This document shows positions 1 through 50,681 of a DNA stretch of 50,681 bases, one piece after another. This stretch comes from Thiobacillus sp. (GTDB lineage: Bacteria > Pseudomonadota > Gammaproteobacteria > Burkholderiales > Thiobacillaceae): the NCBI GenBank assembly GCA_024709165.1, contig JANJXF010000084.1, forward strand, positions 1 to 50,681, given 5' to 3'. Numbering within the stretch: position 1 is the first letter of the stretch; each line of letters starts with the position of its first letter. The position numbers and the translations under genes were made by a program. A model generated the notes under the pieces. It was not told where the DNA came from and did not search any database. It was given only the letters and a program-made list of their open reading frames with translations.

Positions 1-1154
1 CGGTTCATGCGCATGCAAGCATCGCCGATGAAATCGATGCATTCGGCCGCGTCAGGCGGCAAATCGGTGCGGTGTTCACAGGCGAGCAGGTGCGCGTACC
101 CTTCGATGCCGCGCAGCGGCGCCTTCAGATCGTGCGACACCGAATAGGCGAAGGCTTCGAGGCTGCGGTTGGCGTCCTGCAGCGCACGGGTGCGCGCACG
201 CACGCGCGCTTCCAGTTCCTCGTTCAGCATTTCGATGCGGTGCTGCACGGCCTTCTGCGCGGACAGGTCGTGCAAGGTCACCGAAAAATATTCCAGCGCC
301 CCGGCGGCGTCACGATGCGCCAGCGCCACCACCGAGACCGGCAGTGCCTGCGGCGTTCCTTCGCGCAATTCGGCCTCGCCGGTCCAGCGGCCGGTAGCGT
401 GCAGCGCAGGAAGAATCGTCGCCTCCAGCAGGGCAACAGCACGCGGCCCGAGGAAATCGCGGCTGCGGAGACGGGGTACGTCCGCGTCGTCCGACAGGCC
501 GAGCAGCCGACGCCCGGCGGGGTTCAACTGCAAGAGATACCCGTCCGCCGCCAACAGCGCCACCAAGTCAGGTGTGGCGTCGAGAATGCGCGCGAGCCGC
601 TCGCGCGTCGCCTCGACACGCTGGTAGCGATCCTGCGACAGCGCCATCGCTGCAAAGTCCGCCATCGAGCCGGCGAAGGCGACGTCCTCGTCGCGCCAGA
701 TGCGCGGTTGCCCGGTGTGCTCGTGACAGACCACGCCCGCCACCTCGCCGTCGAGCCGGATCGGCGCATGCAGCACCGACACGATGCCCTGCGGTGCCAG
801 ATAGGGCTGTACCAGTTCGGCCGTCGCCGGATCATGCAGCGCATCGCTTGCCGCAAGCACACGGTTGGCCGAGAGCGCCGAAAAATAGCGGGGGAATTCG
901 CTCGCGTCGAGGGACCGATCGGCACCGACACGTCCGCTACGGCTGTCGAATCCCGCTACGCAGTCGAGAACCCCGCGACCCGGCCGCAGCCGCCACACAC
1001 TGGTCCGCCCCACCCCCGTGTAACGCGCCGCGACCTCCACCACTCGCCCCAGTTGACGCGCCAGGACGCCCGACTGCCAGGCGTCGCTGAGTGCGATATC
1101 GCGGATGGCCCGGTTGTAGTCGGGCAAGGCTGTATAGCCGGTTATTTTTCCCAC
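1..1154 (-). CDS. GAF-PAS sensor histidine kinase, N-terminal part (gene runs off the left edge)
   Basis: The minus strand stays open from the left edge to about 1154. The translation shows a GAF-like domain (around residues 80-180, with APIRLDGEVAGVVCHEHTG), then a PAS-like domain, a short coiled coil (EELEARVRARTRALQDANRS) and the HisKA phospho-acceptor box YSVSHDLKAPLRGIEGYAHL. The histidine codon lies near position 137. The C-terminal ATPase domain would lie outside the window. It should be a two-component kinase that autophosphorylates on that histidine. No transmembrane segment is visible, so it is probably cytoplasmic. I chose GTG at 1154 because the protein reads sensibly from there, but the start is uncertain since no strong ribosome site is seen and the frame stays open a little further. 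The SseB-family gene is divergent, about 200 bp away. The ligand is unknown. Confidence 0.85.
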   Translation of the reverse strand, partial: MGKITGYTALPDYNRAIRDIALSDAWQSGVLARQLGRVVEVAARYTGVGRTSVWRLRPGRGVLDCVAGFDSRSGRVGADRSLDASEFPRYFSALSANRVLAASDALHDPATAELVQPYLAPQGIVSVLHAPIRLDGEVAGVVCHEHTGQPRIWRDEDVAFAGSMADFAAMALSQDRYQRVEATRERLARILDATPDLVALLAADGYLLQLNPAGRRLLGLSDDADVPRLRSRDFLGPRAVALLEATILPALHATGRWTGEAELREGTPQALPVSVVALAHRDAAGALEYFSVTLHDLSAQKAVQHRIEMLNEELEARVRARTRALQDANRSLEAFAYSVSHDLKAPLRGIEGYAHLLACEHRTDLPPDAAECIDFIGDACMRMN

Positions 1155-1354
1155 GCCCCTGCATCTCCCTGCTGGCGGTTTGTACGTTGCAGCATAGCGA
1201 GAAAACGACCGCGCCGCAGCGGGTCACCTGTCGCCAGGTGTTAAACTGCCGGACGCGACCTGTTCGCTCGTCGCCGTCCGGCAGCCGACCAACCGGCTTC
1301 CCGGGAACTCCACCCGCACACGACACCCCAAGGTCCAACCCGACGCGCCCTGCC

Positions 1355-1774
1355 ATGTCCTTCGTCCCCCACAACACGCTCGAACAACAGCTCGTCGCCG
1401 TGCACGCCGGCGAACTCGATCCGGAAAGCTTCGTCCAGGAGTTGCTTGCCCAGCAGATCTTCATGCCGGTGCGCGACGAAAAGAACGCCATCCAGGGCTT
1501 CCAGCGCTCCACCCAGGCCGAACCGCTGATCATCGAGGACGAAGACGGCACACGCGTGCTGGTGGTGTTTACCAGCCCCGATCGCGCCAAGCCCTTCGTC
1601 GAGCATTACCCCGCTTTCAAGGGAGGACTGCTCGTGGAATTCTCCTGGCTGCTGCGCCGCATCGGTGGCGGCGTGCCCATCGCACTCAATGCCGGCTGGG
1701 AAGTCGGCATGGATTTCGACGCCGACATGATCGGCCATCTGGTCGCCCAACTGCCACCCGAGCACGCTGGCTGA
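1355..1774 (+). CDS. SseB-family protein
   Basis: This is a 139-residue soluble protein beginning MSFVPHNTLEQQLVAVHAGE. It has the layout of the SseB N-terminal domain: an opening helix, a QQIFMPV strand, an acidic LIIEDEDGTRVLVVFTS strand pair and a C-terminal segment IALNAGWEVGMDFDADMIGHL. Enterobacterial SseB was linked to enhanced serine sensitivity, but the biochemical role of the family is unclear. ATG at 1355 is chosen because family similarity starts there; the upstream in-frame extension is low-complexity and unlike a protein. It ends four bases before the FAD oxidase gene, so the two are probably co-transcribed. The divergent kinase gene lies upstream, across about 200 bp that hold no other gene. 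Confidence 0.85.
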   Translation: MSFVPHNTLEQQLVAVHAGELDPESFVQELLAQQIFMPVRDEKNAIQGFQRSTQAEPLIIEDEDGTRVLVVFTSPDRAKPFVEHYPAFKGGLLVEFSWLLRRIGGGVPIALNAGWEVGMDFDADMIGHLVAQLPPEHAG

Positions 1775-1778
1775 CACC

Positions 1779-3161
1779 ATGTTGAGCGATCGCGCGCTTG
1801 CCGACTTTCGCGCTGCGCTCGGCAGCGAACGGGTCTTCGACGACCCGGCCACCCGCAGGCTGTATGCCAGCGACGAAACGCCGCGCCAGGTCGAACCCGA
1901 GGCAGTGCTGTTTCCCGCCTCGCATGACGACGTCGCCGTGCTGGTGCGCGTCGCCTGCACGCACCGGATCGCACTCACACCGCGCGCGGCCGGGTCCAGC
2001 AACGTCGGCGGCGCCCTGCCCGCGCCGGGCAGCGTCGTCGTCAGCTTCGAGTGCATGCGCCGCGTGCTCGAATTCGACCCGGACAACCGCATCGTCGTCG
2101 TCGAGCCAGGCGTGGTCACGGACGACATCGACCGCCTCGCGCGCAGCGCCGGCCTGTTCTATCCACCCGACCCCGGCAGCAGCGCCTACTGCCGCATCGG
2201 CGGCAACCTGGCGATGAACGCCGCCGGCCCGCGCGCCGTCAAATACGGCGTCACCCGCGACTACGTTCTCGGCCTGCGCGCGGTCACCGGCGACGGCCGT
2301 GAAATCCGCACCGGCTGCCGCACCACCAAGGGCGTCACCGGTTACGACCTCACCCGCCTCCTGGTGGGTTCCGGCGGCACGCTCGCGCTCGTCACCGAAG
2401 CCACATTGAAGCTGCTGCCCGCGCCAGAAGCGGTCGCCACCCTGCGCGTGTGCTTTAACAGCAACCGCGCCGCACTCGACGCCGTTGGCCGCGTCATGCG
2501 GCAGGCGGTGGTGCCCTGCGCGCTGGAATTCATGGATCGCCGCTCCATCGACGCGATCCGCCCGACCGGCGCCGCGGAGCATCTGCCACCTGCGACGCAA
2601 GCCCTATTGATGGTCGAAGCCGACGGCGCGGCGCAGGACCTGCCGCGCCAGATCGACGCCTTGCAGGACGCGCTGACCGGCCCCGGCCTGCTCGACGTGC
2701 AAAGCGGCTTCGACACCGCAAGCATCGCCCGCCTGTGGGCCGCCCGCAAGTCCCTGTCGCTCGCCGTCAAGCGCATCGCCCCGCTCAAGCTCAACGAGGA
2801 CATGGTGGTGCCGGTGTCGCGCCTCGCCGACTTCGTGGAATTCATCGATGCCACCGCGCATACCCAGCGCCTCTCCGTTGTCTCCTTCGGTCACGCCGGC
2901 AACGGCAACCTGCACGTCAACCTCATGGTGCATCCGGACGACGCCGACGAGATGGCGCGCGCCCATACCGCGCTGGCCGCCATGATGCAGCGCGTCATCG
3001 CGCTCGGCGGCACGCTCTCCGGCGAGCACGGCATCGGCACCGAAAAGCGCCACTTCGTGCCGCAAGAAATCGAGCCCGCAACGCTCGGCCTCATGCGTGC
3101 GATCAAGCGCGAATTCGATCCGTACAGCCTGCTCAACCCGGGCAAGCTCCTGCCCGATTGA
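1779..3161 (+). CDS. FAD-linked oxidase of the GlcD / D-lactate dehydrogenase type
   Basis: The 460-residue protein has an N-terminal PCMH-type FAD-binding domain (about residues 35-215, with LTPRAAGSSNVGGALPAPGS, the dinucleotide-binding region, and PPDPGSSAYCRIGGNLAMNA). It is followed by the C-terminal FAD-oxidase domain with FGHAGNGNLHVNLMVHPDD and the end motif SGEHGIGTEKRHFV. These are signatures of the glycolate oxidase GlcD / D-lactate dehydrogenase / D-2-hydroxyglutarate dehydrogenase family, flavoproteins that oxidise 2-hydroxy acids to 2-oxo acids. The length matches. The exact substrate cannot be told from sequence, and no glcE or glcF partner is adjacent. It follows the SseB-family gene by four bases and is followed by tRNA-Ala. 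Confidence 0.9.
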   Translation: MLSDRALADFRAALGSERVFDDPATRRLYASDETPRQVEPEAVLFPASHDDVAVLVRVACTHRIALTPRAAGSSNVGGALPAPGSVVVSFECMRRVLEFDPDNRIVVVEPGVVTDDIDRLARSAGLFYPPDPGSSAYCRIGGNLAMNAAGPRAVKYGVTRDYVLGLRAVTGDGREIRTGCRTTKGVTGYDLTRLLVGSGGTLALVTEATLKLLPAPEAVATLRVCFNSNRAALDAVGRVMRQAVVPCALEFMDRRSIDAIRPTGAAEHLPPATQALLMVEADGAAQDLPRQIDALQDALTGPGLLDVQSGFDTASIARLWAARKSLSLAVKRIAPLKLNEDMVVPVSRLADFVEFIDATAHTQRLSVVSFGHAGNGNLHVNLMVHPDDADEMARAHTALAAMMQRVIALGGTLSGEHGIGTEKRHFVPQEIEPATLGLMRAIKREFDPYSLLNPGKLLPD

Positions 3162-3176
3162 AATTGCCGCAAAGGC

Positions 3177-3205
3177 TTTACAAGCGTGCGAGGCATCTAT
3201 AGAAT
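3177..3205 (+). promoter_or_regulatory. Sigma-70 promoter for tRNA-Ala
   Basis: TTTACA (3177-3182) and TAGAAT (3200-3205) are separated by exactly 17 bases, each matching five of six consensus positions. Transcription would start near 3212, a few bases before the tRNA. The same TAGAATGCGCG box precedes tRNA-Arg at 42.76 kb on the other strand. Confidence 0.75.
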
Positions 3206-3218
3206 GCGCGGCTTCGTT

Positions 3219-3294
<76 letters not shown>

Positions 3295-3310
3295 ACCAAC
3301 AGGATGTTCG

Positions 3311-3496
3311 ATGCACAAACTGGGCGTGATCTTCACGCTGCTGGGGCTGGCGCTCAGCGTCGTCGGACTGATCGTCGGATTCTGGGAAATGGCCCATGGT
3401 GCCGAAGAAAGCGAAATGTGGCTGATGCTGGTACCATTCGGGTTCGTCGGTTTGCTGCTCGGCGTCACCCTGACCCAGCTTTCCAGGAAGCAGTAG
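3311..3496 (+). CDS. Small two-helix membrane protein
   Basis: A 61-residue protein, MHKLGVIFTLLGLALSVVGL and onwards, with two hydrophobic stretches (about residues 4-24 and 37-56) separated by a short acidic loop (EMAHGAEESEMW). It is probably an integral inner-membrane protein with both ends in the cytoplasm. It lies between tRNA-Ala and tRNA-Glu, 16 bases after the former and 35 before the latter, so it may be carried on the same transcript and released by tRNA processing. No function is recognised. Confidence 0.75.
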   Translation: MHKLGVIFTLLGLALSVVGLIVGFWEMAHGAEESEMWLMLVPFGFVGLLLGVTLTQLSRKQ

Positions 3497-3531
3497 CAGC
3501 ACTGTTGTTGACGGCGCATGCCGTCGTCCAG

Positions 3532-3607
3532 GTCCCCATCGTCTAGAGGCCTAGGACACCGCCCTTTCACGGCGATAACCGGGGTTCGAATCCCCGTGGG
3601 GACGCCA
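3532..3607 (+). tRNA. tRNA-Glu (anticodon TTC)
   Basis: A 76-base cloverleaf: acceptor GTCCCCA pairs with TGGGGAC. The anticodon stem CCGCC/GGCGA region carries loop CTTTCAC with anticodon TTC. The T arm is GGGGTTCGAATCCCC and the gene ends GCCA. It is probably co-transcribed with the upstream tRNA-Ala. Confidence 0.97.
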
Positions 3608-3824
3608 ACAAAACCAGCACTTGGCCTGGTGTAGTTGGCAAACAATCACAGCATATCAGCCCAATGTCAGCCGGGTTTTACCGGGCCTGGCGCAGTTCGG
3701 GCGCTTTCTCGCGGCTGCCCATCCAAACAATCTGGAGTTAAAATAGAAAGATTTGGTCGATGGCGCCAGGCATCGACCTGTGGCTTGCATCCATGATCGT
3801 GGATGCCGTAATCGGGAAACATGC

Positions 3825-6800
3825 ATGAACAGAACCGGCCTTTCGGGCACCGCTCCGGTGAGTGACGTCCAGAGCGAACAGGACAACCTGCGCCTGTACA
3901 TCAACCTCAAGCTCGCTTCATCGGGCCAGCCCACCGTGCGCGGACAGGCGAGCGACGGCTTCATGGATGTCGCCCACGATCTGCTGATGGCCTACCGCGC
4001 CAAGAACTGGCTGCTGTCGGGTTACCTGTGTCCGCCCGACCGCCGCATCCAGGCCTTCCTCGACCGCTATCTTGCCGGTGTGGACGCGATCCCGCAATTG
4101 CCCGGACAGACGTTCATCCTGGACCATCAGGGTCTGGCACGCGAGCTGTCGCTGCCGGCGGATGCCGGGGTGTTCCGCTCGGACATCGTTTCGAGCTACC
4201 GGGTGCGCCAGGGCGTGTTGCACAACCCGGCAAGCGACCGCCGCACCACCAAGGGCCTGTTCCACGTCGCCGAAGGCGGCCTGCCGATCCCCGGCGACAA
4301 GAAGGCGGTGCCGCGCGAAACCTTCGCGCGCATGCTCGCGCACGCGCTCACCCCGCCGGCCGACCTGCTGACGCTGCCCTACACCGTCAACCAGTCCGAT
4401 CCGGCGCGCATGTTCGTCTCGTTGCTGCTGCGGCCGGTAGTATGCCCAGCGATTCCCGGCGTGGCTCCCGAGAAGAGCATGGAAATCCGGTTCTTCGCGC
4501 CGGGCAACCTGGTGGGCAACCTCGACTTCGTCGAAAGCATTTTCGGCAACGGCGGCAACCCTTACCTGCCTGAACACGACGCCGCGCTCGACGTGGAGCA
4601 CTGGACCGGTCACACCGGCTGCGTGATCCTCGCGCCGCATCTCGTCGGCCTCGCCAAGCGCGAACTGGGTCTTCCGCACTGGGACGACGCGAATGAGCGC
4701 CAGCGCCGTGAAGGCATGTGCTGGAAGGAGCCCGGCGAACCTTACAACGACGGCCATGCATTCAAGCTCACTGCACGCGACGCCAGCGGCGTGATGCTCA
4801 CCATCATCGCCGACAACTACTTCGGCTACTGCAAGAAAGAGGTCAAGACGCAGATCAGTTTCGCCGCCAACCTCTACGGCCTGGCCGAGGAGGAGCATGC
4901 CGGTGGTGCGCTCTTGTTCCAGTGCCGCAACCACGGCGAGGAATACGGCGTCGACAGCCGCACACGCGCACCGGGTTACGCGTTCGAGGACATGCTGGCC
5001 CGTTACGGCACTTTCATGCGGCGCATGCCGGAAGGCCACGCGGTCGACCTCAATTATGCAGACATCGTCTATGTGCCGCAGGACGTGCGCTTCGACCTCA
5101 ACGCGCAGACCGTCACCTGGGAAGATGCCGGCGCAACGCGGCAGATTCGCCTCATGCCCGGCAAGATCTACATGCAGCCGAACGGTTACAAGGTGGAGAT
5201 GCGCCGCCACCCCGGCGCACCGTCGTGGCGTCTGGTGGGCATCGAACCGGAAGGCACCTTCTGCCACAAACCGTGCACGGTTTCCGGTGGCGGCAAGTCG
5301 GAGATTTCCAAATCGCTCGAGGACGCTGTCATCTACGGCCCGCTGTTCATCGACGATCTTGATCGCGACCTCGAGTGGGTGCACGGTATTCTGGAGCGCG
5401 ACTACACCCAACGCTTCCGCCCCGGCTTCGAGCACGAGGACCGCGACCCCGCGCGCAAGCCGCTCAGCATGAAGCGCAGCCTGGGCTCGGTGATCAAGCT
5501 CCTGACGCCATCAGCCAGTCACACCGACGAATACAACGCCTGGCTCGACAGCATCCCGCCGCGCATTCTCGCGCTGGTGTTCCTGATCAAGCGTTTCCAC
5601 CGCCCGGAATGGGGCAATGAATGGGACCAGCAACTCGCGGTCGACGTGGTGGACGGCGCCCCGGGCCACGAACTGAAGATGTTCGGCCGTCGTATCGTCG
5701 CCAGCTACCTGCGCGTGGGTTTCGACCGCGACGCACAGTGGCGCACCTTCAAGCTGCGTCAGGATTTCATTCCGGCCGAAAAAGTGCAGATGGAGGACGA
5801 CATCACCGCGTCGGTGGTGGCTCCCGTCGCCACGCTCACCGGCTGCAAGCTGGGGCTCGATCCGGCAGGCAGCGTCAAGCTCACGCACAATTGCGAAATG
5901 CGTTTGTTCCAGCGACCGGACGACGCGATCGTCCCCGGCTACGACAAGCAGACCGAGGCCGACATGGCGCTGCCCGGCAATTTCATGGCCAACTTCGAAC
6001 CGCTTGCCGGCGAAACCCTGGCCGCCGAGGTCGACAACGTCATGCGCCTGCACGCCTACACTCCGCCAATGCGAGAACTCCTCGGCGCTGCTGCCCGGGC
6101 GGGCGAAGCGGTGGTTTCGTCCGCCTGTCCGCGCCTCATCGACGGCAAGCCGTCGAAGAATCCGCGTTATCTGCAACTGCGCCCTGACATCGCCAACCCG
6201 ATCCGCAAGTACGCCGCGGAAATGGGCATGCGTTTTCATCGCAAGCTGGATGCGGACACGCCCGTGTGCGTGAGCGTCGACGCCGTGCTGTCGGGACGGC
6301 GCAACAACCCGCCCGAACCCGGCATCCGTTCACTCGCGGTATACAGCCCGCTCCATTACCAGGACCTGCCGGAACTGTTCATGGACTACGTTTGCTCGCT
6401 GACCGGAAAGTCGCCCTCGACCACTGGCGCGGGTTCGGAAGGCGCGCTCACCAAGGGGCCGTTCAACGCCCTGCATCCCACCGCCGACCTCAACAACGCG
6501 CTGGTATCGATGATTCTCACCGGCCACGACGGCTTTTCCACGGCTGCCGGCCATGTCGGCTCGCACGTGCGCGTGGATCACGACATCAGCCTCCTGGTAC
6601 CGGAAATCTGGGCCCGCCTGCTGCCCGAGCAACGCCGCGCCGGCTGGCTCATCGAGCAGGGCTATCTCGAGCCGCTGTCCGATTTCGACCACGACGGCAA
6701 GCCCGTACTGGCGAGCCGGCTTGGCTATCGCATCACCGAACGCTTCGTCGCCCACTTCATGGGCAAGATCTTCGACAACCCGTGCGCCGTTTTCAACGAG

Positions 6801-7325
6801 GCCATCCTCAAGCCTGAAACGCAGGATCTACCCGGCTTCGCCGATGGCGTGCACAACATCGTCGAAGCGCAGGAACGCGTTGCGCTCCGCTACTTCGAGG
6901 ACGGCAGCATCGACGAAGCCTGCCCTCCGCTGAAGGCGCTGCTCTCCGTCATGGCCTACGGGCACTACCAGGGACTGGACGTACATGCTCCACAGATTCG
7001 CGCACTGTTCACCCGCGACGCCCTGCTGGCCTCGAACTGGTACCGCCAGCGCCTGCAGGTCAAACTCGAGCGCGAGCTTGCCATGTGGCGGCGCAACCTC
7101 GACGAACTCGTGCGCTTCCAGCAGAACCCGCACAATGTCGAAGAGGCACGGCGCCTTGATCTCGACGCCCGTATCGCCTACACCCGCACGCAACTCGCTG
7201 GACTGGAAACGCCCGACGCCTGGCGCGTCTACATCGGCACGCTGGGTGCCGATCCGCTGGGGCCGATCGAAGCGGGGCAGCTGGGTGCCGGTGAGGTGCA
7301 CATGCCGGCATCTGCACGGAACTGA
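3825..7325 (+). CDS. Very large conserved protein with P-loop; candidate diphosphate-dependent PEP carboxykinase
   Basis: A 1166-residue soluble protein with no signal peptide or membrane segment. The clearest motif is a glycine-rich loop CTVSGGGKSEISKS (about residues 483-496), reminiscent of the kinase-1a loop of PEP carboxykinases, and there are several conserved Arg/His/Asp patches (FRSDIVSSYRVRQG, CRNHGEEYGVDSR, TGAGSEGALTKGPFNALHPT). Known PPi-type PEP carboxykinases (described in Propionibacterium and Entamoeba) are about 1100-1200 residues long, and this length and P-loop fit. They convert PEP, CO2 and phosphate to oxaloacetate and diphosphate. That assignment is from memory of the family and is only moderately certain. 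ATG at 3825 is preferred over the longer opening at 3753, whose extra residues look non-conserved. The gene stands alone between tRNA-Glu and the island boundary. Confidence 0.6.
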   Translation: MNRTGLSGTAPVSDVQSEQDNLRLYINLKLASSGQPTVRGQASDGFMDVAHDLLMAYRAKNWLLSGYLCPPDRRIQAFLDRYLAGVDAIPQLPGQTFILDHQGLARELSLPADAGVFRSDIVSSYRVRQGVLHNPASDRRTTKGLFHVAEGGLPIPGDKKAVPRETFARMLAHALTPPADLLTLPYTVNQSDPARMFVSLLLRPVVCPAIPGVAPEKSMEIRFFAPGNLVGNLDFVESIFGNGGNPYLPEHDAALDVEHWTGHTGCVILAPHLVGLAKRELGLPHWDDANERQRREGMCWKEPGEPYNDGHAFKLTARDASGVMLTIIADNYFGYCKKEVKTQISFAANLYGLAEEEHAGGALLFQCRNHGEEYGVDSRTRAPGYAFEDMLARYGTFMRRMPEGHAVDLNYADIVYVPQDVRFDLNAQTVTWEDAGATRQIRLMPGKIYMQPNGYKVEMRRHPGAPSWRLVGIEPEGTFCHKPCTVSGGGKSEISKSLEDAVIYGPLFIDDLDRDLEWVHGILERDYTQRFRPGFEHEDRDPARKPLSMKRSLGSVIKLLTPSASHTDEYNAWLDSIPPRILALVFLIKRFHRPEWGNEWDQQLAVDVVDGAPGHELKMFGRRIVASYLRVGFDRDAQWRTFKLRQDFIPAEKVQMEDDITASVVAPVATLTGCKLGLDPAGSVKLTHNCEMRLFQRPDDAIVPGYDKQTEADMALPGNFMANFEPLAGETLAAEVDNVMRLHAYTPPMRELLGAAARAGEAVVSSACPRLIDGKPSKNPRYLQLRPDIANPIRKYAAEMGMRFHRKLDADTPVCVSVDAVLSGRRNNPPEPGIRSLAVYSPLHYQDLPELFMDYVCSLTGKSPSTTGAGSEGALTKGPFNALHPTADLNNALVSMILTGHDGFSTAAGHVGSHVRVDHDISLLVPEIWARLLPEQRRAGWLIEQGYLEPLSDFDHDGKPVLASRLGYRITERFVAHFMGKIFDNPCAVFNEAILKPETQDLPGFADGVHNIVEAQERVALRYFEDGSIDEACPPLKALLSVMAYGHYQGLDVHAPQIRALFTRDALLASNWYRQRLQVKLERELAMWRRNLDELVRFQQNPHNVEEARRLDLDARIAYTRTQLAGLETPDAWRVYIGTLGADPLGPIEAGQLGAGEVHMPASARN

Positions 7326-7375
7326 GCCACCGGCACGAAAAGCCTGTGTTTGATCGAGGAATAAGACCGAAGTGG

Positions 7376-7392
7376 CCGAAGACGAATCGAAC
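7376..7392. repeat. Third copy of the att core (17 bp)
   Basis: CCGAAGACGAATCGAAC here is identical to 9644-9660 and to part of the tRNA-Arg T arm and acceptor region at 42678-42694. The flanks differ, so only the core survives. It marks the left limit of the older island, about 50 bases after the stop codon of the large chromosomal gene. Confidence 0.7.
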
Positions 7393-7442
7393 AAAAGCCT
7401 GGAAGCTGCGTAAGTGCTTGTTCTGTGGTTTTCGATTGATCT

Positions 7443-7464
7443 AGTTACCCCCATAGTTACCCCC
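7443..7464 (+). repeat. Paired AGTTACCCCC motifs, left end of the older island
   Basis: Two copies of AGTTACCCCC (7443-7452 and 7455-7464), 12 bases apart. The same motif and its reverse complement cluster at 9475-9534 near the other end. Such short repeats inside both ends of an element are typical of integrase arm-binding sites. That role is an inference. Confidence 0.5.
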
Positions 7465-7542
7465 GCGCCTTCACTGCATGAGGGGCAACGGGCTTGCTTG
7501 GCTGTCAGGTCGCCAGTTGCAGAAAACTGCCGCCATCCGACT

Positions 7543-7652
7543 TTCACGCCGTCCTGCCGCCGCCGACTCTTGCGAAACAGGTTCAGCCACCCCACCCCAG
7601 GTCACCAAGACCAAGCCCCAAGCCATCAACGCCGATTCATCAGCCCAAGTCG
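7543..7652 (-). repeat. Diverged copy of a ~100-bp segment (partner at 8961-9062)
   Basis: Read on the minus strand this segment encodes RLGLMNRR followed by a stop, and the copy at 8961-9062 encodes RLGLVNRRLGDLC. The flanking bases align imperfectly over about 100 bp, including a shared GATTCAYCAGCCCAAGTCG. It appears to be the tail of the same unknown reading frame, duplicated within the decayed island. I see no intact gene in 7393-7966. Confidence 0.45.
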
Positions 7653-7966
7653 TTTGGTTCCCTTGTGGCTTTTCCCGGACACCTGACTTTGGCGCTCTCG
7701 ATTCACCCGCTGGACAAGCTTGGCGCTTTTTGGCGATGAATGCATAATGGCCTTGTGGTTCACGTGATTTCCGCCCGCGTTCGTGAGGCAGTCGCAGAAA
7801 ACGAATCACTCCCAGTCCGCAGTAACTTCCCGAAGTACGCATGCCGCGACGCGCGGCGGTAACGATGGCCGTCTGGCCTCTCCGCCCTTGTCCGGCCCCG
7901 AATGGCCTGATTGGCCGGGCGGCGCATTCGGGAAAATCATTCCCGGCCTCACGCTAAGGAGGTCGC

Positions 7967-8572
7967 ATGAACGAGAAAACTGAATCAAACAACCTGGGCA
8001 AGCGTTTTTCCCGCGCACTTGGCCTAGCCGTCGAGTGGCACGGCACCCAGCTCCGCAAGGGCGTCACCATTCCCTACATGTCCCACCTCATGACGGTGTC
8101 ATCCATCGTCATGGAGCACGGCGGCAAGGAGGATGAAGCCATCGCAGCATTGTTCCACGATGCGCTTGAGGACGCCCCGGATGCAACGGAGGCCGCCAAG
8201 CGGGAGGCGCTGATGCGGGATGAATTCGGCAGCACCGTGGCCGAAATCGTCCTGGGCTGCACCGACGGCAGGCCCAGCGATGGCGGCGAGAAAGCGCCGT
8301 GGGCGGAGCGGAAGGAGTCGTATCTGAAGGCGATGCGCAACAAGCCCGCCAACACCCTGCTGGTCGCCGGCAGCGACAAGCTGCACAACCTGACCTGCAC
8401 CGTGCGCGACATGCGGCGCGAAGGCCCCGGAACGCTCTCGCGCTTTGGATCGAGCGCTTCAAACCTGGCCTGGTACTACAGCGAGATTGGTCAGATCCTG
8501 ACCGAGCGGGGCATCCCCATGGCGCGGGAGTACAACACCCTGCTGGTCGAGTTCAAGGAGATGCTGAAATGA
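7967..8572 (+). CDS. HD-domain phosphohydrolase resembling (p)ppGpp hydrolases
   Basis: A 201-residue protein with a RelA/SpoT-type HD domain and no synthetase domain. Visible metal-binding residues are H40 (in IPYMSHLMTV), H64-D65 with E68-D69 (FHDALED), and the later Asp in GSDKLHNLTCTVRD (about residue 130). This is the MESH1/small alarmone hydrolase layout. Known members hydrolyse (p)ppGpp or related nucleotides, and some neutralise toxic small alarmone synthetases. A perfect ribosome site AAGGAGGT sits seven bases before ATG. It overlaps the next gene by ATGA, so the two are translationally coupled. It lies inside the older island, so it is probably acquired cargo. Substrate not determinable here. 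Confidence 0.8.
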   Translation: MNEKTESNNLGKRFSRALGLAVEWHGTQLRKGVTIPYMSHLMTVSSIVMEHGGKEDEAIAALFHDALEDAPDATEAAKREALMRDEFGSTVAEIVLGCTDGRPSDGGEKAPWAERKESYLKAMRNKPANTLLVAGSDKLHNLTCTVRDMRREGPGTLSRFGSSASNLAWYYSEIGQILTERGIPMAREYNTLLVEFKEMLK

Positions 8573-8952
8573 AATGCAAACCTGGGGATATGGCCATGAT
8601 CACGCAGCGCATCCCGCATAACGTCGGGAAGCTCGTTCTGGTCGTCGAATACTTCGGCGAAGTGGACTATCCCGATCTCAATCTGTGGAAGCTGCCCTGC
8701 TGGACCATCGAGAGCATGGGCGGCACGCTCAAGCATGGCACGGGGAAGCTAGCCTACGGCGGGCACATCCCAGATTTGGCGCTGCATCCCATCGGCGAAA
8801 CGACGCTCACCCGGCATGACCTGGCGCAAGCGAGGGCCGAAGCCGAACTCGAAGCTGCATGGGAGAACTTGCGCGAGGTTGCCAGAGAGATGGAGCGCCA
8901 AGCGACATTGCCCGTAGAGTCGAACCGGGAAAGCTTGAGTGACGAGGCATGA
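8569..8952 (+). CDS. Hypothetical protein coupled to the HD hydrolase
   Basis: A 127-residue protein starting MKCKPGDMAMITQRIPHNVG, with its ATG overlapping the upstream stop codon (ATGA). The N-terminal half looks like a small beta-rich fold (GKLVLVVEYFGEVDYPDLNLWK, then CWTIESMGGTL). The C-terminal 45 residues form a charged helix (LAQARAEAELEAAWENLREV). No family is recognised with confidence. Its coupling to the hydrolase suggests that they act together or are regulated together. Confidence 0.65.
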   Translation: MKCKPGDMAMITQRIPHNVGKLVLVVEYFGEVDYPDLNLWKLPCWTIESMGGTLKHGTGKLAYGGHIPDLALHPIGETTLTRHDLAQARAEAELEAAWENLREVAREMERQATLPVESNRESLSDEA

Positions 8953-8960
8953 TGGCATCG

Positions 8961-9062
8961 TTCACGCCGCCAGCGCCGTCTTTTGCCAAACAGATTTCAG
9001 CGGCGCAGATCTTCAAGATCAAGGCACAAGTCGCCAAGCCGGCGATTCACCAGCCCAAGTCG
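8961..9062 (-). repeat. Second diverged copy of the ~100-bp segment
   Basis: Partner of 7543-7652 in the same orientation. Here it forms the 3' end of the reading frame joined to the broken integrase (8997-9454). The similarity is imperfect, which suggests that an old duplication has drifted. Confidence 0.45.
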
Positions 9063-9454
9063 CTGAGCCATCCCTGCCAGCGAAGCATTTGCATAGGCAT
9101 CGTGTTCCGCCTTCAATCGCTCAAAGGTTCGCCAGTGCATCCCTTTGGGCTTTCCTCCCCCGCCGTTCAATATGCCCGGCTCCCATCCAAGCCGCCGCCG
9201 GATCGTGTCGGCGCGCCGCGCCGCCCGGTCATCATCAGTTTCCCGCTGGCACTCATAGCCCGCGCATCCTTCAGGCCGACATCCGGGTATGTGCCAAGGG
9301 ACAGCAGCTTCTCCTTGCCGCCGAAGCGATACTTCAGGCGCCACCACTTACCCCCGGCGGGAGTGACCAGCAGGAAAAGCCCCTTCTCGTCGGCCAGCTT
9401 ATAGGGCTTGTCTGTAGGCTTGGCTGTGCGGATCGCAGTGTCGGACAGTGGCAT
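8997..9454 (-). pseudogene. Broken P4-type integrase with an unrelated tail
   Basis: From ATG at 9454 the protein begins MPLSDTAIRTAKPTDKPYKL and continues through FLLVTPAGGKWWRLKYRF to LGTYPDVGLKDARA. This is the arm-binding N-terminal domain (DUF4102) of P4-like tyrosine integrases. After about 67 residues the match ends. The frame then runs into a non-integrase stretch that stops at 9167, while another frame (ending 8997) carries KPKGMHWRTFERLKAEHD and AGMAQRLGLVNRRLG, a tail I cannot assign. The catalytic domain is missing, so it cannot recombine. It starts 183 bases from the right att copy and points away from it, as expected for the integrase of the older island. Confidence 0.75.
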
Positions 9455-9474
9455 GGTAGTGTTCCCCTTGGATT

Positions 9475-9534
9475 GGGGGTAACCGTTTTTTGCGTTTCTC
9501 AGTTACCCCCTTACTTACCCCCATTTGGGGGTAG
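9475..9534. repeat. Cluster of GGGGGTA/TACCCCC motifs, right end of the older island
   Basis: Four copies in both orientations: GGGGGTAACC (9475-9484), AGTTACCCCC (9501-9510), CTTACCCCC (9514-9522) and GGGGGTAG (9527-9534). They lie between the integrase remnant and the att copy and match the pair at 7443-7464. Candidate integrase arm sites. Confidence 0.5.
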
Positions 9535-9581
9535 CTTCTAGTGAACGATACTAGACCACACTGGACGAAAAGACAAAGAAA

Positions 9582-9603
9582 AAGCCCGCATTTACGCGGG
9601 CTT
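9582..9603. terminator. Hairpin just left of the att copy
   Basis: Perfect 8-bp stem AAGCCCGC / GCGGGCTT with a 6-base loop (9590-9595). An A run precedes it, so on the minus strand the stem is followed by T residues. That fits a terminator for minus-strand transcripts. Confidence 0.5.
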
Positions 9604-9636
9604 GTGGGCTTTCTTGGAGTTTCCTGGATGTACTAA

Positions 9637-9684
9637 TGGCGCCCCGAAGACGAATCGAACGTCCGACCTACCCCTTAGGAGGGG
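9637..9684. repeat. attL: 48-bp copy of the tRNA-Arg 3' part
   Basis: Identical over 48 bases to 42671-42718. It covers the tRNA from the anticodon loop to CCA (on the minus strand). The 5' half of the tRNA is absent here, so this copy is not a functional gene. Confidence 0.92.
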
Positions 9685-9713
9685 CTAATAAATCTTGGCT
9701 CTATGCCCTGTGT

Positions 9714-9747
9714 TTGCTTGATGTTGTGTCAAATTGCATAATATGCA
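9714..9747 (+). promoter_or_regulatory. Integrase promoter with overlapping palindrome
   Basis: TTGCTT (9714-9719), 17 bases, then CATAAT (9737-9742). The -10 box lies within the palindrome TGCATA-A-TATGCA (9735-9747). A protein bound there would block the promoter, so this is a possible operator for integrase control. Confidence 0.5.
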
Positions 9748-9753
9748 GCACAA

Positions 9754-9768
9754 TTCCAGCACAGTGAA
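9754..9768 (+). repeat. Terminal 15-bp direct repeat, left copy
   Basis: TTCCAGCACAGTGAA, identical to 42579-42593 at the other end of the island. It lies between attL and the integrase start codon. Possible integrase arm site. Confidence 0.55.
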
Positions 9769-9773
9769 GACAA

Positions 9774-10793
9774 ATGGGCTCAGTTACCAAGGTCGATAAA
9801 AAAGACCCTAAATCGCGCTGGCGCGCGTCGGTTCGCAAAGAAGGATACCCACCAGCCTTCGGGCGATTTGACACCAAAGCCGAAGCGTTGGCGTGGGTGG
9901 CTGTCACGGAAAGCGAAATGGTGCGTGGCGTGTACGTTAGCACCAAGGCGGCCGAAGCCGCAACGGTCGCGGTGCTGCTCCAAAAATACCGCGACGATGA
10001 GCTTCCGGCACTGCGCGGAAAGGGTTGGGGGCCGGCGCTGAACGCATTGGAGGATGGGCTGGGCAAGTATTCACTGGCAGCCTTATCGAGCAAGGCCATT
10101 GCTAACTACAAGATCAAGAGACTTAAACACGTCGGCAATGAGACGGTGCGAAAAGAGCTTAATCTCCTGGAGCGCATCATAGATTTGGCGGGCAATGAGT
10201 GGGGCATTAAAGTGCCGGCCAATCCTTGCCGTGAGGTCAAGCGCCCGAAAACTGGCGATCCCCGTACACGCCGCCTTGAGGGCGGCGAAATGGAGAGATT
10301 GCTAAAAGCGTGCGAGCCTCGCGTCGGCTGGCTGGCTCGCTTCGCCGTCGAGACCGCCGCGCGCCTGGGTGAACTGCTGGCGGTGGAGTGGAAGGATATC
10401 GATACGAAAAAGCGGGTGATGATCGTGCGCGGGATTGAAAAGCGCGGCACAAAGAACGGCGACGCGTCGCGCGAAGTCCCCCTTACCAGCGCGGCCGTCG
10501 CTGTGCTGAGTGAACTGAAAACCGACGCAAAGCCGGCCCACAAACTGCCCGACGCACGAGTCTTTCATTGGTGGAAAGCCTCTGACGGATTCACCAAAAC
10601 ATGGCGCCGCGCATGTGTTGAAGCAAAAATTGATGATCTACGTTTTCATGATCTCCGACACGAAGGCACATCGCGTCTGGCCGAACACCTTCCATTGCTG
10701 GAACTGGCCAAGGCTACCGGGCACAAAGACCCAAAAATGATCATGAGGTATTACCATCCTCGTGCTGAAGATTCGGCAAAGAAATTGCCTTGA
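9774..10793 (+). CDS. Tyrosine recombinase/integrase of the 33-kb island
   Basis: A 339-residue phage-type integrase. The N-terminal segment (residues 1-60) is a compact arm-binding-like domain (KSRWRASVRKEGYPPAFGRF). Residues 65-150 form a core-binding SAM-like domain, and residues 170-335 the catalytic domain. Catalytic residues can be placed: R197 in ETAARLGELL, H292 and R295 in FHDLRHEG, H317 in ATGHKD, and the tyrosine at 326 or 327 in RYYHP. The full set is present, so it is probably active. It sits immediately inside attL and should insert and excise the island at tRNA-Arg(CCT). No excisionase is recognised. A hairpin after its stop separates it from the convergent genes. Confidence 0.93.
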   Translation: MGSVTKVDKKDPKSRWRASVRKEGYPPAFGRFDTKAEALAWVAVTESEMVRGVYVSTKAAEAATVAVLLQKYRDDELPALRGKGWGPALNALEDGLGKYSLAALSSKAIANYKIKRLKHVGNETVRKELNLLERIIDLAGNEWGIKVPANPCREVKRPKTGDPRTRRLEGGEMERLLKACEPRVGWLARFAVETAARLGELLAVEWKDIDTKKRVMIVRGIEKRGTKNGDASREVPLTSAAVAVLSELKTDAKPAHKLPDARVFHWWKASDGFTKTWRRACVEAKIDDLRFHDLRHEGTSRLAEHLPLLELAKATGHKDPKMIMRYYHPRAEDSAKKLP

Positions 10794-10805
10794 GGGAATG
10801 CACGC

Positions 10806-10825
10806 GCCTGTCTCGCGGGACAGGC
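10806..10825. terminator. Hairpin between convergent genes
   Basis: Perfect 7-bp stem GCCTGTC / GACAGGC with loop TCGCGG, lying between the integrase stop codon and the stop codon of the convergent small gene. Likely a two-way transcription barrier, although no long T run follows. Confidence 0.5.
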
Positions 10826-10826
10826 A

Positions 10827-11045
10827 TTAGACCTGCTCCTGCCTTTCATACTCCCGCACCCACGAAACCAGATTGCGCAGCCGGTTGCGTTCAGCAACTT
10901 CGAGCCCGGCTATGTTGCGAGCGACAGCTTGTGGGTAGGTCTCCCCCGCTCGTTTATCGATCTTCACGCGGCCGCCAGGCCAGCTTCTCGACTGCAGCAG
11001 CCGCCCTGCCGCGATCAGCGCGGCTACCTGGCTGTCCGCCGTCAT
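10827..11045 (-). CDS. Small hypothetical protein, third gene of the kfrA operon
   Basis: A 72-residue protein beginning MTADSQVAALIAAGRLLQSR and ending VSWVREYERQEQV, mostly helical and charged. ATG at 11045 overlaps the stop of the upstream gene in TGATG, which supports translational coupling and decides the start (a TTG three bases earlier is less likely). No family is recognised. Its place at the end of the kfrA-like operon suggests a plasmid maintenance role. Confidence 0.65.
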   Translation of the reverse strand: MTADSQVAALIAAGRLLQSRSWPGGRVKIDKRAGETYPQAVARNIAGLEVAERNRLRNLVSWVREYERQEQV

Positions 11046-11449
11046 CAATGCAGTTCGACGGATTGGTGGATCGGCACGATCTCGGCATTTATGTCGACGC
11101 CATCCGGTGGGTCGGCATTCACGGTGAACGCCAATCGATCTGTTGGCACTCGCGCAACACCTCGCTGCGCAAAAATTCCCGCGAGATCCAGCGCTGAAGC
11201 CAGTTCCTCGCGCGCATTCTGGGAGAAGTCTTTTTCGTGTGTCATGACTTCGACAGCAAAGACCAGCCGCCGCATTACTTGCCGCAGGATCAGCTCGCGC
11301 GCATCAGCCGATCCAAAAACCATGGCCCCGGTCAGATACTCTACGTTGAGGCAATGAAGCGGATCCTGCTGGATTTCATTTACGAGTTGCCGGATTCCGA
11401 TCAGCGGATTTTCATTGGGTCCATTTTCCTTTTTCATAGCCCTGCCCAT
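11045..11449 (-). CDS. Hypothetical protein, second gene of the kfrA operon
   Basis: A 134-residue protein, MGRAMKKENGPNENPLIGIR and onwards, with a central helical region (LTGAMVFGSADARELILRQV) and no recognised domain. Its start overlaps the stop codon of the kfrA-like gene in TGATG, and its own stop overlaps the next start in the same way. An internal ATG four codons in is an alternative start. It is part of a plasmid-type operon with the DNA-binding coiled-coil gene. Function unknown. Confidence 0.65.
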   Translation of the reverse strand: MGRAMKKENGPNENPLIGIRQLVNEIQQDPLHCLNVEYLTGAMVFGSADARELILRQVMRRLVFAVEVMTHEKDFSQNAREELASALDLAGIFAQRGVARVPTDRLAFTVNADPPDGVDINAEIVPIHQSVELH

Positions 11450-12381
11450 CAGTTAGATTTCTTTCCACCATCGCGCTGCGCCAGAACGCGTGTCAGCCCA
11501 GCGATCTGGGTGTGAAGCGCTTCCAGCTGCCCCCGCAGCTGGGCGGCGTCTTCGCGGGCGGCAGCGTTTTCCTTGCGGGCCGAATCGCGCTCAGATTCAC
11601 TCTTCGTGAGCCGCTCCGCAACACGATGCACCTCCTGCGCAGCCACTTTGCGCGCCTCCTGATGTGACTGCTCGGCCGCTTCAGCCCTAGCTTTGACGGC
11701 GGCCAGCTCCGCGCGGGCCTGCTCGCGCTCAGCCTGGGCCTGAGCGACAAGTTTCTTTTGATCTTCCATCGCGCCTCGGGCGCGCTCGCGTTCTGCCTCG
11801 GCGGCCTGATTCATACGATCGACCTCCGCGGCGTGTTCCTCGATGGCCACCTTCGCCGACTGCTCGGCGTGCGCCAGGCGTTCGCGCAGCTGGGCGAGAT
11901 CAATCGCCTGCGCCTGGCATGTGGACTGCGAACCGTCGAGACGCTCCTGGAGTACGTCAGCGCTTTTTGCGGCATCCTCCAGCTTGCCTTCAAGGTCTTC
12001 CACCGTCTGGGCTGCATCAAGCAGCTCGCGCTCGACCTGCTCGCGCTGGGAAGCGGCCTCAGCTAGAACAGAAGTCACGCGGCGCTCCGCTGCGGCGATC
12101 GCGTCAGCGTTGAGCGCAGCGGCAAGCGCAGCGAGTCGTTCCGCTAGCTCGCGGCCGTGCGTTGCGACACGCTCGGCGATTTCAGGGGGAAGTTCCGGCG
12201 CAGGAGCCGCAGGCGCCGCGCCGTCGTTGATGACGTGCTCATCCCAAATTTGCTTTAGGCGCGCGGGGTTTCCACCGCCGATTTTCTGCCGCAAGGCAAA
12301 GCCGGTGATGTTGCGGCCGGCGGCGCGCAGCACCGCACCTGCATCAATAATTTGATCCTTCGTCACGTCTGCCGGTCTCAT
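11449..12381 (-). CDS. kfrA: KfrA-like plasmid DNA-binding coiled-coil protein
   Basis: A 310-residue protein. The N-terminal ~60 residues (MRPADVTKDQIIDAGAVLRA, then ITGFALRQKIGGGNPARLKQ) match the KfrA DNA-binding domain. Residues 75-300 form a long Ala/Glu/Arg-rich coiled coil, and the tail is RDGGKKSN. KfrA of IncP-type plasmids binds its own promoter and helps segregation. I prefer ATG at 12381 because GGAG lies six bases before it; an ATG at 12393 (adding MEKR) has no ribosome site. It heads an operon with two small overlapping genes. A/C-rich repeats sit upstream on the coding side and could be its target. Confidence 0.85.
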   Translation of the reverse strand: MRPADVTKDQIIDAGAVLRAAGRNITGFALRQKIGGGNPARLKQIWDEHVINDGAAPAAPAPELPPEIAERVATHGRELAERLAALAAALNADAIAAAERRVTSVLAEAASQREQVERELLDAAQTVEDLEGKLEDAAKSADVLQERLDGSQSTCQAQAIDLAQLRERLAHAEQSAKVAIEEHAAEVDRMNQAAEAERERARGAMEDQKKLVAQAQAEREQARAELAAVKARAEAAEQSHQEARKVAAQEVHRVAERLTKSESERDSARKENAAAREDAAQLRGQLEALHTQIAGLTRVLAQRDGGKKSN

Positions 12382-12393
12382 CCTCTTCTCCAT

Positions 12394-12593
12394 TGAACAA
12401 ACAAAACAAATAAATGAACAAAATCGATTCTGTGGGTTGTGTCTGTCGGATCCGATTTAACGATCAGCCGCGATCACCCACCCCGCCGGGATGGCGGAGT
12501 GGACCCGACCCCACAGGTGAGGGGTGAACGAAAGCGATTGGTTGTCTCCCTGAACAAACAAACAAACGAATAAATAAACAAACGAACTAACAA
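12394..12593 (-). repeat. Two A/C-rich tetranucleotide tracts flanking a palindromic spacer
   Basis: Tracts rich in AAAC and AAAT units lie at 12394-12424 and 12551-12593, both read from the plus strand as runs of ACAAACAAAC-like sequence. Between them are short GC palindromes (around 12478-12530). They lie directly upstream of the kfrA-like gene. Possible KfrA operator or partition site. No gene is seen in 12394-12663. Confidence 0.45.
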
Positions 12594-12663
12594 TCGCGGT
12601 TCAAGTTTGATCGGCAGCTAGCCGGATGCCGGTTTTTGCTGTTTTCTGTCCATCCCGACGCCT

Positions 12664-13071
12664 TCAATCTTCGCCAGGAAGCAAGATGGTGATGACCGGA
12701 TCGCCGTCGTCTCCCGGCCCAATGCGCAAGACCAATTTCACCAAGCGTGGCCGCACGCCGCGCCCGCCACGGGGTACGCGATAGAGCTGAAAAACAAGCC
12801 TTTGTGCGCCGGCACCACGGCGTGCAGCGTTCATCGCCATCCACAGCACGTCCCACAATCTCCCAGCCTCGTCTTGGTAGGTCTGGCGGCGGTTGTCCGC
12901 TTCACCCCACTCCACGCAATCGGCCCACACCGCGCGGGTGACATCTACCGGGATGCGGAATCCGACTTCCCTTGCCACCTCGTCGACGCAAATCAGCTGA
13001 CCGTCCTCGATGGCCTGCTTGCGGGTGTAGCTGTAAATCACTTCACCAAAAATCTCGTTCATCGTGTTCAT
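12664..13071 (-). CDS. DUF6573-like hypothetical protein
   Basis: A 135-residue protein starting MNTMNEIFGEVIYSYTRKQA followed by IEDGQLICVDEVAREVGFRI. This opening is typical of the DUF6573 family, found mostly on plasmids and integrative elements. The C-terminal half is beta-rich (RLVFQLYRVPRGG, LVKLVLRIGPGDDGDPVITI). A strong GAGGAGGT ribosome site lies just before ATG at 13071. It probably belongs to the plasmid backbone. The family has no known function. Confidence 0.75.
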   Translation of the reverse strand: MNTMNEIFGEVIYSYTRKQAIEDGQLICVDEVAREVGFRIPVDVTRAVWADCVEWGEADNRRQTYQDEAGRLWDVLWMAMNAARRGAGAQRLVFQLYRVPRGGRGVRPRLVKLVLRIGPGDDGDPVITILLPGED

Positions 13072-13202
13072 GTGGACCTCCTCAGGTTGATGGTTGCTTG
13101 CGGGTATCTCGCGAACTGGGTTTCAAAACTGCCGGATTCGAAGATTCTGGAGCCCCGGCTTTTCTGCTCCGGCGCTGGCTGGTGTCCTGCTTGCCTGCGC
13201 TG

Positions 13203-13421
13203 CCGTCTTTCGTGAGTTCCTTCGCCCTTGCGACGGGTTTAGGCGGGGGGATGAGGGATGCAAGGGGACGTGGAATAAATGTCGCCGCCCGCGCGCGCAG
13301 CGCGCCTTGGCGGGCGTCGGCGTTTTATGCCGCGAAAGCCCCTTGCAAGGCGCATAGCGCCGTTCCCTCAGCAGACCGGCTATGGTCGCGAACTAAGGGC
13401 GAAGGAACTCACGAAAGACGG
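13203..13421. repeat. 219-bp nested palindrome with perfect 27-bp arms
   Basis: 13203-13229 is the exact reverse complement of 13395-13421. Inside are further matching arms: TGAGGGA with TCCCTCA, TGCAAGGGG with CCCCTTGCA, and a GC-rich central hairpin. No convincing gene lies in 13072-13692. The structure could be an origin of transfer, a single-strand origin, a MITE-like insertion or a structured RNA. I cannot decide between these. Confidence 0.7.
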
Positions 13422-13582
13422 TGTGGATTGCGCGTGGGTACCGGCTGCGACGATGCGTGGTTGAAGGTTTTCAGGCCAGCGCGATGCCGCAGGCATGGCG
13501 CTGACAACCGCTGTTGCCGCCGGAACGGCGGAGCGGAGCCGACGCCGCAGGCGTGGGCGGAGCGGAAGAGTCAGAAATGCGC

Positions 13583-13601
13583 GGGGGGCGCAAAGCCCCC
13601 C
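13583..13601 (-). terminator. GC-rich hairpin downstream of the defence operon
   Basis: Perfect 7-bp stem GGGGGGC / GCCCCCC around loop GCAAA, 92 bases beyond the stop codon of the last operon gene. The T run is poor, so termination here is only plausible. Confidence 0.4.
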
Positions 13602-13692
13602 TCACTTACGGAAAAAAGACGCAGCCCGGCCCGGGTAAGCTTAGCCCGCGAACTGCGGGCACCTCAGCCGGGGTGACCTACCGAATATCGAT

Positions 13693-16600
13693 TCATTCTT
13701 GAAGGTACTCAATCTCAGGCAACGCAAGCTCCCATTCTGGACACCGTACCTGCTCGCCATCCTTGGCATGCCGCACCAACACGGACGCGACTCGGACACC
13801 GAGAATCTGCCCGGCGGGCGGCTTAAAGCTCTTTGCCATTCGGGTAACCGTCACCCCATTTGCATCAGCAAGCTCCCATCCTGGCTGTCCATCATTCCGT
13901 GGCTTCAAGGCCAGCGCGTCGCCATAATCCAGTTTCGAAATGGCATTGTGGATAGGAGCATCAGGTGCAAATTTGCCAGGCCAGGAAAGATAAACCTGCC
14001 CCGGATCAGCGACCCAGGTCCGACGCGCAAGACTTGGATTCAAGGTTGCCCCAGCCACGGGAGTCGTCAAACAAAGGTCGGAGCAATCCTGAATAAAGGC
14101 ATGTGGATTCTTCTGTCGCGAACAGAGCGTAAGCGTCTGTCTCGCGCGCGTCATAGCCACGTAGAACAGGCGGCGTTCTTCGTCGTCATTCTTTGACCAG
14201 CCACCCCCATCCAGAATCAACGCATGATCAAATTCCAGTCCCTTTGCGCGGTGCGCTGTCAGCAGCAGCATGGGGCCATTCGGCATGTCCCCCAAGGCGC
14301 TTTTTCCACCAGCACCGAACTCATAAAACTGTTCGATCAAATCCAAGACGACACGCTCCGAACCAGGCGCTGTGGACTCACACTCACGGATAAATTGGGC
14401 CAGCATTGCACGCTGTGGATGCTCAATCAGGTCATCAATACCTTGTCCAAAACGCCGACGGAACCACTTGGAAAGCGTCGTGCTTCGTAAGAGCATGCGG
14501 CGACGGAGGCCAGCCCCCCTCCGCCGCCCCTCGAGCAGCGCAAGCAAGAAATTGCCTTCACGGGTGCTATGGAGATCCGGGACATGATTGTCACGCAATA
14601 GCCGAACCGGAATACCTCTGAGCCGGCACGCGGCCGCCATCGCCTCCAAATGGCCCCATTGCCGCGCAATCACGGCGAAGCGCCCCCAGTATTTATCCTT
14701 CCCATTCTCCTGAAGGCCATTCAGCCTCTGCATCTCGGACAAAGCCGACTCAACCTCGCCAAAGTACGCCTCGGGGACTTCCAGAATATGGACTCGCCCC
14801 TCTGTGACTGGATCCACGTGGGAGAAATCACCTCCCGCTGGCAATTCGCGACGGGCATGATTAATCCGAATCTCTTGATCGGATTTCATGCGGTCTCGTG
14901 CCCGCACGATCACGCGGTTAGCGCAGTCAATGATGTTCTTGGTCGACCGATAGTTTTCTACCAAGTGGTAGCGCTTGGCTTGATAGTCAGTTTCGAATTG
15001 CTGAATGAAGCGGACATTGGAGCCGCCAAATGCGTAGATATTCTGATCATCGTCACCGACCACCATCAGCGAAAGCTTGTCTTCGTCGCTATTCAACGTC
15101 CGGCCAGCCAGCGCACTGATCAAATCGTAGTGGTCAGCATTGATGTCTTGATACTCGTCCACCAAGAGGTGTCGCAAACCGGCAAGAATCCGGTCTCGAT
15201 GGACCGAGGGCCCCACATCATCCCCCTGCTCGGCTTTGCGTAATTGCGCGGTTGCAGTCTTGATCACCGCATTGAAGTCGATATTCTCACCCCGCTCGAT
15301 GGCCACCGCGTAACTCGTTCCGGTGAGCCGCATCGCCAGACCATGCAGCGTCTGAACGCTCACGCCTGCCGCATCGGGGCCAACCAATGCCCACAGCCTG
15401 CGGTAGACCTCAATCGCGGCAGACCGGTTATACGTCAAGACCATGATCTGCTCGGGCAGTACCATGCATTCGCGGAGTAGCCAGGCCACACGATGCACAA
15501 CAACACGTGTTTTTCCGGAACCGGGGCCGGCCAGCACCAGGCTACTGCCTTCCAGCGGTGCCGCCACGATGGCTTGCTGCTCTGGATTCTGCAGATCGGT
15601 CAAAATCCGACGGTGCGCAGCCTCGGTTGTCGCCATCTCCAGAACGTCCTTGCGCCCGGCGAAATACGTCTTCACAAAATCATTCCGGTCCATGCTGAAG
15701 TAAGCGACGATAAACGCCATCGCCGCCTGAACTTTTCGCAAGGAGAGACGTGCATACTCCGCCATGACATGGACCTGGATAATCTTGTCCTTGTAATGCA
15801 GCGCCAACTGATCGTAATCAGATTTCTTAAACTGTCGGCGTCGGGCCTCGGTGTTAAGCTCGATCGTCATGGCTGCCCGGAAAACGGCCTTACCACGGGC
15901 AAGGTGCAAGACCTCGTTGGTATCGAGGTACTTCAGTGATGCTCCGAGCGCCACACTCCAGTCCTTAACGTCAAGATTCTGGATGGTAGTGTCTGATTGC
16001 AGGGCAGCTTCTAGATCGCCCTGCTTGCACGTGACAAGCAGATTGTTTCCCTGACGGTGTCCGATGAAGAAACTCACCAAAGCTTGCGCCAGCTGCATTC
16101 GACGTTGTCGAATGACATCGATTTCCTGCCAACTTCGCAGCAGCTTGATATAGCGACTGTCTTGCCCGGCTGGGCGGAGGGCAAAAAATCCACGTTTCCC
16201 CGCGCCGTCACCGAATGGCTCGGCAAACGATTTGAGTAGGCGAGTGAGTTTCTCGGGGTCGAACTCGACTTTGGCCTCTCGTCGAAGGGTGTCACAAAGC
16301 CGCCGGATATTCAGGATCTGCCAGTCTTCCTGGTCCGCATCCGGCGCAGCTTCGCGAAGGTTGGCCACCAGTGCATTTTCTAAATTCCGAAGTGCCACAA
16401 TCCTGGTCGCCGTGTCGGGATCTCGGTAAAGCGTTACCCCGATCTCCATGTCATTGGACAACAGCTTTAGCCGATCAAGGTCGCGCAGCATAGCCTGGAC
16501 GACGCGGGAATCCTGACCTGTGGCGAGCATCAACTCATCGGTGCTAACCGCTTGGTCATCCTCAGCCTGCATCAGGATCGTGAGAATCTCCAGATACGGC

Positions 16601-18873
16601 TCAATCTTGGTCTCCGGACCCAGTTTTTTCTCAAGCAAAGCGCGTGCTTCGTCGATGCTCGCGATAAGCAAGCTGCCTGGAAAGACGCGAGTATGGTTTT
16701 CTTGCCGTTCCAGGAGCCTGGCCTCTTCCAGCCAGGCGACCGCAATCCGAACTTTCGTGTCGGCGTCGGAAGCATCCGGATCGATCCGGTGCTGATCCGG
16801 GATTTCCAGGAGAATTTCACCGCTTGTAACTACAACTTCCCCTTCACTTCGGTCTTTTTTTTCAATCGAGCGAAGGGCTTTGAGGATCGAGTTGATGTCG
16901 TGCTGGCTAAGGCGCGAGTTCCGCAGCAATCTGAACTGCACATCAAGATCCGCCTCGTCATAGAGGAGTATGCATCTCGCGGGCTGCTGATCCCGCCCTG
17001 CCCGCCCCGCCTCCTGCAGGTAGTTTTCCAGAGAGCCAGGGGTATCAAGGTGTATGACCAGGCGAACATCCGCCTTGTCGACGCCCATGCCAAATGCATT
17101 GGTGGCGGCGATGACGCGAACATCGCCCCGAATAAAAGCCTCCTGGACAGCCCGCTTGTTCTCTGAGGGCATTCCGCCGTGAAAGAAGCCACAGTTGAGG
17201 CCCGCCCCTTTCAAGAATTCGGCTACTTCCTCAACGGTTTTCTGGCGCGCACAAAACACAATCGCGCCACCCTCGTCGCGCAGCGCCTCCTGCAGCAGCC
17301 GAAGCACTTCGGCATACTTCCCTTGCGCGGGTACCGATCGGACTTCGTAGGCCAGATTCTCTCTAGCGACGCCCCCCTCAAGCGCTTCCAGCGTGATGCC
17401 CAAGCGTTCCTCGAAGTGGTCGCGGATGTCCTGAACAACATCGGGCTTGGCTGTCGCCGTAAAACAAAATACGGGCGAGGGTTTATCTTTCTGACGCTTC
17501 TTGATGAAGCGAGAAACGTAGAGGTAATCCGGCCGAAAATCATGCCCCCACTTGGACAGGCAGTGCGCCTCGTCAAACACCCAGGCCCCCACTTCCCGAT
17601 GCATGAGTGCATTGGCGAAAGCCGTGCTTCGGAATTGCTCCGGTGCGACAAAGATCAGCCCCAGGTCGCCCAGCCGCAGCTTGTCCAGCATGAGCCTGCG
17701 TTCGAGGGGGCTGAGCAGGCTATTGAGATAGCCTGCACACGTAATGCCGCGCGCCTCAAGATTGTCGACCTGATCCTTCATCAACGACTGCAACGGCGAG
17801 ATGACGACGGTCAGACTGCCATTCCGGTAATAGCGGGCAAGCGCCGGCAATTGGAAGCAGAGGGACTTGCCCCCGCCCGTTGGCAGAATCGCCAGACTGG
17901 ATTTCCCTGCGAAGCCATTGCTAACAATGACTTCCTGGAGTGAACGGCCGTCTGCGGTACTCGGTGTCGGCCTGAAACTTGTGATTCCCGGAAAATACTG
18001 TGGAAGCAACGCCAATAAGTTGTGTTGCTCCTTGCACCACGTGCATTCTGGATCCGTGCAGGGGACATCCCGAAGGGTGGCGATAAGCTCTCGGGTCTTG
18101 GGGAACGCAAGCGTTACCCATGGGGGAAGCACCGAATTCCCGCCGGCCACCCGGAGCCAAGCCAATGCGTAAGCCAGCGGCTTGTGCCACGCACTATCGG
18201 GAAAATAGTTTTCAACGACCTGCTTCTGGCCTACCCGGCAAACTTTTCCATCTGTCACCCGTACCCACGCACTCCCGGCTTCATCCAATGACGGACGAAG
18301 TGATCGACGAAGCGTGGCAAAAAAACTAGCGAGCCCCTTGCCATTCTCAGGTGCCAGAAGGTAGTGCAAGCAAAGCGCTTCATCCGGATGGCCTTCGACG
18401 CGCTGGCGCAGCGCATCGCCCTGATCCAGGAACAGCTCGTAAGCAAGCTCTGCATCCCGGACCGGATCGTTCTTTGTCGTCGTGCAGAGTTTGTAGTCCT
18501 TGACCAGGCGGTGGTAGGGGTTCTGCGGGAAGGCCACTGGCGAGAGTTCCAGGGTATCCACAAGCGGGAGGCGATGAAGTGCCAGATTTGGATACAACGA
18601 ATCAAGCGCGGGCTGATCGAAAGCCACAATATTGTGGCCCAGCACGAATGCTGCCCCGTCGGTCATTTTGTCTACGCGGCTGACGAGGTCTGCAGCCTTC
18701 CCGGAAATGCGCTCACGGGCGTCCGTGTCGGGCCTGAATAGGCCAAGCTCCCGAAGGACCAATCGATCCTCGCGGGAGGTCTCAATGTCGAGACAAAGGC
18801 ACTTCGCGCCGGCTTTTTCAGGTGCAGTCGTCATCAGCTGCACCCATACAGGTTCTCGCTGCGGCAACAACAT
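13693..18873 (-). CDS. DEDD exonuclease-RecQ helicase-UvrD helicase fusion
   Basis: A 1726-residue three-enzyme fusion. Residues 22-190 are a DnaQ-type 3'-5' exonuclease with D29 and E31 (CLCLDIETS), GHNIVAFDQPAL, and a third acidic motif in DPVRDAELAYEL. Residues 300-700 are RecQ-like: Walker A ILPTGGGKSLCFQ (about 330), VFDEAHCLSKWGHDFRPDYL, FCFTATAKP, and AGRAGRDQQPARC. The C-terminal ~600 residues are UvrD/PcrA-like: LAGPGSGKTRVVVHR, LLVDEYQDI, VGDDDQNIYAFGGS, VENYRST, LLLTAHRAKGLEF, and FYVAMTRARQTL. All motor motifs are intact. It should unwind and digest DNA. It is the last gene of the minus-strand locus, 59 bases after res. The start is uncertain: M14 at 18834 is an alternative. Confidence 0.9.
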   Translation of the reverse strand: MLLPQREPVWVQLMTTAPEKAGAKCLCLDIETSREDRLVLRELGLFRPDTDARERISGKAADLVSRVDKMTDGAAFVLGHNIVAFDQPALDSLYPNLALHRLPLVDTLELSPVAFPQNPYHRLVKDYKLCTTTKNDPVRDAELAYELFLDQGDALRQRVEGHPDEALCLHYLLAPENGKGLASFFATLRRSLRPSLDEAGSAWVRVTDGKVCRVGQKQVVENYFPDSAWHKPLAYALAWLRVAGGNSVLPPWVTLAFPKTRELIATLRDVPCTDPECTWCKEQHNLLALLPQYFPGITSFRPTPSTADGRSLQEVIVSNGFAGKSSLAILPTGGGKSLCFQLPALARYYRNGSLTVVISPLQSLMKDQVDNLEARGITCAGYLNSLLSPLERRLMLDKLRLGDLGLIFVAPEQFRSTAFANALMHREVGAWVFDEAHCLSKWGHDFRPDYLYVSRFIKKRQKDKPSPVFCFTATAKPDVVQDIRDHFEERLGITLEALEGGVARENLAYEVRSVPAQGKYAEVLRLLQEALRDEGGAIVFCARQKTVEEVAEFLKGAGLNCGFFHGGMPSENKRAVQEAFIRGDVRVIAATNAFGMGVDKADVRLVIHLDTPGSLENYLQEAGRAGRDQQPARCILLYDEADLDVQFRLLRNSRLSQHDINSILKALRSIEKKDRSEGEVVVTSGEILLEIPDQHRIDPDASDADTKVRIAVAWLEEARLLERQENHTRVFPGSLLIASIDEARALLEKKLGPETKIEPYLEILTILMQAEDDQAVSTDELMLATGQDSRVVQAMLRDLDRLKLLSNDMEIGVTLYRDPDTATRIVALRNLENALVANLREAAPDADQEDWQILNIRRLCDTLRREAKVEFDPEKLTRLLKSFAEPFGDGAGKRGFFALRPAGQDSRYIKLLRSWQEIDVIRQRRMQLAQALVSFFIGHRQGNNLLVTCKQGDLEAALQSDTTIQNLDVKDWSVALGASLKYLDTNEVLHLARGKAVFRAAMTIELNTEARRRQFKKSDYDQLALHYKDKIIQVHVMAEYARLSLRKVQAAMAFIVAYFSMDRNDFVKTYFAGRKDVLEMATTEAAHRRILTDLQNPEQQAIVAAPLEGSSLVLAGPGSGKTRVVVHRVAWLLRECMVLPEQIMVLTYNRSAAIEVYRRLWALVGPDAAGVSVQTLHGLAMRLTGTSYAVAIERGENIDFNAVIKTATAQLRKAEQGDDVGPSVHRDRILAGLRHLLVDEYQDINADHYDLISALAGRTLNSDEDKLSLMVVGDDDQNIYAFGGSNVRFIQQFETDYQAKRYHLVENYRSTKNIIDCANRVIVRARDRMKSDQEIRINHARRELPAGGDFSHVDPVTEGRVHILEVPEAYFGEVESALSEMQRLNGLQENGKDKYWGRFAVIARQWGHLEAMAAACRLRGIPVRLLRDNHVPDLHSTREGNFLLALLEGRRRGAGLRRRMLLRSTTLSKWFRRRFGQGIDDLIEHPQRAMLAQFIRECESTAPGSERVVLDLIEQFYEFGAGGKSALGDMPNGPMLLLTAHRAKGLEFDHALILDGGGWSKNDDEERRLFYVAMTRARQTLTLCSRQKNPHAFIQDCSDLCLTTPVAGATLNPSLARRTWVADPGQVYLSWPGKFAPDAPIHNAISKLDYGDALALKPRNDGQPGWELADANGVTVTRMAKSFKPPAGQILGVRVASVLVRHAKDGEQVRCPEWELALPEIEYLQE

Positions 18874-18932
18874 TCACTGCCTGTGCTTCTGTGCGTTTTT
18901 TGTTATTCATCCCCCGCCTTTTTTGTACGTTG

Positions 18933-21900
18933 TTATTTCACCAGCTCCATCAGCTTCCCAAAGCTGTCGACCACGTCGTATTTGACGTTCTTCGGGGCGT
19001 ATTTCTCGTTGATCACGTCGAAGAACTTGCGGGCGCACTTGATCTTGGTCTTCTCGATCTCGTTGAGCACCATTGACGACATCGAGCCCTTGGTTTCGGC
19101 CACGAAGTACACGTGCTTGACCGCCCCCTCCGTGAATGAGATCGCCCAGTCTGGGTTGTAATCCCCGACGGGAGTCGGGATCAGGAAGCCGCGCGGCAGC
19201 TTGGCGTACACCACCACTTCGCTGCAGGTATCCAGTTCCTTGACGAATTCACGCTCGACGTTCGAATCGGTGAGCACGTAATCGTAGATGTGGCGCTTGA
19301 GCTTGTCGCCCGCCTTGCTGAAATCCTGCTTCGTCTGCCCAGCGGTGAAGATGTCCATGTCGAACGTGTCCTCGACGGGGTCGTAGGCCAAGTGCTCGAT
19401 GAGTACGGTGGCTTTTTGCTCGTTGATCAGCCTGATGGCCTCGGCAATAAAGCTCTCTGGGTTGGTCTTGAACTGGGCGAATACCGCCACATTCAGCCCA
19501 CGCAGGATGTCGGCCACAGCCCGGCGGGTAAGCTGGGTACCCTCAGCCAGTTTGCCGATCAGGTCGTACTTCACTGCGGAGTGGATCGAATGCGTATTGG
19601 TCTCGGTTTCTGTCGCCTTGAGGGTAAACGCCTCCCCATTCTTCATCCCATCGTAGGTAGCCTGGTCTGCCTGCTCGCCACGCTGAATCGTGTATTGAAG
19701 CGGCGTGACGCGCAGCTGTTCGTCGAGCGCCTTGACTGCCTTCTGCACCAGCTCTGCTGAGTCAAAGCCGACGCTATAGGCTGCCTTGCGATTGATGCGG
19801 TCCCAGAGGGCCTTGAACTCCTGCTTCTCGAAGTTGCTGTTGAGCGGGTTCTTCTTGGGGCGGCGATCGTCACCAATCTCGGGCAGCTGGCTTTCGCTGA
19901 AGATGCTGTCGATCAACTGGAACACCTGCTCAGCGTGCGGCTTCAAGTCAGGCGGAAGCTCGGCAAGGGTGCCCGCCTTCTTCGCCTCGTGATAGGACTC
20001 CGCGATGCGGTCGACCTCGTCCGTGTAGTCGTTCTTGAGAAGATATTTGTAGATTTGCTTGGCCAGCTGCGGCGTAACCTTGATCTCGCCCTCCGGCGTT
20101 TTGAAAACCTTGCCGGTAAAGTAGGTCTCGTCTGCCACCTTCGGTCGGGCGGACAGCGACTCACTGATATCCTTCTGCAATGCGGCAACAAAATCCTTGT
20201 AGCTTTCGCTCGCCACCACTGTCAGCACGTTCACGTCATGCACGATAGCCGGGTGGTCCATGCGCTCGCCGTGCTGGTTCACCGACAGCCGCAGGCCACG
20301 CCCCACCTCCTGTCGGCGTGAAATCGTGTTGTCGCTGTGCTTAAGCGCGCAGATCACAAACACATTGGGGTTATCCCAGCCTTCGCGCAGCGCAGAGTGC
20401 GAGAAGATAAAGCGAACGGGCTCGGCGAAGGATAGCAACTGTTCCTTCTTCTTGAGGATCAGGTCGTAGGCATCCACGTCGCTCGACAAACCCGCGTTCT
20501 CCCCCCGCTTTTCCACATCCGGGTCGACCAGTCGCTTCGTCTTCTTGTCGATGGAGAAGTAACCACTGTGGGTCTTGTCCGAAGTGATCCCGTTCAGGTA
20601 CTTGATGTACGGCGTTTCGTCGAGTTCAAGCACTTCATTGAGGTACAGCTCATATTCTTCCTCGAAGACACGCGCATATTCGCCCTTCTCGTCGTCCCTG
20701 CTGTAATCGCGGTACTTGGCCACTTCATCGATGAAGAAGAGGGTCAGCACTTTGACCCCTTGCTGGAACAGCGCCTGTTCCTTGTCGAAGTGGGCCTTGA
20801 TCGCCTCGCGGATCTGAATGCGGCGCAACGCCTGCTCGTTCACATCACCCGCCACCTCGCCCACGAACAGCTCCACGCCGTTGGTAAAGCTCAGAGTGTC
20901 TGTGTTCGCATTGATGTCTGACACCACGTACCCACGGTACTGGTCGAGTCCATCCGAAAGGTCAAACAGGTTGTCGCCTTTCGAGAGCTTCCGCACCACC
21001 CGCTTGATCTCGCCCTTCTTCAGCTTCTGCTCAAGCTCCACCCGGGCCTGGGGTGACTTTATCGAGATTTCAATGGACTGCAGGTAAAGATAGGCATTGG
21101 TTCCCGCCAGCCCCTTCACCGAGATACCGCGCACGGCGATCTTCTTAACCAGCTTCTGGTTGTAGGCATCGAGCGCGTCCAGGCGGTGGACCTTATTATG
21201 TGTCGTCTTGTGCGTTGCCGAGTAGCGCAAAATCATCAAAGGATTGAACTCCTTTAAAGCATCAAGCGTCTTCTCTCCTTCCATTTTTTGCGGTTCATCC
21301 AAGATGAGAATCGGCCGGTTTGCCTTGATGACGTCGATCGGTCGGCGAGACTGGAAATCATCCAGTTCGGCGTAGATTTTTCGAGCCTCTGCGCTGGCAT
21401 TGGCCTTCAAATTTTTCTGTGCGTTGAATGCCTGCACGTTGATCACCATGACGTTGATCCCGGCGTCCGACGAAAAGCTCTCCAGGTGGTGCAGCTGCTT
21501 GGAGTTGTAGATGAAGAAGCGTGGCTTCTTGTGATACGTCTCCAGGAAATGCTCGGCCGTAATCTCCAGCGACTTGGCCACGCCCTCGCGAATGGCAATG
21601 CTCGGCACAACGATGATGAACTTGCTCCAGCCGTACTGCCTGTTCAGCTCGAAGATGGTCTTGATGTAACAGTAGGTCTTGCCCGTGCCGGTCTCCATCT
21701 CGATGTCGAGGTTGACCTTGCTGATCTTGGTCTTCACCAGGTCGGTCGAAACGGGCAGGTTCTGCTGGCGTTGAACCTGCTGGATGTTTTCCAGGAGGTT
21801 CAGCTCGGACAGGGTGAGGTCCCCGTTGCGGAACGCCGCCTCTTTGTCGGCGACGGCTTCGGACGGGTCGAGCGCCAGCGAAGTCTGCGGGCTGGCGGGC

Positions 21901-22031
21901 TGGGCTTGCTGTGCACCAGGATCCAGTCGATACCGGATGCCGCCGTGGGTCGGCACCTGCCCCTTGAAGCAATCTACTACCGCCTGGACGGCAGCGGTTT
22001 GATACTCTTGGGTCTTGAACTTCAGCTTCAT
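18933..22031 (-). CDS. res: Type III restriction enzyme Res subunit
   Basis: A 1032-residue superfamily 2 helicase-nuclease. It has Walker [15 protein letters not shown] (about residue 112), a DEAD-box-like ILDEPQKM (about 243), LRYSATHKT, and helicase motif [13 protein letters not shown]. The C-terminus has a PD-(D/E)XK nuclease core, NPDWAISF followed by VYFVAETKG (about 970-990). This is the Res subunit of a type III restriction-modification system, which translocates from unmodified sites and cuts with Mod. ATG at 22031 is preferred: AAAGAG lies upstream, and the longer TTG opening adds only MQKENG. The locus order is unusual because a Fic gene lies between mod and res. The gap to Fic (22032-22258) holds no gene. 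Confidence 0.9.
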
Positions 22032-22258
22032 GCCATTCTCTTTCTGCAATCTTTTTGCAAATTCGGCCTCAGCAGGGAGATAAGTATTTGTTTCATATCA
22101 ACTAAGCCCATGTTCTTTCTGCGATCTCTCTGTGCAACGGCCTGTCTTTCTCTGCAGATTTATGGAGCCTTCCGACTCCATTAAGCATTTTGGGGAGCGC
22201 AATTTAATAAACAGACTCCACAAACAGGCTTGCACCGTTTCCAGACTCCACAACCATG

Positions 22259-23374
22259 TCACAGCACCTCGCGACCTTCGGCCAGGTTGATCAGCCGGGG
22301 GAAGCACAGTGTGGCCGGGCGCCGACCGCTGCCGGCCTGTAGCTCCCGCAGGATCCCCGCGTCTCTCATCTGGCGCAGCAGCCCTGGCGTCGTCTTCTCA
22401 TGAATGCCAAATTCCTGAAACAGCTGTTGGGCGAGATCGGATGAACGGAAGACGGGCTTGCTGAAAATCGCGTCCAGCACATGCACCGTGTACTGCGAAT
22501 GCGTGGCCGCTTGTATGGCCAGCTTCATCTCCTCATACAGGGCCTGAATGGCCGTCACCCGGGCGCTATTCTGGGCGGCCTGCGTCACGATGGCCTGCAA
22601 GAAAAAAACGATCCAGCTGTTCCAGTCACCCTCGACGGAAATCGCCTTGAGCCGCTGGTAATAGTCCTCCCGGTGGTTCTCCAGGTATTCGGACAGATAG
22701 AACATGGGCTGAGACAAGGCCCGCTTCTGATACAGGAACAGTGGGATCAGGATGCGGCCTATCCGGCCGTTGCCGTCCTTGAACGGGTGCAGCAACTCGA
22801 ACTGGGCATGCACGACTGCCGTTTGCAGCAGAAAGTCCACATCGTCGCTGTCCAGATAATGCTCCCAGGCCTGAAGGTAGTCCGGCAACTGAAGCGGGTT
22901 GGGCGGCACAAAGCTAGCCTGCTCGATCGTGCAACCATGCTTGCCGATCCAGTTCTGGTCTTTGCGGAACTCGCCCGGCGTCTTGTCCTGGCCCCGCACG
23001 CTGTTCATCAAAATGCGATGCAGCTCCCGCACAAACCCAAGGCGAATCGGATAGTCCTTCAAGTATTCCCGCGCGGAAAACAAGGCCTGACGGTAGTTGG
23101 AGATTTCCTGAATGTCCTGGAATTTCTCCCCCTCTTTCAACAGCCCCGCCTCCTGCTCCAGCACCTCGTCGACAGTCGCCTGCGTGCCCTCGATCTTGGA
23201 AGACAGCACCGCTTCCTGCGTGGTCAGCGGCGACAGCATCACGGCCGGGTTGGGTATGCCTTGCAGCAACCCATCGTAACGGGCCAGGGCCGCGTTGGCC
23301 TGCCCCACCAGCGGCAGCAGGCGACGGAAATCCAGCTCGGTCAGCGGCAATGCGTCGGGAACATAGGGATTCAT
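22259..23374 (-). CDS. Fic-domain protein with N-terminal inhibitory motif
   Basis: A 371-residue Fic protein. The inhibitory motif SSKIEGT lies near residue 62, in the N-terminal helix region of class II Fic proteins, where its glutamate blocks ATP binding. The catalytic loop HPFKDGNGRIGRILI (about residue 195) is intact, with catalytic His. The C-terminal third looks like a winged helix (EFGIHEKTTPGLLRQMRDAG). Known Fic enzymes transfer AMP to protein hydroxyls, and some are toxins. It starts 11 bases after the mod stop codon. Fic genes are known as insertions within restriction-modification loci. Here it may act as a guard or regulator of the system; that is inference. Confidence 0.88.
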   Translation of the reverse strand: MNPYVPDALPLTELDFRRLLPLVGQANAALARYDGLLQGIPNPAVMLSPLTTQEAVLSSKIEGTQATVDEVLEQEAGLLKEGEKFQDIQEISNYRQALFSAREYLKDYPIRLGFVRELHRILMNSVRGQDKTPGEFRKDQNWIGKHGCTIEQASFVPPNPLQLPDYLQAWEHYLDSDDVDFLLQTAVVHAQFELLHPFKDGNGRIGRILIPLFLYQKRALSQPMFYLSEYLENHREDYYQRLKAISVEGDWNSWIVFFLQAIVTQAAQNSARVTAIQALYEEMKLAIQAATHSQYTVHVLDAIFSKPVFRSSDLAQQLFQEFGIHEKTTPGLLRQMRDAGILRELQAGSGRRPATLCFPRLINLAEGREVL

Positions 23375-23385
23375 ATGTGCCTACC

Positions 23386-25386
23386 TCAGATGGACTTCAC
23401 TTCGGTGGCGGGCGACAGCAGCTTGAAAATCTGCTCGACGTTGATCTTCACAGCGCTGTCCCTGAATCCGGCGTCGCGGAACACCACGCGCAGCGGCTCC
23501 AGCTTTGCGAGCTCCTTCACGAAGGGCTCGTCGATACCGCCGCTCGCGTCGAAGCATGCAGCCAGTGCATTCCCGTCAACCAGGAACACGTCTTTGTCCT
23601 GGATCGTCTGCTTAGCAATCTGCAAAGCCAAGTCCACGCCCCAATCCAGCATCACCTGAAACAGCAGGTCTTCGGGAGTACGGTCGGGCTTGATGTTGTC
23701 TACGAGAAGGTCGATTTGGCCTTTATCTAGCGCGTCGGGAGCGTAATAAACGTCAGCCATATTTGACGTATCGATTTTGAGCACACGGAAGCCAACGTCC
23801 CGACTCCATCCCGGAGCGCCATCCTTCTCCCGCACAGCCGTACCTGCGCGGCGGATGCGTTCCTTTGAGATTTCCGAAATAAAGGGTTTTAGGCCGATCT
23901 GTGTGCAGAACTGATAGGCCTCCTTTGCGTCCTTGCTTTCCTGACCAATTTCCTCAGGATACTGAACACTAATGAAACGACGACCGCCTCCTTCTCGACG
24001 GTTTATTTCCATCGTTGCATGCGCAAGGGTCGAAGATCCAGCGAACAGGTCAAGGCAGATGTCTTTCGGCCCAGTCATGAAGGAAATGAGCCGCTCCATC
24101 AAGAGTACCGGCTTGGGGTTAGAAAATACTTTTTTCCCTTCGGGGAATAGAGTCTTAAGATCATAGGCCCCAGACCGGCCATCCAGATCAAAAACGCTGG
24201 ACAATTTGTCTTCATACTCAGAGGCGTATGCCTTCAGCTCGATCAGTTTTGTATCGTCATCCCCAAAAAGAACAAGACCTTCGGAAAGCAATCGCTTCAT
24301 GGTTTCTTCCGGGAAACGATAGCCCATCAACGGTTGCTTACAGGCCCTGCCAGTTGCTGGATGAATAACATCGTACCTGTAACCTTCTTTTCCAGGGTTA
24401 TGAACGCTACGGCTTCCTGCATAGACGCCATGCACGTCTATAAATTTGTAGTCCGCGAGGGGCCCCAGTTGAGACTTGTTTTCTCTATACCACTCAGTGT
24501 AAGCGGCCTGAAGATCGTCAAGCTTAGGATGCTTCGCGATCAGCTCTTCCCCAATCTTGACGAGAATCTCTTTGGCGTCTGAAACTGAAGTCTTCCAGAC
24601 GCCTTCGAGATCGCTCTTGCTTCTTGCAAATACGTGAATGCTCTCGTGCTCGATAGCGATGTTGCTCGGGTTGTTGTCTGTGGCGTTCTTCCAAATCAGG
24701 GTGCCAAGGAAGTTTGCTTCACCAAATACCTCGTAACATAAGTGAAGAACGTTCGCTGTTTCGGCGTCATCAATGGAGATGGCAATAACACCGGCTGGGG
24801 CCAACAGATTCCGTGCGACTCTTAGCCGCTGATACATCATCCCAAGCCAGTCGGAATGGAATCTTCCGTTTGCCTCAGTATTGGCAACGAGTCGGTTACC
24901 CTCTTCATCGGACTGATTGCTATGCGTCAGATAGTCGTAGGTGTCTCCAACGAAATCGTCTCGATAGACAAGGTTGTTCCCCTTCTTTCGGTTGTAGGGC
25001 GGGTCGAGATAGATCAGCTTGATTCTGCCGAGATATGTTTCCTGCAATAGTTTCAAGGCATCCAAATTGTCGCCCTCGACGAATAGGTTCTTCGTCGTAT
25101 CGAAGCTCACACTCTCCTTGCTGCAAGGCCGGAGCGTCTTGGCGATCGGTGCATTGGCCGCCAGCAGCGCCTCTCGTTTACCTGGCCAGTTCAGGTGGTA
25201 GCGCTCTTGCGGGCCTTCAACAATGGAATCGGCCAACTCTTGACGTAGCTGATCGAAATCCACGGCCAGCTTCAATGTGCCGCCTTCACCCTTCGCCTCA
25301 GTCACACAATTTGGAAACAACTCGCGAATACGGGCGACGTTGTCCTGCGTGAGATTGGGCGAGTGCATTTTCATTTTTTCCATCAT
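23386..25386 (-). CDS. mod: Type III Mod DNA methyltransferase
   Basis: A 666-residue methyltransferase of the beta class, with catalytic motif DPPY at residues 128-131 (IYLDPPYNRKKGN) ahead of the S-adenosylmethionine motif DLFAGSSTLAHA (about residue 443). It should methylate adenine N6 in the recognition site and, with Res, recognise DNA. The central region (about 200-430) is the likely target recognition domain, and its sequence specificity cannot be read here. The start ATG at 25386 follows a weak AAGGAT; a second ATG is adjacent. The gap to the DUF2130 gene (25387-25468) is empty. Confidence 0.92.
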   Translation of the reverse strand: MMEKMKMHSPNLTQDNVARIRELFPNCVTEAKGEGGTLKLAVDFDQLRQELADSIVEGPQERYHLNWPGKREALLAANAPIAKTLRPCSKESVSFDTTKNLFVEGDNLDALKLLQETYLGRIKLIYLDPPYNRKKGNNLVYRDDFVGDTYDYLTHSNQSDEEGNRLVANTEANGRFHSDWLGMMYQRLRVARNLLAPAGVIAISIDDAETANVLHLCYEVFGEANFLGTLIWKNATDNNPSNIAIEHESIHVFARSKSDLEGVWKTSVSDAKEILVKIGEELIAKHPKLDDLQAAYTEWYRENKSQLGPLADYKFIDVHGVYAGSRSVHNPGKEGYRYDVIHPATGRACKQPLMGYRFPEETMKRLLSEGLVLFGDDDTKLIELKAYASEYEDKLSSVFDLDGRSGAYDLKTLFPEGKKVFSNPKPVLLMERLISFMTGPKDICLDLFAGSSTLAHATMEINRREGGGRRFISVQYPEEIGQESKDAKEAYQFCTQIGLKPFISEISKERIRRAGTAVREKDGAPGWSRDVGFRVLKIDTSNMADVYYAPDALDKGQIDLLVDNIKPDRTPEDLLFQVMLDWGVDLALQIAKQTIQDKDVFLVDGNALAACFDASGGIDEPFVKELAKLEPLRVVFRDAGFRDSAVKINVEQIFKLLSPATEVKSI

Positions 25387-25468
25387 TAGTATCCTTGGTC
25401 CGCGCTACGGTTTCGGTGGGGCGACGAATTCTCTGCTCTACCCGTAAAAGCGGTTGAAATAGATAGCC

Positions 25469-26878
25469 TCATTCTTTATCAGACGAATCTTGATTCTTAA
25501 GCTCGTCGAACTTGTCCGCCATCGTCGGATTGCCCCGCGTCAGCTTCTTGATTGTCACGTCTTGTGCCTTGTCATTGGCAAGGCGCAGGTTCCGATCGGT
25601 GCCGAGCAGCGCCTCCTTCGTCTTCTGCAGGTGGTCGATCGATTTGTCGATCTCATCGATCGCTGTTTGGAAGCGCCTGGAAGCGAGGTCGTAATTCTTC
25701 CCGAATGCGGCCTTGAACGACTCAAGCTCGATTTCGAAGGTCGTAATGTCGATGTTTTGCGCCTTCACGAGCGCCAGCTCCGATTTGTATTGGAGCGAGT
25801 TCATAGCAGCATTTCGCAGCAGCGTGATGATTGGAATGAAGAACTGCGGTCGGACGATGTACATCTTTGGGTGGCGATGGAACATATCGACAATCCCGGA
25901 GTTGTATAGCTCGCTGTCGGGTTCAAGCAGGGAGACCAGAACTGCGTACTCGCACCCTTTCTCGGTGCGATCCTTGTCGAGCTCCTTCAAGAAGTCTTCG
26001 TTCTTTTTCTTGGTGGCCGTTTCGTCACTCTCGTTCTTCATCTCGAACATGATCGAGACGATCTCGGTGCCAGCCTCATCTGAGTCGCGGAAGATGTAAT
26101 CACCCTTGCTGCCGGTCCGCGAATCGTTGTCCTTCTCGAAGTATGCCCTGGGAAACGCAGTGGCACGGATTCGGTTGAACTCAGTCTCGCAGTGCTGCTC
26201 AAGGGTTTCGCCCACCATCTTGGTCGATAGTCGCGCCTTCATGTCTCGAAGGCGCTCGATCGCGTCATCGCGATCCTTGATCTGCGTCTCGAACTTTTCT
26301 TTCAGAGCCTTCTCGGCGAGATGCTTTTCAAGCTCTACCCGCTGCAAGCCGCTCTTCAGTTCATCGCGTTCCTTCTCTACTGCACTGACTGCCTCGGTGA
26401 TCTCGAGCTTTTTTTCGATGTTGCTGGCGTCAAGCTTTGCCTTCAGCTCCTGAACCTCTGCATCCTTCACCGCAGTGGCTTTCTGCAACTCGTTCAGGAG
26501 CTTGGCCTCAGCCAGCTTGGATGCGGCGTGCTTGTCATGCTTCGCCTGCTCAAGCTCGTTTGCAAGCGCGTCACGCTCTTTCTCTACTGCGCTCAGGGCC
26601 TGAGTCACGGCGAGTTGCCGCGCAACCTCACCGGCATCGAGCTTGGCTTTCAACTCCTGGATCTCGGCGTCCTTGGCAGAAGCCACCTTCTGCAATTCGC
26701 TGGCGACCTTTGCTTGGGCGAGTTCGACGGCATTCCGCTTGTCCTGCTCAGCCAGCTCAAGCCGCTCATGTAGCTGCTTCTCGAAATCGCTATCACGAAC
26801 TTGCTTCAGGATGTCCGCGTACCCGGCATCATCAATCTTAAATGCCTTACCGCAGTGCGGGCAGATGATTTCATGCAT
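25469..26878 (-). CDS. DUF2130 coiled-coil protein with PD-(D/E)XK-like core
   Basis: A 469-residue protein. An N-terminal zinc-ribbon half-motif CPHCGK (residues 6-11) is followed by a coiled coil (30-225) that contains a clear duplication: residues 54-110 and 123-179 share [18 protein letters not shown] and SAVEKERD with a 69-residue period. The C-terminal domain has the DUF2130 signature, with [10 protein letters not shown] followed by SIMFEMKNE. This D and ExK spacing is like restriction nucleases, though nuclease activity of this family is not established to my knowledge. Its ATG lies only two bases after the stop of the OLD-like gene, so the two are coupled. Context suggests a DNA-processing part of the defence locus. 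Confidence 0.85.
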
Positions 26879-26880
26879 AG

Positions 26881-28761
26881 CTATTTGCCCTCTGTCTTAG
26901 CCACAATTTGTAAAAGCACCTCCGGCACCTCACCTTCGGCCTTGAGTGTTGCCGTGCGGTATGCAAGCTGATTCTTTGAAAGCTTTATGCCTGTATCAGT
27001 CTCTACACTTTCGCAAGCCACAAGCCATTCCTTCCAGTTCTCGGACAGAAATGCCTCGAGGTGATCTTCAAAGATTGCGACTTTGGTTGTTGCGACTGTG
27101 GATGGATAATCTTCTTCAGGTAGGCCGAAATACCGCAATAGCTTGCGGTTCTCCACTGCATGGTTGTTCCGCTCTCTATCAATATCTTCTTGCTTCTTGT
27201 TATTTGCCTTGGCGCGCACCTCAAACCCGCCATCCGCATCAAAGAGTGCATAAACAGGTACCCCAATCGAGGTCAGGATCGCATGAGCGAGTGGGATTGA
27301 TGTCTTTGATCCTACGGGAACAATCGAGATGCCTGCCGCCTCAAGCGAGCCGGGAGCGGACCTATCACCAATGCCGTAGAACACGGATGATTCTGTCGAG
27401 CCTTCCACTAGGAAGGCTCGGTTCGCAAAGAGTGCTATGGAGAGCTGATCGACCACGTTATGGTCAAGTCGACGATCTACTACATCACCGTCCACCACTC
27501 CCTGAAGCATATTTTTCACATCAGCAACCGTTGCGTAGTGAACAGAAACAACCGGCGTCGCGTCAGCTGATCTTGTCAGCCGTCTGACTTGGTCGAAATG
27601 GCGAGCCTCAAGAAAGTAGGGGCTATGAGTTGCATAAGTCACCTGGACGCGTTTACCGACATCTTCAGCGAGCGACCTGAGTACCTTTGCAAAAGCTTGC
27701 GCCTGGATCGGGTGCTGAAAGAGCTCCGGCTCCTCGATCGCCAAGCAAATGATCCCTTCGGATGAAGCTGCGCCGGACTGTGCCAAGAGTTGGAGCGCCG
27801 AGATCAGAATCGTGCGCTGAAAGCCATGCCCCTGTCGTTCCACTGCGGTCTCGGTTGTGCCATCGAGAACTGCCACCTCGAATGTGGTCCGTGGAGCCTT
27901 GAGTTCCACCTCTGCAGGAGCAACAGTGACAGCACGACCAGGTGAGTAAGACGTGACGACCTCGTTGAGCCGCGTTGTGATGGCATCAAGCTGCGCCTTA
28001 AACTTCTCCTCGTAGACTTGCTGCTGCTTCGCACGCGACTCCGCGACAATTTCCGCGATTGCTTCATCAGCGGCAGAGCGATCGATTGAGCGCTCAAGGA
28101 TTCGGCCGATGATGCTCGACTTTCCGTCGATCGACTCCTCGCTTGCGCGAAGGTCGGCAGTGACCAGGACGAAGTCGAAGAGACCGCTCATCTTACCGCC
28201 GCTGTTGAAGCCGAAAAAGTTGGTCTGCAGCGCTTCGGGAGCGTCCACGAGTTGGTCGGTGTTGGAAGATTCCCAGGTCGTCATCGCTTGCTCAATGGCA
28301 GCGGCGGTAGTGGCTGACGGCAGGCCTAAATCCGGACGGTCCGCGCGTAGTTTGGAATAAAGCTCCTTTTTAGGTGCCGCACCGCTTGCAGCCTTGATTG
28401 CGTTGAAATCCGGGAAGCCCTTTGCATTAGCGGAGAGCACGTCGGAGCCATCAGGTGACCGGCGCTTCCATGCAGTGAACGTGGTGACACCTTCCGGCGC
28501 ATACTTGCCAAGTGCCTCGCGGTCCTTTTCGGTAAGGCCTGAGAATGAGACCTGAACCTCGATGTCTTCGTCAGTCGCCCCAAAAGAGCAGTCCTTCTCT
28601 GTCAGCGAGCCAGTCTTGCCGTTGAAGTACCAGTCGAGCGCACGAAGCACCGTTGACTTGCCGGCACCGTTCGGACCGATAAAGGTCGTTACGGAATCGA
28701 AGGGGATCGTCACGTCTTTTAACGTGCGGAAATTCCTTATGCGAACGGATTGGATTTTCAT
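26881..28761 (-). CDS. OLD-like AAA ATPase with TOPRIM nuclease domain
   Basis: A 626-residue protein. Residues 1-400 form an SMC/RecF-type ATPase: Walker [13 protein letters not shown] (residues 29-40), a coiled-coil insertion (about 230-265), and Walker [13 protein letters not shown] with [12 protein letters not shown]. Residues 450-600 contain a TOPRIM domain with [12 protein letters not shown] (catalytic Glu) and [12 protein letters not shown] (DxD). This is the layout of OLD-family nucleases such as P2 Old and GajA, several of which act against phages. The gene lies within the defence locus and is closely coupled to the DUF2130 gene. The gap to DUF4391 (28762-28947) holds no gene. Confidence 0.88.
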
Positions 28762-28947
28762 TTCTGGATTCAGCTCCTTATGCCCGTTGCCAGTTCGATT
28801 TTGGCAATCTGCTGGACTGTTTTTGCTGTCGTTTATCGTCGAACATGGTGCTCGACCCCACTTCCCATCTTGGCCATTTTCGTGAAGCCACGAAAATGGC
28901 CGTCTTGTGGTCGATGCGGGCCTTGAGTCATTGCACTGTGTTCTCGG

Positions 28948-29625
28948 TCATTGTTTGAGCTCTTCCAGTTCTGTTCTCAGCTTCCGTAGCTCAGCATTGA
29001 TTTCCACCTTGCGGTTGAATTGTTTTTCCCTGGCCAGCTTCGCAGCTTCTTTTTCCACCTCGCGCTGCTTGCCGCGAACCTGGCCCACCCGCGCCACCTG
29101 CTCGGCAAGGCTTTCCTGCAGCCGCGCTGGCAACGGGATCAGGCGCTGCAGTAGCTGCTCGTACAAGCCCCCCAGGTCCAACGCCACTGGCATGGGAACA
29201 CGTTCCGCGTCCGCATCCAGCCAGCCGCTGAAAAAATAGTCGCTCACCACCCATTTGCTCGCGTCCGCTTCGTTGGGCCGTTTGTAGCAGGCCACCACCT
29301 GGATCTGATTGTTGTGGGCGAGCTCAAACAGGATAGGGAACTGGACTGCGCCATCGATGCAACGCAGTACATCGTGGTCAAGCTCTGGGGTCTTGAGACT
29401 GACCGCAAACACCTGAATCTCCGGCACGCCGGGCTTGGCCGGTAAGTTGATGGTTTCTGGTGCCAGCTTGAATTGCCAGACGATTTGCTCGACCTGCTCG
29501 ACGAAAAGGTTTTTCAGCCGTGTGTTGGCGCCGCTGTGCTCGTAAATCTTGTTTTTGGGGAGCGTACGGCCGAACGCCGCCTTGGCGGGATAGCTGATGA
29601 GTGCCGGGTGCTTAGCCGAAGTCAT
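28948..29625 (-). CDS. DUF4391 protein
   Basis: A 225-residue protein with a mixed alpha/beta N-terminal domain (MTSAKHPALISYPAKAAFGR through HDVLRCIDGAVQFPILFELA) and a C-terminal charged coiled coil (LAEQVARVGQVRGKQREVEK). This is the DUF4391 family, which I know mainly as a neighbour of SNF2 helicases and DNA methyltransferases in defence-like loci. No catalytic motif is visible. Its ATG overlaps the stop of the SNF2 helicase gene (ATGA), which suggests a fixed stoichiometric partnership. It may be an adaptor or helicase-binding subunit; this is inference. Confidence 0.8.
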   Translation of the reverse strand: MTSAKHPALISYPAKAAFGRTLPKNKIYEHSGANTRLKNLFVEQVEQIVWQFKLAPETINLPAKPGVPEIQVFAVSLKTPELDHDVLRCIDGAVQFPILFELAHNNQIQVVACYKRPNEADASKWVVSDYFFSGWLDADAERVPMPVALDLGGLYEQLLQRLIPLPARLQESLAEQVARVGQVRGKQREVEKEAAKLAREKQFNRKVEINAELRKLRTELEELKQ

Positions 29626-32600
29626 CCGCCCTCCTGTATCACCAGAAAGCTGATCAGCTCGAAGTCGTCCAGGCCGGCAATGTTGTTCACCAGCGCTGTT
29701 GTCTTGCCGCCGCTGAACAGGCTGTCGAGGTCCTTTTCTTCATTGACCTCGATCATCGACCGGATAGCCTTGCCCAGGAGGTCGGAATAGACCTGCATGT
29801 TCCGCCCGTCCGCCGTTTCCGCATTGAAAATCTGGCACGCCGTCGGGATGGGTTCCGAGCGCCCCCTGCAGCAGCTGCGTGCGAGATCGAGCAGGTGCTT
29901 GACCTCGGTGTGGTCGTGGATCACCTCGCCAGCACGGGCGATATAAACGAGGTAGTAGGGATGCAGGCGATTGTGCCCCGGCTGATGGGCGCCGACGTTG
30001 ACCTCGGGGTTGCGATTGCGCAGTGTGAAGATCACGCCCGGCTTCAGCCCGAGCTCAGGATTGGCCGGGACGACAGCATGCATGCCGTTGGGCATGTGGC
30101 TGGGCTCCCCGTTGGCCTTGACGTAGTTCAGCAGGTCCATGCGGAAGTCGTTCAAGCCCAGGTCGGTGATCGATATGCCGGTTTTGAGGTCTTCCAGCTC
30201 GATGACTTCTTCCTGCAGGCGCCGCAATTGTTCCTTGCGGTAGGCCACGTCGTTGGCCTGCGCACTAAGGACGTTGTCGTCGCCGGTGGCGGTCACGTCG
30301 GCGATCATCATCCGGTTTTCGACGCGTTCCTTGAGGTTGATGTATTCGTCTAGCGAGATGTCGGGCCAGTAGTTGACGAGCTGGATGCTGGTGTTCGGCG
30401 AGCCGATGCGGTCCACGCGCCCAAACCGCTGGATGATGCGCACCGGGTTCCAGTGAATGTCGTAGTTGATCAGGTAGTCGCAGTCCTGCAGGTTCTGGCC
30501 CTCGGAGATGCAGTCGGTGCCGATAAGCAGGTCGATTTCCTTAGGTTCATTGGGGAGGACGAGAGCCTTTTCCTTGGACCGTGGCGAGAACAGCGTCAGC
30601 AACTCCTGGAAGTCATAGCTCTTCGCGAGCGTGGACTTGGGCGCTGCGCTGCCGGTGACCTTGGCGCTGTGGATTTCCTGGTTGGCCAGCAGGTGCGGTG
30701 CAAGATTGGCGTAGAGGTAGTCCGCGGTATCGGCAAAGGCGGTGAAGATAAGCACCTTCCTGTTGCCGGGGTTGATCGGGTTGGCGATCTTCTCCAGCAC
30801 GTGGGCCTTCAGGTGCTGGAGTTTGGCGTCGTCTTCGGGGGTGACCTTGTTCATCGAGGCCAGCAAGGCGTCGATGATTTCAAGATCGGCCTTGAGCTCG
30901 TGTTGCCAGGACGGCAGATCCAGATCACCAAAACTGATCCTGACCTTGCCCCCAATAGAGTCGTTGTCGTCTGGCAAGGGAAAGTCGTCGTCTTCGGCGT
31001 CCAGATTTTCGAGGGTATCCGTCAGGTCGCCGATGCTGACGGCGCTGCCTGTTCGATTGAACTCGGAAATCTTATCCAGGACACTCTGGTGGTTTCTTTG
31101 CAGCGATTGCAGCGTGAGGCGGAACGACGCCACCGAACTTTCCAGCCGCTTGAGCAGGTTCACCGTCATGAGGGCCTGCAGGCCCTTTTCACGTCCGGAC
31201 AGACTCAGGTTGCCCCGTTTGTCGCCCGACTGCGCGTTGTAAAGATCGCTGTATTTCTTGACCCGGCTCGGCAGCAAATAGGCGGCCGGGGTATACACCG
31301 CGAGCTTGAGCATGGACAGCTGCGCGAAAATATCGTTGAAGCCCATCACGTCCGACCGGGATGTGAGTGGGCAATGGTAGGACAAGGGCTTGCGACGCTC
31401 CGGGAATTGGCCGATGTCCTTGGTGTCGTAGAAGGTCTGGATATGCTTCCGCGAGCGAGCGATGGTGACGCTGTCCAGCAGCTCGAAGAAATCAAATTCC
31501 AGCGAATCCAGAATGGCGCGCGCGGTACGCTCCTCGGGCGGAAGCTTTGACCAGGTGTTGAAGCTAGCCTGGGCATTGCGAAAGATTTCTTCTACGGACT
31601 TCCCCGTCTTCAGCTTCTTGGTGAGACTCTCCGAGTCGCCTTCGTAGGCCAGGGCCAGTTGGTTACGCAGGTCATTAAAGCGGTTGTTGACCGGGGTGGC
31701 GGAGAGCATCAATACCTTGGTCTTGACGCCTTCCTTGATGACCTTGTTCATCAGCTTCTGGTAACGGGTTTCCTTGTCCTTGTAGGCGTCGTTGTTGCGA
31801 AAGTTGTGCGATTCGTCGATCACCACCAGGTCGTAGTTTCCCCAGTTGATCCGGTTCAATGGCGTGCCGAATGACTCGCCGCTGGTGCGGCTGAGGTCGG
31901 TATGGCACAGGACGTCGTAGTTGAAGCGATCACGCGCAAAGATGTTGGTCTTTAGGTTGCGGTTGTAGTTGAGCCAGTTGTCGGCGAGCTTCTTTGGGCA
32001 AAGCACAAGCACCGACCGGTTGCGCAGCTCGTAGTACTTCACCACGGCCAAGGCGGTGAAGGTTTTACCCAGGCCGACGCTGTCCGCCAGGATGCAGCCG
32101 CTGTAGGTTTCCAGCTTGTTGATGATGCCGGTCGCCGCATCCTTCTGGAAGTTGAACAACTTGTTCCAAATCAGGGTGCCCTGGTATCCAGTTCGATCGT
32201 TTGGCAGGACATCCTCATCGATATCGTCCAAAAACTCGCTGAAGAGGTTGTAGAGCATCAGGAAGTAGATGCTCTCGGGCGCGTTTTCCTGATACACCGA
32301 GGCGATGTGGTCGCAGACCTGTGCAGTGACGTCCGCCAGTTTGTCGGGGTCGTTCCAGATCTGGTCAAACAGGCTCAGGTAAGTCGACGTGAACGTCGGC
32401 TCGTCCATCCTGTTGACGAGGTTCGATATCGCATCGCCCTGCTGATAGCCAAGATCAACCGCCGTAAACCCATGCAGCGGCATATACGCAGTGTCCGCAC
32501 CCGCTGCTTGCACACAGGCAAACTGCTGCATCGGCGCTTTGGTGCGATTGGATTTGAACGTGGCCTTGCGCCGCATCCAGTCGGCACACTCCTTGGCGAT

Positions 32601-32909
32601 GGCGCGCTGGGTCAGCCGATTGCGCAGCTGAATTTCGAACTCGCTCCCATAGAGGCTGCGCTCGCGGCCAACTTTCGGAATGTGAAACTCCCGGCGCTCC
32701 TTGCGAATCTTGTCGGTAACCTCGTCCGCAATGAATGTCGGCGAGGTAAAGATGAACTTCAGCTCATCGATCTTTTCGAGTTCCGCTTTCAGCGCCTCGA
32801 AGGCATACATTGAAAAACAGGACGCCGCGATCTTCAGGCGTGCGCCAGGCTTGAGGGTGTGCTTAAGGTCGTCGCCAAGCAGGCGGGCAATGTTGTCGAT
32901 GAGTTCCAT
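29622..32909 (-). CDS. SNF2-family helicase with degenerate PLD-like N-terminus
   Basis: A 1095-residue protein. Residues 1-210 resemble a phospholipase D-like module found in front of SNF2 helicases (PLHGFTAVDLGYQQGDAISN), but without a clear HKD motif. The motor follows: Walker A ADSVGLGKTFTALA (about 277), VIDESHNFRN (365-374), MLSATPVNNRF, then RecA2 with VLIFTAFADTADYL, DLLIGTDCISEGQNLQD and motif VI QRFGRVDRIGS. All motor motifs are intact. It should be a DNA translocase. Its start overlaps the stop codon of the ribbon-helix-helix gene by one base, and it overlaps the DUF4391 gene downstream. Confidence 0.9.
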   Translation of the reverse strand: MELIDNIARLLGDDLKHTLKPGARLKIAASCFSMYAFEALKAELEKIDELKFIFTSPTFIADEVTDKIRKERREFHIPKVGRERSLYGSEFEIQLRNRLTQRAIAKECADWMRRKATFKSNRTKAPMQQFACVQAAGADTAYMPLHGFTAVDLGYQQGDAISNLVNRMDEPTFTSTYLSLFDQIWNDPDKLADVTAQVCDHIASVYQENAPESIYFLMLYNLFSEFLDDIDEDVLPNDRTGYQGTLIWNKLFNFQKDAATGIINKLETYSGCILADSVGLGKTFTALAVVKYYELRNRSVLVLCPKKLADNWLNYNRNLKTNIFARDRFNYDVLCHTDLSRTSGESFGTPLNRINWGNYDLVVIDESHNFRNNDAYKDKETRYQKLMNKVIKEGVKTKVLMLSATPVNNRFNDLRNQLALAYEGDSESLTKKLKTGKSVEEIFRNAQASFNTWSKLPPEERTARAILDSLEFDFFELLDSVTIARSRKHIQTFYDTKDIGQFPERRKPLSYHCPLTSRSDVMGFNDIFAQLSMLKLAVYTPAAYLLPSRVKKYSDLYNAQSGDKRGNLSLSGREKGLQALMTVNLLKRLESSVASFRLTLQSLQRNHQSVLDKISEFNRTGSAVSIGDLTDTLENLDAEDDDFPLPDDNDSIGGKVRISFGDLDLPSWQHELKADLEIIDALLASMNKVTPEDDAKLQHLKAHVLEKIANPINPGNRKVLIFTAFADTADYLYANLAPHLLANQEIHSAKVTGSAAPKSTLAKSYDFQELLTLFSPRSKEKALVLPNEPKEIDLLIGTDCISEGQNLQDCDYLINYDIHWNPVRIIQRFGRVDRIGSPNTSIQLVNYWPDISLDEYINLKERVENRMMIADVTATGDDNVLSAQANDVAYRKEQLRRLQEEVIELEDLKTGISITDLGLNDFRMDLLNYVKANGEPSHMPNGMHAVVPANPELGLKPGVIFTLRNRNPEVNVGAHQPGHNRLHPYYLVYIARAGEVIHDHTEVKHLLDLARSCCRGRSEPIPTACQIFNAETADGRNMQVYSDLLGKAIRSMIEVNEEKDLDSLFSGGKTTALVNNIAGLDDFELISFLVIQEGG

Positions 32910-33100
32910 CAGGAATCGGGCTTTTCATTCTTATTGTCGGGCCCATTGGCTTTGAGACCGTGCTTCTGCGCATAAGCGAGAATGAGCACTTCCATCATGG
33001 ATGCGATGGAACGATGCTCCCGCTCGGCCGCCATGCGAAGTAGGCGCTTGACGTCGGCCGACGTGCGGATTGACACCGTTTCATCCTTCAGTCGTTTCAT
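32909..33100 (-). CDS. Ribbon-helix-helix (CopG-like) regulator, first gene of the defence operon
   Basis: A 63-residue protein: MKRLKDETVSIRTSADVKRL, then LRMAAEREHRSIASMMEVLI. The short beta strand (TVSIRTS) followed by two helices is the ribbon-helix-helix DNA-binding fold of CopG/Arc repressors. A strong GGGAGG ribosome site lies just before ATG at 33100. Its stop overlaps the helicase start (TGATG), so it probably autoregulates the 19-kb operon. A longer upstream opening to 33976 is compositionally GC-biased and not believable. Confidence 0.82.
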   Translation of the reverse strand: MKRLKDETVSIRTSADVKRLLRMAAEREHRSIASMMEVLILAYAQKHGLKANGPDNKNEKPDS

Positions 33101-34038
33101 GCCGCCTCCCTTGTCGTTGTGTTGCAAATGTACTGCGTTTTGGCGTTTTCTTCTAGCGCCGAGTAGTCGCCTTGCCGCCAGAGTCCGTAGGATTCGATGG
33201 CGGATTGCGGCGACGCGAAGCGGCGCCCAGAGGGGAGCCGCGCCGTCATGGCCGAACGACCGAAGGGCGTGACAGCTAGGACGTGCGCGGGGCAAGTCGA
33301 AGTGAGCGAAGCGAGCGTCTCGACGCTGCCTCCGAAGACGCGCCCGAAGGGTCGGCTTCGGACGGGGGAGCCGCCGGGGGAAAACCGACAGCGAAGTGTC
33401 GTCGGTTTTAGGGCGCCCCAGCGCCCGACCCCGAGCGGGGGCGGAGCCCGGTCGGCAAGCGCCAATGGCGCGCGCCCCCCGCTTCGCAGGCCCCGCCCAA
33501 GCGGGGTCGTGGAGGGACCGAAACGCAGCGACAGCTGCGTGCAGGGAGCGCAGCGAGTCGAACCCCGACGCGGCACGGCCACGCTGCGCAGCGGCGTGGC
33601 CGGGACGTGGCGGCGGTGAGAGCCGAACGGAGGTGAGGCCGACCGACGGAGGACAGTGCCGGCGTGCCGGCAAGGGTGGCCGCCGGCCGCCCGCCTGGCC
33701 TCCCGGAGGGAGCCCACGCGAAGCGGGGGGCGCGCGCCGCAGGCGAGCAGGCCGACCCCCAAGCGACCGCAGGGAGCGCGGAGCGGACCAGCCGCGAAGG
33801 CAAGCCCCACAAGGCATGCCGGGCGTCCAGCCCGGCAAGTCTGGGGTTGCGGCCCTAGCCGCCCGCGAAGCGGCCTCAGACGGTGCGTTGAGGGGTGCGC
33901 AGGGGGCGAAGCCCCCCGAAGGGCCACCGGTACGCCGCCACTGAGATTGCCCCCATCGATTGCCCCACGCGCACACACAATCGCGCTGCGCAATTCATGA
34001 GGGCAAGCAGAGCCACCATTTTTCAGCGTACTGCGCGC
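33101..34038. other. Hairpin-rich GC tract without a credible gene
   Basis: About 940 bases separate the defence operon from the terminator of the mobilization operon. Open frames exist in nearly every frame because of GC content, but none reads like a protein. Perfect hairpins include AAAACCGAC/GTCGGTTTT (33381-33409), GGCCACGC/GCGTGGCC (33577-33601) and TGCCGGGC/GCCCGGCA (33817-33837). The promoter of the defence operon should lie near 33105-33180; a weak candidate is TAGAAG-17-TACATT on the minus strand. The tract may hold structured RNA, oriT or decayed DNA. Confidence 0.55.
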
Positions 34039-34080
34039 AAAAAAACCGCCGCAGCGGTTCCAGGAACCATCTACGGCGGT
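34039..34080 (-). terminator. Rho-independent terminator of the mobilization operon
   Basis: On the minus strand ACCGCCG pairs with CGGCGGT, with a further inner stem of GGTTCC and GGAACC, followed directly by seven T residues. It lies 49 bases after the stop of the last mobilization gene. Confidence 0.85.
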
Positions 34081-34129
34081 GTCCGCCCACCTGTCGGCAG
34101 GCTGCGCGGGCAAGCCTACAAATGCGGCG

Positions 34130-34393
34130 CTATGCGCCTTGTTCCGCCTGTCGGCGGGATTCGGGTTTGCCGCGCAGCATGCGTGCAACGGTACGCGCGG
34201 AAACCTTCAGACCGGCGTCGGCGAGGGTGGCGGCAATCTGCTCGGCGTCGTAGCCGTTCGCGTGCATGGCTTTCATGGAGGGCAGGAGCTTTTGCAAGGC
34301 TTCGTCCTTGGCAACCCTGCGGTTTTGGTTTTCGACCTTTGGCGCAGATTTCATCTTCTTCGCCAGGTCGTTGATTTTTTGCACGGTGATCAT
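34130..34393 (-). CDS. Small helix-turn-helix protein of the mobilization module
   Basis: An 87-residue basic protein: MITVQKINDLAKKMKSAPKV, with a C-terminal helix-turn-helix-like segment (NGYDAEQIAATLADAGLKVS followed by ARTVARMLRG). It starts five bases after the MobC-like gene stop and is the last gene before the terminator. A small DNA-binding partner is common in mobilization modules and could bind oriT or repress the operon. The family is not recognised. Confidence 0.7.
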   Translation of the reverse strand: MITVQKINDLAKKMKSAPKVENQNRRVAKDEALQKLLPSMKAMHANGYDAEQIAATLADAGLKVSARTVARMLRGKPESRRQAEQGA

Positions 34394-34398
34394 GCTGG

Positions 34399-35136
34399 TC
34401 AGCTTCCTTTCAGTATCAGGGTGGGCAGGTGTTCGAATGTGACGAACGAAAAACTGGAATCGATCACCGGGGTGGGCAAGACCTTTTCTCCGGCAACAAC
34501 GAGCGGTGGCAGGCTGCGCAACAGGCGCTCGACGTTGCACGCCTTTTCCGGCGTCGGGCTGGTATAAATCACACGCCGGTATGCATTTTTCTTCAACGCA
34601 CCCAGGTGATTTGCGACGACGGCTTTGTAACGCTTTGCCGTCTTCATTGTGCGTTCACATTCAATGGCCACAGGCGTGCCATCCGGCATGACGGCGACTG
34701 CATCTGGGCGGTGATGCTTTCCCCATTTTTCAAGATCCGGCCGCGTCCAGTTTTTCCATCCCGCTCGCAGACAGGCAAGCTTCAGGCGTTGCAGGTCGAT
34801 GCTATGGTCGAGCACAGTGAGACCAATGCGTCCGCGCTCATAGGTCTTGCCAATTAGCGCGTGTTCCGTACCGGCAGCGGCGCTTTGCCCATCCATCGTG
34901 ATGCCAACTAACCGAAGACTGCCGAACGGGATTTCGATGCTGTCGAGCGTTACCAGACCGTCGCGCGCCATTGCGGCAAGTGTTGTCCGGATGGTGCGGC
35001 GGTCACGCACGCCCATGACGTCACCTGCGATATCAATCGGCGTCCAGAGCTCAAGCCGCAACCAAGCCAGCAGGCGACGGTGCTTTGCAGCCTGGGCAGC
35101 GAGACGTTCGGCGTGCGAGTGGGGAATGATAGGCAT
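34399..35136 (-). CDS. MobC-like / replication-relaxation family protein, candidate relaxase
   Basis: A 245-residue protein. The N-terminal half looks like a winged helix (WLRLELWTPIDIAGDVMGVR, DRRTIRTTLAAMARDGLV). The C-terminal half contains H111 (VLDHSIDLQRLK), then D145 (HHRPDAVAVMPDG) with E159 and E161 (VAIECERTMKTAKRY). That H, D, ExE pattern fits the replication-relaxation family and MOB_C relaxases (CloDF13 MobC, pAD1 TraX), which resemble restriction nucleases rather than HUH relaxases. It sits 12 bases after a VirD4-like coupling gene, matching the CloDF13 mobB-mobC pairing. It should nick DNA at an oriT. The assignment rests on pattern and context. Confidence 0.7.
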   Translation of the reverse strand: MPIIPHSHAERLAAQAAKHRRLLAWLRLELWTPIDIAGDVMGVRDRRTIRTTLAAMARDGLVTLDSIEIPFGSLRLVGITMDGQSAAAGTEHALIGKTYERGRIGLTVLDHSIDLQRLKLACLRAGWKNWTRPDLEKWGKHHRPDAVAVMPDGTPVAIECERTMKTAKRYKAVVANHLGALKKNAYRRVIYTSPTPEKACNVERLLRSLPPLVVAGEKVLPTPVIDSSFSFVTFEHLPTLILKGS

Positions 35137-35148
35137 GTCTACGCCGCC

Positions 35149-36819
35149 TCACCTTAGAAAGTCGTCGAAATCAGTTTCGCGCGCGCGGCTGCTGCGCCCA
35201 TCAACCGGTGCAGGTTCCACGGCCATGTATGAGGTTTCAGCTGGCACAGCGACAGCGGGCTCAGCGAGCAGAGGCGGCGCCGGGATCGGCTCAGGTGGCG
35301 GTCCAGCTTCCAGCCAGCGCGTAGATAGAAAATACGCCGGGCCGTCACCAATGACGACACCAACACTCGCTTCTTCTCCCGCCGGCTTCGGCAGGTGCGT
35401 GAAGATATGTGCTGGCATGTGGCTAGCCTTACCGATGCTCTGTGCGACGCTCACGCCATCGTCATTTTCGGTCGTTCGCGTCTCCAAAACCGCACGGTCG
35501 CCAGATATGAGAGACAGTTCACGCGCAGTCTCCGCATCCAGCATCTTGTACGCGATTTTGATGCCAGAGTTGCCCCAGATCGCGCCCCTTACGGCCTTGG
35601 GGTCGAGCCCCGGGCAGTCCGACAAGTCACCAATGGACTGGTGAGCGAAAAGCAGGTGAACATTCCGATCTCGGATCGTGCCCGCAGCCCGTAAGGCCGC
35701 TGGCGACAAGATGTATTTCAGTTCGTCGAGGAAAATCGCGACAGGCTGAGACTGGTCACGACGTTCATCGAGGATTTGCATGACGCGCTGCAGAATAAGC
35801 TTCTGCCCCGCTTGCACCTCCAGCCGCGTCGTCGAGCCCGTAACGTAGATCACGCCGCCGCGCCGGATTAGTCTTTCGAGGTCGTGCCCGCCCTGTCGAT
35901 GGTGCACGTTGAACGCGGGGACGCGCGCAATTTGCCGGAATTCACGCCACAGATTTTCGTTCGCTGTGACGCGCTCATCCTCGGCAGCTTTTTCGAGCAA
36001 TTCCGGCATCGAGGTTTCGCCATCTGCGAAAGCCTCTGCCATGTAGCCGGTAGCCTCGCGATCTTTACCACGATAAAAATCCACGGCCCCAGAGCCAGTT
36101 TTCCCAAGCTCCAGGGCGACCTGCAACAGCTCCTCAACTTGATCGCGACGCGCATTAAGGAATGGGTTCAACTGAGGCGGTTTACCGAATCTCAGGTCAA
36201 TGTTCGTGACTGGAAACCCATGTTCGCTGCTTGCACGAGCAAGCACGCCCGGCAGCATTCGGTCGGCCTTCGGATCCATCACAATCACGCATTCACCAGC
36301 CGCCGCGAGCTGCGATAGCAGCACGCCGGCCAGCGAGGATTTACCGACACCACTTTCACCCAATATCTCGACGTGGTTTTTGTCCAGCTTCGTACGTGGG
36401 AACAAGATGGGCCTTCGGCTCTGATCGAGCCCCAAGAAAACCTCGTCTCGACCGGACTTGCGAGCGCTTTTGATATATGGAGCTGGATCGAATGGCGCTG
36501 CGAGCGCATTTATCTTGCTGGCGTCCTGCAGCACGTCAGATGCGCCACTTTTGACAGCGTAGTACGTTTTCTTGAGCGAGATCCACAGCCCAAATAGAAC
36601 ACCAGCTGCGCCCGCGGGAAGCATAGTCGCTGGTTCCAGAACCTGTCCGACGGCCGCCCCAAACACGCCACACAAGGCGACGCGGCGGAACGTTCCTTCA
36701 TGGAATCCTGAATCTGACCAACTCACCCCGTCTGCGGCATTGCGCGAGCGAGCGAACCACCAAACCAACAGCCAGAACGACAGCAAGGAGATCAGCAAAA
36801 GGAGGAACTCAATTTGCAT
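35149..36819 (-). CDS. VirD4/TraD-type coupling protein (MobB-like)
   Basis: A 556-residue membrane ATPase. The N-terminus has a membrane helix (residues 4-22, FLLLLISLLSFWLLVWW) and a second around 45-82. Walker A ILGESGVGKSSLAG starts near residue 152 and Walker B VAIFLDELKYIL lies near 364. The region DLSDCPGLDPKAVRGAIWGN is typical of VirD4/TraG/TraD ATPases. Such proteins bring the relaxase-DNA complex to a type IV secretion channel. No channel genes are in the island, so it would use a helper's channel. It is the fourth gene of a six-gene minus-strand operon with small membrane proteins upstream. Confidence 0.88.
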   Translation of the reverse strand: MQIEFLLLLISLLSFWLLVWWFARSRNAADGVSWSDSGFHEGTFRRVALCGVFGAAVGQVLEPATMLPAGAAGVLFGLWISLKKTYYAVKSGASDVLQDASKINALAAPFDPAPYIKSARKSGRDEVFLGLDQSRRPILFPRTKLDKNHVEILGESGVGKSSLAGVLLSQLAAAGECVIVMDPKADRMLPGVLARASSEHGFPVTNIDLRFGKPPQLNPFLNARRDQVEELLQVALELGKTGSGAVDFYRGKDREATGYMAEAFADGETSMPELLEKAAEDERVTANENLWREFRQIARVPAFNVHHRQGGHDLERLIRRGGVIYVTGSTTRLEVQAGQKLILQRVMQILDERRDQSQPVAIFLDELKYILSPAALRAAGTIRDRNVHLLFAHQSIGDLSDCPGLDPKAVRGAIWGNSGIKIAYKMLDAETARELSLISGDRAVLETRTTENDDGVSVAQSIGKASHMPAHIFTHLPKPAGEEASVGVVIGDGPAYFLSTRWLEAGPPPEPIPAPPLLAEPAVAVPAETSYMAVEPAPVDGRSSRARETDFDDFLR

Positions 36820-36820
36820 G

Positions 36821-37192
36821 TCAGTCCCGCCTGTCGAAGAAGACCAGGAAAGCTAATGACATCAACGCAAGTGCATAGACTGGCGCTTGAAAAATCAGAG
36901 CAAGATCGCGGTTCCAAACCGCCACAACGCTTGGGGGAAATTTCTCAACAGCGAACTGAATCACGATCTCCGGCGAATACCATCCTGGAACAGCAACCGA
37001 GCCCAAGCCAGCGGTATCCAAGGTGCGGGCCAAAAGGTAGTCGCGCCAAAGGTCAGCTCCGTTATCAGGGCGCAAATACAGATAGGTGGATGCAGCCAAC
37101 ATCACTGACACGGTGATCCAGGTAACAATCCACAGCTTCAACTCAAGCCACAGGTCGCGGAGCCGCGCCGTGAGTGTATGGTTTGCGCTCAA
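36821..37192 (-). CDS. Membrane protein upstream of the coupling protein
   Basis: A 123-residue protein with a hydrophobic segment near residues 18-40 (LWIVTWITVSVMLAASTYLY) and another near 98-116 (APVYALALMSLAFLVFF). The start is TTG at 37192, overlapping the upstream stop codon (TTGA), and it ends one base before the coupling gene start. Probably an inner-membrane accessory of the mobilization apparatus. No family recognised. Confidence 0.65.
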   Translation of the reverse strand: MSANHTLTARLRDLWLELKLWIVTWITVSVMLAASTYLYLRPDNGADLWRDYLLARTLDTAGLGSVAVPGWYSPEIVIQFAVEKFPPSVVAVWNRDLALIFQAPVYALALMSLAFLVFFDRRD

Positions 37193-37494
37193 GCAAAACC
37201 TCCTTTGCCCGCGTTGGTCACAGGGCGGGTGCCTTTACAATCCGGGTACCTGGAGCAGCTAAAAAAGTCGCCATTTCTGGATCCGCTGACGAGTGCCATC
37301 GATGCTTCGCACTTAGGACAAAGGACGCCTGGGTCCGCCTCGCCGCGCAGCGGTAATTCCGCGATCGAGCCGTCGGAATTTTCGCCAAAGGCCCTATCGC
37401 ACTCGCAAATCCACAACCAGCGGGACAGCCGTGCAGACCAACGCCGGGTGCGGGGACATGCTTCGGAGTATTTTTCACATCGAGGGTGACTCAC
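37189..37494 (-). CDS. Topoisomerase-type zinc-finger protein
   Basis: A 101-residue protein with a C-terminal C4 zinc finger: LCPKCEASMALVSGSRNG followed by FFSCSRYPDCKGTRPV, the DNA topoisomerase I-type finger. A second Cys pair (WICECDRAF) lies upstream. It may bind single-stranded DNA. The start is GTG at 37494, overlapping the upstream stop (GTGA). The downstream gene overlaps its stop. Likely an accessory to DNA transfer. Confidence 0.72.
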   Translation of the reverse strand: MSHPRCEKYSEACPRTRRWSARLSRWLWICECDRAFGENSDGSIAELPLRGEADPGVLCPKCEASMALVSGSRNGDFFSCSRYPDCKGTRPVTNAGKGGFA

Positions 37495-37703
37495 GGTGCC
37501 ACCTCGCCGTTTTTAGTCACGTCATGGCCTTTTTTGGCGGCTTGGGATGCCTCCCAGCGTTCAAACGCAGCACGCTGGGCGGGAGTGGGTTCGGGGATCA
37601 GACATATGGCGGCTCCAATGACGGCCACGACGATAGCGGTGGCGCCGAAAATGTAGGCAGTCGCCCTTGCAAAGAATTTGCGGGGGGTAAGGTTTTGAGG
37701 CAT
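37491..37703 (-). CDS. Small single-helix membrane protein, first gene of the mobilization operon
   Basis: A 70-residue protein: basic N-terminus (MPQNLTPRKFFARATAYIFG), one membrane helix (about residues 14-36) and a hydrophilic tail rich in Ala, Glu and Lys. It overlaps the zinc-finger gene. Function unknown; context suggests mobilization. Confidence 0.65.
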   Translation of the reverse strand: MPQNLTPRKFFARATAYIFGATAIVVAVIGAAICLIPEPTPAQRAAFERWEASQAAKKGHDVTKNGEVAP

Positions 37704-38284
37704 TTATGGCTCCATCAATCTTTAAGCGATTGAGCCATGTTTGCCTATAAGCTAGCTTGCACGGATTTGACGATCATTCGCGAGCAAGGTAAACACCGCA
37801 AATCCTTGTGCGGTGCGGAAGCCGCTGCGCTTGATCAGTCTGACCGGCGACCTGATCACACCGACTGACGGTGATGATTACCCGCCGTACTGCGACTATG
37901 AGTCTGCGAGGGGGAGAATAATGGCGTCCCGCGACTGGATAGGTGCAACCGCAGTGCCAGGGGGGCACCTGTTCGCCATAGCAGGCGTCTGTATGGCTGC
38001 TTCACTCCGAAACCAGCCAAGTTGCCTATGCGTGCAATTCGGCCAAAGCGACCCGTGCTGATACTTCCGTATCACGTCAGCATGATGGCTAAGAGCAGCC
38101 AGTGACCTTGGCCGTTCCCTATGAGCTTCGCTCCTGATGGTTGAGGTAAAAAAATCAGGAGCATAATCCGGCAGATCCGGTCTCCTTTTGCATCACGCAT
38201 AAAAACTACAGTGTTTTCATTTCTCCTAAAACAGGACACATCTACCGAACCTCTCTCGAGTGCCAAGGATCGCTGAGGTGATGT
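37704..38284. other. Intergenic region between divergent operons, with one hairpin
   Basis: No gene is convincing here. An opening at 37813-38061 on the plus strand reads poorly. A perfect inverted repeat GCTCCTGAT/ATCAGGAGC (38130-38138 and 38154-38162) encloses a 15-base loop containing an A run. Promoters for the minus mobilization operon and the plus 38285 gene must lie here, and an oriT beside the mobilization genes is possible. Confidence 0.45.
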
Positions 38285-39193
38285 ATGACACTATCTCCTG
38301 AAGAGTTTGTAAAACGACTTGATACTATTTCGGAAAGTAATGGTGTTCCCTATGGTCGAGCGCATCTTCTTTTCGACGAGGAACAAAAACACCAGCAGGC
38401 AATCCTCCAGTACAAGGGCTACCTTGCGTTGTCTGATGCTTTCAAATGCTTCTTTCTTGAAACGGTTGAGCTAATCAACACTATTTGTCGTCCGAAAGTG
38501 ACGACGCCACTTTCAGAGTTCTACGGAATATTCGTCCCACGCCTTGCCCATGGTTTCCAGTCCTTATGCGGAGCGGAGCGGGTGGCAATTTGTGGCTACC
38601 CTTATCACGCCTATACGTTGCTTCGGAACACATTTGACAATCTCATCCTGACCTCGGCTGCTCTCCAAAAGATCACCGACTTTTACAGCATCGAAGGTGT
38701 AACGCCCGACAAGCCGCTTGATATCGCGGCAGTGAAAAAGCTGCGCAAGGACACCGAGTTTGTTGTCCGCAGAAAAATGACAGGGAATGATAGTGGCCTC
38801 ACACAAGAGACACGAGACGAACTTTCCCAGTGGGATGCTCTTTTCGACTTTGAGGTTCACGGCGCGCGTTTGTCACTCGCTGCCGCGCAAGGATGGATGA
38901 AGGGGCAAGAGCCACTCCCGGTTTTGCCTCGGTTTGAGGAAATGCAGTTCGCCATGTTCCTGAATCGTTATTGCGAAGTAGGCTGGATGGTGCACAGGCT
39001 GACGCCTGCAATTCAGCCGCCTGGCGTTCCACTCCCTGCAGATTGGATGGAGAAGTGGCGAGTACTGGATGACTCGTTCGAAATTACTGTCCACTCTCTG
39101 ACGCAGCAGCTAGGAAAAAAGATCGGTGCTGCGATTGTGGAATTGGTGAAGGCAAAGTTTCCGTTCAATGAACAGTCAGCCTTTCCACTCTGA
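38285..39193 (+). CDS. Hypothetical protein paired with the DNA glycosylase
   Basis: A 302-residue mostly helical soluble protein, MTLSPEEFVKRLDTISESNG and onwards, with FFLETVELINTICRPKVTTP, YHAYTLLRNTFDNLILTSAA and a C-terminal helical region. The central pattern (LLRNTFDNLIL) is of the kind seen in HEPN-like or DUF5677-like helical proteins, but I cannot assign it. A GAGGTG ribosome site precedes ATG at 38285. Base composition is lower in GC than the chromosome, consistent with recent acquisition. It lies 92 bases before the DNA glycosylase gene on the same strand. Confidence 0.6.
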   Translation: MTLSPEEFVKRLDTISESNGVPYGRAHLLFDEEQKHQQAILQYKGYLALSDAFKCFFLETVELINTICRPKVTTPLSEFYGIFVPRLAHGFQSLCGAERVAICGYPYHAYTLLRNTFDNLILTSAALQKITDFYSIEGVTPDKPLDIAAVKKLRKDTEFVVRRKMTGNDSGLTQETRDELSQWDALFDFEVHGARLSLAAAQGWMKGQEPLPVLPRFEEMQFAMFLNRYCEVGWMVHRLTPAIQPPGVPLPADWMEKWRVLDDSFEITVHSLTQQLGKKIGAAIVELVKAKFPFNEQSAFPL

Positions 39194-39285
39194 ATGCCCA
39201 ACTCGGCAGTCCATACGGTCGCTGCGCGACAAAGCCGCGCAGCGCCGATGACTTCTACGTCAGAAGAATTCAAGAAGGAGATCAA

Positions 39286-39930
39286 ATGCCGTTGAATCAA
39301 TTGGCCGACGAAATGCGCTCGTGCCGTATATGTGCTTCGAAGTTGTCAGAGTATGGTGTCGTTCCAAGGCCAATCTTTGGCGGTGGTGATGGCTATCCAG
39401 TTATCCTTATTGGTCAAGCGCCGGGAAAGACAGAATATCAACGGAATGCGCCTTTTCAAGGCGATGCAGGCGCATCAATCAAATCTTTGTTTAGTTCTTG
39501 CGGCTTCCGTGACTTCGACGGCATCGTCTATCAAACGTCAGTGACAAAGTGCTTTCCTGGCCGCCGTCCGGGTGCAAGTACTGACCGAGTGCCGAGCAAT
39601 TCTGAGGTGAATAGTTGCTCACCCTTCCTGACGAAGCAACTTGAGCTACTGAAGCCGAAGCTGATTGTCTGCCTTGGTGGCCTTTCTTGGAAAGCGTATG
39701 TCACGATGCGGGAAAGAGAGGAACCGGGTTATTGCCTTCGTGAGTTCCAAAAGCGCATGCCGCAAGACCTCCGAGTTCCTGACTTGGTTGGTCGGCGGTT
39801 TCTTTGGCGAGACGCGGTCGTTTTGCCAATGATTCACCCAGCGGGGAGCGCAAATGGATCACGTGCCCAGTATCCAAGTCAGGATCTGGAATCCAAGCGG
39901 CTGCTCCGAGAAGCGCTGCAACAATTGTGA
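39286..39930 (+). CDS. Uracil-DNA glycosylase superfamily protein (family 4-like, Fe-S)
   Basis: A 214-residue protein. Motif A IGQAPGKTEYQRNAPFQG (residues 42-59) corresponds to the GxxPGxxE...PFxG of family 4 UDGs. Four cysteines fit an iron-sulphur cluster: C13 and C16 (SCRIC), C89 (VTKCFPGRRP) and C111 (VNSCSPFL). The second motif is HPAGSAN (H184). The usual glycine before PF is replaced by NA, so substrate use may differ. Known members excise uracil, and phage-defence glycosylases from this superfamily act on modified phage bases. A strong AAGGAG precedes the start. Being cargo on an island next to an unknown gene makes a defence role worth testing. Confidence 0.82.
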   Translation: MPLNQLADEMRSCRICASKLSEYGVVPRPIFGGGDGYPVILIGQAPGKTEYQRNAPFQGDAGASIKSLFSSCGFRDFDGIVYQTSVTKCFPGRRPGASTDRVPSNSEVNSCSPFLTKQLELLKPKLIVCLGGLSWKAYVTMREREEPGYCLREFQKRMPQDLRVPDLVGRRFLWRDAVVLPMIHPAGSANGSRAQYPSQDLESKRLLREALQQL

Positions 39931-40158
39931 AAAATACTTCTAACAACTCCCATCCACGCGGACGCGCAAAAGCGCCCGTTATGGTCGGCATTGACTGGTA
40001 AACGCCGACACCGGACATATGGAACAGTCAGTCTGATGGGCAGCAAAGGCCGACCTGCCGCCCTTAGGCCGCCGCGCCTGGCGGATGCTCGACTCAGACA
40101 CCTGCCGCTAAACCAGCGCCACCTTGAGCGGTGGGAGCGGTCATCTCACCAGACCGGT

Positions 40159-40230
40159 GATCCTGATCGGTGGGATGCCTGATCAGAAAAAATCAGTATT
40201 GGTGATCAGGTCGGATTGGATCGGGTGATC
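40159..40230. other. Cluster of six GATC sites
   Basis: Six GATC tetramers, most within TGATC or TGATCA, fall within 72 bases. This density is far above chance. It lies upstream of an AT-rich tract and the iteron array, as in many plasmid origins. Confidence 0.6.
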
Positions 40231-40405
40231 ACGAACGACTGGAATCTGCATGCGGTGCTTCTTTACGGAATGGAATCGTAAAGGAGGCCGACAGGCCCCG
40301 AGGGGCGGAGCCCCGATCTTGAATGCTTTGCCTCGAATGCTGGCGGGAGGGGGAGCCGCCGAAGGCGGGGGAACCCGCAGGGGTGCCCCGGCGAAGCCGC
40401 CCAGG

Positions 40406-40478
40406 AGATTAGAAAAGATTAAAACCTGATTAGACTGATTTTTACAAGACCGAAAACCCGCTATAGATTTGGGTTTGC
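40406..40478. other. AT-rich tract beside the iterons, candidate DNA unwinding element
   Basis: This AT-rich stretch contains GATTAGA twice and AAAAGATTAAAACC, in an otherwise GC-rich region. It lies directly beside the 22-bp iterons. Probably the melting region of oriV. Confidence 0.5.
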
Positions 40479-40506
40479 CGCCTGATTGGCCTGTAGAATG
40501 TGTCGC

Positions 40507-40594
40507 CGCTGGAACGGTACCGCCCCCTCGCTGGAACGGTACCGCCCCACCGCTGGAACGGTACCACCCCACCGCTAGAACGGCATCAGTTGCG
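40507..40594. repeat. 22-bp iteron array, candidate oriV
   Basis: Four tandem units begin at 40507, 40529, 40551 and 40573, exactly 22 bases apart. Each contains CGCTGGAACGGTACC (the third and fourth vary slightly; the fourth is CGCTAGAACGGCATC). The fourth unit runs into the 3' end of the TrfA-like gene. Direct repeats at one helical phase beside an initiator gene are typical iterons for TrfA binding. The array is too short and lacks spacers, so it is not a CRISPR. Confidence 0.8.
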
Positions 40595-41530
40595 AGGTCT
40601 CCGGAGCTTGACCGCTTTCTTCGCCAAGTGCCGCTGCTGTGTCCCAGTACCCTCCTTCTCCACGTGGACGAGGTCCCCGCGAATTTCGAAGCTGAAGCTT
40701 ACGCCGCGGGCGGCGCTGGCCTCGGTCAGAGCGCCCAGCGCCTTGCGCAGCTTTTCCCGGAAGTGGTCCATGCGCTCCATTTCGCTGCCACACAGCTTAT
40801 GGAGAGTCGCCACTTTGAGCGGGAACGGCTTGGCGTGACTTGCATAGAAACCGTGCAGCCACTGCGCGAGTTGGTAGCCGTCCAGATCGTGGCGCACGGC
40901 CCATTCGATCTGCGTGAACTGATCGCCGGCGAACAGCGAGCGCAAACGATTATCCAGTTCGATAACCCATCCCTGCGTTTCCTCGTCTTTAGCCGCGAAG
41001 CTGATCAGGCTACCGATGAAGATGTAGCGCCCCTGCTTGACGGTCAAAGCAGTCGCTACAAGCCGCTCAATCCGTGCTTGCAGCGTCGTCCGATTCTTTC
41101 CCGTGTCGCTCCTTCCCGTTAGCTTTAGGAGAGCGTAGCTGGTCACCCGGCACCGGCTGCCCAACTCCTGTAGGCGCACGGCGTGCAGCAGGCACACCCA
41201 CACGTCGAGATCTCCTTGATCAAGACGTTGCCCGCTGTAGCGAATCTCTATGCCATCGACTGATGCCATCAGCTCGCCCTGGAGGTAGCGGCGCTTGCCC
41301 TTGGCGATCGCGCCAAAAAGCGCTGAGCGCAGAAAACCGTTCGGTACAGCTCGGACTGGCTGCGGCCAGAGCGGAAGCCGAGCCGCCTCAGCTGGAATAG
41401 GCGTGCCAGGCAAGGGGGCGCGCTCTGCCTTCTGCTTGGCGCGCGCGCGAATCGCATCGATTCGCTCGGCGAAGTCATTCGCACCCCGCAAGCCGACCGG
41501 GGCCGCCAGTTCGCCCGTGAGAGAACTCAT
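40586..41530 (-). CDS. trfA: TrfA-family plasmid replication initiator
   Basis: A 314-residue protein matching TrfA of IncP plasmids: RAKQKAERAPLPGTPIPAEA, then LPLWPQPVRAVPNGFLRSAL and FGAIAKGKRRYLQGELMASV. Winged-helix segments (LKVATLHKLCGSEMERMDHF) follow in the C-terminal half. TrfA binds iterons and recruits the host DnaB helicase. ATG at 41530 is supported by GGAGGGGG upstream and by overlap with the preceding stop codon (ATGA); the longer opening is rejected. The iterons lie immediately downstream of its 3' end. Its survival suggests that the excised island could replicate. Confidence 0.9.
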   Translation of the reverse strand: MSSLTGELAAPVGLRGANDFAERIDAIRARAKQKAERAPLPGTPIPAEAARLPLWPQPVRAVPNGFLRSALFGAIAKGKRRYLQGELMASVDGIEIRYSGQRLDQGDLDVWVCLLHAVRLQELGSRCRVTSYALLKLTGRSDTGKNRTTLQARIERLVATALTVKQGRYIFIGSLISFAAKDEETQGWVIELDNRLRSLFAGDQFTQIEWAVRHDLDGYQLAQWLHGFYASHAKPFPLKVATLHKLCGSEMERMDHFREKLRKALGALTEASAARGVSFSFEIRGDLVHVEKEGTGTQQRHLAKKAVKLRRPRN

Positions 41531-42201
41531 TTCGCCCCCTCCGCGCGCTGCGGTGCGGGAGCGGCTGCAGCGAATGGATCGCGACGGCAGCCGCGCTTTC
41601 GGCTCGTGACAAGCCCCCAACTTGCGTCTCGCGCTGCTTCTCGCGCAAGCCAAGCCTCTTCAAGCGCCACGACCGAGACGCGGACCTGGCCGCCCGGCGC
41701 GCGGCCCAAGCGCAAATATCCTAGCTTGGCGAGGCGTTCGACCGTCGAGCGAGAAAGGCGATCGCCGATTCTGGGTGATTTGAAATCTTCGATTGCAGTC
41801 CACCCCACCAGCGCGTCGCATGGGGCGGCGTCGTTTTTGCCGCTCGCGATACGTGCCGCGCGATCGGAATTGCGTGGGCGGCCCCGCCGCGGTTTTGGGG
41901 CCGTGGGCGTGGGTTCTGCCGGCTTGTCGACTGAGGCGATTTCATTTTTCGCAAGCCAAGAAAGAACCGTCGCCGTCAGCCACACTTTGCGCTGGGTTCC
42001 GGGCAGCGCGCACCAGGGTGGGAGCTTATGTGGTGCGCGCGAAACGTCGGCCAGCACTGAGCTTGGCGCGCGATCGAGAAGAGCGGCGAGCTGTTCGGCG
42101 CCCAGCACTGGAGGAATCTGGAGAATTTGGGCGACTGTCGAGTCGGCGACCGCGACCGCGACCGCTGTGGTCGCTTGGTGAGGTGCGTTTTTTGGGGGCA
42201 C
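41527..42201 (-). CDS. Hypothetical protein upstream of trfA, possible DNA-binding accessory
   Basis: A 224-residue protein. The N-terminal part contains VLGAEQLAALLDRAPSSVLA, like a helix-turn-helix. A low-complexity linker (PTAPKPRRGRPRNSD) with an AT-hook-like GRPR is followed by a second possible helix-turn-helix (GDRLSRSTVERLAKLGYLRL). It starts with GTG at 42201, preceded by AAGGGA. Its stop overlaps trfA, so the two are translationally coupled. It may control replication or copy number. No family recognised. Confidence 0.7.
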   Translation of the reverse strand: MPPKNAPHQATTAVAVAVADSTVAQILQIPPVLGAEQLAALLDRAPSSVLADVSRAPHKLPPWCALPGTQRKVWLTATVLSWLAKNEIASVDKPAEPTPTAPKPRRGRPRNSDRAARIASGKNDAAPCDALVGWTAIEDFKSPRIGDRLSRSTVERLAKLGYLRLGRAPGGQVRVSVVALEEAWLAREAARDASWGLVTSRKRGCRRDPFAAAAPAPQRAEGAK

Positions 42202-42472
42202 GGAGCGTCCCTTTCTGCCGCGACGCGGCGAAAAAGGATCACTCCAGTTCGCGGCAACTCGCCGCCAAGATCCGCCGCGGAAATCCGCTGCAGTCTTGCT
42301 CGTGTGCGCGCGTTGGCACGATCGGCACAGAGTCCCCAGCCTGGCCTGAGTCTCTCGGCTCCCGTCATGGGCGCGGGCGGCTGTGTTTCAAGCCGGCTCC
42401 CCATGCAGGGACGGGGGCCGTGGCAATCACACACACCCGCAGGTCCCGGAGAGCGACCCCCGGGCGACTCAA

Positions 42473-42500
42473 ATTATGCCAGCAACGAAAAAATCGTCAA
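42473..42500 (-). promoter_or_regulatory. Sigma-70 promoter for the replication operon
   Basis: On the minus strand TTGACG (42495-42500), 16 bases, then CATAAT (42473-42478). Transcription would begin near 42466, giving a leader of about 265 bases before GTG at 42201. No gene is seen in 42202-42670. Confidence 0.65.
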
Positions 42501-42578
42501 GCGCGTTGTGTCAGCAATTTACTTTTCTTACTGTCGGTTTCCTGTATATATCCAGGCTTACGCGGATTCACGGCACAG

Positions 42579-42593
42579 TTCCAGCACAGTGAA
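42579..42593 (+). repeat. Terminal 15-bp direct repeat, right copy
   Basis: TTCCAGCACAGTGAA, identical to 9754-9768. It is followed by tandem GTAAATTCCT (42608-42627). Candidate integrase arm sites at the right end of the island. Confidence 0.55.
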
Positions 42594-42640
42594 CTGTGTT
42601 GTAATCCGTAAATTCCTGTAAATTCCTGTTAAGAACAATC

Positions 42641-42658
42641 AATTCAACACATTGAATT
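42641..42658. repeat. Perfect palindrome next to attR
   Basis: AATTCAA/TTGAATT with loop CACA, 12 bases inside the right att copy. Its position suggests a binding site for integrase, excisionase or a host bending protein. Confidence 0.5.
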
Positions 42659-42670
42659 TATTAGATATAT

Positions 42671-42718
42671 TGGCGCCCCGAAGACGAATCGAACGTCCGA
42701 CCTACCCCTTAGGAGGGG
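42671..42718. repeat. attR: 48-bp repeat within the intact tRNA-Arg
   Basis: Identical to 9637-9684. It is the 3' part of tRNA-Arg(CCT), from the anticodon loop to the CCA end. Because the island carries this sequence, the tRNA stays functional after insertion. Confidence 0.92.
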
Positions 42719-42746
42719 GTTGCTCTATCCACTGAGCTACCGGGGC
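42671..42746 (-). tRNA. tRNA-Arg (anticodon CCT), integration target
   Basis: A 76-base cloverleaf on the minus strand with encoded CCA. Acceptor GCCCCGG pairs near-perfectly with TCGGGGC. The anticodon stem ACCCC/GGGGT encloses loop CTCCTAA, giving CCT. The T loop is TTCGATT. It is the target of the 33-kb island and, by the 17-bp relic, probably of the older island too. Confidence 0.96.
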
Positions 42747-42755
42747 GTGGCGCGC

Positions 42756-42784
42756 ATTCTACCGAATCACGCGCGATTTCCGAA
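42756..42784 (-). promoter_or_regulatory. Promoter of tRNA-Arg
   Basis: On the minus strand TTCGGA (42779-42784), 17 bases, then TAGAAT (42756-42761), followed by GCGCG as at the tRNA-Ala promoter. The start would be near 42749. Confidence 0.6.
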
Positions 42785-42823
42785 CACCGCTGGAAAGCGC
42801 GACGTGTGTCCCGCAGGGCACGC

Positions 42824-43387
42824 TCAGCGCGTCATCCGGCGTTCACGCAGAACCTTGCCGCCCCAGATCCAAACGTACTGCACGCCGGATGCCGTGGCGA
42901 TGACGAACACGGCGATGAAGATCGCCGGCAGCCAGTCGCCCACGTCGAACAGTCCGGCAAGCCCGGCGAGTACCAGCGCGAGCAGCGTGAATTCGGCCGC
43001 CATGTGGGTCTTGCCGAGCCAGGTCGGATGGATGTCGAGATGGCCGGCAAGTCCGCGATAACTCAACGCGCCCAGCACGATGACGCTGTCGCGCAGCAGG
43101 ATCGCCGCGGCGACCCACAGCGGGATCGCCTGCTCGTAGGTCAGCATGACGAGGGTGACGATGCCGAGCGCCTTGTCGGCGATGGTGTCGAGCATTGCGC
43201 CGAGCGGGGTCATCTGGTTCAACCGGCGGGCAAGAAAACCGTCGAGGGCGTCGGACACGGCGGCACCGAAGAACAGCCAGCACGCTGCCACCCACTGCTC
43301 CCGTAAGATCAGCCAGGCGAGCACCGGCACCGCGGCGATCCGCAGCAGGGTGATGACGTTCGGCAGATTCCATACCCGGGCGCTCAT
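42824..43387 (-). CDS. pgsA: CDP-alcohol phosphatidyltransferase (PgsA-like)
   Basis: A 187-residue integral membrane enzyme. The CDP-alcohol phosphotransferase signature spans residues 45-75: DALDGFLARRLNQMTPLGAM then LDTIADK, with the four conserved aspartates. Four to five membrane segments are visible (for example ITLLRIAAVPVLAWLIL and LPAIFIAVFVIATASG). It should condense CDP-diacylglycerol with an alcohol such as glycerol 3-phosphate in phospholipid synthesis; the exact alcohol is inferred from family size. ATG at 43387 follows the hrpA stop by 13 bases, so the two are probably co-transcribed. Confidence 0.82.
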   Translation of the reverse strand: MSARVWNLPNVITLLRIAAVPVLAWLILREQWVAACWLFFGAAVSDALDGFLARRLNQMTPLGAMLDTIADKALGIVTLVMLTYEQAIPLWVAAAILLRDSVIVLGALSYRGLAGHLDIHPTWLGKTHMAAEFTLLALVLAGLAGLFDVGDWLPAIFIAVFVIATASGVQYVWIWGGKVLRERRMTR

Positions 43388-43400
43388 GGCCCGAGCGTAC

Positions 43401-46400
43401 TCAAGGAAGCGGCTGTCTGGCAAGCTCGTCCCACAGCTTCTCAAGCCGCTTCACCGACACCGGATAGGGCGTCTTCAACTCCTGTGCGAACAGCGAGATG
43501 CGCAGTTCTTCCAGTTGCCAGCGAAAATCCGCCAGTGCCGCAGGCAGTTCTCCCTTGATCTGTGCGCACCGCGCCAGATACTTGTTCTGCAGGGTGAGCA
43601 CGCCGGCCATGCCGCGCGCGTCGCGCTGCTCGGCTGCGGGCAGTTTCTCCAACCGCTTGAGAATGTCGCGCAGGTAGCGCGGCACATCCTTCACATGTGC
43701 CCACGGGGTAGCGGTGACGAAGTTCGCCGGCACCAGGGCGGCAAGATGCACGGCCTCGTCACGCATCACCGCGGTAAATTGCGGCTTTGCAGCGAGCCGC
43801 GCCGCCACCTGTACGTGGAGATCGAGAATTTCCGCGACGTCGCGCAGCAGCGCCTGTTTCACCACGGCGACGCGTGGCTTGGCGCGTTCCTTCTGGCGCT
43901 CGAATTCCTTCGTGTTGCGCGGCACGTCGTCGTCGCCCAGCAGTGCGCGCGCGGCGATGGCATCGAGCAGTTCGGCACGCAGTCGCTCGGCGCTGCCGAA
44001 GCTGCGGTATTTCAGAGCCAGCGCCGTCTCGCGCGACAGATCCTTGTCGAGCTGCTTGAACTGGGCGCCAAGCGCAAGCCGCAACAGACGCACGACGCCG
44101 CGCCGCGTCTCGATCCCGGCGACACCCGCATCGTCGAGCAGACGCAGATCGACTGCCTTGCCGGAATCGACCAGCGCAGGGTAACCCGTGAGCTCACGAC
44201 CACCGCGCCTGAATTTCACCTGCGCGGGCAGGTCGCCGAAATTCCATTCGGTCAGGCCACAACGCTCGAAGACGTTGTCGTCGCCGCCACCATAGGTGAT
44301 ACGCGCCGCACCACCGAGCTGCGCGCGCAGCGCGGGCAGATCCCGCCCGCTGGCGAGCTCCTCGCCACTGTCATCGACCACGCTGAAATTCATCCTGAGG
44401 TGCGCCGGTAGCTCGCCTTTCCATGCGTCTGAATGGATGTCGGCCCCAGTCTTGCCGCGAATGAAAGCGGCAAGCACTTCGGTCAGCATCTGCTCGCCAG
44501 GCTTCGCGACAGAGAGGAATGTTGTCACCGTGTCGGGCAGCGGAATCAGCGGTCGGCGCTTGTCCTTCGGCAACATCTTCAGCAGCGCGTTGAGTTTTTC
44601 GCGGATGAGACCGGGCACCAGCCAGTCGACCTGGGTGGTTTCGACACGATTCAGCAGATACAGCGGCAGATGCAGCGTCACGCCGTCGAGGACATGCCCT
44701 GGCTCGAAGCGGTATTTCAGCTTGCACGCGATGCCGTCGACAGCCATCGATTCCGGGAACAAGGTGTGGTCGGCACCAAGCCCTTCGCCAAGAACATCTT
44801 CACGCGTCAGGAACAGGATACGCGGGTCGGCGGCTTCGGCCTCGCGGCGCCACTGCTCGAAACTTGCGCCATTGTGGAGGCTGGCCGGAATACGCGCATC
44901 GAACACACGGAAGATGCGTTCCTCATCGAGCCAGACGCCGGATTTGCGCGCTTTGTGCTCGAGATCCTCGATTTCCCGGATGAGCGTGCGGTTGTGCGCG
45001 TACCATGCCGCCTGGGTGTCGTACTCGCCGGCGACCAGTGCACCGCGAATGAAGAGCTCTCGCGACAGATCGGGAGCGATCGGCCCGTAATGAACCTTGC
45101 GTCGCGGCACCAGCGTGATGCCGTACAGGCTCACGCGCTCGTATGCCACCACGCGCGCGCCCTCCTTCTCCCAGTGTGGCTCGAGATACATGCGCGTGAG
45201 CAGGTGGCGTCCCGCGGCTTCGATCCATTCAGGGCGCACCTCAGCGACGGTGCGCGCGAGCAGGCGCCCCGTGTCGGTCAGTTCGGCGGCGACGATCCAT
45301 TTCGGTGCCTTTTTCGCCAGCGCCGAGCCGGGATGGATGGACAGCTTGATGCCGCGCGCGCCCTGGTAGTTGCCTTCGCCCGGCTTGGGCCGCGCCTTGG
45401 CTTCGTCCGACCTAAAACCGACGTTGCCCAGAAGCCCGCGCAGCAGCGCCTGGTGAATCGCGTCGTAACCCGCGTCCCTTTCGTTCTCGCGCAACCCCAG
45501 TTCGCTCATCTGGGCATGCAGCTGGCCGTGAATGTCGCGCCATTCGCGCATGCGGCGTGGCGACAGAAAATGATCCTGCAACAAGGTCTGCAATTGCCGG
45601 TTGCTCTTCTTGTGTTTCACCTGCTCGTCGTACCACTTCCACAATTTGAGCCAGCCCATGAAATCGGAGCGCTCGTCGGCGAACAGCTTGTGCTTCTCGT
45701 CGGCAGCCTGCGCGCGTTCCATCGGGCGGTCGCGCGGATCCTGTACCGACAGGGCGCTGGCGATGACCAGCACCTCACGCACGCAGCGCTGCTGTTCGGC
45801 CGCCAGCAACATCCTCGCGATGCGCGGGTCGAGCGGCAGTTTGGCGAGTTGGTGGCCGATCTTCGTCAACTGCCCCTGCTCGTCGAGCGCATGCAGCTCG
45901 GCGAGCAACTGATAGCCATCGCTGACGAAGCGGTGACTCGGCGGATCGATGAAGGGGAAGCCGACGACGTCACCCAGATTGAGCGATTTCATCCGTAGAA
46001 TCACGCCGGCAAGCGAGGAGCGCAGCAGTTCGGGATCGGTGAAACGCGGCCGATTGTTGAAATCCTCCTCGTCGTACAGGCGGATGCACACACCGTCGGC
46101 CACGCGGCCGCAGCGGCCTGCGCGCTGATTGGCCGAGGCCTGCGAGACTTTCTCGATCAGCAGTTGCTCGACCTTGTTGCGCGCGGAGTAGCGCTTCACC
46201 CGCGCCGTGCCGGGGTCGATCACATAGCGAATACCCGGCACCGTGAGCGAGGTCTCGGCGACGTTGGTCGCCAGCACAATGCGCCGCAAGGCCTGCGTCG
46301 GCCGGAAAATCGCGTCCTGCTCCGCCACCGACAGGCGGGAAAACAGCGGCAGGATTTCGGTGCCGGGCGGATGGTGCTTGCGCAGTGCCTCGGCGGTGTC

Positions 46401-47156
46401 GCGGATTTCGCGCTCGCCGGGGAGGAATACCAGGATGTCGCCGGGGCCTTCGCGCGCGAGCTCGTCGGTCGCATCGAGGATGGCGGCGATCAGGTCGGGC
46501 GCGTTCTTGTCCTTCTTCTCGGTTTTGGCAGGGCTGGCGCGCTCCTCGCGTTCGCTGCGCTCGATCGGCCGCCAACGGATTTCCACCGGGTAGGTGCGCC
46601 CCGACACCTCGATCACCGGCGCATCGCCGAAATGCCGCGAGAACCGCTCGGCGTCGATGGTCGCGGAGGTGATCACCACACGCAGGCCGGTGCGCTTTTG
46701 CAGCAGCGTCTTCAGGTAGCCCAGCAGGAAATCGATGTTGAGGCTGCGCTCGTGCGCCTCGTCGATGATGATCGTGTCGTAACGCGACAGCAGCGGATCG
46801 CCCTGACTCTCAGCCAACAGGATGCCGTCGGTCATCACCTTGATCGCGGTATCCGCGCGCACCTTGTCGGTGAAGCGCACCTTGTAGCCGACCAGGCCGC
46901 CCAGTTCGCCTCCAAGCTCCTGCGCAATGCGCGCCGCCACCGAACGCGCGGCAATGCGCCGCGGCTGGGTACAGCCGATCAGTTTGCCGGGACGCACGCC
47001 CGCCTCCAGGCACATCTTGGGAATCTGCGTGGTCTTTCCCGAGCCGGTCTCGCCGCACAGGATCAGTACACGGTGCTTCACCAGTGCTGCGAGGATGTCC
47101 TCACGGCGCGCGGAAACGGGTAGGTCGGGATAGGCGATCTGCAAGGAGAGATTCAA
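43401..47156 (-). CDS. hrpA: ATP-dependent RNA helicase HrpA
   Basis: A 1251-residue DEAH-box helicase. Residues 15-190 are the first RecA domain with Walker [18 protein letters not shown] and [34 protein letters not shown] follows, then the second RecA domain with [20 protein letters not shown] and [13 protein letters not shown]. The HA2 and OB domains precede the long DUF3418 tail (about residues 650-1240) that marks HrpA. HrpA resolves stalled or colliding ribosomes by acting on mRNA. The start appears to be TTG at 47156 ([20 protein letters not shown]), with CTTGAAT upstream. Length matches the family. Confidence 0.93.
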
Positions 47157-47206
47157 GATTCAGGTCCGACAATCGTGGCGAGGTCGCCGTGCCTACAGAT
47201 CACCAC

Positions 47207-47890
47207 TCACCTGCCCCGGATATATCGTGCATCATCGAAGCTCTCCAGCCAGGCTGGCCGATACACGGCCATCAGCGTCACCGCCATGCCGGTCATGAAA
47301 GCCTCGCCCCACCCCACCAGCACGGCCACGTAGGGCGTGTAGTGGTCGAGCAGATAATCGAGACGGTACGCACCGGATACGCTCATCACCGCCGTCACCG
47401 TAAGCCCGATCGCCACCACCGACAGCATCGCACCGAAAAATCCGTTGCCCAGCACGTAAATGAAAAAGTGATTCGGCAGCCGCCGCTCCAGGATGCGCTG
47501 CACGTTCCAGCTCACCCACGCGGGTACGGCTGCAAGCATGAGCGCATCCAGGCCTACCGATGCAAGGTTCCCATGACCGAACGCCACGTTCGCCAGCAGG
47601 ATCAGCACCCCGGACGCCACCGCGCGCCAGAAGCCGAACATGAGCGTGAGCGCAGCCACACCGTACAGATGAAATGCAAGGCCCGGCTTCACCCCGGTGC
47701 GAATCTGCCACAGTGCCAGCAGCGCCACCGTGGCGCCAAGAAACAGATTGAACCGCGCGGGCTCGGCAAGCCTGCGCCAGTCGCCGGATTTGGCCCAGCG
47801 CCACGCCAGCCACGCCAGCCCCGCCCAGCCGGCAAACAGAAAAGTCACGGGCAAGGCCGAGGGAACGAGGTCCAGCGCGGTAAAATCCAT
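47207..47890 (-). CDS. Integral membrane protein, CbiM-like energy-coupling permease
   Basis: A 227-residue protein with about six membrane segments ([67 protein letters not shown] and others). The motif [16 protein letters not shown] and the end [20 protein letters not shown] resemble CbiM/energy-coupling-factor permeases for metal uptake. No ATPase partner is adjacent, so the assignment is tentative. ATG at 47890 is divergent from the UPF0149 gene. Confidence 0.65.
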
Positions 47891-47917
47891 GTTCGAATTC
47901 TACGCGATGCCACGCCC

Positions 47918-48667
47918 ATGCCTGCTTCTTCCCACCCCCTCTCCGACGACGAACTCGTCGCCTACGACGACTTGCTGCAGGCCGTCAGCGACCGCGCCGA
48001 CGTGCCGCTGTCGGTGGAACTGCTCGACGGCTTCAGCGCCGCGCTGATCGTCGCTCCCCGCCGTGTCACGCCGAGCGAATATTTTCCCGTGCTGCTTGGC
48101 GATTCCGAACACGCCGTATTCGACGACGACGACACGCTTCGCCGGTTCTTGGACTGTTTCAACCGGCGCTGGAACGAAATCGCGAGCGGCCTCGCCGCGC
48201 CGGTGGAAAATCTCGCCGACCCCAGGGCCTATGCACCGCTGATCCTCGACTGGGACGCGATTCTCGAGGACCTGTCTCCCGAGGATATCGAGGCACTGGG
48301 AGAGCATGGCATGCCATCCTACGCCCAGCAGTGGGCCGCTGGTTTTCTGCTGGCGGTGGAACACTGGGAAGACGACTGGGCACTGCCCGAAAACAGCAAG
48401 GACGAGGCCTACGTCGATGCCTGCCTCGATCCCTTCTACACCCTCTTTGCCCCCGACGCTGAATGGACACCCGAGGAACGCGAGCTCAGCCGTGAAGCCC
48501 ACGTCGCCAACGCCATCTGGTCGATCTACGACCTGCGCGAATTCTGGCTCGACCGCGGCCTCGCCCCACGCGAACCCATCCGCACGCCCCCCACGCCCGG
48601 CCGCAACGATCCCTGTCCCTGCGGCAGCGGCAAGAAATACAAGAAATGCTGCGGCGCCGACGCCTGA
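47918..48667 (+). CDS. UPF0149/YecA-like protein with SEC-C motif
   Basis: A 249-residue acidic protein. Residues 1-200 are a UPF0149 domain ([20 protein letters not shown], then [20 protein letters not shown]). The C-terminus carries the SEC-C metal-binding motif [22 protein letters not shown] motifs bind zinc and occur in SecA and in ribosome- or membrane-targeted proteins. ATG at 47918 is chosen because UPF0149 similarity begins there; the 278-codon upstream opening is antisense to the membrane protein gene and rejected. It is followed by the HAD gene after 21 bases. Confidence 0.85.
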
Positions 48668-48688
48668 CCGCTTGCCCCACACCAAGCC

Positions 48689-49354
48689 ATGAACCTCGTC
48701 CTTTTCGACCTCGACAACACCCTTCTCGCTGGCGATTCCGATTATGAATGGGGCCAGTTCCTCATCAGCAAGGGCGCCGTGGACCGCGCACACTACGAAG
48801 CAAAAAACCACGCCTTCTACGAGGATTACAAGGTCGGCCGGCTGGACATCCACGCCTTCCTCGCCTTCGCACTGCGGCCGCTCGTCACCCATGCGCGCGC
48901 GCAACTCGACGCCTGGCATGCCGAATACATGGCCACCCGTATCTGCCCGATGATTCCCCAGGCCGCGCGCGATCTGGTCCGCCGGCACCTGGCGGACGCC
49001 GACCTCGTCGCCATCATCACCGCCACCAACAGCTTCGTCACCGCACCGATCGCCCGCGAGTTCGGCATCCCGCATCTCATCGCCACCGACCCCGAGGAAA
49101 TCGGCGGCCATTTCACCGGAGAAGTATCGGGCACACCCTGTTTCCGCGAAGGCAAGGTCACGCGCATCGAACAATTCCTCGCCGAACGCGGCACCACGCT
49201 TGAGCGTCTCGACGACAGCTGGTTCTACAGCGACTCGCACAACGACCTGCCGCTGCTGGAGAGGGTGCGCCACCCGGTCGCCGTCGATCCCGACCCCACC
49301 CTGCGCGCACACGCCGAGGCACACGACTGGCCAGTCATCTCGTTGCGCGGCTGA
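48689..49354 (+). CDS. HAD-superfamily phosphatase (HAD-IB, SerB-like)
   Basis: A 221-residue phosphatase with motif I LVLFDLDNTLLAGDSDYEWG (nucleophile D8), motif II VAIITATNSFVT (Thr), a Lys in EGKVTRIEQFL, and motif IV FYSDSHNDLPLLE. This is the HAD-IB group, as in phosphoserine phosphatase-like hydrolases. The substrate is unknown. It follows the UPF0149/SEC-C gene by 21 bases and precedes a sensor-domain gene by 86 bases. Confidence 0.87.
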   Translation: MNLVLFDLDNTLLAGDSDYEWGQFLISKGAVDRAHYEAKNHAFYEDYKVGRLDIHAFLAFALRPLVTHARAQLDAWHAEYMATRICPMIPQAARDLVRRHLADADLVAIITATNSFVTAPIAREFGIPHLIATDPEEIGGHFTGEVSGTPCFREGKVTRIEQFLAERGTTLERLDDSWFYSDSHNDLPLLERVRHPVAVDPDPTLRAHAEAHDWPVISLRG

Positions 49355-49440
49355 CATTCAGCGCCGGCCGGCGTGGCACGCGGGGACTGAAGCGCCGCCG
49401 CGCACATGAATTCGTCGCCCGGCGGCGGTATCATTGCGAC

Positions 49441-50418
49441 ATGACCGCTCCGTCCCCCCTCGCCGAAAGCGTCGCCCACCAGCGCGAACAACTCGCCAAC
49501 ATGCTGCGCGAACCGCTGGCGCTGGCTGCCGAAGCGTGCAGCCGTGCCTGGCCGAGCCGCGCCGGAATCAACGCCGCGCTGATCCACGCCCTCGCCTCGT
49601 TGCCCGCGTGCAAATACCTGTATGCGCTCGATACCGGCGCCATCCAGCTGTCCGACAACATCAGCCGCGACGGCCTCGTCGAAACCGACTACGGGCGCGA
49701 CCGCTCCGATCGCCCGTACATGGAAGAAGCCGTTCCCAGCCAGGGTTTCCTGCTGTCCGAGGCCTATATCAGCCTGCGCGCCAAGCGCCCCTCGCTCACC
49801 GCCATCCAGATCGTGCGCGACGACAACGGCCGCGTGCTCGGCTTCGTCGGTGCCGACTTCGACCTGCGCGACCTCCCGCTCACCCGCAAGCTGTACGAGG
49901 AACCCACCTACTGGCGCCAGATCAAGGGCGACCCGGCGATCCGCGGCGCGGTATTCCATCAGACCCGTAGCGACAGCCAGATGGATATCCACCTCGACAC
50001 CGCGATCGGTATCCTGGTCGAACTCATGGAAGCGCACGGCGTGTTCCACGGCAAGCTGCACTTCTCCAGCAGCCGCGCCACCATCTGGCTGGTTGACGAC
50101 CCCTATCGCTACCGCCTGCTCGACATCGAGGCACTCACCGACCCCGACACCTGCCTCATCTATCCGCACCAGGACTACCCCGCCGACGCCGTCGTGCCCA
50201 AGGACAAGATCCGCCCCATCCTCGAAGCCCTGCGCGCCCTGCGCTTCATGGACGAGACCTTCTACCTGCGCGCCGGCTCGCTCAACATCTTCAACGGCAT
50301 GGTCGGCCTCACTTTCTCGTGCGACGGCTCACATTACCTGCCGTGGAACGAATTCCTCGGCAAAGGCTACGACTTCTGGGCACCCGGAGAACAGGGCGGG
50401 CAGAGCTGCCCGGTTTGA
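49441..50418 (+). CDS. PDC/Cache-type sensor-domain protein
   Basis: A 325-residue protein. Residues 60-145 look like a PDC (Cache-like) ligand-binding fold: YLYALDTGAIQLSDNISRDG, GRDRSDRPYMEEAVPSQGFL, LSEAYISLRAKRPSLTAIQI and GFVGADFDLRDLPLTRK. No membrane segment or signalling output domain is seen. The second half (residues 175-325) is a globular domain I do not recognise (IHLDTAIGILVELMEAHGVF). It may be a cytoplasmic sensor or adaptor. It is probably transcribed with the HAD gene. Confidence 0.75.
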   Translation: MTAPSPLAESVAHQREQLANMLREPLALAAEACSRAWPSRAGINAALIHALASLPACKYLYALDTGAIQLSDNISRDGLVETDYGRDRSDRPYMEEAVPSQGFLLSEAYISLRAKRPSLTAIQIVRDDNGRVLGFVGADFDLRDLPLTRKLYEEPTYWRQIKGDPAIRGAVFHQTRSDSQMDIHLDTAIGILVELMEAHGVFHGKLHFSSSRATIWLVDDPYRYRLLDIEALTDPDTCLIYPHQDYPADAVVPKDKIRPILEALRALRFMDETFYLRAGSLNIFNGMVGLTFSCDGSHYLPWNEFLGKGYDFWAPGEQGGQSCPV

Positions 50419-50627
50419 AGCCTTTTGCCGGGGATCCCGGGACACGCTGATCCATCTCTTCGCAACGACGGCGCTGCACCGTAGGAGGCTCGCCCCCGGG
50501 GCGATTGGCCCGTAGCTTGTGTCAACGACTCAAATGCCGCGGCTTGCCACAAGATAACGCTTGCCGCACACTGGCAAAAAACAAGAACACACTGCGGAGA
50601 ATCCCAACAACAAGAAACACCGGGATC

Positions 50628-50681
50628 TTGAGCAAACTCGACGAACTCTATCGCCTGCACCGTCTGCTTGATGGGCGACGA
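50628..50681 (+). CDS. Start of a probable WYL-domain regulator (cut by the right edge)
   Basis: Only 18 codons are present: TTG start, then SKLDELYRLHRLLDGRR. This is the usual opening of the helix-turn-helix domain in YafY/WYL-type regulators. The start has only a weak GGGATC upstream. The 209 bases between the sensor gene and this start contain no gene. The assignment rests on a short stretch. Confidence 0.45.
   Translation, partial: MSKLDELYRLHRLLDGRR

Follow-up and report, generated by a model that had tools for sequence, protein, structure and literature searches.

A type III restriction–modification locus of Thiobacillus sp. very probably extended by an SNF2-family ATPase and DUF4391

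Type III restriction enzymes methylate one strand only, and their cleavage of DNA needs two inverted sites; in beta-class methyltransferases, the DPPY motif precedes the FxG motif, with the target recognition domain placed centrally. In PMC4490356, type III restriction is described as the work of a two-subunit Mod–Res enzyme, EcoP15I. Among systems with other architectures, SauUSI, NgoAVII and CglI carry a PLD fold next to an SF2 motor (domains as given in PMC7913695), and the BREX-related Type-2 BR loci (DUF499) combine, according to PMC12839542, an N6-methyltransferase with a Swi2/Snf2 helicase that bears an N-terminal HKD domain. That HKD–SNF2 protein is named there as the nuclease effector, and the same source describes backup effectors embedded within BREX loci. 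In the Type ISP enzymes LlaBIII and LlaGI, a coupler lies between the methyltransferase and the ATPase (PMC7049714).

The window (the whole stretch of Thiobacillus sp. DNA that was analysed; 50,681 nucleotides) carries nine genes on the minus strand, from position 13693 to about 33100. All of those listed in a preliminary description are present; they are given here in the order in which they are read.

32909–33100, minus strand: RHH regulator
29622–32909, minus strand: SNF2-family ATPase, core gene 1 (Pfam, neighbourhoods, motifs)
32157–32909, minus strand: N-terminal PLD-fold domain of the SNF2 protein, without the HxK motif (model, fold search, alignment)
28948–29625, minus strand: DUF4391 protein, core gene 2, proposed SNF2-to-methyltransferase coupler (Pfam, neighbourhoods)
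26881–28761, minus strand: OLD-family ATPase–TOPRIM nuclease, cargo of slot 1, between DUF4391 and Mod (Pfam; same place in L004 and L005)
25469–26878, minus strand: DUF2130 protein, cargo of slot 1 (Pfam; beside OLD in L004 and L005)
23386–25386, minus strand: Mod, beta-class N6-adenine methyltransferase, core gene 3
22259–23374, minus strand: Fic protein, cargo of slot 2, between Mod and Res (Pfam, motif; same slot in L031 and L033)
18933–22049, minus strand: Res, type III restriction subunit, core gene 4
13693–18873, minus strand: fusion of a DEDD-like exonuclease (by eye), RecQ and UvrD, 1726 residues (Pfam for RecQ and UvrD)

Pfam agrees with the domain labels for the eight larger proteins: UvrD and RecQ-type DEAD/Helicase_C in the fusion, RE_endonuc and ResIII in Res, N6_N4_Mtase in Mod, AAA_15 and OLD-TOPRIM in OLD, and Fic, DUF2130, DUF4391 and SNF2 in the proteins of those names. 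The RHH label is a reading of a 63-residue protein, for which NCBIfam gave no match. Motor and nuclease motifs occur at the expected places in Res, Mod, SNF2, Fic and OLD. Tight spacing had been described for several junctions, and the measured distances bear it out at some only: RHH overlaps the start of SNF2 by 1 base and SNF2 overlaps DUF4391 by 4 bases, with gaps of 2 bases between OLD and DUF2130 and 11 between Mod and Fic, whereas the remaining gaps are 59 (Res–RecQ/UvrD), 82 (DUF2130–Mod), 186 (DUF4391–OLD) and 209 bases (Fic–Res). The larger gaps fall mostly where cargo begins or ends.

Mod and Res compare closely with EcoP15I (Mod2Res): both subunits are homologous (E 1e-126 and 9e-76, respectively) and mod precedes res, the arrangement that marks a type III system, in agreement with the restriction–modification core recognized previously. 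The DPPY, FAG, helicase and PD-(D/E)XK motifs are also shared. In Mod, DPPYN lies at position 128 and DLFAG at 446, and a variability profile places the variable centre, corresponding to target recognition, at about 226–450; in Res, the motifs ETGTGKT and NPDWA...AETKG belong to an SF2 ATPase and a C-terminal PD-(D/E)XK nuclease, respectively, the nuclease residues being conserved when the window protein is aligned with 62 homologues. Unlike EcoP15I, the locus also contains a second ATPase (SNF2), DUF4391, a regulator and cargo slots.

Which of these additions belong to the system is indicated by comparison with other genomes, which gave 101 confirmed stretches; the best 80 of these, located via DUF4391 (49–76% identity), serve as comparison loci. 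Their constant unit is the SNF2 ATPase, DUF4391, Mod and Res, in fixed order: SNF2 lies directly 5' of DUF4391 in 79 of the 80, Mod is found downstream in 69 of the 70 loci with at least 2.5 kb of downstream DNA, and Res in all 64 with at least 5.5 kb. As the loci were picked via DUF4391, they cannot show how frequent a partnerless DUF4391 is at greater distance; the independent check is a set of 369 genomes drawn evenly from the class, of which 16 have SNF2 (E 1e-100), 13 have DUF4391 and 12 have the two together (Fisher p 2e-18), the thirteenth DUF4391 match, in a genome lacking SNF2, being a fragment that contains a stop codon. The two genes adjoin in 11 of these 12 genomes and lie on separate contigs in the other (G303). 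The gene order is held at 44–50% SNF2 identity (L086, L088, L092 and the E. faecalis plasmid L105) and in the archaeal plasmid L129 (according to its record annotation), and the four genes are found together again in Bacillota and an archaeon. Departures from it are L085, with the order Mod-X-Res-SNF2-DUF4391; L023, where DUF4391 has no Mod within 4.4 kb downstream; and L100, where Mod–Res of the same family has no SNF2–DUF4391 nearby, so that not every Res of the family requires the pair.

Very probably, these four genes make up the functional unit, an extended type III restriction–modification system. The addition of SNF2–DUF4391 is real and conserved, and it corresponds to no named system that we could match; nor did we find a published description of SNF2–DUF4391–Mod–Res in the literature searched, which mostly excluded subscription journals. 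The notion of a single layered system of nine genes is contradicted by the neighbourhoods in other genomes: SNF2, DUF4391, Mod and Res stay together, whereas OLD, DUF2130, Fic, the exonuclease–RecQ–UvrD fusion and, in part, RHH usually occur apart from the others. Comparison of relatives thus splits a nine-gene 'system' drawn from one genome into core, regulator, cargo and neighbour.

The SNF2 protein has all of Walker A, DESH and motif VI, and its matches in the PDB include SWI/SNF and RapA; SNF2 relatives typically remodel DNA-bound proteins. For its N-terminus, in the window protein, Pfam gave no family at E up to 5. The domain was modelled at middling confidence (pLDDT 64), and the best match in the fold search was SauUSI, at E 0.002, no fold match reaching E 0.001. 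In an alignment of 58 sequences, Phe148 is invariant and none has an HxK at the aligned place, although two have one elsewhere. A single regular expression, applied to ORFs of 900 residues or more, finds the PLD catalytic motif gone in 111 of 114 SNF2 ORFs (among which the window's own is L115, and one locus is counted twice, as L086 and L109), and 109 of the 111 adjoin DUF4391. Of the other two, L083 lies in a stretch that stops 69 bases later; in L089, another ORF follows up to the contig end, and in the same genome DUF4391 opens another contig, ahead of Mod–Res. None of the three ORFs in which the motif is intact has a DUF4391 gene, and all three sit on a single branch of the SNF2 tree with support 100/100; the tree comprises 36 of the 38 rows chosen, L129 and L130 being outside both it and the 114-ORF count, and L108 is flagged in it as a long branch with odd composition. 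The absence of the HxK motif, in both the alignment and the ORF survey, rules out an active PLD nuclease in SNF2 and leaves Res as the sole recognizable nuclease of the four-gene unit, such that the 'up to four nuclease-like domains' counted previously become fewer for the core. The locus therefore differs from SauUSI, NgoAVII and CglI in having no catalytic HxK and in the presence of a methyltransferase and Res; it differs from Type-2 BR in its dead HKD, in having Mod–Res instead, and in that Pfam detects neither the DUF499 ATPase nor DUF3780 in the eight proteins.

DUF4391 was modelled with a pLDDT of 92; a fold search of solved and viral structures gave no match (best E values 0.07 and 0.095), a sequence search of the PDB gave none at E up to 5, and the family appears in one table row of PMC7784981. 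A possible role is suggested by the PLD-intact SNF2 genes, since in all three cases a methyltransferase comes next: in L094 with Eco57I and N6_Mtase matches, in L095 with N6_Mtase and truncated by the contig end, and in L131 as a tblastn homologue of the L094 enzyme, spread over two frames. Against the DUF4391 family PF14335, the N-termini of the L094 and L095 enzymes, the two covered by the Pfam scan, score 23.0 and 21.1 bits, compared with a Pfam cut-off of 29.9. In an hhalign profile comparison, DUF4391 scores 94.7% against the methyltransferase N-terminus (control 0.7%), dropping to 11.4% with a narrower DUF4391 alignment; alignment A3 takes in the L131 N-terminus, and the matches rest on three related proteins. 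Type ISP enzymes would work in a like manner, albeit within a single polypeptide rather than through separate subunits as here, and the likeness drawn between their coupler and DUF4391 is one of function.

As a whole explanation, an extended type III system with a Mod-directed SNF2–DUF4391 motor has, in our judgement, about an even chance of being correct; its coupling mechanism, in which DUF4391 would link the SNF2 motor to the methyltransferase, is plausible at slightly under even chance. Mod would recognize and methylate the site, and Res, together with Mod, would cut unmodified DNA, as in EcoP15I. DUF4391 might dock the SNF2 ATPase onto the methyltransferase, and SNF2 may then move or remodel DNA or its bound proteins, enabling Mod–Res; its dead PLD domain is probably a dimerization or DNA-holding platform, and the presumed target is phage. 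The centre of Mod is less conserved than SNF2 and Res, suggesting that Mod is probably the source of SNF2 specificity. More tentatively, DUF4391 may be a transferable methyltransferase-to-motor coupling domain: a restriction machine composed of a nuclease–SNF2 protein and a coupler–methyltransferase could have lost its nuclease, and its motor and coupler could have joined an EcoP15I-type Mod–Res, yielding a second-motor class of type III systems in bacteria and archaea that doubles as an operon into which exchangeable backup effectors dock. Across this wide family, a second ATPase and DUF4391, which has no fold relative in two structure libraries, are in fixed association with Mod–Res; the subtype accordingly has two undescribed subunits, and its labour would be divided between a motor without nuclease and Res as cutter.

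RHH shares its position with two other, interchangeable kinds of regulator: RHH homologues hold it in 11 loci, and WYL or HTH_17 genes are found there in others (one member of each of these two clusters was scanned with Pfam). OLD, DUF2130 and Fic are swappable passenger defence genes in two slots. OLD has Walker A and TOPRIM motifs, and the Fic motif reads HPFKDGNGRIGR, from which we take the protein to be class II AMPylase-like; DUF2130 gave no match with the PADLOC models. The OLD–DUF2130 pair, counted within these loci, is present in 2 of the 77 with DUF4391 and Mod, and Fic in 2 of the 68 with Mod and Res. Elsewhere, the slots contain Fic, Abi_2, PemK, SIR2–HerA, AlbA–Schlafen, DUF1016/YhcG, RhuM, GmrSD and DUF4917 (AbiH weakly); in L030, DUF2130 is accompanied by SIR2_2 and HerA-like (DUF87) genes, and both insert ORFs of L034 are, by clustering, those of L030. 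Most junctions have no insert of more than 500 bp (60/77 for DUF4391–Mod and 52/68 for Mod–Res, with an insert in 16/68 of the latter), so the core is independent of its cargo. The slots are places to look for more defence genes.

PrrC guards EcoprrI by staying silent until its partner is inhibited, and the cargo could conceivably act in this manner, remaining silent while Mod–Res (and SNF2) are active and killing or arresting the cell upon inhibition of the core by phage. The toxin and effector types seen in the slots (Fic, Abi_2, PemK and others) are in keeping with such guards, as are the backup effectors that PMC12839542 describes, but the many junctions without an insert above 500 bp argue against them, and we regard the idea as possible rather than probable.

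It is unlikely that SNF2–DUF4391 is instead a safety module that strips or resets Mod–Res on host DNA (behind a replication fork, for instance, given that type III enzymes methylate a single strand) and so limits self-restriction instead of helping the attack. The same conservation and co-occurrence data would accommodate it, as would the remodelling relatives of SNF2 and its dead nuclease domain; against it, other type III systems (EcoP15I and L100) manage without the pair, and the PLD-intact sister arrangement resembles an attack module. We also doubt that the pair is an independent two-gene defence module merely co-inherited with type III restriction–modification. L085 and L100 do illustrate that the halves can separate, and L023 has DUF4391 without Mod, but such a module would have no recognizable nuclease, and the near-constant succession of Mod and Res, its recurrence in Bacillota and an archaeon, and the presence of SNF2 in every class-sample genome with DUF4391 save that with the fragment favour the four-gene unit.

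The exonuclease–RecQ–UvrD fusion is an unrelated neighbour. Its N-terminus gave no Pfam family at E up to 5; the motifs LDIET, GHN...FD and NDPVRDAEL, which we take to be DEDD-like, are retained in the Allochromatium homologue. The fusion occurs in none of the 44 core loci that reach far enough, and UvrD-only partial matches (26–99 bits) are found in 4 of the 80 (L031, L043, L047 and L055). At E 1e-100, 25 plasmid records match the protein, 18 with coverage of 80% or more, and the core is not beside the A. vinosum copy. In the class sample, the fusion is present in 9 of 369 genomes, three of them shared with SNF2 (Fisher p 0.005), or two if the window is set aside (p 0.04). Fusion and SNF2 thus co-occur somewhat across genomes, but only in the window are they on one contig, and membership of the system is ruled out. 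That all nine genes form one layered system is, despite their common strand, close spacing and common carrying element, extremely improbable, given these counts for the fusion, OLD–DUF2130 and Fic, the other genes held by the slots elsewhere and the replacement of RHH by WYL or HTH_17.

Membership of DISARM, Gabija, PARIS or BREX is ruled out, as the defining partners are absent or misplaced. DISARM shares an adenine methyltransferase, and SNF2 resembles DrmD (E 3e-40; 138 bits, where the cut-off is 610) and, more weakly, the DrmA models (E 1e-19), but Pfam finds no DUF1998 (DrmB) in the eight proteins, and Mod–Res here is of type III. Likewise, SNF2 matches a BrxHI/BrxHII model (E 9e-25), and none of the eight proteins has a Pfam match to PglZ or a DUF499-type ATPase. 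In Gabija, the OLD protein GajA lies beside the UvrD protein GajB, whereas here DUF2130 follows OLD and the UvrD is 8 kb away and fused to RecQ; OLD is similar to AriA of PARIS (E 3e-42), but its TOPRIM is fused and its neighbour is DUF2130 rather than a TOPRIM AriB. HMA loci place an HmaB methylase and an HmaC ATPase beside HmaA; here, SNF2 matches HmaA at E 4e-24, which is not its best model, and the best models of Mod and OLD are others among the matches listed (25 of 30 and 25 of 113, respectively). Membership of HMA is not supported.

All nine genes ride on a 33.1-kb element at tRNA-Arg, which has the following features.

9637–9684, no strand: left attachment repeat, 48 bp
9774–10793, plus strand: tyrosine integrase beside the left repeat (Phage_integrase, E 8e-25)
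35149–36819, minus strand: TraG/TraD-like ATPase
40586–41653, minus strand: TrfA-like replication initiator
42671–42718, no strand: right attachment repeat

The two repeats are identical at 48 of 48 positions, and the right one lies inside tRNA-Arg(CCT) (42671–42746), of which the repeated sequence is the 3' end.

The nine genes of the preliminary description are present, all on the minus strand and spanning 13693 to about 33100, and their families are as named, with RHH and the N-terminal exonuclease of the RecQ-UvrD fusion being by-eye readings. The tight junctions described there hold at RHH/SNF2 and SNF2/DUF4391 (overlaps of 1 and 4 bases, respectively), OLD/DUF2130 (a gap of 2 bases) and Mod/Fic (11 bases); they do not at the remaining four, which have gaps of 186, 82, 209 and 59 bases. 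The proposal that all nine form one layered system is not borne out by comparison with other genomes: of the 77 loci showing both DUF4391 and Mod, 2 have OLD-DUF2130 between them, Fic separates Mod from Res in 2/68, and RecQ-UvrD is found in none of the 44 loci extending 3 kb past Res.

The part that recurs is SNF2-DUF4391-Mod-Res, conserved in both co-occurrence and order. The locus set comprised close relatives of DUF4391, one genome per species (the best 80 of 101 confirmed stretches), with genes called using profiles built on the window genes. SNF2 is directly upstream of DUF4391 in 79/80 loci, the remaining one, L023, beginning at the edge of its contig. Of the 70 loci reaching 2.5 kb or more downstream, 69 have Mod downstream in the same orientation, L023 (where other genes follow instead) again being the sole exception; all 64 loci reaching 5.5 kb or more have Res after it. 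In an independent check, an evenly drawn sample of 369 genomes from the class, SNF2 occurs in 16, DUF4391 in 13 and both in 12 (Fisher p 2e-18). The two are adjacent in 11 of these 12 and on two contigs in G303; in the remaining DUF4391 genome the match is short and has an internal stop.

The gene set is retained at 44-50% SNF2 identity (L086, L088, L092 and an E. faecalis plasmid), in some cases with an inserted gene, and on an archaeal plasmid, as annotated in its record; it is not retained in L094 and L095 (43-44%). The order is Mod-X-Res-SNF2-DUF4391 at L085, and L100 has Mod-Res without the SNF2-DUF4391 pair; there, several Mod-like ORFs in a row are followed by one Res, with SNF2 absent (L100:11101-16976). 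SNF2 relatives (E 1e-100) occur in 101/72,556 plasmid records, and the E. coli version in 10 of 5,426 complete E. coli genomes, with at least 80% of the query covered in nine. One E. coli plasmid of ~112 kb (stretch L102:1-18444) carries a core devoid of inserts; it also has repA, dnaE and a gene of the LAGLIDADG type, and presumably resembles an SSU5-type phage-plasmid.

SNF2 keeps its motor motifs, and its residues 1-251 resemble in fold the PLD (HKD) nuclease domains of NgoAVII and SauUSI, with a Foldseek probability of 1.00 and E values of 0.002-0.006 (the query was a predicted model of pLDDT 64, and no fold match reached E 0.001 or below). The catalytic HxK is absent from the aligned position in 58 close relatives, where GFTAVD is invariant; two of the 58 have HxK elsewhere. 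Across 114 SNF2 ORFs (including that of the window, and with one locus counted twice), the motif is lost in 111 and intact in three (L094, L095 and L108), which form one branch with full support, although L108 was flagged as a long branch. DUF4391 adjoins 109 of the 111 motif-less ORFs; of the other two, the L083 stretch ends 69 bases on, and at L089 an unidentified ORF runs to the contig end. None of the three motif-intact loci has a DUF4391 gene.

A methyltransferase lies downstream of all three motif-intact SNF2s. The L094 enzyme matches Eco57I and N6_Mtase; the L095 enzyme, interrupted by the contig end, matches N6_Mtase; and in L131, an extended stretch containing L108, the L094 enzyme has a homologue whose sequence falls in two frames. 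PF14335 matches at the N-termini of the first two reach 23.0 (L094) and 21.1 bits (L095), below the 29.9 cut-off. A diverse DUF4391 profile aligned with the three methyltransferases over 149 columns with 94.7% probability (control 0.7%), and a narrower DUF4391 alignment gave only 11.4%. This separate two-gene arrangement, with a DUF4391-like N-terminus on the methyltransferase at L094 and L095, is possibly a simpler restriction system; its locations are:

L094:4580-10802, PLD-intact SNF2, then methyltransferase
L095:1-5147, PLD-intact SNF2, then methyltransferase
L131:6930-14234, PLD-intact SNF2, then methyltransferase

Where the SNF2 nuclease is kept, a DUF4391-like part appears to be fused to the methyltransferase; where Res is the nuclease source, the SNF2 nuclease is dead and DUF4391 is free-standing. 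The simplest reading is that DUF4391 would couple the SNF2 motor to the methyltransferase. Type ISP enzymes embody the same principle within a single polypeptide, in which a coupler links the methyltransferase to the ATPase (PMC7049714). Mod and Res of the window are EcoP15I-like; for EcoP15I itself, sliding is triggered by ATP consumption, and cleavage requires two inverted sites (PMC4490356). SNF2 may be a motor that borrows the specificity of Mod, which would fit the centre of Mod being far more variable than SNF2 and Res. Alternatively, SNF2-DUF4391 could serve as a safety device acting on host DNA, or be an independent module associated with Mod-Res by linkage only. We regard SNF2-DUF4391-Mod-Res as a novel form of type III restriction: no published description was found in the literature covered, which mostly excludes subscription journals. 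Of the PADLOC models, none matched the DUF4391 protein, and the best match of SNF2 was 'HKD+Snf2'.

Inserts exceeding 500 bp occupy 17/77 DUF4391-Mod junctions (the first slot) and 16/68 Mod-Res junctions (the second). A Pfam scan of 20 of the 54 listed insert ORFs identified UvrD-like helicase, SIR2 + HerA, BRO, Abi_2, PDDEXK_3 and PemK in the first slot, and AlbA-Schlafen, DUF1016/YhcG, RhuM and PLD in the second, where BRO and ORF6N matches fell under their cut-offs; four of the 20 had no Pfam match. More distant loci add GmrSD, RhuM, DUF4917 and ORF6N. The commonest first-slot cluster (six loci, e.g. L006:10642-13365) encodes a UvrD_C-containing protein of ~900 residues, the N-terminus of which is poorly matched in the one member scanned. 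Directly after the core at L086, whose genome belongs to the same taxonomic order, are OLD-like and UvrD-like genes arranged as in Gabija (L086:15940-19676; weak matches of 41 and 75 bits). Elsewhere, the RecQ-UvrD fusion was seen separately from the core; the Allochromatium copy, for instance, lies close to a type I R-M system. In two further genomes it co-occurs with SNF2, on different contigs.

In the 74 loci with 300 bp or more of upstream sequence, we compared which gene ends beside the start of SNF2. Because HTH_17 (17 ORFs), WYL (16 ORFs; both clusters assigned from a single member scanned with Pfam) or RHH (11 of 74 loci) occupies this position in different loci, RHH is but one of several interchangeable regulators.

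The whole cluster is cargo carried by a plasmid-like integrated element of 33.1 kb (9637-42718), as indicated by repeats at tRNA-Arg, an integrase, plasmid-type genes and G+C content. The boundaries are:

9637-9684, left 48-bp repeat, perfect copy of the tRNA-Arg(CCT) 3' end
42671-42718, right 48-bp repeat, perfect copy of the tRNA-Arg(CCT) 3' end

A tyrosine integrase adjoins the left repeat, and genes for KfrA, DUF6573, TraG/TraD-like and TrfA-like proteins lie within. In 1.5-kb steps, G+C is mostly 0.50-0.61 inside (two steps are higher, 0.64 and 0.67) and 0.61-0.69 outside. The element also carries a gene of the uracil-DNA glycosylase superfamily (39286-39930).
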